Source: Xestospongia bergquistia (lineage: Eukaryota; Porifera; Demospongiae; Haplosclerida; Petrosiidae). From it: DNA of 64,000 nucleotides. The stretch spans positions 7,590,501 through 7,654,500 of the forward strand of contig OZ014413.1 of NCBI GenBank assembly GCA_963965975.1. The letters run 5' to 3'. This document shows positions 1 to 64,000 of the stretch, one piece after another. Within the stretch, counting starts at the first letter, position 1, and every line of letters begins with the position of its first letter. The translations under genes were made by a program, and so were the position numbers. The notes beneath the pieces were generated by a model, which saw only the letters and a list, made by a program, of their open reading frames with translations, was not told where the DNA came from and did no database searches.

Positions 1-2414
1 ATAGTAATGCTACCTGTATCAACACTGCTGGCAATTTTACATGTACTTGTAACACTGGATATGAAGGAAATGGAGAGTCATGTACAGGTTTGTAGCTTAT
101 TAGTAATATACATGAACATTAATAACGAAATCAAGAGAAATAATGAGTAACTTTAAATATAATATTAATTCCATTTTTTAGACATAGACGAATGCTTTAC
201 TAATACTCATAACTGTGATAGTAATGCTACCTGTATCAACACTGCTGGCAATTTTACATGTACTTGTAACACTGGATATGAAGGAAATGGAGAGTCATGT
301 ACAGGTTTGTAGTTTATTAGTAATATACAAAATCAAGAGAAATAATGGATAATTTTAAATATAATATTAATTCCATTTTTTAGACATAGATGAATGCTTA
401 ACTAATACTCATAACTGTGATAGTAATGCTACCTGTATCAACACTGCTGGTAATTTTACTTGTACTTGTAAGACTGGATATGAAGGAAACGGAGAGTTGT
501 GTACAGGTTTGTAGTTTATTAGTAATATACATGAACATTAATAACGAAATCAAGAGAAATAATGAGTAATTTTAAATATAATATTAATTCCATTCTTTAG
601 ACATAGACGAATGCTTTACTAATACTCATAGCTGTGATAGTAATGCTACCTGTATCAACACTGCTGGCAATTTCACATGTACTTGTAACACTGGATATAA
701 AGGAAACGGAGAGTCATGTACAGGTGTGTAATTTATTAGCAATATACATGAACATTAATAACAAAATTAAGACAAATAATAAGTAAGTTTTATGTAATAT
801 TAATTCCATTCTTTAGACATAGATGAATGCTTAACTAATACTCATAACTGTGATAGTGATGCTACCTGTATCAACACTGCTGGCAATTTCACATGTACTT
901 GTAACACTGGATATGAAGGAAATGGAGAGTCATGTACAGGTTTGTAGTTTATTAGTAATATACAAAATCAAGAGAAATAATGGATAATTTTAAATATAAT
1001 ATTAATTCCATTTTTTAGACATAGATGAATGCTTAACTAATACTCATAACTGTGATAGAAATGCTACCTGTATCAACACTGCTGGCAATTTCACATGTAC
1101 TTGTAAGACTGGATATGAAGGAAATGGAGAGTTGTGTACAGGTTTGTAGTTTATTAGTAATATACATGAACATTAATAACAAAATCAAGGGAAAATAGGT
1201 AATTTTAAATATAATATTAATTCCATTCTTTAGACATAGACGAATGCTTTACTAATACTCATAACTGTGATAGTAATGCTACCTGTATCAACACTGCTGG
1301 CAATTTCACATGTACTTGTAACACTGGATATGAAGGAAATGGAGAGTTGTGTACAGGTTTGTAGTTTATTAGTAATATACATTAACATTAATAACAAAAT
1401 CAAGAGAAATAATGAGTAATTTTTATGTAATATTAATTTCATTCTTAGACATTGATGAATGCTTAACTGATACTCATAACTGTGATATTATTTCTACTTG
1501 TATCAACACTGCTGGAAGTTTCACATGTACTGAATATGAAGGAAGTGGACAGTCATCTACAGGTTTTTCTTTTATTAAATTAGACAAATTTTTTGTCAAT
1601 ATTGCATATACTGATCATTAATCTCAAAAACCAAGGTAGACTTGCTCATTCATTTTCTAGATGTAGATGAATGTTCTACTAATAGTCATAACTGTGATAC
1701 TAATGCTACATGTACCAAAACTGCCAGTAATTTTACTTGTACATGTAACACTGGATATGAAGGAAATGGCCAGTTATGTACAGGTTTGTAGTTTATCAGA
1801 TATATACAAGCTCACTTAGAAGAAGTCAAGAAAACTATTGTCCGTTTATTATCATAATGTGAATTATCTTTAGACATAGATGAATGTTCAACTAATACTC
1901 ATAGCTGTGATAGTAATGCTACCTGTATCAACACTGCTGGCAATTTCACATGTACTTGTAACACTGGATATAAAGGAAACGGAGAGTCATGTACAGGTGT
2001 GTAATTTATTAGCAATATACATGAACATTAATAACAAAATTAAGACAAATAATAAGTAAGTTTTATGTAATATTAATTCCATTCTTTAGACATAGATGAA
2101 TGCTTAACTAATACTCATAACTGTGATAGTGATGCTACCTGTATCAACACTGCTGGCAATTTCACATGTACTTGTAACACTGGATATGAAGGAAATGGAG
2201 AGTCATGTACAGGTTTGTAGTTTATTAGTAATATACAAAATCAAGAGAAATAATGGATAATTTTAAATATAATATTAATTCCATTTTTTAGACATAGATG
2301 AATGCTTAACTAATACTCATAACTGTGATAGAAATGCTACCTGTATCAACACTGCTGGCAATTTCACATGTACTTGTAAGACTGGATATGAAGGAAATGG
2401 AGAGTTGTGTACAG
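1..2414 (+). CDS. EGF exons 1-12 (left end of visible array)
   Basis: Exon starts: 1 (partial, ends 87), 182, 384, 601, 817, 1019, 1234, 1449 (114-nt variant), 1661, 1874, 2090, 2292. A standard exon is 123 nt, opens with DIDEC, DVDEC or DINEC, and has six cysteines at module positions 5, 12, 18, 27, 29 and 40. It fits the calcium-binding EGF signature D-x-D/N-E-C and the Asx-hydroxylation pattern C-x-N-x4-F-x-C-x-C. Most modules carry two N-glycosylation sequons (NAT and NFT). Exons at 182-817 are in register with those at 7602-8237 (offset 7,420). Segments near 620-1140 recur near 1893-2413 (offset 1,273), and those near 1400-1890 recur near 2460-2940 (offset 1,058), so nested unequal exchanges built this part. 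Confidence 0.85.
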
Positions 2415-5400
2415 GTTTGTAGTTTATTAGTAATATACAATAACATTAATAACAAAATCAAGAGAAATAATGAGTAATTTTTATGTAATATTAATTTCAT
2501 TCTTAGACATTGATGAATGCTTAACTGATACTCATAACTGTGATATTATTTCTACTTGTATCAACACTGCTGGAAGTTTCACATGTACTGAATATGAAGG
2601 AAGTGGACAGTCATCTACAGGTTTTTCTTTTATTAAATTAGACAAATTTTTTGTCAATATTGCATATACTGATCATTAATCTCAAAAACCAAGGTAGACT
2701 TGCTCATTCATTTTCTAGATGTAGATGAATGTTCTACTAATAGTCATAACTGTGATACTAATGCTACATGTACCAAAACTGCCAGTAATTTTACTTGTAC
2801 ATGTAACACTGGATATGAAGGAAATGGCCAGTTATGTACAGGTTTGTAGTTTATCAGATATATACAAGCTCACTTAGAAGAAGTCAAGAAAACTATTGTC
2901 CGTTTATTATCATAATGTGAATTATCTTTAGACATAGATGAATGTTCAACTAATAGTCATAACTGTGATGGTAATGCTACCTGTATCAACACTGCTGGCA
3001 ATTTTACATGTACTTGTAACACTGGATATGAAGGAAATGGAGAGTCATGTACAGGTTTGTAGTTTATTAGTAATATACATGAACATTAATAACAAAATCA
3101 AGAGAAATAATGAGTAATTTTAAATATAATATTAATTCCATTTTTTTAGACATAGATGAATGCTTAACTAATATTCATAACTGTAATAGTAATACTACCT
3201 GTATCAACACTGCTGGAAGTTTCACATGTACTGAATATGAAGAAAGTGGACAGTCATCTACAGGTTTTTCATTTATTAAATTAGACAAATTCTTTGTCAA
3301 TATTGCATATACTGATCATTAATCATTAATATACACGAACGTTAATACCAAAATGACAATAATAATGAACAAGTTTTAATATAATATTACTCCAATTCTT
3401 TAGACATAAATGAATGTTTAACTAATAGTCATAACTGTGATAGTAATGCTACCTGTATCAACGCTGCTGGCACTTTCACATGTACTTGTAACACTGGATA
3501 TGAAGGAAATGGAGAGTTGTGTACAGGTTTGTAGCTTATTAGTAATATACATGAACATTAATAATGAAATCAAGAGAAATAATAGGTAATTTTAAATATA
3601 ATATTAATTCCATTTTTTAGACATAGACGAATGCTTTACTAATACTCATAACTGTGATAGTAATGCTACCTGTATCAACACTGCTGGCAATTTCACATGT
3701 ACTTGTAACACTGGATATGAAGGAAATGGAGAGTTGTGTACAGGTTTGTAGTTTATTAGTAATATACATTAACATTAATAACAAAATCTAGAGAAATAAT
3801 TAGTAAGTTTTATGTAATATTAATTTCATTCTTAGACATTGATGAATGCTTAACTGATACTCATAACTGTGATATTATTTCTACTTGTATCAACACTGCT
3901 GGAAGTTTCACATGTACTGAATATGAAGGAAGTGGACAGTCATCTACAGGTTTTTCTTTTATTAAATTAGACAATTTTTTTGTCAATATTGCATATACTG
4001 ATCATTAATCTCAAAAACCAAGGTAGACTTGCTCATTCATTTTCTAGATGTAGATGAATGTTCTACTAATAGTCATAACTGTGATACTAATGCTACATGT
4101 ACCAAAACTGCCAGTAATTTTACTTGTACATGTAACACTGGATATGAAGGAAATGGCCAGTTATGTACAGGTTTGTAGTTTATCAGATATATGAAAGCTC
4201 ACTTAGAAGAAGTCAAGAAAACTATTATCCGTTTATTATCATAATGTGAATTATCTTTAGACATAGATGAATGTTCAACTAATAGTCATAACTGTGATGG
4301 TAATGCTACCTGTATCAACACTGCTGGCAATTTTACATGTACTTGTAACACTGGATATGAAGGAAATGGAGAGTCATGTACAGGTTTGTAGCTTGTTAGT
4401 AATATACATGAACATTAATAACAAAATCAAGAGCAATAATGAGTAATTTTAAATATAATATTAATTCCATTTTTTAGACATAGACGAATGCTTTACTAAT
4501 ACTCATAACTGTAATAGTAATACTACCTGTATCAACACTGCTGGCAATTTCACATGTACTGAATATGAAGAAAGTGGACAGTCATCTACAGGTTTTTCAT
4601 TTATTAAATTAGACAAATTCTTTGTCAATATTGCATATACTGATCATTAATCATTAATATACACGAACGTTAATACCAAAATGACAAAAATAATGAACAA
4701 GTTTTAATATAATATTATTCCAATTCTTTAGACATAAATGAATGTTTAACTAATAGTCATAACTGTGATAGTAATGCTACCTGTATCAACACTGCTGGCA
4801 ATTTGACATGTACTTGTAACACTGGATATGAAGGAAATGGAGAGTCATGTACAGGTTTGTCGCTTATTAGTAATATACATGAACATTAATAACAAAATCA
4901 AGAGAAATAATGGGTAATTTTAAATATAATATTAATTCCATTTTTTAGACATAGACGAATGCTTTACTAATACTCATAACTGTGATAGTAATGCTACCTG
5001 TATCAACACTGCTGGCAATTTTACATGTACTTGTAACACTGGATATGAAGGAAATGGAGAGTCATGTACAGGTTTGTAGTTTATTAGTAATATACAAAAT
5101 CAAGAGAAATAATGGATAATTTTAAATATAATATTAATTCCATTTTTTAGACATAGATGAATGCTTAACTAATACTCATAACTGTGATAGTAATGCTACC
5201 TGTATCAACACTGCTGGTAATTTTACTTGTACTTGTAACACTGGATATGAAGGAAATGGAGAGTCATGTACAGGTTTGTAGCTTATTATTAATATACATG
5301 AACATTAATTACAAAATCAAGAGCAATAATGAGTAATTTTAAATATAATATTAATTCCATTTTTTTAGACATAGATGAATGCTTAACTAATATTCATAAC

Positions 5401-8400
5401 TGTAATAGTAATACTACCTGTATCAACACTGCTGGAAGTTTCACATGTACTGAATATGAAGAAAGTGGACAGTCATCTACAGGTTTTTCATTTATTAAAT
5501 TAGACAAATTCTTTGTCAATATTGCATATACTGATCGTTAATCATTAATATACACGAACGTTAATACCAAAATGACAAAAATAATGAACAAGTTTTAATA
5601 TAATATTACTCCAATTCTTTAGACATAAATGAATGTTTAACTAATACTCATAACTGTGATAGTAATGCTACCTGTATCAACACTGCTGGCACTTTCACAT
5701 GTATTTGTAACACTGGATATGAAGGAAATGGAGAGTTGTGTACAGGTTTGTAGCTTATTAGTAATATACATGAACATTAATAACAAAATCAAGAGAAATA
5801 TTGGTTAATTTTAAATTTGATATTAATTCCATTCTTTAGACATAGACGAATGCTTAACTAATACTCATAACTGTGATAGTAAAGCTACCTGTATTAACAC
5901 TGCTGGTAACTTTACATGTACTTGTAACACTGGATATGAAGGAAATGGAGAGTTGTGTACAGGTTTGTATTTTATTAGTAATATACATGAACATTAATAA
6001 CGAAATCAAGAGAAATAATGAGTAATTTTAAATATAATATTAATTCCATTCTTTAGACATAGACGAATGCTTTACTAATACTCATAGCTGTGATAGTAAT
6101 GCTACCTGTATCAACACTGCTGGCAATTTCACATGTACTTGTAACACTGGATATAAAGGAAACGGAGAGTCATGTACAGGTGTGTAGTTTATTAGCAATA
6201 TACATGAACATTAATAACAAAATTAAGACAAATAATAAGTAAGTTTTATGTAATATTAATTCCATTCTTTAGACATAGATGAATGCTTAACTAATACTCA
6301 TAACTGTGATAGTGATGCTACCTGTATCAACACTGCTGGCAATTTCACATGTACTTGTAACACTGGATATGAAGGAAATGGAGAGTTGTGTACAGGTTTG
6401 TAGTTTATTAGTAATATACATTAACATTAATAACAAAATCAAGAGAAATAATTAGTAAGTTTTATGTAATATTAATTTCATTCTTAGACATTGATGAATG
6501 CTTAACTGATACTCATAACTGTGATATTATTTCTACTTGTATCAACACTGCTGGAAGTTTCACATGTACTGAATATGAAGGAAGTGGACAGTCATCTACA
6601 GGTTTTTCTTTTATTAAATTAGACAAATTTTTTGTCAATAATGCATATACTGATCATTAATCTCAAAAACCAAGGTAGACTTGCTCATTCATTTTCTAGA
6701 TGTAGATGAATGTTCTACTAATAGTCATAACTGTGATACTAATGCTACATGTACCAAAACTGCCAGTAATTTTACTTGTACATGTAACACTGGATATGAA
6801 GGAAATGGCCAGTTATGTACAGGTTTGTAGTTTATCAGATATATACAAGCTCACTTAGAAGAAGTCAAGAAAACTATTATCCGTTTATTATCATAATGTG
6901 AATTATCTTTAGACATAGATGAATGTTCAACTAATAGTCATAACTGTGACGGTAATGCTACCTGTATCAACACTGCTGGCAATTTTACATGTACTTGTAA
7001 CACTGGATATGAAGGAAATGGAGAGTCATGTACAGGTTTGAAGCTTATTAGTAATATACATGAACATTAATAACAAAATCAAGAGCAATAATGAGTAATT
7101 TTAAATATAATATTAATTCCATTTTTTTAGACATAGATGAATGCTTAACTAATACTCATAACTGTAATAGTAATACTACCTGTATCAACACTGCTGGAAG
7201 TTTCACATGTACTGAATATGAAGAAAGTGGACAGTCATCTACAGGTTTTTCATTTATTAAATTAGACAAATTCTTTGTCAATATTGCATATACTGATCAT
7301 TAATCATTAATATACACGAACGTTAATACCAAAATGACAAAAATAATGAACAAGTTTTAATATAATATTACTCCAATTCTTTAGACATAAATGAATGTTT
7401 AACTAATAGTCATAACTGTGATAGTAATGCTACCTGTATCAACACTGCTGGCAATTTTACATGTACTTGTAACACTGGATATGAAGGAAATGGAGAGTCA
7501 TGTACAGGTTTGTAGCTTATTAGTAATATACATGAACATTAATAACGAAATCAAGAGAAATAATGAGTAATTTTAAATATAATATTAATTCCATTTTTTA
7601 GACATAGACGAATGCTTTACTAATACTCATAACTGTGATAGTAATGCTACCTGTATCAACACTGCTGGCAATTTTACATGTACTTGTAACACTGGATATG
7701 AAGGAAATGGAGAGTCATGTACAGGTTTGTAGTTTATTAGTAATATACAAAATCAAGAGAAATAATGGATAATTTTAAATATAATATTAATTCCATTTTT
7801 TAGACATAGATGAATGCTTAACTAATACTCATAACTGTGATAGTAATGCTACCTGTATCAACACTGCTGGTAATTTTACTTGTACTTGTAAGACTGGATA
7901 TGAAGGAAATGGAGAGTTGTGTACAGGTTTGTAGTTTATTAGTAATATACATGAACATTAATAACGAAATCAAGAGAAATAATGAGTAATTTTAAATATA
8001 ATATTAATTCCATTCTTTAGACATAGACGAATGCTTTACTAATACTCATAACTGTGATAGTAATGCTACCTGTATCAACACTGCTGGCAATTTCACATGT
8101 ACTTGTAACACTGGATATAAAGGAAACGGAGAGTCATGTACAGGTGTGTAGTTTATTAGCAATATACATGAACATTAATAACAAAATTAAGACAAATAAT
8201 AAGTAAGTTTTATGTAATATTAATTCCATTCTTTAGACATAGATGAATGCTTAACTAATACTCATAACTGTGATAGTGATGCTACCTGTATCAACACTGC
8301 TGGCAATTTCACATGTACTTGTAACACTGGATATGAAGGAAATGGAGAGTCATGTACAGGTTTGTAGTTTATTAGTAATATACATGAACATTAATAACAA

Positions 8401-11400
8401 AATCAAGGGAAAAATAGGTAATTTTAAATATAATATTAATTCCATTCTTTAGACATAGACGAATGCTTTACTAATACTCATAACTGTGATAGTAATGCTA
8501 CCTGTATCAACACTGCTGGCAATTTCACATGTACTTGTAACACTGGATATGAAGGAAATGGAGAGTTGTGTACAGGTTTGTAGTTTATTAGTAATATACA
8601 TTAACATTAATAACAAAATCAAGAGAAATAATTAGTAAGTTTTATGTAATATTAATTTCATTCTTAGACATTGATGAATGCTTAACTGATACTCATAACT
8701 GTGATATTATTTCTACTTGTATCAACACTGCTGGAAGTTTCACATGTACTGAATATGAAGGAAGTGGACAGTCATCTACAGGTTTTTCTTTTATTAAATT
8801 AGACAAATTTTTTGTCAATATTGCATATACTGATCATTAATCTCAAAAACCAAGGTAGACTTGCTCATTCATTTTCTAGATGTAGATGAATGTTCTACTA
8901 ATAGTCATAACTGTGATACTAATGCTACATGTACCAAAACTGCCAGTAATTTTACTTGTACATGTAACACTGGATATGAAGGAAATGGCCAGTTATGTAC
9001 AGGTTTGTAGTTTATCAGATATATACAAGCTCACTTAGAAGAAGTCAAGAAAACTATTGTCCGTTTATTATCATAATGTGAATTATCTTTAGACATAGAT
9101 GAATGTTCAACTAATAGTCATAACTGTGATGGTAATGCTACCTGTATCAACACTGCTGGCAATTTTACATGTACTTGTAACACTGGATATGAAGGAAATG
9201 GAGAGTCATGTACAGGTTTGTAGTTTATTAGTAATATACATGAACATTAATAACAAAATCAAGAGAAATAATGAGTAATTTTAAATATAATATTAATTCC
9301 ATTTTTTTAGACATAGATGAATGCTTAACTAATATTCATAACTGTAATAGTAATACTACCTGTATCAACACTGCTGGAAGTTTCACATGTACTGAATATG
9401 AAGAAAGTGGACAGTCATCTACAGGTTTTTCATTTATTAAATTAGACAAATTCTTTGTCAATATTGCATATACTGATCATTAATCATTAATATACACGAA
9501 CGTTAATACCAAAATGACAATAATAATGAACAAGTTTTAATATAATATTACTCCAATTCTTTAGACATAAATGAATGTTTAACTAATAGTCATAACTGTG
9601 ATAGTAATGCTACCTGTATCAACGCTGCTGGCACTTTCACATGTACTTGTAACACTGGATATGAAGGAAATGGAGAGTTGTGTACAGGTTTGTAGCTTAT
9701 TAGTAATATACATGAACATTAATAATGAAATCAAGAGAAATAATAGGTAATTTTAAATATAATATTAATTCCATTTTTTAGACATAGACGAATGCTTTAC
9801 TAATACTCATAACTGTGATAGTAATGCTACCTGTATCAACACTGCTGGCAATTTCACATGTACTTGTAACACTGGATATGAAGGAAATGGAGAGTTGTGT
9901 ACAGGTTTGTAGTTTATTAGTAATATACATTAACATTAATAACAAAATCTAGAGAAATAATTAGTAAGTTTTATGTAATATTAATTTCATTCTTAGACAT
10001 TGATGAATGCTTAACTGATACTCATAACTGTGATATTATTTCTACTTGTATCAACACTGCTGGAAGTTTCACATGTACTGAATATGAAGGAAGTGGACAG
10101 TCATCTACAGGTTTTTCTTTTATTAAATTAGACAATTTTTTTGTCAATATTGCATATACTGATCATTAATCTCAAAAACCAAGGTAGACTTGCTCATTCA
10201 TTTTCTAGATGTAGATGAATGTTCTACTAATAGTCATAACTGTGATACTAATGCTACATGTACCAAAACTGCCAGTAATTTTACTTGTACATGTAACACT
10301 GGATATGAAGGAAATGGCCAGTTATGTACAGGTTTGTAGTTTATCAGATATATGAAAGCTCACTTAGAAGAAGTCAAGAAAACTATTATCCGTTTATTAT
10401 CATAATGTGAATTATCTTTAGACATAGATGAATGTTCAACTAATAGTCATAACTGTGATGGTAATGCTACCTGTATCAACACTGCTGGCAATTTTACATG
10501 TACTTGTAACACTGGATATGAAGGAAATGGAGAGTCATGTACAGGTTTGTAGCTTGTTAGTAATATACATGAACATTAATAACAAAATCAAGAGCAATAA
10601 TGAGTAATTTTAAATATAATATTAATTCCATTTTTTAGACATAGACGAATGCTTTACTAATACTCATAACTGTAATAGTAATACTACCTGTATCAACACT
10701 GCTGGCAATTTCACATGTACTGAATATGAAGAAAGTGGACAGTCATCTACAGGTTTTTCATTTATTAAATTAGACAAATTCTTTGTCAATATTGCATATA
10801 CTGATCATTAATCATTAATATACACGAACGTTAATACCAAAATGACAAAAATAATGAACAAGTTTTAATATAATATTATTCCAATTCTTTAGACATAAAT
10901 GAATGTTTAACTAATAGTCATAACTGTGATAGTAATGCTACCTGTATCAACACTGCTGGCAATTTGACATGTACTTGTAACACTGGATATGAAGGAAATG
11001 GAGAGTCATGTACAGGTTTGTCGCTTATTAGTAATATACATGAACATTAATAACAAAATCAAGAGAAATAATGGGTAATTTTAAATATAATATTAATTCC
11101 ATTTTTTAGACATAGACGAATGCTTTACTAATACTCATAACTGTGATAGTAATGCTACCTGTATCAACACTGCTGGCAATTTTACATGTACTTGTAACAC
11201 TGGATATGAAGGAAATGGAGAGTCATGTACAGGTTTGTAGTTTATTAGTAATATACAAAATCAAGAGAAATAATGGATAATTTTAAATATAATATTAATT
11301 CCATTTTTTAGACATAGATGAATGCTTAACTAATACTCATAACTGTGATAGTAATGCTACCTGTATCAACACTGCTGGTAATTTTACTTGTACTTGTAAC

Positions 11401-14400
11401 ACTGGATATGAAGGAAATGGAGAGTCATGTACAGGTTTGTAGCTTATTATTAATATACATGAACATTAATTACAAAATCAAGAGCAATAATGAGTAATTT
11501 TAAATATAATATTAATTCCATTTTTTTAGACATAGATGAATGCTTAACTAATATTCATAACTGTAATAGTAATACTACCTGTATCAACACTGCTGGAAGT
11601 TTCACATGTACTGAATATGAAGAAAGTGGACAGTCATCTACAGGTTTTTCATTTATTAAATTAGACAAATTCTTTGTCAATATTGCATATACTGATCGTT
11701 AATCATTAATATACACGAACGTTAATACCAAAATGACAAAAATAATGAACAAGTTTTAATATAATATTACTCCAATTCTTTAGACATAAATGAATGTTTA
11801 ACTAATACTCATAACTGTGATAGTAATGCTACCTGTATCAACACTGCTGGCACTTTCACATGTATTTGTAACACTGGATATGAAGGAAATGGAGAGTTGT
11901 GTACAGGTTTGTAGCTTATTAGTAATATACATGAACATTAATAACAAAATCAAGAGAAATATTGGTTAATTTTAAATTTGATATTAATTCCATTCTTTAG
12001 ACATAGACGAATGCTTAACTAATACTCATAACTGTGATAGTAAAGCTACCTGTATTAACACTGCTGGTAACTTTACATGTACTTGTAACACTGGATATGA
12101 AGGAAATGGAGAGTTGTGTACAGGTTTGTATTTTATTAGTAATATACATGAACATTAATAACGAAATCAAGAGAAATAATGAGTAATTTTAAATATAATA
12201 TTAATTCCATTCTTTAGACATAGACGAATGCTTTACTAATACTCATAGCTGTGATAGTAATGCTACCTGTATCAACACTGCTGGCAATTTCACATGTACT
12301 TGTAACACTGGATATAAAGGAAACGGAGAGTCATGTACAGGTGTGTAGTTTATTAGCAATATACATGAACATTAATAACAAAATTAAGACAAATAATAAG
12401 TAAGTTTTATGTAATATTAATTCCATTCTTTAGACATAGATGAATGCTTAACTAATACTCATAACTGTGATAGTGATGCTACCTGTATCAACACTGCTGG
12501 CAATTTCACATGTACTTGTAACACTGGATATGAAGGAAATGGAGAGTTGTGTACAGGTTTGTAGTTTATTAGTAATATACATTAACATTAATAACAAAAT
12601 CAAGAGAAATAATTAGTAAGTTTTATGTAATATTAATTTCATTCTTAGACATTGATGAATGCTTAACTGATACTCATAACTGTGATATTATTTCTACTTG
12701 TATCAACACTGCTGGAAGTTTCACATGTACTGAATATGAAGGAAGTGGACAGTCATCTACAGGTTTTTCTTTTATTAAATTAGACAAATTTTTTGTCAAT
12801 ATTGCATATACTGATCATTAATCTCAAAAACCAAGGTAGACTTGCTCATTCATTTTCTAGATGTAGATGAATGTTCTACTAATAGTCATAACTGTGATAC
12901 TAATGCTACATGTACCAAAACTGCCAGTAATTTTACTTGTACATGTAACACTGGATATGAAGGAAATGGCCAGTTATGTACAGGTTTGTAGTTTATCAGA
13001 TATATACAAGCTCACTTAGAAGAAGTCAAGAAAACTATTATCCGTTTATTATCATAATGTGAATTATCTTTAGACATAGATGAATGTTCAACTAATAGTC
13101 ATAACTGTGACGGTAATGCTACCTGTATCAACACTGCTGGCAATTTTACATGTACTTGTAACACTGGATATGAAGGAAATGGAGAGTCATGTACAGGTTT
13201 GAAGCTTATTAGTAATATACATGAACATTAATAACAAAATCAAGAGCAATAATGAGTAATTTTAAATATAATATTAATTCCATTTTTTTAGACATAGATG
13301 AATGCTTAACTAATACTCATAACTGTAATAGTAATACTACCTGTATCAACACTGCTGGAAGTTTCACATGTACTGAATATGAAGAAAGTGGACAGTCATC
13401 TACAGGTTTTTCATTTATTAAATTAGACAAATTCTTTGTCAATATTGCATATACTGATCATTAATCATTAATATACACGAACGTTAATACCAAAATGACA
13501 AAAATAATGAACAAGTTTTAATATAATATTACTCCAATTCTTTAGACATAAATGAATGTTTAACTAATAGTCATAACTGTGATAGTAATGCTACCTGTAT
13601 CAACACTGCTGGCAATTTTACATGTACTTGTAACACTGGATATGAAGGAAATGGAGAGTCATGTACAGGTTTGTAGCTTATTAGTAATATACATGAACAT
13701 TAATAACGAAATCAAGAGAAATAATGAGTAATTTTAAATATAATATTAATTCCATTTTTTAGACATAGACGAATGCTTTACTAATACTCATAACTGTGAT
13801 AGTAATGCTACCTGTATCAACACTGCTGGCAATTTTACATGTACTTGTAACACTGGATATGAAGGAAATGGAGAGTCATGTACAGGTTTGTAGTTTATTA
13901 GTAATATACAAAATCAAGAGAAATAATGGATAATTTTAAATATAATATTAATTCCATTTTTTAGACATAGATGAATGCTTAACTAATACTCATAACTGTG
14001 ATAGTAATGCTACCTGTATCAACACTGCTGGTAATTTTACTTGTACTTGTAAGACTGGATATGAAGGAAATGGAGAGTTGTGTACAGGTTTGTAGTTTAT
14101 TAGTAATATACATGAACATTAATAACGAAATCAAGAGAAATAATGAGTAATTTTAAATATAATATTAATTCCATTCTTTAGACATAGACGAATGCTTTAC
14201 TAATACTCATAACTGTGATAGTAATGCTACCTGTATCAACACTGCTGGCAATTTCACATGTACTTGTAACACTGGATATAAAGGAAACGGAGAGTCATGT
14301 ACAGGTGTGTAGTTTATTAGCAATATACATGAACATTAATAACAAAATTAAGACAAATAATAAGTAAGTTTTATGTAATATTAATTCCATTCTTTAGACA

Positions 14401-17400
14401 TAGATGAATGCTTAACTAATACTCATAACTGTGATAGTGATGCTACCTGTATCAACACTGCTGGCAATTTCACATGTACTTGTAAGACTGGATATGAAGG
14501 AAATGGAGAGTTGTGTACAGGTTTGTAGTTTATTAGTAATATACATGAACATTAATAACAAAATCAAGGGAAAAATAGGTAATTTTAAATATAATATTAA
14601 TTCCATTCTTTAGACATAGACGAATGCTTTACTAATACTCATAACTGTGATAGTAATGCTACCTGTATCAACACTGCTGGCAATTTCACATGTACTTGTA
14701 ACACTGGATATGAAGGAAATGGAGAGTTGTGTACAGGTTTGTAGTTTATTAGTAATATACAATAACATTAATAACAAAATCAAGAGAAATAATGAGTAAT
14801 TTTTATGTAATATTAATTTCATTCTTAGACATTGATGAATGCTTAACTGATACTCATAACTGTGATATTATTTCTACTTGTATCAACACTGCTGGAAGTT
14901 TCACATGTACTGAATATGAAGGAAGTGGACAGTCATCTACAGGTTTTTCTTTTATTAAATTAGACAAATTTTTTGTCAATATTGCATATACTGATCATTA
15001 ATCTCAAAAACCAAGGTAGACTTGCTCATTCATTTTCTAGATGTAGATGAATGTTCTACTAATAGTCATAACTGTGATACTAATGCTACATGTACCAAAA
15101 CTGCCAGTAATTTTACTTGTACATGTAACACTGGATATGAAGGAAATGGCCAGTTATGTACAGGTTTGTAGTTTATCAGATATATACAAGCTCACTTAGA
15201 AGAAGTCAAGAAAACTATTGTCCGTTTATTATCATAATGTGAATTATCTTTAGACATAGATGAATGTTCAACTAATAGTCATAACTGTGATGGTAATGCT
15301 ACCTGTATCAACACTGCTGGCAATTTTACATGTACTTGTAACACTGGATATGAAGGAAATGGAGAGTCATGTACAGGTTTGTAGTTTATTAGTAATATAC
15401 ATGAACATTAATAACAAAATCAAGAGCAATAATGAGTAATTTTAAATATAATATTAATTCCATTTTTTTAGACATAGATGAATGCTTAACTAATATTCAT
15501 AACTGTAATAGTAATACTACCTGTATCAACACTGCTGGAAGTTTCACATGTACTGAATATGAAGAAAGTGGACAGTCATCTACAGGTTTTTCATTTATTA
15601 AATTAGACAAATTCTTTGTCAATATTGCATATACTGATCATTAATCATTAATATACACGAACGTTAATACCAAAATGACAAAAATAATGAACAAGTTTTA
15701 ATATAATATTACTCCAATTCTTTAGACATAAATGAATGTTTAACTAATAGTCATAACTGTGATAGTAATGCTACCTGTATCAACGCTGCTGGCACTTTCA
15801 CATGTACTTGTAACACTGGATATGAAGGAAACGGAGAGTCATGTACAGGTTTGTAGCTTATTAGTAATATACATGAACATTAATAACAAAATCAAGAGAA
15901 ATAATAAGTAAGTTTTATGTAATATTAATTTCTTTCTTAGACATTGATGAATGCTTAACTGATACTCATAACTGTGATATTATTTCTACTTGTATCAACA
16001 CTGCTGGAAGTTTCACATGTACTGAATATGAAGGAAGTGGACAGTCATCTACAGGTTTTTCTTTTATTAAATTAGATAAATTTTTTGTCAATATTGCATA
16101 TACTGATCGTTTATCTCAAAAACCAAGGTAGACTTGCTCATTCATTTTCTAGATGTAGATGAATGTTCTACTAATAGTCATAACTGTGATACTAATGCTA
16201 CATGTACCAAAACTGCCAGTAATTTTACTTGTACATGTAACACTGGATATGAAGGAAATGGCCAGTTATGTACAGGTTTGTAGTTTATCAGATATATACA
16301 AGCTCACTTAGAAGAAGTCAAGAAAACTATTATCCGTTTATTATCATAATGTGAATTATCTTTAGACATAGATGAATGTTCAACTAATAGTCATAACTGT
16401 GATGGTAATGCTACCTGTATCAACACTGCTGGCAATTTTACATGTACTTGTAACACTGGATATGAAGGAAATGGAGAGTCATGTACAGGTTTGTACCTTA
16501 TTAGTAATATACATGAACATTAATAACAAAATCAAGAGCAATAATGAGTAATTTTAAATATAATATTAATTCCATTTTTTTAGACATAGATGAATGCTTA
16601 ACTAATACTCATAACTGTAATAGTAATACTACCTGTATCAACACTGCTGGAAGTTTCACATGTACTGAATATGAAGAAAGTGGACAGTCATCTACAGGTT
16701 TTTCATTTATTAAATTAGACAAATTCTTTGTCAATATTGCATATACTGATCATTAATCATTAATATACACGAACGTTAATACCAAAATGACAAAAATAAT
16801 GAACAAGTTTTAATATAATACTACTCCAATTCTTTAGACATAAATGAATGTTTAACTAATAGTCATAACTGTGATAGTAATGCTACCTGTATCAACACTG
16901 CTGGCACTTTCACATGTACTTGTAACACTGGATATGAAGGAAACGGAGAGTCATGTACAGGTTTGTAGCTTATTAGTAATATACATGAACATTAATAACG
17001 AAATCAAGAGAAATAATGAGTAATTTTAAATATAATATTAATTCCATTTTTTAGACATTGATGAATGCTTAACTAATACTCATAACTGTGATAGTAATGC
17101 TACCTGTATCAACATTGCTGGCAATTTCACATGTACTTGTAACACTGGATATGAAGGAAATGGAGAGTTGTGTACAGGTTTGTAGTTTATTAGTAATATA
17201 CATGAACATTAATAATGAAATCAAGAGAAATAATGAGTAATTTTAAATATAATATTAATTCCATTCTTTAGACATAGACGAATGCTTTACTAATACTCAT
17301 AACTGTGATAGTAATGCTACCTGTATCAACACTGCTGGCAATTTCACATGTACTTGTAACACTGGATATGAAGGAAATGGAGAGTCATGTACAGGTTTGT

Positions 17401-20400
17401 AGTTTATTAGTAATATACAATAACATTAATAACAAAATCAAGAGAAATAATGAGTAATTTTTATGTAATATTAATTTCATTCTTAGACATTGATGAATGC
17501 TTAACTGATACTCATAACTGTGATATTATTTCTACTTGTATCAACACTGCTGGAAGTTTCACATGTACTGAATATGAAGGAAGTGGACAGTCATCTACAG
17601 GTTTTTCTTTTATTAAATTAGACAAATTTTTTGTCAATATTGCATATACTGATCATTAATCTCAAAAACCAAGGTAGACTTGCTCATTCATTTTCTAGAT
17701 GTAGATGAATGTTCTACTAATAGTCATAACTGTGATACTAATGCTACATGTACCAAAACTGCCAGTAATTTTACTTGTACATGTAACACTGGATATGAAG
17801 GAAATGGCCAGTTATGTACAGGTTTGTAGTTTATCAGATATATACAAGCTCACTTAGAAGAAGTCAAGAAAACTATTGTCCGTTTATTATCATAATGTGA
17901 ATTATCTTTAGACATAGATGAATGTTCAACTAATAGTCATAACTGTGATGGTAATGCTACCTGTATCAACACTGCTGGCAATTTTACATGTACTTGTAAC
18001 ACTGGATATGAAGGAAATGGAGAGTCATGTACAGGTTTGTAGTTTATTAGTAATATACATGAACATTAATAACAAAATCAAGAGCAATAATGAGTAATTT
18101 TAAATATAATATTAATTCCATTTTTTTAGACATAGATGAATGCTTAACTAATATTCATAACTGTAATAGTAATACTACCTGTATCAACACTGCTGGAAGT
18201 TTCACATGTACTGAATATGAAGAAAGTGGACAGTCATCTACAGGTTTTTCATTTATTAAATTAGACAAATTCTTTGTCAATATTGCATATACTGATCATT
18301 AATCATTAATATACACGAACGTTAATACCAAAATGACAAAAATAATGAACAAGTTTTAATATAATATTACTCCAATTCTTTAGACATAAATGAATGTTTA
18401 ACTAATAGTCATAACTGTGATAGTAATGCTACCTGTATCAACGCTGCTGGCACTTTCACATGTACTTGTAACACTGGATATGAAGGAAACGGAGAGTCAT
18501 GTACAGGTTTGTAGCTTATTAGTAATATACATGAACATTAATAACAAAATCAAGAGAAATAATAAGTAAGTTTTATGTAATATTAATTTCTTTCTTAGAC
18601 ATTGATGAATGCTTAACTGATACTCATAACTGTGATATTATTTCTACTTGTATCAACACTGCTGGAAGTTTCACATGTACTGAATATGAAGGAAGTGGAC
18701 AGTCATCTACAGGTTTTTCTTTTATTAAATTAGATAAATTTTTTGTCAATATTGCATATACTGATCGTTTATCTCAAAAACCAAGGTAGACTTGCTCATT
18801 CATTTTCTAGATGTAGATGAATGTTCTACTAATAGTCATAACTGTGATACTAATGCTACATGTACCAAAACTGCCAGTAATTTTACTTGTACATGTAACA
18901 CTGGATATGAAGGAAATGGCCAGTTATGTACAGGTTTGTAGTTTATCAGATATATACAAGCTCACTTAGAAGAAGTCAAGAAAACTATTATCCGTTTATT
19001 ATCATAATGTGAATTATCTTTAGACATAGATGAATGTTCAACTAATAGTCATAACTGTGATGGTAATGCTACCTGTATCAACACTGCTGGCAATTTTACA
19101 TGTACTTGTAACACTGGATATGAAGGAAATGGAGAGTCATGTACAGGTTTGTACCTTATTAGTAATATACATGAACATTAATAACAAAATCAAGAGCAAT
19201 AATGAGTAATTTTAAATATAATATTAATTCCATTTTTTTAGACATAGATGAATGCTTAACTAATACTCATAACTGTAATAGTAATACTACCTGTATCAAC
19301 ACTGCTGGAAGTTTCACATGTACTGAATATGAAGAAAGTGGACAGTCATCTACAGGTTTTTCATTTATTAAATTAGACAAATTCTTTGTCAATATTGCAT
19401 ATACTGATCATTAATCATTAATATACACGAACGTTAATACCAAAATGACAAAAATAATGAACAAGTTTTAATATAATACTACTCCAATTCTTTAGACATA
19501 AATGAATGTTTAACTAATAGTCATAACTGTGATAGTAATGCTACCTGTATCAACACTGCTGGCACTTTCACATGTACTTGTAACACTGGATATGAAGGAA
19601 ACGGAGAGTCATGTACAGGTTTGTAGCTTATTAGTAATATACATGAACATTAATAACGAAATCAAGAGAAATAATGAGTAATTTTAAATATAATATTAAT
19701 TCCATTTTTTAGACATTGATGAATGCTTAACTAATACTCATAACTGTGATAGTAATGCTACCTGTATCAACATTGCTGGCAATTTCACATGTACTTGTAA
19801 CACTGGATATGAAGGAAATGGAGAGTTGTGTACAGGTTTGTAGTTTATTAGTAATATACATGAACATTAATAATGAAATCAAGAGAAATAATGAGTAATT
19901 TTAAATATAATATTAATTCCATTCTTTAGACATAGACGAATGCTTTACTAATACTCATAACTGTGATAGTAATGCTACCTGTATCAACACTGCTGGCAAT
20001 TTCACATGTACTTGTAACACTGGATATGAAGGAAATGGAGAGTCATGTACAGGTTTGTAGTTTATTAGTAATATACAAAATCAAGAGAAATAATGGATAA
20101 TTTTAAATATAATATTAATTCCATTTTTTAGACATTGATGAATGCTTAACTAATACTCATAACTGTGATAGTAATGCTACCTGTATCAACACTGCTGGCA
20201 CCTTCACATGTACTTGTAACACTGGATATGAAGGAAACGGAGAGTCATGTACAGGTTTGTAGCTTATTAGTAATATACATGAACATTAATAATGAAATCA
20301 AGAGAAATAATGAGTAATTTTAAATATAATATTAATTCCATTTTTTAGACATAGATGAATGCTTAACTAATACTCATAACTGTGATAGTAATGCTACCTG

Positions 20401-23400
20401 TATCAACATTGCTGGCAATTTTACTTGTACTTGTAAGACTGGATATGAAGGAAATGGAGAGTCATGTACAGGTTTGTAGCTTATTAGTAATATACATGAA
20501 CATTAATTACAAAATCAAGAGCAATAATGAGTAATTTTAAATATAATATTAATTCCATTTTTTTAGACATAGATGAATGCTTAACTAATACTCATAACTG
20601 TAATAGTAATACTACCTGTATCAACACTGCTGGAAGTTTCACATGTACTGAATATGAAGAAAGTGGACAGTCATCTACAGGTTTTTCATTTATTAAATTA
20701 GACAAATTCTTTGTCAATATTGCATATACTGATCGTTAATCATTAATATACACGAACGTTAATACCAAAATGACAAAAATAATGAACAAGTTTTAATATA
20801 ATATTACTCCAATTCTTTAGACATAAATGAATGTTTAACTAATAGTCATAACTGTGATAGTAATGCTACCTGTATCAACACTGCTGGCACTTTCACATGT
20901 ATTTGTAACACTGGATATGAAGGAAATGGAGAGTTGTGTACAGGTTTGTAGCTTATTAGTAATATACATGAACATTAATAACAAAATCAAGAGAAATATT
21001 GGTTAATTTTAAATTTGATATTAATTCCATTCTTTAGACATAGACGAATGCTTAACTAATACTCATAACTGTGATAGTAATGCTACCTGTATTAACACTG
21101 CTGGTAATTTTACATGTACTTGTAACACTGGATATGAAGGAAATGGAGAGTTGTGTACAGGTTAGTAGATTATTAGTAATATACATGAACATTAATGGCA
21201 AAATCAAGAGAAATAATGGTTAATTTTAAATGTAATATTAATTCCATTTTTTAGACATAGATGAATGCTTAACTAATAGTCATAACTGTGATAGTAATGC
21301 TACCTGTATCAACACTGCTGGCAATTTCACATGTACTTGTAACACTGGATATGAAGGAAACGGAGAGTCATGTACAGGTTTGTAGTTTATTAGTAATATA
21401 CATGAACATTAATAACAAAATCAAGAGAAATAATGAGTAATTTTAAATATAATATTAATTCCATTATTTAGACATAGACGAATGCTTAACTAATACTCAT
21501 AACTGTGATAGTAATGCTACCTGTATCAACACTGCTGGTAATTTCACATGTACTTGTAACACTGGATATGAAGGAAACGGAGAGTTGTGTACAGGTTTGT
21601 AGTTTATTATTAATATGCATGAACATTAATGGCTAAATGAAGAGAAATAATTAGTAAGTTTTATGTAATATTAATTCCATTTTTTAGACATAGATGAATG
21701 CTTAACTAATACTCATGATTGTGATAGTAATGCTACCTGTATCAACACTGCTGGTAATTTTACATGTACTTGTAACACTGGATATGAAGGAAATGGAGAG
21801 TCATGTACAGGTTTGTAGTTTATTAGTAATATACAAAATCAAGAGAAATAATGGGTAATTTTAAAGTTGATATTAATTCCATTCTTTAGACATAGACGAA
21901 TGCTTAACTAATACTCATAACTGTGATAGTAATGCTACCTGTATCAACACTGCTGGTAATTTTACATGTACTTGTAACACTGGATATGAAGGAAATGGAG
22001 AGTTGTGTACAGGTTTGTAGTTTATTAGTAATATACATGAACATTAATAACAAAATTAAGAGAAGTAAATGTTAATTTTAAATATAATATTAATTCCATT
22101 TTTTTAGACATAAATGAATGCTTAATTAATACTCATAACTGTGATAGTAATGCTACCTGTATCAACACTGCTGGCAATTTCACATGTACTTGTAACACTG
22201 GATATGAAGGAAATGGAGAGTTGTGTACAGGTTTGTAGTTTATTAGTAATATACATGAACATTAATAACAAAATCAAGAGAAGTAAATGTTAATTTTAAA
22301 TATAATATTAATTCCATTTTTTTAGACATAAATGAATGTTTAACTAATACTCATAACTGTGATAGTAATGCTACCTGTATCAACACTGCTGGTAATTTCA
22401 CATGTACTTGTAACACTGGATATGAAAGAAATGGAGAGTCATGTACAGGTTTGTAGTTTATTAGTAATATACATGAACATTAATAACAAAATCAAGAGAA
22501 ATAATGAGTAATTTTAAATATAATATTAAATCCATTTTTTTAGACATAGACGAATGCTTAACTAATACTCATAACTGTGATAGTAATGCTACCTGTATCA
22601 ACACTGCTGGTAATTTCACATGTACTTGTAACACTGGATATGAAAGAAATGGAGAGTCATGTACAGGTTTGTAGTTTATTAGTAATATACATGAACATTA
22701 ATAACAAAATCAAGAGAAATAATGAGTAATTTTAAATATAATATTAATTCCATTATTTAGACATAGACGAATGCTTAACTAATACTCATAACTGTGATAG
22801 TAATGCTACCTGTATCAACACTGTTGGTATTTTCACATGTACTTGTAACACTGGATATGAAGGAAATGGAGAGTCGTGTACAGGTTTGTAGTTTATTAGT
22901 AATATACATGAACATTAATAACGAAATCAAGAGAAATAATGAGTAATTTTAAATATAATATTAATTCCATTTTTTTAGACATAGACGAATGCTTAACTAA
23001 TACTCATAACTGTGATAGTAATGCTACCTGTATCAACACTGTTGGTAATTTCACATGTACTTGTAACACTGGATATGAAGGAAATGGAGAGTCGTGTACA
23101 GGTTTGTAGTTTATTAGTAATATACATGAACATTAATAACGAAATCAAGAGAAATAATGAGTAATTTTAAATATAATATTAATTCCATTTTTTTAGACAT
23201 AGACGAATGCTTAACTAATACTCATAACTGTGATAGTAATGCTACCTGTATCAACACTGTTGGTAATTTCACATGTATTTGTAACACTGGATATGAAGGA
23301 AACGGAGAGTTGTGTACAGGTTTGTAGTTTATTATTAATATACATGAACATTAATAACAAAATGAAGAGAAATAATTAGTAAGTTTTGTGTAATATTAAT

Positions 23401-26400
23401 TCCATTCTTTAGACATAGATGAATGCTTAACTGATACTCATAACTGTGATATTATTTCTACCTGTATCAACACTGCTGGAAGTTTCACATGTACTGAATA
23501 TGAAGGAAGTGGACAGTCATCTACAGGTTTTTCATTTATTAAATTAGACAAATTCTTTGTTAATATTGCATATACTGATCATTAATTATTAATATACATG
23601 AATGTTGATACCAAAACGACAGAAATAATGAACAAGTTTTGATATATTATTACTCCAATTCTTTAGACATAAATGAATGTTTAACTAATACTCATAACTG
23701 TGATAGTAATGCTACCTGTATCAACACTGCTGGTAATTTCACATGTACTTGTAACACTGGATATGAAGGAAATGGAGAGTCATGTACAGGTTTGTAGTTT
23801 ATTAGTAATATACATGAACATTAATAACAAAATCAAGAGAAATAATGAGTAATTTTAAATATAATATTAATTCCATTTTTTTAGACATAGATGAATGCTT
23901 AACTAATACTCATAACTGTGATAGTAATGCTACCTGTATCAACACTGCTGGCAATTTCACATGTACTTGTAACACTGGATATGAAGGAAATGGAGAGTCA
24001 TGTACAGGTTTGTAGTTTATTAGTAATATACATGAACATTAATAACGAAATCAAGAGAAATAATGAGTAATTTTAAATATAATATTAATTCCATTATTTA
24101 GACATAGACGAATGCTTAACTAATACTCATAACTGTGATAGTAATGCTACCTGTATCAACACTGTTGGTAATTTCACATGTACTTGTAAGACTGGATATG
24201 AAGGAAACGGAGGGTTGTGTACAGGTTTGTAGTTTATTATTAATATACATGAACATTAATAACAAAATGAAGAGAAATAATTAGTAAGTTTTATGTAATA
24301 TTAATTCCATTCTTTAGACATAGATGAATGCTTAACTGATACTCATAACTGTGATATTATTTCTACCTGTATCAACACTGCTGGAAGTTTCACATGTACT
24401 GAATATGAAGGAAGTGGACAGTCATCTACAGGTTTTTCATTTATTAAATTAGACAAATTCATTGTTAATATTGCATATACTGATCATTAATTATTAATAT
24501 ACATGAATGTTGATACCAAAACGATAGAAATAATGAACAAGTTTTGATATTAATGTTACTCCAATTCTTTAGACATAAATGAATGTTTAACTAATACTCA
24601 TAACTGTGATAGTAATGCTACCTGTATCAACACTGCTGGCACTTTCACATGTACTTGTAACACTGGATATGAAGGAAATGGAGAGTCATGTACAGGTTTG
24701 TAGTTTATTAGTAATATACAAAATCAAGAGAAATAATGGGTAATTTTAAATTTGATATTAATTCCATTCTTTAGACATAGACGAATGCTTAACTAATACT
24801 CATAACTGTGATAGTAATGCTACCTGTATCAACACTGCTGGTAATTTTACATGTACTTGTAACACTGGATATGAAGGAAATGGAGAGTTGTGTACAGGTT
24901 TGTAGTTTATTAGTAATATACATGAACATTAATAACAAAATCAAGAGAAGTAAATGTTAATTTTAAATATGATATTAATTCCATTTTTTTAGACATAAAT
25001 GAATGTTTAACTAATACTCATAACTGTGATAGTAATGCTACCTGTATCAACACTGCTGGTAATTTCACATGTACTTGTAACACTGGATATGAAAGAAATG
25101 GAGAGTCATGTACAGGTTTGTAGTTTATTAGTAATATACAAAATCAAGAGAAATAATTAGTAAGATTTATGTAATATTAATTCCATTCTTTAGACATAGA
25201 TGAATGCTTAACTAATACTCATAACTGTGATATTATTTCTACCTGTATCAATACTGCTGGAAGTTTCACATGTATTGAATATGAAGGAAGTGGACAGTCA
25301 TCTACAGGTTTTTCTTTTATCAAATTTTTTGTCAATATTGCATATACTGATCATTAATCTCAAAAACCAAGGTTGATTTGCTCATTCATTTTCTAGATGT
25401 AGATGAATGTTCTACTAATACTAATAACTGTGATACTAATGCTACATGTACCAAAACTGCCAGTAATTTTACATGTACATGTAACACTGGATATGAAGGA
25501 AATGGCCAGTTATGTACAGGTTTGTAGTTTATCAGATATATACAAGCTTACTTAGAAGAAGTCAAGAAGACTATTGTCCATTTATTATCATAATATGAAT
25601 TATCTTTAGACATAGATGAATGTTCAACTAATAGTCATAACTGTGATGGTAATGCTACCTGTATCAACACTGCTGGCAATTTCACATGTACTTGTAACAC
25701 TGGATATAAAGGAAATGGAGAGTCATGTACAGGTTTGTAGTTTATTAGTAATATACATGAACATTAATAACGAAATTAAGAGAAATAATGAGTAATTTTA
25801 AATATAATATTAATTCCATTATTTAGACATAGACGAATGCTTAACTAATAATCATAACTGTGATGGTAATGCTACCTGTATCAACACTGCTGGCAATTTC
25901 ACATGTACTTGTAACACTGGATATGAAGGAAACGGAGAGTCATGTACAGGTTTGTAGTTTATTATTAATATACATGAACATTAATAACAAAATGAAGAGA
26001 AATAATTAGTAAGTTTTATGTAATATTAATTCCATTCTTTAGACATAGATGAATGCTTAACTGATACTCATAACTGTAATATTATTTCTACCTGTATCAA
26101 CACTGCTGGAAGTTTCACATGTACTGAATATGAAGGAAGTGGACAGTCATCTACAGGTTTTTCATTTATTAACTTAGACAAATTCATTGTTAATATTGCA
26201 TATACTGATCATTAATTATTAATATACATGAATGTTGATACCAAAACGACAGAAATAATGAACAAGATTTGATATAATAGTACTCCAATTCTTTAGACAT
26301 AAATGAATGTTTAACTAATACTCATAACTGTGATAGTAATGCTACCTGTATCAACACTGCTGGTAATTTCACATGTACTTGTAACACTGGATATAAAGGA

Positions 26401-29400
26401 AACGGAGAGTCATGTACAGGTTTGTAGTTTATTAGTAATATACATGAACATTAATAACAAAATCAAGAGAAATAATGAGTAATTTTAAATATAATATTAA
26501 TTCCATTATTTAGACATAAATGAATGCTTAACTAATACTCATAACTGTGATAGTAATGCTACCTGTATCAACACTGCTGGCAATTTCACATGTACTTGTA
26601 ACACTGGATATGAAGGAAATGGAGAGTCATGTACAGGTTTGTAGTTTATTAGTAATATACATGAACATTAATAACAAAATCAAGAGAAATAATGGTTAAT
26701 TTTAAATATAATATTAATTCCATTTTTTTAGACATTGATGAATGCTTAATTAATACTCATAACTGTGATAGTAATGCTACCTGTATCAACACTGCTGGTA
26801 ATTTCACATGTACTTGTAACACTGGATATAAAGGAAACGGAGAGTCATGTACAGGTTTGTAGTTTATTAGTAATTATACATGAACATTAATAACAAAATC
26901 AAGAGAAATAATGAGTAATTTTAAATATAATATTCATTCCATTATTTAGACATAAATGAATGCTTAACTAATACTCATAACTGTGATAGTAATGCTACCT
27001 GTATCAACACTGCTGGCAATTTCACATGTACTTGTAACACTGGATATGAAGGAAATGGAGAGTCATGTACAGGTTTGTAGTTTATTAGTAATATACATGA
27101 ACATTAATAACAAAATCAAGAGAAATAATGGTTAATTTTAAATATAATATTAATTCCATTTTTTTAGACATTGATGAATGCTTAATTAATACTCATAACT
27201 GTGATAGTAATGCTACCTGTATCAACACTGTTGGTAATTTCACATGTACTTGTAAGACTGGATATGAAGGAAATGGAGAGTTGTGTACAGGTTTGTAGTT
27301 TATTAGTAATATACATGAACATTAATAACAAAATCAAGAGAAGTAAATGTTAATTTTAAATATAATATTAATTCCATTTTTTTAGACATAAATGAATGTT
27401 TAACTAATACTCATAACTGTGATAGTAATGCTACCTGTATCAACACTGCTGGTAATTTCACATGTACTTGTAACACTGGATATGAAGGAAATGGAGAGTC
27501 ATGTACAGGTTTGTAGTTTATTAGTAATATACAAAATCAAGAGAAATAATGGGTAATTTTAAATTTGATATTAATTCTATTCTTTAGACATAGACGAATG
27601 CTTAACTAATAGTCATAACTGTGATAGTAATGCTACCTGTATCAACACTGCTGGCAATTTCACATGTACTTGTAACACTGGATATGAAGGAAACGGAGAG
27701 TTGTGTACAGGTTTGTAGTTTATTATTAATATACATGAACATTAATAACAAAATGAAGAGAAATAATTAGTAAGTTTTGTGTAATATTAATTCCATTCTT
27801 TAGACATAGATGAATGCTTAACTGATACTCATAACTGTGATATTATTTCTACCTGTATCAACACTGCTGGAAGTTTCACATGTACTGAATATGAAGGAAG
27901 TGGACAGTCATCTACAGGTTTTTCATTTATTAAATTAGACAAATTCTTTGTTAATATTGCATATACTGATCATTAATTATTAATATACATGAATGTTGAT
28001 ACCAAAACGACAGAAATAATGAACAAGTTTTGATATAATATTACTCCAATTCTTTAGACATAAATGAATGTTTAACTAATACTCATAACTGTGATAGTAA
28101 TGCTACCTGTATCAACACTGCTGGTAATTTCACATGTACTTGTAACACTGGATATGAAGGAAATGGAGAGTTGTGTACAGGTTTGTAGTTTATTAGTAAT
28201 ATACATGAACATTAATAACAAAATCAAGAGAAATAATGAGTAATTTTAAATATAATATTAATTCCATTTTTTTAGACATAGATGAATGCTTAACTAATAC
28301 TCATAACTGTGATAGTAATGCTACCTGTATCAACACTGCTGGCAATTTCACATGTACTTGTAACACTGGATATGAAGGAAATGGAGAGTCATGTACAGGT
28401 TTGTAGTTTATTAGTAATATACATGAACATTAATAACGAAATCAAGAGAAATAATGAGTAATTTTAAATATAATATTAATTCCATTATTTAGACATAGAC
28501 GAATGCTTAACTAATACTCATAACTGTGATAGTAATGCTACCTGTATCAACACTGCTGGTAATTTCACATGTACTTGTAACACTGGATATGAAGGAAACG
28601 GAGGGTTGTGTACAGGTTTGTAGTTTATTATTAATATACATGAACATTAATAACAAAATGAAGAGAAATAATTAGTAAGTTTTATGTAATATTAATTCCA
28701 TTCTTTAGACATAGATGAATGCTTAACTGATACTCATAACTGTGATATTATTTCTACCTGTATCAACACTGCTGGAAGTTTCACATGTACTGAATATGAA
28801 GGAAGTGGACAGTCATCTACAGGTTTTTCATTTATTAAATTAGACAAATTCATTGTTAATATTGCATATACTGATCATTAATTATTAATATACATGAATG
28901 TTGATACCAAAACGATAGAAATAATGAACAAGTTTTGATATAATATTACTCCAATTCTTTAGATATAAATGAATGTTTAACTAATACTCATAACTGTGAT
29001 AGTAATGCTACCTGTATCAACACTGCTGGTAATTTCACATGTACTTGTAACACTGGATATGAAGGAAATGGAGAGTCATGTACAGGTTTGTAGTTTATTA
29101 GTAATATACAAAATCAAGAGAAATAATGGGTAATTTTAAATTTGATATTAATTCCATTCTTTAGACATAGACGAATGCTTAACTAATACTCATAACTGTG
29201 ATAGTAATGCTACCTGTATCAACACTGCTGGTAATTTTACATGTACTTGTAACACTGGATATGAAGGAAATGGAGAGTTGTGTACAGGTTTGTAGTTTAT
29301 TAGTAATATACATGAACATTAATAACAAAATCAAGAGAAGTAAATGTTAATTTTAAATATGATATTAATTCCATTTTTTTAGACATAAATGAATGTTTAA

Positions 29401-32400
29401 CTAATACTCATAACTGTGATAGTAATGCTACCTGTATCAACACTGCTGGTAATTTCACATGTACTTGTAACACTGGATATGAAAGAAATGGAGAGTCATG
29501 TACAGGTTTGTAGTTTATTAGTAATATACAAAATCAAGAGAAATAATTAGTAAGATTTATGTAATATTAATTCCATTCTTTAGACATAGATGAATGCTTA
29601 ACTAATACTCATAACTGTGATATTATTTCTACCTGTATCAATACTGCTGGAAGTTTCACATGTATTGAATATGAAGGAAGTGGACAGTCATCTACAGGTT
29701 TTTCTTTTATCAAATTTTTTGTCAATATTGCATATACTGATCATTAATCTCAAAAACCAAGGTTGACTTGCTCATTCATTTTCTAGATGTAGATGAATGT
29801 TCTACTAATACTAATAACTGTGATACTAATGCTACATGTACCAAAACTGCCAGTAATTTTACATGTACATGTAACACTGGATATGAAGGAAATGGCCAGT
29901 TATGTACAGGTTTGTAGTTTATCAGATATATACAAGCTTACTTAGAAGAAGTCAAGAAGACTATTGTCCATTTATTATCATAATATGAATTATCTTTAGA
30001 CATAGATGAATGTTCAACTAATAGTCATAACTGTGATGGTAATGCTACCTGTATCAACACTGCTGGCAATTTCACATGTACTTGTAAGACTGGATATAAA
30101 GGAAATGGAGAGTCATGTACAGGTTTGTAGTTTATTAGTAATATACATGAACATTAATAACGAAATTAAGAGAAATAATGAGTAATTTTAAATATAATAT
30201 TAATTCCATTATTTAGACATAGACGAATGCTTAACTAATAATCATAACTGTGATGGTAATGCTACCTGTATCAACACTGCTGGCAATTTCACATGTACTT
30301 GTAAGACTGGATATAAAGGAAATGGAGAGTCATGTACAGGTTTGTAGTTTATTAGTAATATACATGAACATTAATAACGAAATTAAGAGAAATAATGAGT
30401 AATTTTAAATATAATATTAAATCCATTTTTTTAGAGATAGACGAATGCTTAACTAGTACTCATAACTGTGATAGTAATGCTACCTGTATCAACACTGCTG
30501 GCAATTTCACATGTATTTGTAACACTGGATATGAAGGAAATGGAGAGTCATGTACAGGTTTGTAGTTTATTAGTAATATACAAAATCAAGAGAAATAATG
30601 GGTAATTTTAAATTTGATATTAATTCCATTCTTTAGACATAGACGAATGCTTAACTAATAGTCATAACTGTGATAGTAATGCTACCTGTATCAACACTGC
30701 TGGCAATTTCACATGTACTTGTAACACTGGATATGAAGGAAACGGAGAGTTGTGTACAGGTTTGTAGTTTATTATTAATATACATGAACATTAATAACAA
30801 AATGAAGAGAAATAATTAGTAAGTTTTATCTAATATTAATTCCATTCTTTAGACATAGATGAATGCTTAACTGATACTCATAACTGTGATATTATTTCTA
30901 CCTGTATCAACACTGCTGGAAGTTTCACATGTACTGAATATGAAGGAAGTGGACAGTCATCTACAGGTTTTTCATTTATTAACTTAGACAAATTCTTTGT
31001 TAATATTGCATATACTGATCATTAATTATTAATATACATGAATGTTGATACCAAAACGACAGAAATAATGAACAAGTTTTGTTATAATAGTACTCCAATT
31101 CTTTAGACATAAATGAATGTTTAACTAATACTCATAACTGTGATAGTAATGCTACCTGTATCAACACTGCTGGTAATTTCACATGTACTTGTAACACTGG
31201 ATATGAAGGAAATGGAGAGTCATGTACAGGTTAGTAGATTATTAGTAATATACATGAATATTTATGGCAAAATCAAGAGAAATAATGGTTAATTTTAAAT
31301 GTAATATTAATTCCATTTTTTAGACATAGATGAATGCTTAACTAATACTCATAACTGTGATAGTAATGCTACCTGTATCAACACTGCTGGTAATTTCACA
31401 TGTACTTGTAACACTGGATATAAAGGAAACGGAGAGTCATGTACAGGTTTGTAGTTTATTAGTAATATACATGAACATTAATAACAAAATCAAGAGAAAT
31501 AATGGTTAATTTTAAGTATAATATTAATTCCATTTTTTTAGACATTGATGAATGCTTAATTAATACTCATAACTGTGGTAGTAATGCTACCTGTATCAAC
31601 ACTGCTGGCAATTTCACATGTACTTGTAAGACTGGATATGAAGGAAATGGAGAGTTGTGTACAGGTTTGTAGTTTATTAGTAATATACATGAACATTAAT
31701 AACAAAATCAAGAGAAATAATGGGTAATTTTAAATATAATATTAATTCCATTTTTTTAGACATAAATGAATGTTTAACTAATACTCATAACTGTGATAGT
31801 AATGCTACCTGTATCAACACTGCTGGTAATTTCACATGTACTTGTAACACTGGATATGAAAGAAATGGAGAGTCATGTACAGGTTTGTAGTTTATTAGTA
31901 ATATACAAAATCAAGAGAAATAATTGATAAGATTTATGTAATATTAATTCCATTCTTTAGACATAGATGAATGCTTAACTAATACTCATAACTGTGATAT
32001 TATTTCTACCTGTATCAATACTGCTGGAAGTTTCACATGTATTGAATATGAAGGAAGTGGACAGTCATCTACAGGTTTTTCTTTTATCAAATTTTTTGTC
32101 AATATTGCATATACTGATCATTAATCTCAAAAACCAAGGTTGACTTGCTCATTCATTTTCTAGATGTAGATGAATGTTCTACTAATACTAATAACTGTGA
32201 TACTAATGCTACATGTACCAAAAATGCCAGTAATTTTACATGTACATGTAACACTGGATATGAAGGAAATGGCCAGTTATGTACAGGTTTGTAGTTTATC
32301 AGATATATACAAGCTTACTTAGAAGAAGTCAAGAAGACTATTGTCCATTTATTATCATAATATGAATTATCTTTAGACATAGATGAATGTTCAACTAATA

Positions 32401-35400
32401 GTCATAACTGTGATGGTAATGCTACCTGTATCAACACTGCTGGCAATTTCACATGTACTTGTAAGACTGGATATGAAGGAAATGGAGAGTCATGTACAGG
32501 TTTGTAGCTTATTAGTAATATACATGAACATTAATAACAAAATCAAGAGAAATAATGAGTAATTTTAAATATAATATTAAATCCATTTTTTTAGACATAG
32601 ACGAATGCTTAACTAATACTCATAACTGTGATAGTAATGCTACCTGTATCAACACTGCTGGCAATTTTACATGTACTTGTAAGACTGGATATGAAGGAAA
32701 TGGAGAGTCATGTACAGGTTTGTAGCTTATTAGTAATATACATGAACATTAATAACAAAATCAAGAGAAATAATGAGTAATTTTAAATATAATATTAAAT
32801 CCATTTTTTTAGACATAGACGAATGCTTAACTAATACTCATAACTGTGATAGTAATGCTACCTGTATCAACACTGTTGGTAATTTCACATGTACTTGTAA
32901 CACTGGATATGAAGGAAATGGAGAGTCATGTACAGGTTTGTAGTATATTAGTAATATACATGAACATTAATAACGAAATCAAGAGAAATAATTAGTAATT
33001 TTAAATATAATATTAATTCCATTATTTAGACATAGACGAATGCTTAACTAATACTCATAACTGTGATAGTAATGCTACCTGTATCAACACTGCTGGCAAT
33101 TTCACATGTACTTGTAAGACTGGATATGAAGGAAATGGAGAGTCTTGTACAGGTTTGTAGTTTATTAGTAATATACATAAACATTAATAACAAAATCAAG
33201 AGAAATAATGGGTAATTTTAAATATGATATTAATTCCATTCTTTAGACATAGATGAATGCTTAACTAATACTCATAACTGTGATAGTAATGCTACCTGTA
33301 TCAACACTGCTGGTAATTTCACATGTACTTGTAACACTGGATATGAAGGAGATGGAGAGTCATGTACAGGTTTGTAGTTTATTAGTAATATACATAAACA
33401 TTAATAACGAAATCAAGAGAAATAATGAGTAATTTTAAATATAATATTAAATCCATTTTTTTAGACATAGACGAATGCTTAACTAATACTCATAACTGTG
33501 ATAGTAATGCTACCTGTATCAACACTGCTGGCAATTTTACATGTACTTGTAAGACTGGATATGAAGGAAATGGAGAGTCATGTACAGGTTTGTAGCTTAT
33601 TAGTAATATACATGAACATTAATAACAAAATCAAGAGAAATAATGAGTAATTTTAAATATTATATTAAATCCATTTTTTTAGACATAGACGAATGCTTAA
33701 CTAATACTCATAACTGTGATAGTAATGCTACCTGTATCAACACTGCTGGTAATTTCACATGTACTTGTAACACTGGATATGAAGGAGATGGAGAGTCATG
33801 TACAGGTTTGTAGTTTATTAGTAATATACATGAACATTAATAACGAAATCAAGAGAAATAATTAGTAATTTTAAATATAATATTAATTCCATTATTTAGA
33901 CATAGACGAATGCTTAACTAATACTCATAACTGTGATAGTAATGCTACCTGTATCAACACTGCTGGCAATTTCACATGTACTTGTAACACTGGATATGAA
34001 GGAAATGGAGAGTCATGTACAGGTTTGTAGTTTATTAGTAATATACATAAACATTAATAACAAAATCAAGAGAAATAATGGGTAATTTTAAATATGATAT
34101 TAATTCCATTCTTTAGACATAGATGAATGCTTAACTAATACTCATAACTGTGATAGTAATGCTACCTGTATCAACACTGCTGGTAATTTCACATGTACTT
34201 GTAACACTGGATATGAAGGAGATGGAGAGTCATGTACAGGTTTGTAGTTTATTAGTAATATACATAAACATTAATAACGAAATCAAGAGAAATAATGAGT
34301 AATTTTAAATATAATATTAATTCCATTATTTAGAAATAGACGAATGCTTAACTAATACTCATAACTGTGATAGTAATGCTACCTGTATCAACACTGCTGG
34401 AAGTTTCACATGTACTTGTAAGACTGGATATGAAGGAAATGGAGAGTCATGTACAGGTTTGTAGCTTATTAGTAATATACATGAACATTAATAACGAAAT
34501 CAAGAGAAATAATTAGTAATTTTAAATATAATATTAATTCCATTATTTAGACATAGACGAATGCTTAACTAATACTCATAACTGTGATAGTAATGCTACC
34601 TGTATCAACACTGCTGGCAATTTCACATGTACTTGTAACACTGGATATGAAGGAAATGGAGAGTCATGTACAGGTTTGTAGTTTATTAGTAATATACATA
34701 AACATTAATAACAAAATCAAGAGAAATAATGGGTAATTTTAAATATGATATTAATTCCATTCTTTAGACATAGATGAATGCTTAACTAATACTCATAACT
34801 GTGATAGTAATGCTACCTGTATCAACACTGCTGGTAATTTCACATGTACTTGTAACACTGGATATGAAGGAGATGGAGAGTCATGTACAGGTTTGTAGTT
34901 TATTAGTAATATACATAAACATTAATAACGAAATCAAGGGAAATAATGAGTAATTTTAAATATAATATTAATTCCATTATTTAGAAATAGACGAATGCTT
35001 AACTAATACTCATAACTGTGATAGTAATGCTACCTGTATCAACACTGCTGGAAGTTTCACATGTACTTGTAAGACTGGATATGAAGGAAATGGAGAGTCA
35101 TGTACAGGTTTGTAGCTTATTAGTAACATGCATGAACATTAATAACGAAATCAAGAGAAATAATGAGTAATTTTAAATATAATATTAATTCCATTTTTTT
35201 AGACATAGATGAATGCTTAACTAATACTCATAAATGTGATAATAATGCTACCTGTATCAACACTGCTGGCAATTTCACATGTACTTGTAAGACTGGATAT
35301 GAAGCAAATGGAGAGTCATGTACAGGTTAGTAGATTATTAGTAATATACATGAACATTAATGGCAAAATCAAGAGAAATAATGGTTATGTAATATTAATT

Positions 35401-38400
35401 CCATTTTTTAGACATAGATGAATGCTTAACTAATACTCATAACTGTGATAGTAATGCTACCTGTATCAACACTGCTGGCAATTTCACATGTACTTGTAAG
35501 ACTGGATATGAAGGAAATGGAGAGTCATGTACAGGTTTGTAGCTTATTAGTAATATACATGAACATTAATGGCAAAATCAAGAGAAATAATGTTTAATTT
35601 TAAATGTAATATTAATTCCATTTTTTAGACATAGATGAATGCTTAACTAATACTCATAACTGTGATAGTAATGCTACCTGTATCAACACTGCTGGAAGTT
35701 TCACATGTACTTGTAACACTGGATATGAAGGAAATGGAAAGTCATGTACAGGTTTGTAGCTTATTAGTAATATACATGAACATTAATGGCAAAATCAAGA
35801 GAAATAATGGTTAATTTTAAATGTAATATTAATTCCATTTTTTAGACATAGATGAATGCTTAACTAATACTCATAACTGTGATAGTAATGCTACCTGTAT
35901 CAACACTGCTGGAAGTTTCACATGTACTTGTAACACTGGATATGAAGGAAATGGAGAGTCATGTACAGGTTTGTAGCTTATTAGTAATATACATAAACAT
36001 TAACAACGGAATCAAGAGAAATAATGAGTAATTTTAAATATAATATTAATTCCATTATTTAGACATAGACGAATGCTTAACTAATACTCATAACTGTGAT
36101 AGTAATGCTACCTGTATCAACACTGCTGGAAGTTTCACATGTACTTGTAACACTGGATATGAAGGAAATGGAGAGTCATGTACAGGTTTGTAGCTTATTA
36201 GTAATATACATAAACATTAACAACGAAATCAAGAGAAATAATGAGTAATTTTAAATATAATATTAATTCCATTATTTAGACATAGACGAATGCTTAACTA
36301 ATACTCATAACTGTGATAGTAATGCTACCTGTATCAACACTGCTGGTAATTTCACATGTACTTGTAACACTGGATATGAAGGAAATGAAGAGTCATGTAC
36401 AGGTTAGTTGCTTATTAGTAATATACATGAACATTAATAACGAAATCAAGAGAATTAATGAGTAATTTTAAATATAATATTAATTCCATTTTTTAGACAT
36501 AGATGAATGCTTAACTAATACTCATAACTGTGATAGTAATGTTTCCTGTATCAACACTGCTGGAAGTTTCACATGTACTTGTAACACTGGATATGAAGGA
36601 AATGGAGTGTTGTGTACAGGTTTGTATTTCATTAGAAATCTACACAATCATTTATCATAAATCAAGAAGACAAATGAGCATTTATTAACAAAATATTAAT
36701 TAAATTCTTTAGACAGGTTTATGTTTTACTAGAAATATACAAGATTGTTTATAATTATTTAAGAAGAGTATTGAGCATGTATTAACATTTTGCCTATTTA
36801 ATTTTATAGACATAGATGAATGTTCTACTAATACTCATAATTGTGATACTAATGCTACATGTACTAACACTGCTGGCAATTTTTTATGTACTTGTAACAC
36901 TGGATATGAAGGAAATGGAGAATCGTGTAAAGGTTTGCGGTTTATTAGAAATATACATATTATTAATAGCAAAATCAAGAGAAATAATAGACAATTTTAT
37001 ATAATATAATATTAATTCAATTATATAGACATAGATGAATGCTTAACTAATACTCATAACTGTGATAGTAATGCTACCTGTATCAACACTGCTGGCAATT
37101 TCACATGTACTTGTAACACTGGATATGAAGGAAATGGACAATCATGTGCAGGTTTGTGGTTTGTTATTTAGATGAAATTAATAATGCAGATATAAATAAA
37201 AGAAAAATAAAGTACATGTCGATGTAGGGGGGGCTAATATCATTATTTTATAATGTGTGTAAACAAGATAGTTCCTATGACATTTTGACCACACCTACAT
37301 AATAGCACTTGTACAAACACTGAATGTTAGTTAAAAATGAATTTATAGTTTTAAATGGCTGCCTTGTTTGGTTAACTACTTTTCATTTTTCAAAAAAATG
37401 TGTTATTTTTTTGTACTTAAAACATTTATGTCAGCAGCATGTTCTTTGACAGCCCCTAAGTAGTGTTAAATAATACAGTATACTTTCTTCTTCTTTTTAA
37501 TATCTTATGTTTGTTACAAAGCAGCAACTGTAACCAGCTCAATTGTACTTATCACAACCAGTACTATTTCTTCTTCTCCATCACCTTCAGGTAAGTCAGC
37601 ACACACAATAGTGATATCATTCTACACTTTACAATGATATAGTTATTGTACTTTGTGCAAGTGAGGTAGATTCTGTGTATAACCTTTTGTGGGACATAAC
37701 GTATGTTGGAAATATTATTACCAAATATTGTCCACCTAGAAGATCAGGTAAATTGTGTTCTGTATTTAGCATTGAGTAGATATATCTACAATGGTTGTTA
37801 TGTTTATGTATAGGTAATATCAGTAGACAATGTACTAGTAATGGACTATGGTCTGAGATCAATCAAAGTGCTTGCCCTTTAGTGCAATTGATAGAAGATT
37901 TTGATAAAGTAATGTTGAACACAGCATGCAAAAGATCATGTTTAAAAATGTATCTATTGTTTACAATACCACTTCATTATAAATGATATTTCTTTTCTTT
38001 AGTTGAAAAAAATAACTTCTAATAACACAAACATTACATCACAAGAACAGAATGATGTTATCAACAACATTACTCAAAATATTGTTAATGTCACACAAAC
38101 AGTATTAACAACATCAGATGTCATCACTATTAACAAAATTGTAGATACATCAATTGTCATTCTTACATCTAACATTGGTGATACTAGTGTTACTAATCCC
38201 TTCCTTGTATCTGTAAGCATTAATGTTGTTTAAGTACAAAGCCTTGTTAATTAAATATGACTTCTTTATTGCTCCAGGAAATTCTTGACATTTTTAATAA
38301 CCTACTAGATGACCAGCATACTGATGAATTGTCGCAACTTAACGTTTGTAACATGAAACAAACTACATTACATATTTTAGTGTGTATTTTCCAAATACAG

Positions 38401-40956
38401 GATGATTTTGGAGGGGAGAAGCTAATGAGCAACATTGAGGATTATGGCAAATATGCAGGAAAATTCTTAGTTTACTATGATAATATTACTAATGATACAT
38501 TTGCAGCTGAAAAAGAAAATTTAGGTGATTTTTGTCAATATGCATCACCTAATATTATGTTTACATTGTACCATAGTATTTCAGGCAGATATTCAGGACA
38601 AATATCGTCTTAGTGATGTCGTTTTTCCTCTTACTTCCAAGTTATCCGTTTATACTGTTAATGATAGTTTATCTCATGTAAGAATACCATATCAACATCT
38701 TGAAGATCGCCAAACAGAAGGTTTGTTTTAATATTCCTAATATTTGTCTTTTTTTATCAATTTCATTTTAAGACAACAAAGTTGCTGTAATAAATGCATT
38801 AATTAACAACATTGCTGAAGTTCTCCCAGCAAGTTTAACAAAGTCAGCATTATTACTCTTTTCTGATTGGCTTGATTCAATTTCTGTAGTTTTACTGAGA
38901 ATGTTCCAGTGACACAAGTTATTACAACTCAAGTTATCTCTAGTAACACTTCTAGCCAAATTCCTGTGGTATTAAATTTCACCACTGTACCAGTATGTAA
39001 CATATAATTTTGCTAGCTCTATATATAGCTACTTCAGTATAGTTACTGTAAATGTTTAGTCAAAAAATTTGTTCTTTACTTATAACAAATGATTTTGTTA
39101 GCCGTATAGCATGCTAATGGAATATATTTACAATTAATGTTTAATCAAACTTGTTCTTTACTTATCACTTAGTTTCAAAATGCATCAAATCCACGATGTG
39201 CATTTTTGGACTTTTCAACGCAAGTTTTCCATCTAGCTATTATTATCATTATATATATCTGTTATATTTAATAGGGCCAATAGTAATGGTACCTGGTCTA
39301 CAGATGGTATTGAGTTAGTGTCTATCAAATATAAAATAACAAAGAAAGGGATTCAGTATAACCTAATATGTAATAGCAGTCACATAACTCCCTTTGTTGT
39401 ATTAGTGGATTTACATGGAGTGGAGGTAGACATATCTTTATATCATATGTGCAAGTACATGATATTTCTGTACCTTAATTCATTCTATAGATTCCAAAAG
39501 ATGAGTACATTGCTCTAGAGGTAGTGACATATGTTGGTCTCACTGTTTCGAGTATTTGTTGTATCTTAACTATCATTGTTTTACTAACTCTCAAGTAAAT
39601 GACAGTATAACAATTTATAGGTTCATCATATGTATCTACATTTACAGAAAAGAACTCATTCAAAATGTTCAGTATTTAGTGCATTTTAATTTGAGCATAG
39701 CTCTGCTTGGTGGCTATGTCATTTTTATATTTGGTATTGATGATAAAGTTATTGATTTAACTAGCTCAAAGGTACATACAAAATTTGTTCTTTATTTATA
39801 TTCACATGGTATTTTTCAGATTGGTTGTGGATTCATAGCAGCTCTTCTTCATTACTTCTTTTTAGCTGCTTTCTGTTGGATGTTATGTGAAGGCATCATG
39901 TTGTTTTTACAACTAGTTATTGTATTCTCTTCAATTTCTAAAAGATGGTATCTTTACCTGCTCATTGGATGGGGTAATAAACATTTTGATACGATAGTAT
40001 TATTTCTTGTATATAGGTCTACCAATTATTCCTGTGGGTGTATCAGTGAGTATACTTTATGAAAATTATGGTGTGCTTGGGAAATAGTAAGTTAGTATAA
40101 AAGTATTAATTATTTTATAATATTGTCCACCATGTAGTTGTTGGATTGATTTCAGTAGACGGGCTGTTATATGGGCTTTTCTAGGACCAGCATTGTTGAT
40201 TATTTTGGTAATTAAATAGATAGTTAGATAAATATTAAGAGAGAGACCAACAGATGAAAAACTGGACTATGTAACAGTTATTAGATAGATGGATACTGTG
40301 ATGTGTATTATTACAAATTATTATTAAGGTGTATTATTACAAATTGCACATAGATCAATATTGTACTGCTGATGTTAGCTATTCCAGCAATGGTACGCTA
40401 TTATAAAAGACGACAAAAACACAGTCGAATAAAAGACAAGAAAAAAGGAGATATTATCAGGTGTTGAAGCATTGTTGACTTTGTTAATTTCATTTTACCT
40501 TTATTGTTAGAAAAACTATCATTGGGTCACTAATATTGCTTCCTTTATTGGGAATAACCTGGCCACTTGGTCTGTTTGTAATCAATCGTCATGCTACAGT
40601 GTTTGCTTGGTTGTTCACTATCTTTTCAACTTTTCAGGTAATATAATGATGCATTTGGAAGTTTTATAACTTTTAACTTTAGGGATGTTTCATTTTCATA
40701 TTCAATGTGATAAGAATTGAGAAGGTATATAACACAGATTCTTGTAATTTATATATTTATATATTTTTATAGATTAAGAATGCCTTGTTTCAAATGTGTT
40801 GTCCAAAGCTATCAAAGGTATAAACTATGATAATGACTTATTATTGTGGATTGTATATTGCTGTAGAAATCAAGACAGCAGGAAGCATTAAATCTAGGCA
40901 GAACAGAAAGATATCATAGCCAACACATGTCTAACTTTGACAATTTGGTTCATTAA
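1..40956 (+). CDS. Giant EGF-repeat adhesion G-protein-coupled receptor, 5' partial, about 200 exons
   Basis: Predicted cell-surface adhesion GPCR. Domain order is at least 170 EGF modules, a Ser/Thr/Pro linker, HormR-like module, GAIN, GPS, seven helices and a short C-tail. The architecture resembles vertebrate EGF-7TM (ADGRE/ADGRL4-like) receptors, but the EGF number is far larger. I placed exons by AG/GT boundaries and frame. EGF exons are all phase 1-1, and the 21 downstream exons join in one frame from 37,522 to the TAA at 40,954-40,956. Summed coding length in the window is 22,655 nt; after the two leading bases of a split codon this divides exactly into 7,551 codons including the stop. 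The signal peptide and first exons lie beyond the left edge. Caveats: splicing is unproven, some exons may be skipped, and near-identical repeats may be miscounted by an assembler. Orthology to a named receptor is not claimed. Confidence 0.85.
2507..8575 (+). CDS. EGF exons 13-40, higher-order unit A
   Basis: Exon starts, with * for the 114-nt four-cysteine form: 2507*, 2719, 2932, 3150*, 3404, 3621, 3836*, 4048, 4261, 4478*, 4732, 4949, 5151, 5369*, 5623, 5840, 6057, 6273, 6488*, 6700, 6913, 7131*, 7385, 7602, 7804, 8021, 8237, 8453. Every start recurs 6,161 bp downstream. Rare shared markers confirm recent duplication: the unusual donor gtttgtcgc follows the exons at 4732 and 10893, and gtttgaagc follows those at 6913 and 13074. 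A few substitutions separate the copies, for example in the intron near 6639. All 28 exons are free of stops and keep length and phase. Confidence 0.85.
8668..14736 (+). CDS. EGF exons 41-68, higher-order unit B (copy of unit A)
   Basis: Exon starts, * for the four-cysteine form: 8668*, 8880, 9093, 9311*, 9565, 9782, 9997*, 10209, 10422, 10639*, 10893, 11110, 11312, 11530*, 11784, 12001, 12218, 12434, 12649*, 12861, 13074, 13292*, 13546, 13763, 13965, 14182, 14398, 14614. Each equals a unit A start plus 6,161 with no net indel over 28 exons and their introns, so the duplication is recent or has been homogenised. The copies begin to differ near 14,484, where NTG becomes KTG in the exon at 14398. 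The first five exons of the next block keep the 6,161-bp register, so a truncated third copy follows. Confidence 0.85.
14829..17394 (+). CDS. EGF exons 69-80, higher-order unit C1
   Basis: Exon starts, * for the four-cysteine form: 14829*, 15041, 15254, 15472*, 15726, 15941*, 16153, 16366, 16584*, 16838, 17055, 17272. The first five keep the 6,161-bp register with unit B, then the register breaks after 15848. The whole 12-exon block recurs 2,658 bp downstream. Four of the 12 exons are the four-cysteine variant, the densest stretch in the array. Confidence 0.83.
17487..20052 (+). CDS. EGF exons 81-92, higher-order unit C2 (copy of C1)
   Basis: Exon starts equal C1 plus 2,658: 17487*, 17699, 17912, 18130*, 18384, 18599*, 18811, 19024, 19242*, 19496, 19713, 19930 (* four-cysteine form). 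Intron markers are shared, including the donor gtttgtacc after the exons at 16366 and 19024 and the acceptor tctttcttag before those at 15941 and 18599. Similarity stops about 20,075, where a different intron type begins. Confidence 0.83.
20132..23319 (+). CDS. EGF exons 93-107, region dominated by six-cysteine modules
   Basis: Exon starts: 20132, 20349, 20567 (114-nt variant), 20821, 21038, 21255, 21472, 21688, 21890, 22108, 22326, 22544, 22761, 22979, 23197. Spacing is about 217 bp. Local single-unit copies are visible: 22326 and 22544 both encode YERNG instead of YEGNG, and 22761, 22979 and 23197 share NTVG in place of NTAG. One donor is gttagtag (after the exon at 21038). All exons are open and phase 1-1. 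Confidence 0.83.
23413..27710 (+). CDS. EGF exons 108-127, higher-order unit D1
   Basis: Exon starts, * for the four-cysteine form: 23413*, 23667, 23885, 24102, 24318*, 24573, 24775, 24993, 25194*, 25397, 25610, 25827, 26043*, 26297, 26514, 26732, 26950, 27168, 27386, 27588. The block from about 23.2 to 25.95 kb recurs 4,390-4,391 bp downstream; the 1-bp change of offset lies between 24,431 and 24,573. All modules keep length and phase. Confidence 0.83.
27804..32499 (+). CDS. EGF exons 128-149, higher-order unit D2
   Basis: Exon starts, * for the four-cysteine form: 27804*, 28058, 28276, 28493, 28709*, 28963, 29165, 29383, 29584*, 29787, 30000, 30217, 30435, 30637, 30853*, 31107, 31324, 31552, 31760, 31971*, 32164, 32377. 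The first 12 match D1 in register; exons 30435 and 30637 then shift the register by about 420 bp. The exon at 30435 opens EIDEC, replacing the first calcium-binding aspartate by glutamate. That at 31552 encodes CGSN instead of CDSN. Confidence 0.83.
32595..36619 (+). CDS. EGF exons 150-168, right part of array with no four-cysteine variants
   Basis: Exon starts: 32595, 32813, 33030, 33247, 33475, 33693, 33900, 34117, 34334, 34551, 34768, 34985, 35203, 35412, 35629, 35846, 36063, 36280, 36497. All are 123 nt with six cysteines. A three-exon unit at 33900-34456 recurs at 34551-35107 (offset 651). The exons at 34334 and 34985 open EIDEC. The exon at 35203 reads HKCDNNATC and YEANG, and that at 36497 reads NVSC and GVLC, so divergence rises toward the array edge. 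Confidence 0.83.
36713..36716 (+). pseudogene. Ghost EGF exon reduced to four bases between intact splice-site-like flanks
   Basis: Between the exons at 36497 and 36810 lies a typical acceptor (attctttag), then only ACAG, then a donor-like gtttatg. The flanking intron-like stretches are each 93 nt (36620-36712 and 36717-36809), a normal intron length here. ACA begins the exon and ACAG ends it, so loss of 119 nt between those repeats gives exactly this remnant. Inclusion of 4 nt would shift the frame, so it is presumably spliced over as one 190-nt intron. Confidence 0.7.
36810..37151 (+). CDS. EGF exons 169-170, divergent C-terminal end of array
   Basis: Exon 169 (36810-36932) and exon 170 (37029-37151) are both 123 nt, phase 1-1, with six cysteines. 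They differ more from the consensus than internal exons: NFLCTC and ESCKG in 169, QSCAG in 170. Their introns have distinct ends (acceptors tttatag and tatatag; donors gtttgcgg and gtttgtgg). This is expected at the edge of an array homogenised by unequal exchange. Confidence 0.83.
37152..37521 (+). other. Long intron after the EGF array
   Basis: A 370-nt intron, several times longer than the roughly 95-nt array introns. I see no EGF-like exon, no repeat of the array and no other gene in it. It contains a run of seven G near 37,228 and ends in a pyrimidine-rich tract. The acceptor is AAGCAG at 37519-37524, a NAGNAG-type pair that could add or remove one alanine codon. Confidence 0.55.
37522..37590 (+). 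CDS. Receptor exon: Ser/Thr/Pro-rich linker
   Basis: This 69-nt, phase 1-1 exon has a strong donor (gtaagt). It encodes 23 residues rich in Ser, Thr and Pro ([12 protein letters not shown] at the end), typical of an O-glycosylated stalk between EGF modules and membrane-proximal domains. Being symmetric, it could be skipped without changing frame. Confidence 0.7.
37670..37908 (+). CDS. Receptor exons: hormone-receptor-like (HormR) module
   Basis: Two exons, 37670-37747 (phase 1-1) and 37814-37908 (phase 1-0). Together they encode a W..T..G......CP pattern followed by [19 protein letters not shown] and ACP, which fits the C-terminal half of the HormR domain (R-x-C-x2-N/D-G-x-W) common in adhesion GPCRs just before GAIN. 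The first acceptor (gaggtag) has a weak pyrimidine tract; I chose it because it keeps the frame open. The usual first cysteines of the domain are not seen, so the module may be short or another small exon may be missing. Confidence 0.65.
38003..38992 (+). CDS. Receptor exons: GAIN domain
   Basis: Six exons: 38003-38212, 38278-38343, 38401-38524, 38589-38720, 38773-38842, 38890-38992. Phases run 0-0, 0-0, 0-1, 1-1, 1-2, 2-0. The first part is helical and Asn/Thr-rich ([13 protein letters not shown]), as in GAIN subdomain A. The later part has beta-strand patterns ending [11 protein letters not shown], as expected just before a GPS. The intron at 38344-38400 is 57 nt, has no in-frame stop and could be retained. 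The intron at 38843-38889 (47 nt, donor gtcagc, acceptor ttctgtag) is inferred because the direct frame stops and this splice restores it. The exon at 38589 uses the second AG of a tandem pair; the first would give an early stop. Confidence 0.75.
39173..39425 (+). CDS. Receptor exons: divergent GPS and tethered-agonist region
   Basis: Exons 39173-39219 and 39275-39425. The joined sequence runs [11 protein letters not shown], then [12 protein letters not shown], then [19 protein letters not shown]. This is a GPCR autoproteolysis site: conserved first Cys, Trp, the H-x-T cleavage tripeptide (HIT, cut between I and T by analogy) and a hydrophobic stretch after it that would form the tethered agonist. 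Canonical GPS has four Cys; here positions 2 (DGI) and 4 (CNS) are not Cys. The junction requires a GC donor (AC|gcaagt) because no GT donor gives the open phase. The first exon would otherwise read to a GT in phase 0, which meets TAG after the acceptor. Confidence 0.75.
39491..40956 (+). CDS. Receptor exons: seven-transmembrane domain and C-tail
   Basis: Exons: 39491-39594 (TM1), 39648-39771 (TM2), 39820-39973 (TM3-TM4), 40017-40086, 40138-40207 (loop 2 Cys and TM5), 40354-40460 (basic loop 3), 40511-40637 (TM6-TM7), 40683-40724, 40773-40817, 40867-40956. Family-B2 hallmarks are visible: [17 protein letters not shown] in TM3, a TM3 cysteine (IGCGF) paired with YCWID in loop 2, WAFLGP in TM5, GITWPLG in TM6 and QGCFIF in TM7. 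A basic segment ([15 protein letters not shown]) precedes TM6. The tail is short and ends DNLVH. Introns are tiny (43-53 nt, except 146 nt at 40208-40353). All phases join. Confidence 0.85.
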
Positions 40957-43190
40957 CGTACCATTACTTTAATTACTGTTACCAACTTAATTTACTTGCC
41001 ATTGTTATAGAAAATTTGTACTCTTGTTTGTTTTTTGATAAAATTATTCACTAGCACATTATTATCATAGCTATAGGTTAAGTGATACTATTTAGTATAT
41101 ACAGGTGTATAGTCTTATCAAAGCTATTGTAAAAACAAATATAGCTGCTATTTCACTTTACATTTTCATAAAACATTTTCTACAATGTAATGCACATTAT
41201 AGTTATGATAGCTTTTAAATACTCATAATTATGACAGCTGTGACATGCATGATAATTATACTGCATGCAGTAGGTTTGAATGGTATAATTGATAGTGGAT
41301 ATATACATACACAATACTATAGCAAACCTTATCAGCTTCTCCTCCACAACTCACTCTATACATGGAATTCAAATATTCCATAACTCATATCATAACATCA
41401 TATGAATTCATATTTACTTTATCATACATGTTATATGATGTACTCCAATTTCTGGCAAATACTATATAATTAATGTACACATGTATTGGCTGTGAACTCA
41501 TTTTTAATTAAGATCCTTAAAATCAAACAACTTTAATGAATATTTGGATACTTTCGATTAATCTTTGCTGGATACTTTATATATGTAGTCATTATTAGCT
41601 CAGTTTCATAAAGAATTTGTTTTTGGCTTTAAATCTGAACAATGGTCAAAATATAAACCCATAAATAGTAAAACATTATAAGTATCATACTTTAAAATGA
41701 CTTATTGCAAGTAAATCAAATGATACATTTTCATTGTGATGATCACTGAAGGATATATGACATGTGGTGATCAGAAGTCAAAGACTCAAAACATTCACAA
41801 AGTTACACAGAATCTATTTAGAAAAAAATTCAAATAAACAATGAAAGTTAGAGCAGTGATTATCCCTAGCATCTATCAAATGACCAACAACCAGTGGAAG
41901 TATTTGTGTAATGTCATTGGAAACTTCACCAAATTTCGTTATATTCTTCAGTCATTCAGCATTAACTTCATCAATGTTATTTTAATGTATCTGAATTTTC
42001 AGTTGGATTAATCCATTGGAAGTTGCATGACTTGAGCAATGTAACTAATTTATGTATGTATAAAACAGTCATAACTTAAAATTATAGCCATTTCTATTAT
42101 GCCATTTGATGACATTACTTTCTTTTTATGTTTATATATAAATACATTTATAATGGTTGTATCTTTAGTAAAATAACAAATAATTTAATAATATTTGCCA
42201 ATCTAATTGTTTATTTATCTATTAATCCATACATCCATATGTATATCAACTCTTTATTAAGTAATAATCCATATATTAATTAAATCATGAATACATTCAT
42301 CTATTCAGCAATTTTTGTTAATGTCATTTACAAATATATTGTGTATATGGATGTCTTTATATTGTTGTGGTTAATGTTGCTCTTGTTATGATTGCAATTC
42401 ATATTGTAAACATATTATTAGTTATTTATTAGCATATGCTCAATTGTGTACTCAAACCACATGTCAACTCTCTCACTCCTCTAATGTATTTTGTGTTTCT
42501 TGTAGTTATCATGAGAAATAACATTGTTACCAAGCTAAAGATATTATACATATATAACTGCTTCTTTTGATGAACAATATGAGTTGGAATTAGACATACT
42601 TTGTATAGTAATAATGAATGTGCGACTGTCACAACAACAGACAATTATGTGCATGACTTAACACTGCTTGCTCTAGCACATACTAATCAATTGCATATAT
42701 AGCACATTGGTGTTGAAAGAACCAATCATTAAAATTTTATAGTGGTGCACATATTACTATTAAAGATGATATATTATTTTGACACTGATGTTACTCATGT
42801 CTTCAACATTTTTCCATTTATGGTATGGTTTAATATACTAGGTGTACATTGTCATTGATTAGTGTTAATAATTACAAATGCTACAATAAATATCGTGTAT
42901 AAATGTCTTTTTAATAACCAAAATGGATCAAACACAGCCAAAATAAATTATTAATATATATAAACTAAAACGTACATGATGAAATAAGTGATAAATAACA
43001 TAAACTAAGTGACATGATGAAATAACCATAACTTACATGATGTAATAGATAAAACATTACTATCACAGGATAAGCTCAAATAAGAACTGAAAAAAAGACA
43101 AAGGAGACATGTGACCTACTTGACATATCTGTAGGAGACCAAAAAAGGAATAATCACAGTAAGTAAAAATACATTTTAAAACATATATAG
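40957..43190. other. Intergenic, AT-rich, no gene seen
   Basis: The receptor 3' flank and spacer. I see no conserved protein in any frame. A low-complexity stretch near 42,960-43,050 repeats variants of acatgatgaaata. About 41,384-41,487 resembles 53,455-53,548 (listed separately). A short minus-strand open frame at 42,429-42,644 has no recognisable domain and I do not call it a gene. Confidence 0.5.
41384..41487. repeat. Dispersed repeat, copy 1
   Basis: This segment resembles 53,455-53,548 over about 85-100 bp. Shared blocks include catatgaa, a central gatgtactcc and tataattaat followed by a gtaca motif, with moderate identity by eye. No terminal structure was found, so the class is unknown. 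Confidence 0.4.
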
Positions 43191-45130
43191 CTAACTATTA
43201 ATAAACATAACACACTGATAATGTAATAGGTTATAACCCCAACCTCTTACAATTATGTGTGTCCTGATTTACATTAAGGGACCACTTTTGTCAAAACATT
43301 TGTGACCTGATTTGTGATATGTTTTATAATAACAGTGGTCCCTTTTCACAAATCAAGTGTTTCCAGAAGTGGTTCTTTATTGCATATGAGGTCACAAACA
43401 TTTGTTAAAAAAATTATTTCAACCATCTATATGTGATAATATATAAGCTATGATAAGTAGGCTACTGTTGCAATTGCACAAAGTACAATGCCAACTAATC
43501 ATGTACATATATAACACTAACATTATGTGATAATGTTAAAACTTACTTTCATTTTCATTGTTTGTTATGCATCACACTAAAGTATAATCAATTATTAAGT
43601 TACCTTAATAGCAACAGTGTTATCATTTTTTACGACATGAAGTTACTTTGTTACAAGAGGAAAGCTAAATGTGTCAGTTCTTGGTCAGTAATGATGATTA
43701 TTCTTTGGGATGCCTTAATGTATCTACACATCAATCTACTGATTGAATATGGAATTAAAAGAAGTCAGCTTGAACCTGGTCAAAATTACACGTATACAAG
43801 TTACAAGTGAGAGGAAATGAACTCAACATACATTTGATAGCTGAAGAACATTATGAAAGATATTTTGACCAGGAATATCAAGTAGAGGATAGAAGAGTAA
43901 TGGGATTCTAATTGAGTCCACAGACTAAGATTAACATTTTGTTATGAATTGGCATCTTAAGTATATGTATATATTTTACAGATGAATGACTTCATACATA
44001 TTTTTTATTGAAAGAATATTTTAATGATGATTTTTAAACTTTTGCAACTATTTTAAGCTTTTTTCACATATACTCCATGCAACATCAAAATGTGATTGCA
44101 CATGAAGCAATATCTAATACCTACTTATAGAGTATAGCTTGAATAACTGAAAATTGTTCTCTATGTAAATAGTCAATGCAATAGTAAGTAATAATCAAAA
44201 CAGTATATGACATTAGCTTTTATTTTGCATCAAATATATAATTACATGAAACTTGAAAATCATTCAATCAATTGTTTTTGTAGTGTCGTTCTAAACATCA
44301 CTATTGTACCTAATAATAATAAATGAACAATTTAATGATGATACTTATGTCAGAGATAAGCTATTCAACTATAATTCTACATACCACAAGGGTAGGTTTT
44401 TTTAACTCCTCCCAAACATTAAAATAATTTCTCCTGTAGTGAAATGTGGCTGTTCTAGTCTGTATTAATAACCCGATGACTCTCTATGTTAATGATTGAG
44501 AAAGGTTGGTGCATATTAATTAGTATATATAAATGATGTTTGAAAGCAAGGTCATTACATTTAGGAAGGATAAAATCAAGACAACAAGGTGGAAAATATT
44601 GCCAACAATCTTTTGCTTGATACTGAAAATTAGGAAATGCTTAATATATAAAGTGGCTAAGAACAATAGTATTTAAGTTTATTTATGGATTTATTAAACT
44701 AACAATTTTAGACAATTCTAAACACAATAATTAACTATAATTATATACAACTCTTTAGAAATATATATATAATTTGTCATATCTCTAAATTGCAGGAAAA
44801 ATGTTCATTCATTCAACTCATCCATTCTTCCTTGCTAACAGCTCAATTTTCAAAAGTGAAGACTAGAAAATAAAATAAATACTATACTTGATTCTTCATA
44901 GTTGTTAAGACAACTGTTTATTCAAAAAGATAGATAGTTTGTTATATTCAGTCAATAAGACAGATCACTATTGATAATTGGTGTTGACATAGAAACAATA
45001 TAGAATAACAATCATATAAATATGGTTCTTGAAAGAGTTTAATACTTTAAATTTCTTTATGATGTCATCAGCACAACAGATGATCTTGTACTTCAACAAA
45101 CCTTTCAGATGCTCCTACTACTATATTGCA
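43190..45130 (+). repeat. Tandem segmental duplication, unit 1
   Basis: The non-coding DNA around the deleted transporter copy matches that around the intact gene at 46,554. Paired sites are 43,197 and 46,183 (cataacacact), 43,570 and 46,391 (catcacactaaagta), 43,990 and 48,150 (attgaaagaatatttt), 44,540 and 48,690 (agtatatataaatga), and 45,090 and 49,030 (tgtacttcaacaaa). The difference in spacing is largely the 1,255 bp lost from the coding region of unit 1. Unit 2 is about 46,180-49,060. Confidence 0.7.
43637..43926 (+). pseudogene. SLC15/POT-like transporter pseudogene with large internal deletion
   Basis: The first 54 codons (MKLLCYKRKAKCVSSWSVMM...) match the start of the gene at 46,554. 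The sequence then jumps to that gene's C-terminal tail (RGNELNIHLIAEEHYERYF). The junction is TACAA at 43,795-43,799, which in the intact gene occurs at both deletion edges (46,721-46,725 and 47,976-47,980), so 1,255 bp were lost between 5-bp repeats. The deletion shifts the frame and meets TGA at 43,808. A further in-frame TAA at 43,909 cuts the tail. All core helices are absent, so it cannot transport. Confidence 0.85.
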
Positions 45131-46180
45131 ATTAATAACATACCGGTGATACCAGCATATACATTAATATATATGAATATTATTGAATATAAGATTGTTC
45201 TATAATGACCTATTAATGTTGATGACGATTCAGATATGTCATTTAAATCAGTTAAGACTATATACCAACTAATTGGTTAGACATATTCTTCATTCTTACA
45301 TTCAAGTATTAATTTCTAAAAAGTTGAGCAAAACATGTCTTAATTAAATCTTTAAGGTGTGTATCATCAAAAATTGTCTGGCACTATTATTGTTGGATTT
45401 ACATAACAACTCATGACAAAACATATTCATTTTCAATAGAATCCAGACAGGTGCTTCTACTCCTTTTAAAAAACTAGAAAGTATCTGTTGTAGTTATGTG
45501 TATAGTTAAGGATGAAATGACCCAAATGTCTTATCCAAAACTACTAGTAATATTACATGCTATTGAAAGTTATACAGCACTGTATAGTTGGCATGTAATA
45601 TCACCTTGGTTTGCTACCATATTTCATATGCTGCCTTCAACAAGTCTTCTGCATCTTATTACAATCTTGTACAATTTAACATTTAGGGGTGTTCCAGATT
45701 TTGGTAATGTCTCTCTTTCTTTTCTGATCTCTTCCTTACTCTTATTTCTCTTTTTCCATGCTCTTTTTCTTTCTATTCTTTGTATAAACTAGTACAATCC
45801 TCAGGCTGAGGGAGAGGCAATAGATAACAGTGGTTCCTTGACATCTTTTTTACTTTTTAGACACTAATCATAGATGCCAATTTTTTGTTTTTGCCATTAT
45901 ATGCTATCATATAAAATTAGTCCTAGCCAGCTCTACCAGATGCTGACAATGACCAAAGCATTTCCATCCGAAGACAGACTCACAAATAGTTAAATAATTT
46001 TATAATACTTTGTTTCACTAATATTAATGCATGGAGTGACATCCATAGGTATAATTGGAACAGTGCATCCCATGTAGTAAGTAATTAGCAAGACACATCA
46101 TGTTAAAATGAATAGTTAGTGTAATTATTCCTTCTTTGGTGATTAAACAGTTATGTTTATTAAAAACTATATATATAACT
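45131..46180. other. Intergenic spacer, no confident gene
   Basis: A + strand open frame of 98 codons at 45,496-45,792 has a hydrophobic, pyrimidine-tract-driven C-terminal half and no family I recognise; I do not call it a gene. Around 46,036 the motif agtgacat and its surroundings resemble about 49,253, downstream of the second duplication unit, so the duplicated unit probably continues in degraded form. Confidence 0.45.
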
Positions 46181-46370
46181 ATTAACAAACATAACACACT
46201 AATGATCTAAAAGGCTCTAACCTCAAACTCTCACAATTATTGTTATTTGTTAAAATAATTACTTTAAAGATTGTTAATATTGATAATGTATAGGCTGTTG
46301 TTGCAATTGAGCACAGTACAAAGTTAACTGATCATGAACATGTAGAAACTAACATATCACAATATGTGTT

Positions 46371-46535
46371 TTCATTTTCATTGTTTTTATGCATCACACT
46401 AAAGTACAATCAAGTGAACTTATGATAACAATGGTCTTGTTCTTTGTTACAATACTTAAACCTACTTTCATTTTCATTGTTTGGTATGCATCATGCTATT
46501 TCATATTCAAGAAAACTTATCATAATAATAACAAT
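46371..46535 (+). promoter_or_regulatory. Duplicated upstream segment before transporter gene at 46,554
   Basis: The block ttttcattttcattgttt followed by atgcatca occurs at about 46,371 and again at about 46,463, each followed by an aacttat(g/c)ataa-like stretch. The deleted copy at 43,637 has it once (about 43,546). It lies 20-180 bp upstream of the start codon, so it may belong to the promoter or 5' UTR. Function is inferred from position only. Confidence 0.35.
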
Positions 46536-46553
46536 CTTAATCTATGCTAAAAT

Positions 46554-48110
46554 ATGAAGATATTTTGTTACAAGAGGAAACCTAAATGTGTCAGTTCTTG
46601 GTCAGTAATGATGGTTATTATTTGGGATACCTTGATGTTTCTTCATGTCAACCTACTGGCTGAATTTGAAATGAAAAGTAACAATGATAATCAGCTTGAA
46701 CATGATCAAAATTACACGTATACAATTCTTTTTGCTATTTTATATTGTCTGATTTATTTCTTCTACCCTTTTTTCGGTGTACTTGCTGATTTGAAAACAG
46801 GTAGATATAACATTATCATTACTGGTGTGGCTTTCTCATTTACTTCTTGGATAATTGGTGGATTAGCAGGCATTGTAAGGTTGTACTTTGTAGACTTTAA
46901 TGCACTTTTTTTGACACTATTTGGACTTTCATATGTTTTACAAGTCATTGGATACTGTTGTTTTCGTTCTAATGTTATCCAATTCAATATTGACCAATTA
47001 GTTGGAGCTTCAGCTGATGAACTCAGTGCTACTATTAATTGGCACTCATTAAATATACCACTAGTCTCGTTCATTTCTAACATTGGAAAGTGTTCAGTAG
47101 GCAAATATTTTGTCATGGTTTCCTATGTAGTATCCGGTGTAGCTGTGTCTACAGTCATTATCAGTAATTCTCTTTTCAAACATAGACTGGATACCACACC
47201 CCATATTATCAATCCTGTTAAATTGATTGCTAAAGTACTGAACTATGCTCGTAAGAACAAGTACCCCAGAAATCGTAGTGCCTTTACATACTGGGAGAAA
47301 GACTACCCTTCACGACTAGATTTGGGCAAGGAGAAATATGGTGGACCATTTACAGAGGAGAAGGTGGAGGATGTTAAAACATTTCTACGTTTGATGCCAT
47401 TATTGGTTTGCATTATAGGCCTACCAGTTTGTTCTTCTCTGAGTAATACATATTCTAGTCATCACAGAGATTTACACTTTACTTCCTGTTTCCTAACAAA
47501 TAATTCTATACATTCTTTAGTGTCCACAATTCTCATTTTATTGTATCAGTGGGTAATTTATCCCTGCCTATTTAAATACATTCCCAGTATGCTCAAGAGG
47601 ATTGGTCTTGGACTTGTTTTTGCTATTTCTACTCCACTTTATTATGTCATTTTATACACTTGCCATGATTACTTTAATGTAAATATAACTTCATATCAAG
47701 CTATTATCATTCCCCAAATATTGTATGGAATTTCTTTTAGTTTCATTTATCCAATATCTTTAGAGTTCATAATAGCTCAGTCACCACATCAAATGAGAGG
47801 GTTTATGGTTGGCCTATGGTATGCAGCAATTGGAATTGGTTATGTTATCAACATTACTGTTAAATTTCCATTTAACTGTGAAGAAGATATTAACTGCAAA
47901 AGTCTTTACTATTATGTTGTTATGACTATTACTGTTTTTGTTATTCTCATAGTGTTCTTAATACTAGCTAAACGGTACAAGTTACGAGTGAGAGGAAATG
48001 AAGTCAACATACATTTGATAGCTGAAGAACATTATGAAAGATATTTTGACCAGGAATACAAAGTAGAGGATAGCAGAGAAATGAGTCTCTTGATTGAGTC
48101 CACAAATTAA
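46554..48110 (+). CDS. SLC15/POT-like major facilitator transporter, intronless, 518 aa
   Basis: Predicted multi-pass membrane transporter of about 12 helices, resembling the proton-coupled oligopeptide transporter family (SLC15, nearest in feel to SLC15A3/A4). Evidence: a motif-A-like loop GVLADLKTGRYN near residue 75; FNIDQL near residue 144 followed by DELSATINW, matching the POT pattern G-D-Q..E..S-F-x-W; a long cytoplasmic loop with RSAFTY, SRLDLGKEKYGGPF and VEDVK; and LEFIIAQSPHQMRG in a late helix. The helix 1 ExxER motif of proton-coupled members is absent. The tail (RGNEVNIHLIAEEHYERYF) differs from those of the other copies here, making this the most divergent paralogue. Substrate and coupling are unknown. 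The start has no alternative upstream in frame that extends the homology. Confidence 0.8.
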   Translation: MKIFCYKRKPKCVSSWSVMMVIIWDTLMFLHVNLLAEFEMKSNNDNQLEHDQNYTYTILFAILYCLIYFFYPFFGVLADLKTGRYNIIITGVAFSFTSWIIGGLAGIVRLYFVDFNALFLTLFGLSYVLQVIGYCCFRSNVIQFNIDQLVGASADELSATINWHSLNIPLVSFISNIGKCSVGKYFVMVSYVVSGVAVSTVIISNSLFKHRLDTTPHIINPVKLIAKVLNYARKNKYPRNRSAFTYWEKDYPSRLDLGKEKYGGPFTEEKVEDVKTFLRLMPLLVCIIGLPVCSSLSNTYSSHHRDLHFTSCFLTNNSIHSLVSTILILLYQWVIYPCLFKYIPSMLKRIGLGLVFAISTPLYYVILYTCHDYFNVNITSYQAIIIPQILYGISFSFIYPISLEFIIAQSPHQMRGFMVGLWYAAIGIGYVINITVKFPFNCEEDINCKSLYYYVVMTITVFVILIVFLILAKRYKLRVRGNEVNIHLIAEEHYERYFDQEYKVEDSREMSLLIESTN

Positions 48111-50530
48111 GAATTACATTTTGTTTAGTTTATGTATATATTTCACAATTAAATGACTTCACGTGTAGATTTTATTGAAAGAATATTTTGATGTTGATTA
48201 TTAAACCTTTGCAACTGTTTTATTATTTTTCACACATACTTCAATTCACAACTGGCTAAATCATAATGTGTATAGTTATGAAACATCATCTAATACACAC
48301 TTTTAGGGCAGCTTGAATAACTGAAATTTCTTATCTATTTAATCAGTCAATGCAACAGTACAGTAGCAATGAATACAATATATGACATTTACTTTCATTT
48401 TACATCAAATAATTGCATGAAACTTTAAAATCAACTAAACAATTATTCCTGTAGCGTTATTACAAACATTGTTAATGTACATACCAATCAATTATGAACA
48501 AGTTATGATAATGCACATGTCAGAAATCAAACTTATATTGCTTATATCAGGATAGGTCTGAAAACTCCACCCAAATAATCTTCATTAAACTAATTTTTTC
48601 TTTATTGCAATATGGTTGTTTCTAGCATACAACACTGACCCAGTGTCTCTCTGTGTAATGATTGGGAAAGATTGGTGTGTGTCAATTAGTATATATAAAT
48701 GAAGTTTAAAAGCAAGGTCTTTACATTAGAAAGGACAGAATCAAGACAAAAAGGTGGAAAATATTGCAAACAACTTTTATTTGATACTACATGTACATCG
48801 ACATGCCCATTAGGAAATCCTAGATATATAAAGTGGTTAAGAACAAGAGTATTTAAGTTTATCTATGAATTCATTAAAATACCAACTTTAAACACAACAA
48901 TTTACTATAAATGCAACTCTTAAGAATAATATAGAAGTCAGATATTTTGGAGAAATATTCATGCATTCAACTTATCCTTTCTTTCCTTGCAAATGCTCAA
49001 TGTTTGAATGAAATGAAGGACATCGTATGATCCTGTACTTCAACAAAACTTTTGTGTGCTCCCATTTTTTAGAATAAGTGACCACTTTTGTCATAACATT
49101 GTGACCTGATTTATGAAAAGGAACCACTCTTAAAACACTTCAATAATAACAGTTTGTACACATACAGTGGTCTAATGATAGTCACCTTTGGGATGCAGTG
49201 TGAGAGATGCACTTGCACATATCTGGCAAATTTTATCATTAACTTCAGCTAGAGTGACATACACAGGTCAGGTCACAGTGGTACATTCCATACAGGCAAG
49301 TGATTAACTTGATATATCATGCTAACTTCATATATCATGTTATGAAGATTAGAACTTGTGATATTATATCACATAAGAATTAAATGATGAATTATTTCAC
49401 AATGTAATTATATTATGTATTATATAATTATATAATATATATAATATATACATAATTATTATATAATTATATGTATTTATCTATATATGAATGGAATGCT
49501 GACAGAGCAATTACTCCCACTTTGACCATGCCATATAACTCCAGTGTCGTTTACTGTTAAAATAACTGTTTAGATTGCATACAATAGTAACAACAGCTGT
49601 CGTTAATTGAGGTTGTATTAAGTTCATACCAGTTAACATTAACTTAATATCACAAAGTATATATGAATAATTGTCAATTTAAGTTTATTCAACTGTTTAT
49701 CATTTCTTCATCATAAAACATGGTTTGGACTTTGTTTTCATATACGTAAAGCAACTCAGCAAAGTAGACCTAAAATGGTATATCTACATAACCTGATGTA
49801 TATACTGCTATTTTAAGAACAATGATCATGCATACTCAATATAAAACACTATAAAGGATTATAATGATATAATAAATATGAATAATCAGTGACTGTTCCA
49901 TTAAACGATAACATATGTAGACATTGTAATTATATACTATAGTTACAGGAACTCGCAGGTCATATGTAAATCATATATCCTGATAAGACTACAGTCAGGT
50001 TATATATATATGTCAACTTCCATGGTATATATATATATACTATAATAATAAGTTTACATATATCAGTAACTCTGTTAGCTATGTATATTAAAGATATAAT
50101 GTGCATATAGATTCAAAAGTATAGCACTACAAAAGCACGACAAGTATTAGTGAACCTATCTTCCTACAATAAATCAAGTTAAAACATTGCAGTGTGTAGT
50201 ATACTATGAATTTATCCTGACCACACTGTTTTTCAACAACTAAAGGACACCAAAACAACGTTTCTACCAGTAGAAAAACAACGAATACTTCACTCTGTCA
50301 TTTTTTATCTATTAATTACAGTTAGACTTGAGGCATCATTGCCTGTGCATATTAGTCTACATTTATGTATGGACTGATGCATTAAAATTAACTATAATAA
50401 TGAAAAGGTAAATATGCTCATACAGCAATTGCCTAATCATTCCAAAGGTAGTTGATGAGTTGTCCCGCCCACTTTATGTAAATTTGTGATCGAAGGTAGA
50501 CAGTCAGTTAGCAAATTGAAATAATCTTAA
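48111..50530. other. Intergenic: 3' half of duplication unit 2 and AT-rich spacer
   Basis: From 48,111 to about 49,060 this matches unit 1 (44.0-45.1 kb). A 74-codon open frame at 48,699 is not conserved in unit 1, where a 1-bp insertion breaks it, so I do not call it coding. About 49,072-49,150 shares gaccacttttgtca and gtgacctgattt with 43,279-43,330. A palindromic AT tract lies at 49,405-49,488, and runs of (ta)n near 50,005 and 50,025. No gene seen. Confidence 0.5.
49405..49488. repeat. AT-rich palindromic simple repeat
   Basis: A stretch of almost pure A/T with repeated tataattata and atatata blocks that can fold on itself. Low-complexity sequence; no function assigned. Confidence 0.6.
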
Positions 50531-52144
50531 ATGTACAATCAAAGTTCGTCTTGCTGTCGAAAGAAGTATCGACCATCGTGTGTTCGGTCAAAAGGCGCCA
50601 TCTTAGTTCTTGTATGTTGCTTCTTTTTTTTCACGATTGCTTCTATTTTTTCACCTCAAGTTTTAAAGGCCTTACGAACCAGAGCTGGCTTAACTAAGCT
50701 CTTTAACGATATATTTGGTGGATTATCTGCATTGTGTATCTTATATCCCCTTCTTGGATTAGTGGGTGAGTACTGGAAAAGGTACAATGTCGTTATGACT
50801 TGAGCTGTAATGTTGTCAGTTAGTACTATCATGTTAATTGTAATAGTTGGTGTGTTTCGTTTCATTTTAAAAATGTGGATACCTTTGTATGTTCTTACAC
50901 CATTTGTGGCCTTCTTTTATTTTATTGGTCTGTGTTTATTTGAAGCAAACATTATCCAGTTTGGTACTGATCAACTTCAATTTGCATCCTCTGAAGAATT
51001 AAGTAGCTTTGTTCACTGGCTGTCTTGGGTTTGTGCAGTGTCGTTTTTTTCCATTTCACTAATGACAACTGCTTTTCTCAATAGTGGACAACCTGCGTTT
51101 GATGCTGGATATGGAATGGTAATAGCTACTATATTAGTTGCTATAATTGGTGTTTGGTTTTTGTATCCCTTCAGACGTCATCTTATTATTGACCCAGCTC
51201 AACGCAACAATCCTGTCAAACTAATATGGAAAGTGATGAGATATGCTTGGACTCACAAACAAGCAGTTAGCCGTAGTGCCTTTACTTATGGAGAGCCTCC
51301 TCCTTCTAGACTAGATTTTGGTAAAGAGAGATATGGAGGACCATTTACCACTACACAAGTAGAGGATGTCAAAAGCTTCTGTTTTATTATTTTTATTATT
51401 TTTGGGAGTTTTGGTTTTTCTATCCGAGAATCTATATACAATCTGTATAATGTCACTATTCCAGTACCTCTCAATAGTAGCGATAGTGATCTTTTGATTG
51501 ATGGTGTAGTTCTTAATTTTCCATCAATATTAACATATTTTGTAGTGGCTGTAGCTATCCCTATTCATCAGTTTTTGATTGTTCCTTACTTCTCTTGCTG
51601 CATTCCAAGTATATTGATACGTATCTGGATTGGACTAGTGTTGGTTCTATTACAGATGGCAATATTTACTTTTATTACTAGGTATGTTACTGATTCTGAC
51701 AACCTCTTTAAATATGGTTTGGTTGGTTTGGTTGTGCTGCAGATACTTGCAGGTATTAGTGACATGTTGGTTTTCATTGGTATTTTAGAGTTCATTTTAG
51801 CTCAAGCACCTCGTACTATGCAAAGTATATTAATAGGATTGTGGTTGATGCAGTATAACTTTTTTCATTTGATGGATGTACTCACATCGTACCATAGCAA
51901 TCAACAATATTCCAAAGTGTACATATATTATGTTGTAAAGGCAACTCTTGTTTCAATCTCAATCATCATTTTCACTATTGCTGCATATAAATACAAGTAT
52001 AGACAACGCAATGAACAATCTGATGTTAATGAGAGAGTTATTATTACACAATATATTGAGAGACAACTAGACCTGGAGGAACAACTACAGAGAAACGAAA
52101 ATATTGGAGATGAAACCTTTTATATTTTGTCTGAAGTTTTTTGA
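50531..52144 (+). pseudogene. SLC15/POT-like transporter, full length but with one in-frame TGA
   Basis: One continuous frame of 538 codons is interrupted only by TGA at 50,801-50,803. The part before (90 codons) starts MYNQSSSCCRKKYRPSC and ends KRYNVVMT. The part after continues in the same frame with AVMLSV. In the paralogues the equivalent codon is Gly (IIG, LIG), so a single GGA-to-TGA change explains the stop. Downstream motifs are intact: FGTDQLQFASSEELSSFVHW, RSAFTYGEPPPSRLDFGKER, YGGPF, VEDVKSF, LEFILAQAPRTMQ, and the tail KYKYRQRNEQSDVNER. Loss is therefore very recent, polymorphic or a base-call error. If real, the product stops after about two helices. ExxER is absent in helix 1. 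Confidence 0.75.
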
Positions 52145-52336
52145 TAATGTCATATTTATTATCCAACAGGTATGATGAAAATAATTTATGCAAACTTTTC
52201 TACTATATGCATTAGTGTTATGGATTACGTATATACTTTAAATTTACTATATTGCTGTGTGTATCACGTTAGTGCAATAATATTGTGATAAACATTTAGA
52301 GACTATCTGACATATTGTTTTGATTTATTTAATGAC

Positions 52337-52530
52337 ACAGTTGTGAGTAGTGTTGAATTGGCATTGGTACATATAGTAACTGCTATAGTTGGTCTCTCAT
52401 ACATCTGCTTTATTCTAATAAAACGTTACTTGATAATTGAACAATTGCAAGCTCAAACTAATAATCCTGTCAAACTAATCTGGAGTGTAATGAGGTATGC
52501 TTGGAAACACAGTTACATCATCTAAAAAGT
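52337..52530 (+). pseudogene. Transporter fragment: one helix and start of cytoplasmic loop
   Basis: Only about 60 codons resemble the copy at 54,350: ICFILIKRYLIIE, then NNPVKLIWSVMRYAWKH, corresponding to roughly residues 200-246 of that protein. Homology stops abruptly after KH, and a TAA follows at 52,523. A short insertion (LQAQT for AQH) is present. No N-terminal or C-terminal parts are nearby, so this is a relic of another duplicated copy. Confidence 0.75.
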
Positions 52531-54349
52531 TGTCATAGGTGTTAGAGATCTAGTGCTATCTCAAGGGAATAGAAAATGATATCAACCGACAAACAATATC
52601 CTATTTGTCAGACTTCACAAAAACTATATCGACTATTATTGTTGTTAATGTTTCAAGTGTTCAGGTATACTGACTACTCCATTAACAGAGAGGTTTAAAA
52701 TAAATTACAAAGATACAGTGCAGGCATATTTGTAAAGAGATATGCCATCCTCATAATTAGTTTGTTATTTAAAGTTTTCATATGTACATCATAAAGCATT
52801 AAGAGTAACTATTTCAGTTCCTCAATTAACTTCATTTTAAATAATCCTTATTGCTAAACAGAAATAACGTATTAAAATGCACAGTGAAATTTGTAGGGCA
52901 ATAACTAATTAATTATAAAATAAGTCAGCAATACCTATGCTCAATCTGCATTAAGCATGTATTCAAGTACTGACAGTCCTCACAAAGCATCACTTAAATT
53001 TATCACAATTGAATAGATACTAATGAAACTATTGTGTGCAATTGACAACTCATATCTGGACACTAGAGACAAGTTGATATATTGATTGATTTAGATCAAA
53101 CATCTCCTTGTAGTGTGGGAGTAGATTTCTTAGTCTCAGTTAGATGTTCATTTTGCACTAAATCCCAAGGCTTACCTTCATTTACTGAGCTCTGACAGTG
53201 AAACACAACTGGCACTGTTGATGCGATTGTCATTTTCTCAGTTAGTATGCTAAAAAGAAGTGTTCCATATTAGGTAAACCCAAAATACAAACCTTTCACG
53301 TGCAACTACTTGATTCCAGTCTCACATTCAAATGACCCAATTGAGTAGGTGTTAGGAATGTCTGTGATGTGATTTTCTTAGAAATGTTAGTTCAAATAAT
53401 GCAAGGCTAACTTCAACTATGTCAAATGTAGGTTTTCTTGTAACATGATATGGCTTCATATGAATATATATTCACTGTACCTTATAATGGTGAATGATGT
53501 ACTCCTAATTTTAATAAGCATTATAATTAATATATATGTACAGGATGTTTTTAAGTTACATAATCAAATAATTTGACAAAAGCAACCTGGAATACAATTA
53601 ATTAACCATACTTATTGACTAACCACGCCTTCATGGAATTTAATACAAATTTGGGCATGCTTTGCAAGACTAAAATACTTGTTTGTTTTCGTGAGGAATT
53701 TTTAAACTTAGTTACAACAAATCACTTTGTGACCATTAAAGTAGTTTTTTCAGCTGATTCAAAGTCACTTCAATTGATAAATCTTTTAAAAATACTTTAG
53801 TTATTAATATATGCTACATATACTTTGATTACTAATTACTATATAACCACACAGTTTGTGTACTTAAACAAACAAGCATGTGTTCATGTGTAGTAAAAGG
53901 AACCTTATAAAGTGCATTTTTATAGTAAAAACTCATATTTACAATGACATAGCAAAATATCACAGATTATTTGATGGCATTCTTCACACATAGGCCTAGT
54001 GTCAATTAAAATTATTTATCCTAAGTATAAATAATATATTAAAAAGAATCTTTATAATTGTTCTCATTATTAGCTAAAAGATTGTCAATCAGTATATTTT
54101 AGGAATATCACAGCTTACTGTAAAAAGGTTTTGGTAATATCATTATACATACACTATATGAGAAAAGTCCATTATTATACAAGCTTGTGCCTCCATTTTG
54201 AGTTCTTCCTTGAGTAGCCTCTATATACACTTTACAAGTAAGAACTACCTCTTGTATGTCTGTAGCCACTCCTACTTCAATAAAGTAAGACCGTATAAAG
54301 TGAGTCTACTTGTTTATTTGTATTTTGTGTTGCTGATGACTACACTTCA
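52531..54349. other. Intergenic, AT-rich, no gene seen
   Basis: I find no conserved coding sequence. The second copy of the dispersed repeat lies at about 53,455-53,548. A 61-codon open frame at 53,615 has no recognisable features and is not called. Confidence 0.5.
53455..53548. repeat. Dispersed repeat, copy 2
   Basis: Resembles 41,384-41,487 in the same orientation (catatgaa start, gatgtactcc in the middle, tataattaat near the end). Identity is moderate by eye and the family is unknown. Confidence 0.4.
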
Positions 54350-55990
54350 ATGATTACTAATCGAAGAAGATTTTTATGCTGGCGTAAGAAATATCGACCA
54401 TCATGTGTCTACTCAAAAGGCGCCGTACTAGTTTTAATGATGTGCTTTATTCTATTTACTATAGCTGCTTTTTTGTTAACTATAACACTGATATTTCATG
54501 GTGACATCACTCGGTGGATCTACGGTATTTCGTCTGTCTTCTGTATTGTATATCCATTTCTTGGATTATTAGGTGAGAAATGGTGTAGATTCAAAGTAAT
54601 TCTGATTGGAGTAGCAATAGTTTTTGTTAGTGTCTTTATTCTGGCTCTAGGTGTAGGTATTGGAATGATAGTAATTAATGATAATTCTGATCATGTCAGT
54701 ATTCACACGAGCATAATTATACCCTCTCTCTTGGGATACATATTTTATCTCATTGGTATGTGCATATTTCAAGCAAATATTATCCAGTTTGGGACTGATC
54801 AGATTCAATTTGCTCCTTCAAAGGAATTGAGTAGCTTTGTTCACTGGCTGTTTTGGGTGCAGGCACTTGCCAATGTTTTCGTAGGTATTCTAACCTACAT
54901 TATTGTTACAACTGTATCCTTTAATAATGTTGTAAATGTGTCAATAGCTATTGGTGTAATAACTGCTATTCTTGGTATCTTGTATGTTTGTTTTATTTTG
55001 ATAAAACGTTATTTGGTAATTGAACCAGCTCAACACAACAATCCTGTCATACTAATTTGGAGTGTAATGAGATATGCTTGGAAACACAAACAACCAGTGA
55101 GACGTAGTGCCTTCACTTATGGAGAGCCACTTCCTTCCAGACTAGACCTAGGTAAAGAAAGATATGGGGGACCATTTACTACTTTACAAGTGGAAGATGT
55201 TAAAAGTTTCTTCCACATAATTCCTGTAATTTTTGCAATATTTTGTTTTTCTTTTCAAGACTCTAAAATAACATTGCAAAATTTGTACCTTAGTAGTAAT
55301 AGTACTGTGTTCATGGAAAAAGCAATTCTGTTTATACCAAACATTATTCCATGTTCTGTAGTGGCCCTGTCAATTTTTTTTCATCAGTTTTTAATTGCTC
55401 CCTTCCAGTTTTGCTTCTTTCTGAGTATGCTAAAACGTATATGGCTTGGACTTGTGATGTTGTTGCTGGAGTTAGTAGTATTAACAATCTTTCAGTACTT
55501 TATTGATAATGCTACTAATTCAGTTGCTGACTGTATAGCTTTTGAAAATCAAAAATCAGACATATGTGTTTCACCATATTATATCTTTATATTATCACAA
55601 ATCTTGCAAGGCATTAGTATGATGCTTGTGTTTATTGGAAGTTTGGAGTTCATTTTAGCCCAAGCACCAAGAAGTATGCAAGGTTTATTAATAGGACTAT
55701 GGTTGATGCAGTACTATGGCATTTGGAATTTTGATGCAGTAATATTGGCTATCATTAACAATAACAATATATATACTGCAGTAAAGACAGGTTTTGTCTT
55801 CATTTCAGTCATTATTTACACTATTGCTGCATATAAATACAAGTATAGACAACGCAATGAACTATCTGATGTCAACGAGAGAGTTATTATTACACAATAT
55901 ACTGAGAGACAATTGGACCGAATGGAACTGTTAAATGATGATATTAGTGGACAAACATCAGTTTATATTATATCTGAGGATGTGCTTTAA
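54350..55990 (+). CDS. SLC15/POT-like transporter, intronless, 546 aa
   Basis: Intact multi-pass transporter. A short basic N-terminus contains the paralogue signature KKYRPSCVYSKGA at residues 13-25, then helix 1 at about 26-49 with no ExxER. The motif-A-like loop GLLGEKWCRFK is at 72-82. FGTDQIQF (147-154) is followed by ELSSFVHW (159-166), the POT helix 4-5 signature. A long conserved cytoplasmic loop spans 227-287 (NNPVILIW, RSAFTYGEPLPSRLDLGKER, YGGPF, VEDVKSF). LEFILAQAPRSMQG starts at 432. The cytoplasmic tail holds KYKYRQRNELSDVNER. Its length is a little below the usual 570-730 of SLC15 proteins. It likely moves small solutes across a membrane; substrate, direction and proton coupling cannot be read from the sequence. 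Confidence 0.82.
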   Translation: MITNRRRFLCWRKKYRPSCVYSKGAVLVLMMCFILFTIAAFLLTITLIFHGDITRWIYGISSVFCIVYPFLGLLGEKWCRFKVILIGVAIVFVSVFILALGVGIGMIVINDNSDHVSIHTSIIIPSLLGYIFYLIGMCIFQANIIQFGTDQIQFAPSKELSSFVHWLFWVQALANVFVGILTYIIVTTVSFNNVVNVSIAIGVITAILGILYVCFILIKRYLVIEPAQHNNPVILIWSVMRYAWKHKQPVRRSAFTYGEPLPSRLDLGKERYGGPFTTLQVEDVKSFFHIIPVIFAIFCFSFQDSKITLQNLYLSSNSTVFMEKAILFIPNIIPCSVVALSIFFHQFLIAPFQFCFFLSMLKRIWLGLVMLLLELVVLTIFQYFIDNATNSVADCIAFENQKSDICVSPYYIFILSQILQGISMMLVFIGSLEFILAQAPRSMQGLLIGLWLMQYYGIWNFDAVILAIINNNNIYTAVKTGFVFISVIIYTIAAYKYKYRQRNELSDVNERVIITQYTERQLDRMELLNDDISGQTSVYIISEDVL

Positions 55991-57196
55991 TGAAATTTGT
56001 TATACACATAATATTTATAACTTGATATGTAAACATTATTTTGTTTATGTTTTCATCAATGTTGCATGTATTTTACTTTAGTCATTTTAGTGGCAAAAAG
56101 GTAGTCCTTATAATAGACAATTTCTGGAACTTTCTTTCATATACACTACAAAAGCATAGTACACAAGTAGGGATTGTATAACAGCAAGAGGTAAAATTTT
56201 ACAAATGCATGAACAAACCTTGATTACACTTTTTCCTACCAAGGGCAATAAAAGAATATTTAAGTATTAATTACTTTAATTACTGTTAAATGATGCCATA
56301 AGAATATCTAGCAACAAAGCTCTGTGATTTCAATTTGTTATTGTATATATAACACTTTAAAAATAAATTGGTTATTTTAAATGATTCATAGATATTTGTT
56401 AGTATGCAAGCTTATAAAATTCTTTGAAATGTCTTTGTATATATCAATAATTCCATAGTAACAGCCTACCTCTTATTTGTCTAAAAATAAACATACCATC
56501 ATAGTTCTAGCAATTAGCTACACGAATAGTTAATTCAATAATACATCTATTACATTAGTAATCACATTATAGATGTGACAATGTTTGTGATGTCAGATAG
56601 CAGGTCTGAGTAAGCCCCATACAATATAAGCAAGTTGGTACCAGACATCATTCATTGTATCAAATTCAAGGCGCAGTAGAATTAAGTCTAGTAACAACAG
56701 CGAATACTTTCAAGTGGAACTGAGAGAAGAGAGAAAGTAAGACAAGCTAATGAAACACTGTAATATATCAAAATTTTGAAGGAAACTGAAGCTTTCTTAT
56801 TCAATTAGATACTAAGTTTGCTAAATTCTAAGTAGTGTGGTCTAACAAACCTACAAGAACTGAGTTGTTTACTCAAAATTACTGTTCTATGTCAATTTAG
56901 GTAGGATCTCCTATTCATGTAATAACTTCAAACATAAAATATTTATAGTCACTGTTATATGAGTGACATGTTAGTCTTATTGACATTAGGGATTTCTTCA
57001 GCTCATTTTAGTATGAATAGTAATTTCAGTGAGACTGTGATAAATGCAATACTACAATTTTCATAACATGGACTGAAGTTCACTGAACTAGTGTAAAATT
57101 GTACTATAATCCAGCAGTCAACATTTGAAATGGAATATATCTCTTGAGTTTATCTCATTTATACTGTGATGCATAGAATAACAAATATAAACAAAT
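55991..57196. other. Intergenic, no gene seen
   Basis: AT-rich spacer between two transporter genes. I see no coding conservation or repeat structure I can support. Confidence 0.45.
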
Positions 57197-57320
57197 AATG
57201 AATTATCAGATGTTAATGAAAGTGTATCATATACAATAGACAACTGTTATATAACAACTATAGCCACAGAGAACAGAGTGACCATTTATATTTTGTCTGA
57301 GGTTCAGTGATGTCATATTA
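57197..57320 (+). pseudogene. C-terminal tail remnant of a lost transporter copy
   Basis: The bases at 57,197-57,245 match the conserved tail-coding region (aatgaattatcagatgtta then atgaaagtg), and 57,285-57,320 matches the end of the copy at 50,531 (tttatattttgtctga, then gatgtcatatt). The frame is broken and nothing upstream resembles the rest of the protein. It lies about 240 bp before the intact gene at 57,561. Confidence 0.6.
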
Positions 57321-57560
57321 TCCGGATCCACTATATTATAATTATTTATTACTTACTGGATTGCTGTAAGTGTTCCCTTTAGCATGGAAAGGCTAGGTTA
57401 CTGCAATAGACATCCATTTTGTTTCAGTGACTAATCATTATGTGTAATGACTCTTAATGACGACATTTTAGAAGATTGTTCTATATATAGAAATCTAATT
57501 ACAAAAACTATGTGGTCATTGTTTTGATAGGGATATTAATGTGTAGTTATTAATTGAAAA

Positions 57561-59255
57561 ATGGCTGACGAATTAACTTCATTAATCTCTGTCTCTCGTG
57601 TTCGTCATGACATTTTGTCTTCTTTCATTAAAAGACTTAAATTATCTTGCGTTCGTTCTAAAGGAGCTCAGTTGGTTGTAGTATGGAGTGTCCTGTCAGT
57701 TACATCTTATGTCAATATTCAAGTACCTAATATTAATGATAATCTCTCTCTTATGAAATATTTCTTTCTGTTGATTCTAACAGTCTTATTTCCAGTTCTA
57801 GCAGTCATAGGTGATAAATGGATGAGATACAAGGTTTTGATAATTGGTTCATTGATTATGATAATTTCATATGCTGTTATGTTAGGAATTAAAACGACAA
57901 AGCAGTTTATTCATATAAATGATACTATCACAGCAATTCTTTCAACTATTGTTAATTGCCCCTACATCTTCGGTTTAATTTTGTTTTTAGCTAATTTTAT
58001 TCAGTTTGGCACTGATCAACTTCCATTTTCATCATCTCAAGAGTTGAGTAGCTTTATATATTGGTGTTTTTGGCCTTACTACTTTTGTGTGACTGTAATT
58101 GGTCTTGTACAATCAGCAGGCATGGCTAATGTTGCTCATAAGAATGCCAGCTTATATGATAACTATGTAATGTTGTGTTTTGTAATAATGTTTATTGGAA
58201 TTGCTTTATTGTTTGTTTGTTGTTTCAAACATTACTTGATTATTCTGCCAGCTCAGCACAACAATCCTTTCAAACTAATCTGGAGAGTAATGAGATATAC
58301 TTGGAAACATAAACAACCATTGAGACGTAGTGCATTTACTTATGGAGAGCCTCTTCCCTCCAGACTAGATCTAGCTAAGGAAAGATATGGAGGACCATTT
58401 TCCACTGAACAAGTAGAGAATGTTAAAAGCTTCTGTTACATATCAAGCATTCTAATTGCAGCATATGGTATAATTCTATATGATGATTTATCAAGGCTTT
58501 CATCTCAATACTTTTTAGTTTTGAACCAACAGTCAAATAGAACTGTTGTGTTTACTGAGACATTAGTTCTAGCTTTTCCATTAATAATACCATATTCTTT
58601 ATATGCTATCTTTGTTCCAATCTTTCAATTTATAGTTGTTCCTTTTTTTTCTTGCTTCATTCCTAGCATGTTAAAACGTATGTGGATTGGACTAGTAGTT
58701 TTGCTACTACAGTTGTCTGCTACAACTGCTATTGCTTTTATAGTGAATAAAGATGTTAGCAGAGTTTGTGATGATTGTGTCTGTTTTGACTTTTCTTCAC
58801 ATAACACTTCTTTTGTAGGAATGGAAATTTTTACATTACCATACCCTGTTTTCATTGTACCACAATTGTTCTTAGGTCTTTGTATAGTCCTTCTTTTTAT
58901 TGCTGGCTTTGAATTTATATTGGCTCAAGGTCCTCGAAGTATGCAAGGATCGTTGATTGGATTATGGCTTATTGGAAACACTCTTCATAACATCAATAAT
59001 ACCATTTTGCCTTTTTCTTTTAGTTGTCGCTGGGAATATTATGCTATTAAAACATGTCTTGTTATGCTTTCAATCATTGTTTACACTATTGCTGCATATA
59101 AATACAAGTATAGACAACGTAATGAACTATCTGATGTTAATGAGAGAGTAATCATTACACAATATACTGAAAAACAACTAGACAATGAGGAAAAATATGA
59201 AAGATTAGAGAGTAACAAGTTGTCTTATGACATTGACTCATTGGTTGTGAATTGA
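57561..59255 (+). CDS. SLC15/POT-like transporter, intronless, 564 aa
   Basis: Intact paralogue with a longer, MADELTSLIS-type N-terminus that matches the partial copy at 63,705. Signature SCVRSKGA is near residue 32. The motif-A-like loop AVIGDKWMRYK follows helix 2. FGTDQLPF begins at about 149 and leads to ELSSFIYW. The cytoplasmic loop carries RSAFTYGEPLPSRLDLAKER, YGGPF and VENVKSF (Asn for the usual Asp). FEFILAQGPRSMQG lies in a late helix, and the tail is KYKYRQRNELSDVNER then QYTEKQL. A Cys-rich extracellular stretch (VCDDCVCFD) lies before a late helix and is longer than in the other copies. ExxER is absent. Substrate unknown. Confidence 0.82.
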   Translation: MADELTSLISVSRVRHDILSSFIKRLKLSCVRSKGAQLVVVWSVLSVTSYVNIQVPNINDNLSLMKYFFLLILTVLFPVLAVIGDKWMRYKVLIIGSLIMIISYAVMLGIKTTKQFIHINDTITAILSTIVNCPYIFGLILFLANFIQFGTDQLPFSSSQELSSFIYWCFWPYYFCVTVIGLVQSAGMANVAHKNASLYDNYVMLCFVIMFIGIALLFVCCFKHYLIILPAQHNNPFKLIWRVMRYTWKHKQPLRRSAFTYGEPLPSRLDLAKERYGGPFSTEQVENVKSFCYISSILIAAYGIILYDDLSRLSSQYFLVLNQQSNRTVVFTETLVLAFPLIIPYSLYAIFVPIFQFIVVPFFSCFIPSMLKRMWIGLVVLLLQLSATTAIAFIVNKDVSRVCDDCVCFDFSSHNTSFVGMEIFTLPYPVFIVPQLFLGLCIVLLFIAGFEFILAQGPRSMQGSLIGLWLIGNTLHNINNTILPFSFSCRWEYYAIKTCLVMLSIIVYTIAAYKYKYRQRNELSDVNERVIITQYTEKQLDNEEKYERLESNKLSYDIDSLVVN

Positions 59256-60577
59256 TTCCATTGGGGACATATATGTTAAGTTTTGTCAAATGTTAATAAG
59301 TTAATTTGTCTCTCTTATAAGGTTTATTCTTAGCCAACACACTTAATTATCATTGCATTATTGAAGTATATACTCTCAACTTGTCTGTTCATATTTGCAT
59401 ACTTTCTTTCATGCAATAATGTACTAACTGTTGTCAACGAGAGTTATTTTTATTACTGAATGTATAAAGTTAATTAATTATTCAATGAAAACTCTATTTT
59501 AAAAAGACCTCTCTTTTTTCATTTCTTTTGATTAGCACTTTATTTTAAATACAGTGTTAAGATAATTATGTTTTCAAATATATTGGTATTAAAATTCATA
59601 CAATGCATGCTATCCCATTCTTATTTAATACTACCTTATCAAATGAGTAGTCTTTGTCCAATTATCAGCAAATGCAATTTTCAAGATCATTAATGTCTGA
59701 AGATATCATCATGATCTTGCTACAAAAATACAGCATTTTCATTTGAGTAGTGCAATTGTATAATTGCGATTCAATATTCAGGATCGTTCAGACAAAGAGG
59801 ATAACCATCCTACGATTGGACACCACTTCTTTATTGGTTGTTAACTTAACACATTTTTCATTAATAAAGACACTATCCCTTGTCAGGTGTTCAGCTTTGG
59901 ACAACTGCTATAAAAGTAAGATTTCCTAACTGATTTACTAGGTTTATTAAAGATGATAGATAAGTGATATTTTATTGGCTTTTGTATTGTGTGATATAAA
60001 AATATTGTATAATTATAATACAACTAGTATATACTTATACTATTTTTTGCATTGTTGTGTCACATATGAACACTTTAAACTGCAGTCTTGCATATACACT
60101 ACCTACCAGTACTTTACTAAGATTAAAATATAATGATAATATAACTGGTAGCTTAAGAATAAATATTACAATCTGGTAAAATTGGATTTAGTAACCAATC
60201 AATATCAATCTTACAATGTCATGCTTTTATTCAATCTTAGATGAATACAATTGAAGACAATAGTTTATCTGTATTATATTCAAGTTGTGGTCAGCATTTT
60301 TAGCTATCTCTAGTATCAATAATTTGGATAATTATTACCAATATTTTTGTATAATTCTGTCGATTGAAACTATCAAGAACACATTATATATAGTTGCATA
60401 TACTTCATTTCTTTTCTTTTAGGCATTGTCATCTTTACATCATCTTCAATTTTAAATTACTTTAATTACTTCCTGTACACAACAATTATAACTGAATTGT
60501 GCTCACAATCAATCTATCAAATAGTTTATAAAGTACCTTATTGTTTACAACAAAGTCTATATAGTGCACTTTGAAAA
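59256..60577. other. Intergenic, AT-rich, no gene seen
   Basis: Downstream flank of the gene at 57,561. No coding conservation or named repeat was found on either strand. Confidence 0.45.
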
Positions 60578-60783
60578 TTAATATTATTTTAACAGCTAAT
60601 TAGTAGCTTGCATGGATGAAATATTATGGAATGCAATATTCATGTGAATTACTCACTCTATTTGTTTTTTTTTAATAGTATAATATAACAACAAATTATA
60701 TAGTGAGTAATTCACATTAATTCTAGATTCCATAGTAATCCGTTCATTAAAGTTGGAAATTAGCTGTTAAAATAACATATTAA
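60578..60783. mobile_element. Candidate non-autonomous inverted-repeat element (MITE) flanked by TTAA
   Basis: Left arm 60,582-60,660 and right arm about 60,699-60,779 are imperfect inverted repeats about 80 nt long around a spacer of about 38 nt. The outer ends read tattattttaacagctaatt on the left, and on the right the reverse complement is tatgttattttaacagctaa. The inner ends share gtgaattactcact. TTAA sits immediately outside both ends (60,578-60,581 and 60,780-60,783), which looks like a target-site duplication of the type made by piggyBac-like transposases. No coding capacity. The class assignment is inference, because TTAA is common in AT-rich DNA. Confidence 0.6.
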
Positions 60784-62029
60784 CTTTTACAGCATAGTAA
60801 ATAGATCTAGATATCTCCTAATCTGATCAGGTATATAGTTCAATTAGAAACTACAAAACATTCGTCTTTGAACCAAAGAAGACCTTTAAGTACTAAAAAT
60901 GGACTCTATACTCACTTACTTTTATTATTTTTAGCTTGCAAATTGAAAAATGTGACCAGGACACACTTTTCAGTCTATTTATTGTAATATCCAACTACTT
61001 ACTACTACTAGAAATTCACCATCTTTCAGTTTGCTTGTATAAAGAATGTTAGGTCATTTATTTAATATGTTAAATATATCTACATTGTCAGGATAATATA
61101 AAGGTCTTGATTTCAATTACAACTTATTAATCCTATATTTATAATTAGATGCATGGCTTAATAAATAAATAATATTCAGCTAAATATAATACAAACGTAT
61201 TTCCTCATTGACATATAAATGAATATATATTACATCATTTTTGTACAATACATAATATATTGAGTAACAATATAGAAAACACATAAATCTTCATGATTTA
61301 CAAAAAAATCTTTTTCCTGCTTTTCACCTTCGATAAATTAATACATATTAATATATTAATATTAACGCATTAATTGTGCTATTCTTGCTAAAGTATTTGG
61401 GTTTTATCTATTGTTCTTGCATTTACAGTTAATAAATCTAATGGTTAACCAAGTGAAGCTGAATATGCAAATCTACTAGTTTATATTGATTTATTTCTAC
61501 ATATCTGTCATGTCATGTTATTTGTGATTCAATATTTATTGCTTCACGTCCTATATACAATTTTGCTGCGTTATCACCATTTCAGAAAAAAGCAGATTAT
61601 GACTTGATAAAAGTTTACAATAGTCCATGGCCTTAGATGGGTACATTAGATAAGGTAAGAATGGAAGTTAAATGACTTAAATATAATAAAATTATATTTG
61701 GAATGGCATTAGACTTGAAAGTGTTTATGGTGATGAAACACAAGGTACATGGTAAATGTTGAATCGATTTCAAAAAATTTTATGTACAGATTAAAATATG
61801 TTCAAATTTTTTATTTAATGTTTCATTATATTAAATTGTTATTATTGTACCTCATTTGCTCTCAAGTACTCAATGTACTCGTCAATTTATTTTATAAAAA
61901 TACTGATTTTTCTTAAAATGAATAGAATCAAATTTTCCTGTTTAATTAATCAAACAATGGTTTATGAACTCACACCTTGTCATTGTTCCTTCGTGTATAT
62001 AAACAAATCTTTTCTGTTGTGACATGACA
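60784..62029. other. Intergenic, AT-rich, no gene seen
   Basis: Very A/T-rich, with short tattaata-like runs near 61,340. I see no gene or element I can support. Confidence 0.45.
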
Positions 62030-62980
62030 GATGGAAGCATAAAATCAATTCGTCAACAACTCTTGACAATTGGAATTGTGTTAATATGTGTTTGACTTGT
62101 CATCATAACACTATTTTCAGTGGGTGTATACACTTTATACAACTGAGGCTAATGTTATTCAGTTTGGTACTGATCGACTGCAGCTTTCAACAGCTAAAGA
62201 GCTGAGTAGTTTTATTTACTGTTTTTTGTACACGTATTCTTGCCCCCTAGCTGTAGTACTTGTAATGGCATTTATTTTAACAGGATTAGTACATAATAAC
62301 ACTATCTATTATGTTTTTACTGTTATGTTTTGCTTCAGTTTGTTTTTTATTTCCTTTTCATTCTTGTCCTTTGTTGTTTTAAGCATCACTTGAGACATAG
62401 GTAAGCAGAAAAATTAAAAACTGTATACGGATGTCAAAAGTTTTTTGTACATATTTAGTACTCTTTATGGATCTTTGATTATAAGATATTAGATCAATAT
62501 TTTAGACGTTTAATGTAATGAAAAGTGTTTTGTTAATATACCCACTGGCAATTGCATATTGTGCAATTGTATTCGCTGTTCCTTTATATCAATTTGTAAT
62601 TATTCCTTGTTTCTCTCAATTTATTCCTAGTATGTTCAATCATATATGGATTGGACTAGTGGCAGTATTAGTAGTATCTTTCATTACAATTCTTATTAAC
62701 TACATTATCATTCATTGAAAATATAACATTTGATAATGAACTAAATTACATGAACTTGCACTACCTTTGCATATCATGGCTGTTCCTTTTTTCTGTTGCT
62801 GGGAGTTTTTGCTGTTAAGTCAGGTATTGCTTTCATTTCAATTACTGTTTTTGTTACAGAATTTACTGAGAGAACAAGAACAGGAATATAACAGGAATAT
62901 ATATAATTCTATACGCTGTAAAGGAAAGCTAGTCTTTGAAACAGTTTTGATCTATGCATATGTAGTTTTCACATAGACAT
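62030..62980 (+). pseudogene. Degraded SLC15/POT-like transporter
   Basis: Pieces in order match the intact paralogues. The first is 62,145-62,393 with NVIQFGTDRLQLS then AKELSSFIY. At about 62,430-62,455 DVKSF-like coding follows directly, so most of the cytoplasmic loop is missing. The third is 62,518-62,715 with PLYQFVIIPCFSQFIPSMF then IWIGLV, ending in a stop. Then comes a weakly recognisable distal part to about 62,976. An in-frame stop also lies upstream of the first piece, near 62,093. The N-terminus, the RSAFTYGEP loop and the LEFILAQ helix are not found. It is a dead copy, older than the one at 50,531. Confidence 0.75.
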
Positions 62981-63704
62981 AAAATTTATAGTATTAAATA
63001 TATTAATTGTACTTGATTCACTAATATATCCTGTTTTATCTGTAACAGTGTGAGTGTATTATTATTATTGTAAGGAATTTTAGGAATTAATTTTATTATT
63101 TTAAAAATATCAATACATTTGCATATATTGGTTGGTATACTTGAAAAATCAACATTTTAAATACAATGTTATCATTATTATTTTTGATGACAGAAATTAG
63201 AAGATAGTTGCTCTATATTTGAGAACTATTCGTGTCTACATGCGTGTATGTTTTTGGTGTATTTTTTGTGTGTTTGTACAATTACATAAAGCAGTATATA
63301 TATAAAAAAGCAGTCTATATATTGATTCTGTAACACATAATTTCTGGTATCAAATATGATATAACGATAAATTTGTTAGTCACTAGGTTGCTACATAATG
63401 CAAATTAGAGTCACACATATACATACATACATATATAAATATACATATGTACATATACACACACATACGTACATATACATACATGTGTATATATATATAT
63501 ATATATATATATTATATTTTTTTCTATTGATATGATTACTTTTCTATATACCTTGTTATTGTTATGGCTATGATATTGAAATTAAACCATAATAGTTATG
63601 TAAATAGTGGAAGGTTTAAAAAATACACATTTTTATTCATTTGCCAATACTAAGTAAATGTTGTATGAATCATAAAGATTGTATAGACCTCTAACCAGAG
63701 TTGA
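62981..63704. other. Intergenic with simple repeats
   Basis: AT-rich spacer that includes the microsatellite at 63,415-63,518. No gene seen before the start codon at 63,705. Confidence 0.45.
63415..63518. repeat. Microsatellite (acat/at)n
   Basis: Alternating acatacat, tatata and cacacata units end in a long (at)n run. Low-complexity and probably variable in length. Confidence 0.75.
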
Positions 63705-64000
63705 ATGGCAGAATCAATACCTTTAATATCAAATAACTCTTCAAATAAAAATATATCGTGTTCTTGTTTCAGGAGCAGGTGCAAATGTGTCTGCATTCAA
63801 TCAAAAGGAGCGCTGTTAGTTTTAGTTATCAGTATTCTACTGGCTAACATAGTCATTATATCTGGAGCTCTTTCTACATATTTCACTGACAAACATTCTT
63901 GTCTTATTTTTGCTGCAGTTGGACTGTACTATCTTTTCTACCCTATCCTTGGTTTATTAGGTGAGAAATGGATGAGATATAAAGTAATGATAATTGGAAT
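63705..64000 (+). CDS. SLC15/POT-like transporter, 3' partial (runs off window)
   Basis: The frame is open from ATG at 63,705 to the window end (98 codons). MAESIPLIS matches the MADELTSLIS start of the gene at 57,561, which supports this start. Next come a Cys-rich stretch (SCSCFRSRCKCVC), the signature IQSKGALLVLV that leads into helix 1, and GLLGEKWMRYKVMIIG, the motif-A-like loop. ExxER is again absent. A splice-acceptor-like ttcttgtttcag lies inside the frame at about 63,760-63,771; because the frame is open across it and homology extends upstream, I treat it as coding. Whether the gene is intact beyond the window is unknown. Confidence 0.75.
   Translation, partial: MAESIPLISNNSSNKNISCSCFRSRCKCVCIQSKGALLVLVISILLANIVIISGALSTYFTDKHSCLIFAAVGLYYLFYPILGLLGEKWMRYKVMIIG

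Follow-up and report, generated by a model that had tools for sequence, protein, structure and literature searches.

A predicted adhesion GPCR gene with at least 180 EGF exons in the sponge Xestospongia bergquistia

Introduction

The EGF-7TM receptors (ADGRE1-5) encode their EGF modules one per exon, in frame and ahead of the 7TM. In ADGRE1, where module number varies by duplication and skipping, the human, mouse and pig receptors are described with 7 EGF modules, and those of ruminants, horse, cat and dog probably have 14 (PMC6174849). A very long ectodomain is also found in ADGRV1/VLGR1, which has been called the largest adhesion GPCR and is described as forming fibrous links between neighbouring membranes (PMC13197933), with a mass given as up to 700 kDa (PMC9496679). 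Longer EGF series are found in Dumpy of Drosophila, an extracellular protein with more than 300 EGF repeats and 78 coding exons; it is a matrix protein with a ZP domain whose EGF repeats are interspersed with DPY modules, and no 7TM is mentioned in the parts of the account drawn on here (PMC2930355). Among sponges, at least eight adhesion GPCRs of Amphimedon are described with an HRM domain and two with SRCR repeats, and EGF appears in a domain figure legend; the parts of that study drawn on here report no large EGF array (PMC4302439).

Here, we describe a locus in Xestospongia bergquistia that resembles the EGF-7TM receptors in carrying EGF modules one per exon, in frame and ahead of a 7TM, but has at least 180 of them, compared with 7 or probably 14 in ADGRE1. 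An initial sequence-only reading had set it against the "handful" of EGF modules in known EGF-7TM receptors; the array does lie far beyond these, although "handful" understates ADGRE1, given its module numbers above (PMC6174849). No EGF-array adhesion GPCR of such size is named in the titles and abstract openings listed by searches of one open-access library for EGF-bearing adhesion GPCRs, nor in the parts of PMC12716839 and PMC6208332 drawn on here. The predicted gene is best described as an extreme form of EGF-bearing adhesion GPCR that was not previously known.

Results

An array of at least 180 EGF exons runs into an assembly gap

The window, the whole 64,000-nucleotide stretch of DNA analysed (C3:7590501-7654500 of a 146.46 Mb genome assembly in 21 contigs), was read together with 140 kb to its left (204 kb), position 0 being the base just before the window. 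A splice-aware scan demanding an AG acceptor, a GT donor, phase 1-1 and no stop returned 182 rows, and 180 of these form one consecutive series of EGF exons (-2259..37151); the demanded features hold by construction and are not independent evidence. Two rows were left out as not EGF-like (90 bp at -132350 and 99 bp at 37331). The parts of the array referred to below are as follows.

1..37151, forward strand: EGF exon array, with 169 complete exons and one cut by the left border; introns of 78-190 bp across all 180 exons
37029..37151, forward strand: last EGF exon
1449..1562, forward strand: example of a 114-bp four-Cys module

The complete exons within the window comprise 136 with six Cys and 33 with four, and the exon at -35..87 straddles the left border. 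Together these are the 170 modules counted in the sequence-only reading, which had also stated that the left end of the array was not reached and that the ectodomain would exceed 7,000 residues. All three statements agree with the wider region: the array continues to 180 exons in the genome and meets an assembly gap of 200 N (-2599..-2400), adjoined by a partial EGF exon, and the complete EGF exons alone are predicted to encode 7,269 residues.

Array exons have only two lengths, 123 bp (143 exons, six Cys) or 114 bp (37 exons, four Cys). Since all 179 intervals between them measure 78-190 bp, the array holds no unit that the scan missed because its exon was interrupted or poorly spliced, with the exception of one apparent relic. 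This unit lies near 36713, in the 190-bp interval 36620-36809 between EGF exons 36497-36619 and 36810-36932, where acceptor-like and donor-like edges adjoin and the exon body has seemingly been deleted. TRF reports the array as a 217-bp repeat with 167.8 copies spanning 1-36715. The modules are related, with 78 distinct sequences among the 143 six-Cys exons and 7 among the 37 four-Cys exons. The six-Cys pattern gave 143 non-overlapping forward matches, all between about -2.3 and 37.1 kb, and 0 on the opposite strand of this 204-kb region, while both other frames are interrupted by stops in 180 of 180 exons (which are related copies); a chance pattern as the source of the EGF exons is thereby ruled out.

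The number 180 is a lower bound. The 493 bp to the right of the gap have identical copies at two places within the array, and each of the two leftmost modules has an exact internal counterpart. Other array ends, in contrast, have diverged: the second-last module of the window array shows 13 mismatches to its nearest neighbour in sequence, and the first and last modules of a second array on C8 (see below) show 13 and 12 (the score of 58 for one C8 module arises solely from an ungapped comparison across its deletion). This difference suggests that the assembly holds too few modules rather than too many, and the array is probably incomplete, with further modules missing in the gap. Exact long duplications mean that the module number inside the array could also be off, and copy number is uncertain owing to near-identical higher-order duplications. 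Exact array patterns occur only at this locus in the assembly (86 of 86 and 34 of 34 matches), although they match part of the modules only and diverged copies elsewhere would escape them. DNA similarity searches, which skip common words and list almost none of the C8 array, were left out of this comparison. At the gap, the 5' end of the gene, including its signal peptide, is absent from the assembly; the array and the 137.4 kb left of the gap have no 20-mer in common, and the N-terminal domain of the C8 genes, used to seek this 5' end, has no match on C3, the chromosome of the window.

A HormR-7TM tail joins the last EGF exon in phase

Downstream of the array, 21 exons (37522..40956) continue in phase after the last EGF exon and end in a TAA at 40956, with exon boundaries set manually so that the frame is preserved. 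AG is present at all 21 acceptors and GT at 19 of 20 donors, the exception being a GC at 39219; the resulting GC-AG intron (39219/39275) sits within the GPS-coding region.

37522..37590, forward strand: Ser/Thr-rich linker exon, 69 bp, phase 1-1
37670..37908, forward strand: HormR (HRM), two exons (37670-37747 and 37814-37908), by Pfam
38003..38992, forward strand: region between HormR and GPS, six exons, GAIN by position only
39173..39425, forward strand: GPS-like region, two exons (39173-39219 and 39275-39425), with His-Ile-Thr in the expected cleavage position
39491..40724, forward strand: 7TM (7tm_2), eight exons
40773..40956, forward strand: short cytoplasmic tail and stop, two exons

Pfam assigns 7tm_2 to tail residues 430-678 (6.8e-53) and HRM at 2.9e-6 (28 bits, cut-off 26.2); a HormR ahead of GAIN is common, though not universal, in adhesion GPCRs. 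The HormR-GAIN-GPS-7TM block proposed from the initial reading is supported at its two outer domains, whereas GPS and GAIN have no Pfam match in the window tail. The best match among solved structures (PDB) is ADGRL3 (7.4e-59), with ADGRE5 scoring lower. When aligned to ADGRL3, the GPS region keeps the first and third GPS Cys (two of the usual four) and places H-I-T where cleavage is expected. The HormR domain and the 37 four-Cys modules set the gene apart from the ADGRE receptors; the position of ADGRL3 above ADGRE5 is a ranking in a PDB search rather than in a tree.

Related receptors in the same genome

A close relative of the tail lies on the window's own chromosome, at a distance of about 0.7 Mb (C3:8314665-8323934, reverse strand), and matches it piece by piece with 40-82% identity, the lower values occurring where introns were read through. 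It has the same GPS form, so neither the tail model nor the unusual GPS is a local accident. Two Pfam SRCR matches lie shortly before its HormR domain and no such EGF array lies upstream, which gives the appearance of an ectodomain swap with SRCR in place of the EGF array. Two of the adhesion GPCRs described in Amphimedon likewise carry SRCR repeats (PMC4302439).

A second array was found on C8, where a gap-free stretch begins with an N-terminal domain, which is followed on the same strand by 55 EGF exons and then by an HRM-like match, a GPS and a 7TM, this order being read from successive matches rather than from a full splice model. The N-terminal domain (C8:2007373-2007870) begins like a signal peptide, as judged by eye, and has no Pfam match; the GPS scores 2e-12 and the HRM-like match falls under the cut-off. 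Stops interrupt the other frames in 55 of 55 EGF exons, and pN/pS is 0.58 among 33 distinct sequences (one with an in-frame deletion compared ungapped), a weaker constraint than in the window. The 7TM of this gene is distant from that of the window gene (42% and 25% in its two pieces), and long arrays thus occur with different 7TM lineages. Judged from these matches, the EGF-array-to-7TM architecture recurs at an independent locus.

Sister genes flank the 55-EGF gene, one with one EGF exon found (C8:1985211) and the other with two (C8:2019946-2020284), in each case between the same N-terminal domain and the gene's 7TM. With 1, 55 and 2 EGF exons found at C8 and at least 180 in the window gene, these loci form a natural length series for the effects of ectodomain length on adhesion GPCRs. 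The interval C8:1.89-2.02 Mb as a whole is an adhesion GPCR gene cluster sharing this N-terminal domain, and it accounts for 15 of 21 matches in a search with the domain, some of them pieces of one gene. A run of 12 similar EGF exons was also seen on C1 (C1:14712025-14714541, reverse strand), with no 7tm_2 nearby among the matches listed.

Array growth and selection on modules

Two higher-order tandem duplications are prominent within the array, in which 132 of the 180 modules have an identical counterpart.

2478..14485, forward strand: higher-order tandem duplication of 6,161 bp, 7 mismatches in 6,000 bp compared, longest exact match 4,162 bp
14729..20077, forward strand: higher-order tandem duplication of 2,658 bp, exact match 2,691 bp

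The six Cys are invariant across all 143 six-Cys exons. Among their 78 distinct sequences, codon positions 1, 2 and 3 differ by 0.036, 0.060 and 0.108, and pN/pS is 0.318 (resampled 0.24-0.39), a pattern suggesting that selection maintains the six-Cys exons even as exchange between copies goes on. The value for four-Cys modules (0.819, 7 distinct sequences) indicates weak constraint and does not show selection. Introns, of which 81 of 94 distinct sequences (76-100 bp) were compared, differ by a mean of 0.168 and a median of 0.106 and come in many lengths; their median distance is not above that of third codon positions, which counts against the interpretation as one functional gene favoured below. 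A pseudogene array is unlikely, as every unit bar the apparent relic has an open exon and codon-position bias is clear. Together with the C8 genes, the locus shows that a coding array can grow by dozens of exons with frames intact.

Six-Cys and four-Cys modules suggest a jointed tether

A calcium-type start (x-D/N-E-C) is present in 180 of 180 modules, its E having been demanded by the scan; C-x-[ND]-x4-[FY]-x-C occurs in 162 and six Cys in 143 of the 180, and Pfam places EGF_3 and EGF_CA over cut-off. Tandem calcium-binding EGF modules of the fibrillin type share with the array the DxDEC motif and the one-residue gap between C6 and the first Asp of the next module, although fibrillin is secreted and without 7TM, unlike the receptor predicted here. 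Calcium stiffens calcium-type EGF tandems with such one-residue linkers, and at the roughly 2.5-3 nm per module of fibrillin the array would have a contour of about half a micrometre.

The array is, however, not made of 180 canonical EGFs, since 37 of the 180 modules have four Cys, all of them lacking C5 and C6 and all remaining in frame. We know of no fibrillin-type counterpart for these modules. They separate the six-Cys modules into 38 runs that range from 1 to 23 modules in length, and the longest run is the membrane-proximal one. The single rigid, calcium-bound EGF rod envisaged at the outset is doubtful as a continuous structure with 37 modules devoid of C5 and C6. Division of the array into runs favours a jointed tether over one rigid rod, at least as predicted from module composition.

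If the whole EGF array is spliced into the transcript, calcium could make each run of six-Cys modules a stiff segment, the four-Cys modules, which have one disulfide fewer, being likely weaker joints, and the chain might reach a partner in the matrix or on a different cell. By analogy with the family, pull or binding would then free or shift a tethered agonist after the HIT site and allow the 7TM to signal. A mechanosensing or tethering role of this kind, raised in the initial reading, is hypothetical. Module number would be expected to change through unequal crossing-over, and phase 1-1 exons could be skipped without a frame break.

Discussion

One gene, its transcripts and its copy number

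We consider it probable that the locus is one adhesion GPCR gene in which at least 180 EGF modules stand on a linker-HormR-GAIN/GPS-7TM block and the exons are spliced together as predicted. This rests on exon order, phase, open frames, conserved cysteines, the calcium-type motif and tail homology, and gives a predicted protein of about 7,960 residues or more (7,269 from complete EGF exons and about 692 from the tail block). That a secreted or matrix EGF-array protein might instead end at about 37.2 kb, with a separate short adhesion GPCR starting after it, appears very unlikely to us. It is true that read-through of the last EGF donor reaches a stop within a few codons, that two AATAAA hexamers (37195 and 37206) follow closely on the last EGF exon, and that the SRCR relative (C3:8.31-8.32 Mb) seems compact, with a start-like frame about 1.5 kb before its HormR exon in frames read by eye and without a splice model. 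AATAAA is expected often, however, at about 70% A+T (our own estimate); the last EGF donor, the linker and the HormR exons match in phase; and the frame ahead of the linker exon, like that ahead of each HormR exon, runs back to a stop without a Met. A receptor start at the linker or HormR was therefore not seen, while a start exon spliced from elsewhere is possible. The order of the C8 locus, from a start-like domain through an EGF array to a 7TM, is the best independent support for one gene. Given the hexamers and a hydrophobic stretch, itself without Met, in frame upstream of the linker exon, the single gene might possibly also have a shorter secreted form or another start.

A real gene does not imply that every transcript is complete. 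Most mature transcripts could skip many EGF exons and yield a receptor family of differing reach, as in ADGRE1, and we regard this as a serious possibility that falls somewhat short of probable. Phase 1-1 was found for every array exon, and the single, in-frame EGF exons of ADGRE1 are described as probably each skippable in every species examined (PMC6174849); intact splice sites and frame in all array units bar the relic near 36713 show exons kept usable but are silent on skipping. Inflation or deflation of copy number by assembly of near-identical repeats is a tentative possibility. It would fit the tandem stretches that match exactly over 4,162 bp and 2,691 bp, the identical modules and the gap inside the array. 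The array is not, however, one unit copied, given its 78 distinct six-Cys sequences, a gap-free array of 55 modules exists on C8, and the identity between the gap edge and internal copies, unlike the diverged ends elsewhere, points to missing modules instead of surplus ones. Array length and the order of six- and four-Cys modules might even differ between individuals, so that each would have a GPCR on its own form of tether, several hundred nanometres long, which could act as a cell-spacing ruler or a recognition tag between individuals, although we regard this as speculative and rather unlikely.

Comparison with ADGRV1 and the remainder of the window

Like the window gene, ADGRV1 is an adhesion GPCR with a very long ectodomain. 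It differs in that its ectodomain is described as containing Calx-beta and other repeats rather than EGF, and the mouse C-terminus is numbered 6198-6307, against the roughly 7,960 residues predicted here (PMC9496679). If transcribed whole, the sponge receptor would be longer than this protein, called the largest adhesion GPCR (PMC13197933).

Further downstream in the window, four long open frames that look alike by eye follow in a row on the forward strand (46551-48110, 50804-52144, 54299-55990 and 57558-59255). Two of them were scanned: the 54299 frame matches the POT/PTR2 transporter family below cut-off, and the 46551 frame matches the same family over cut-off.
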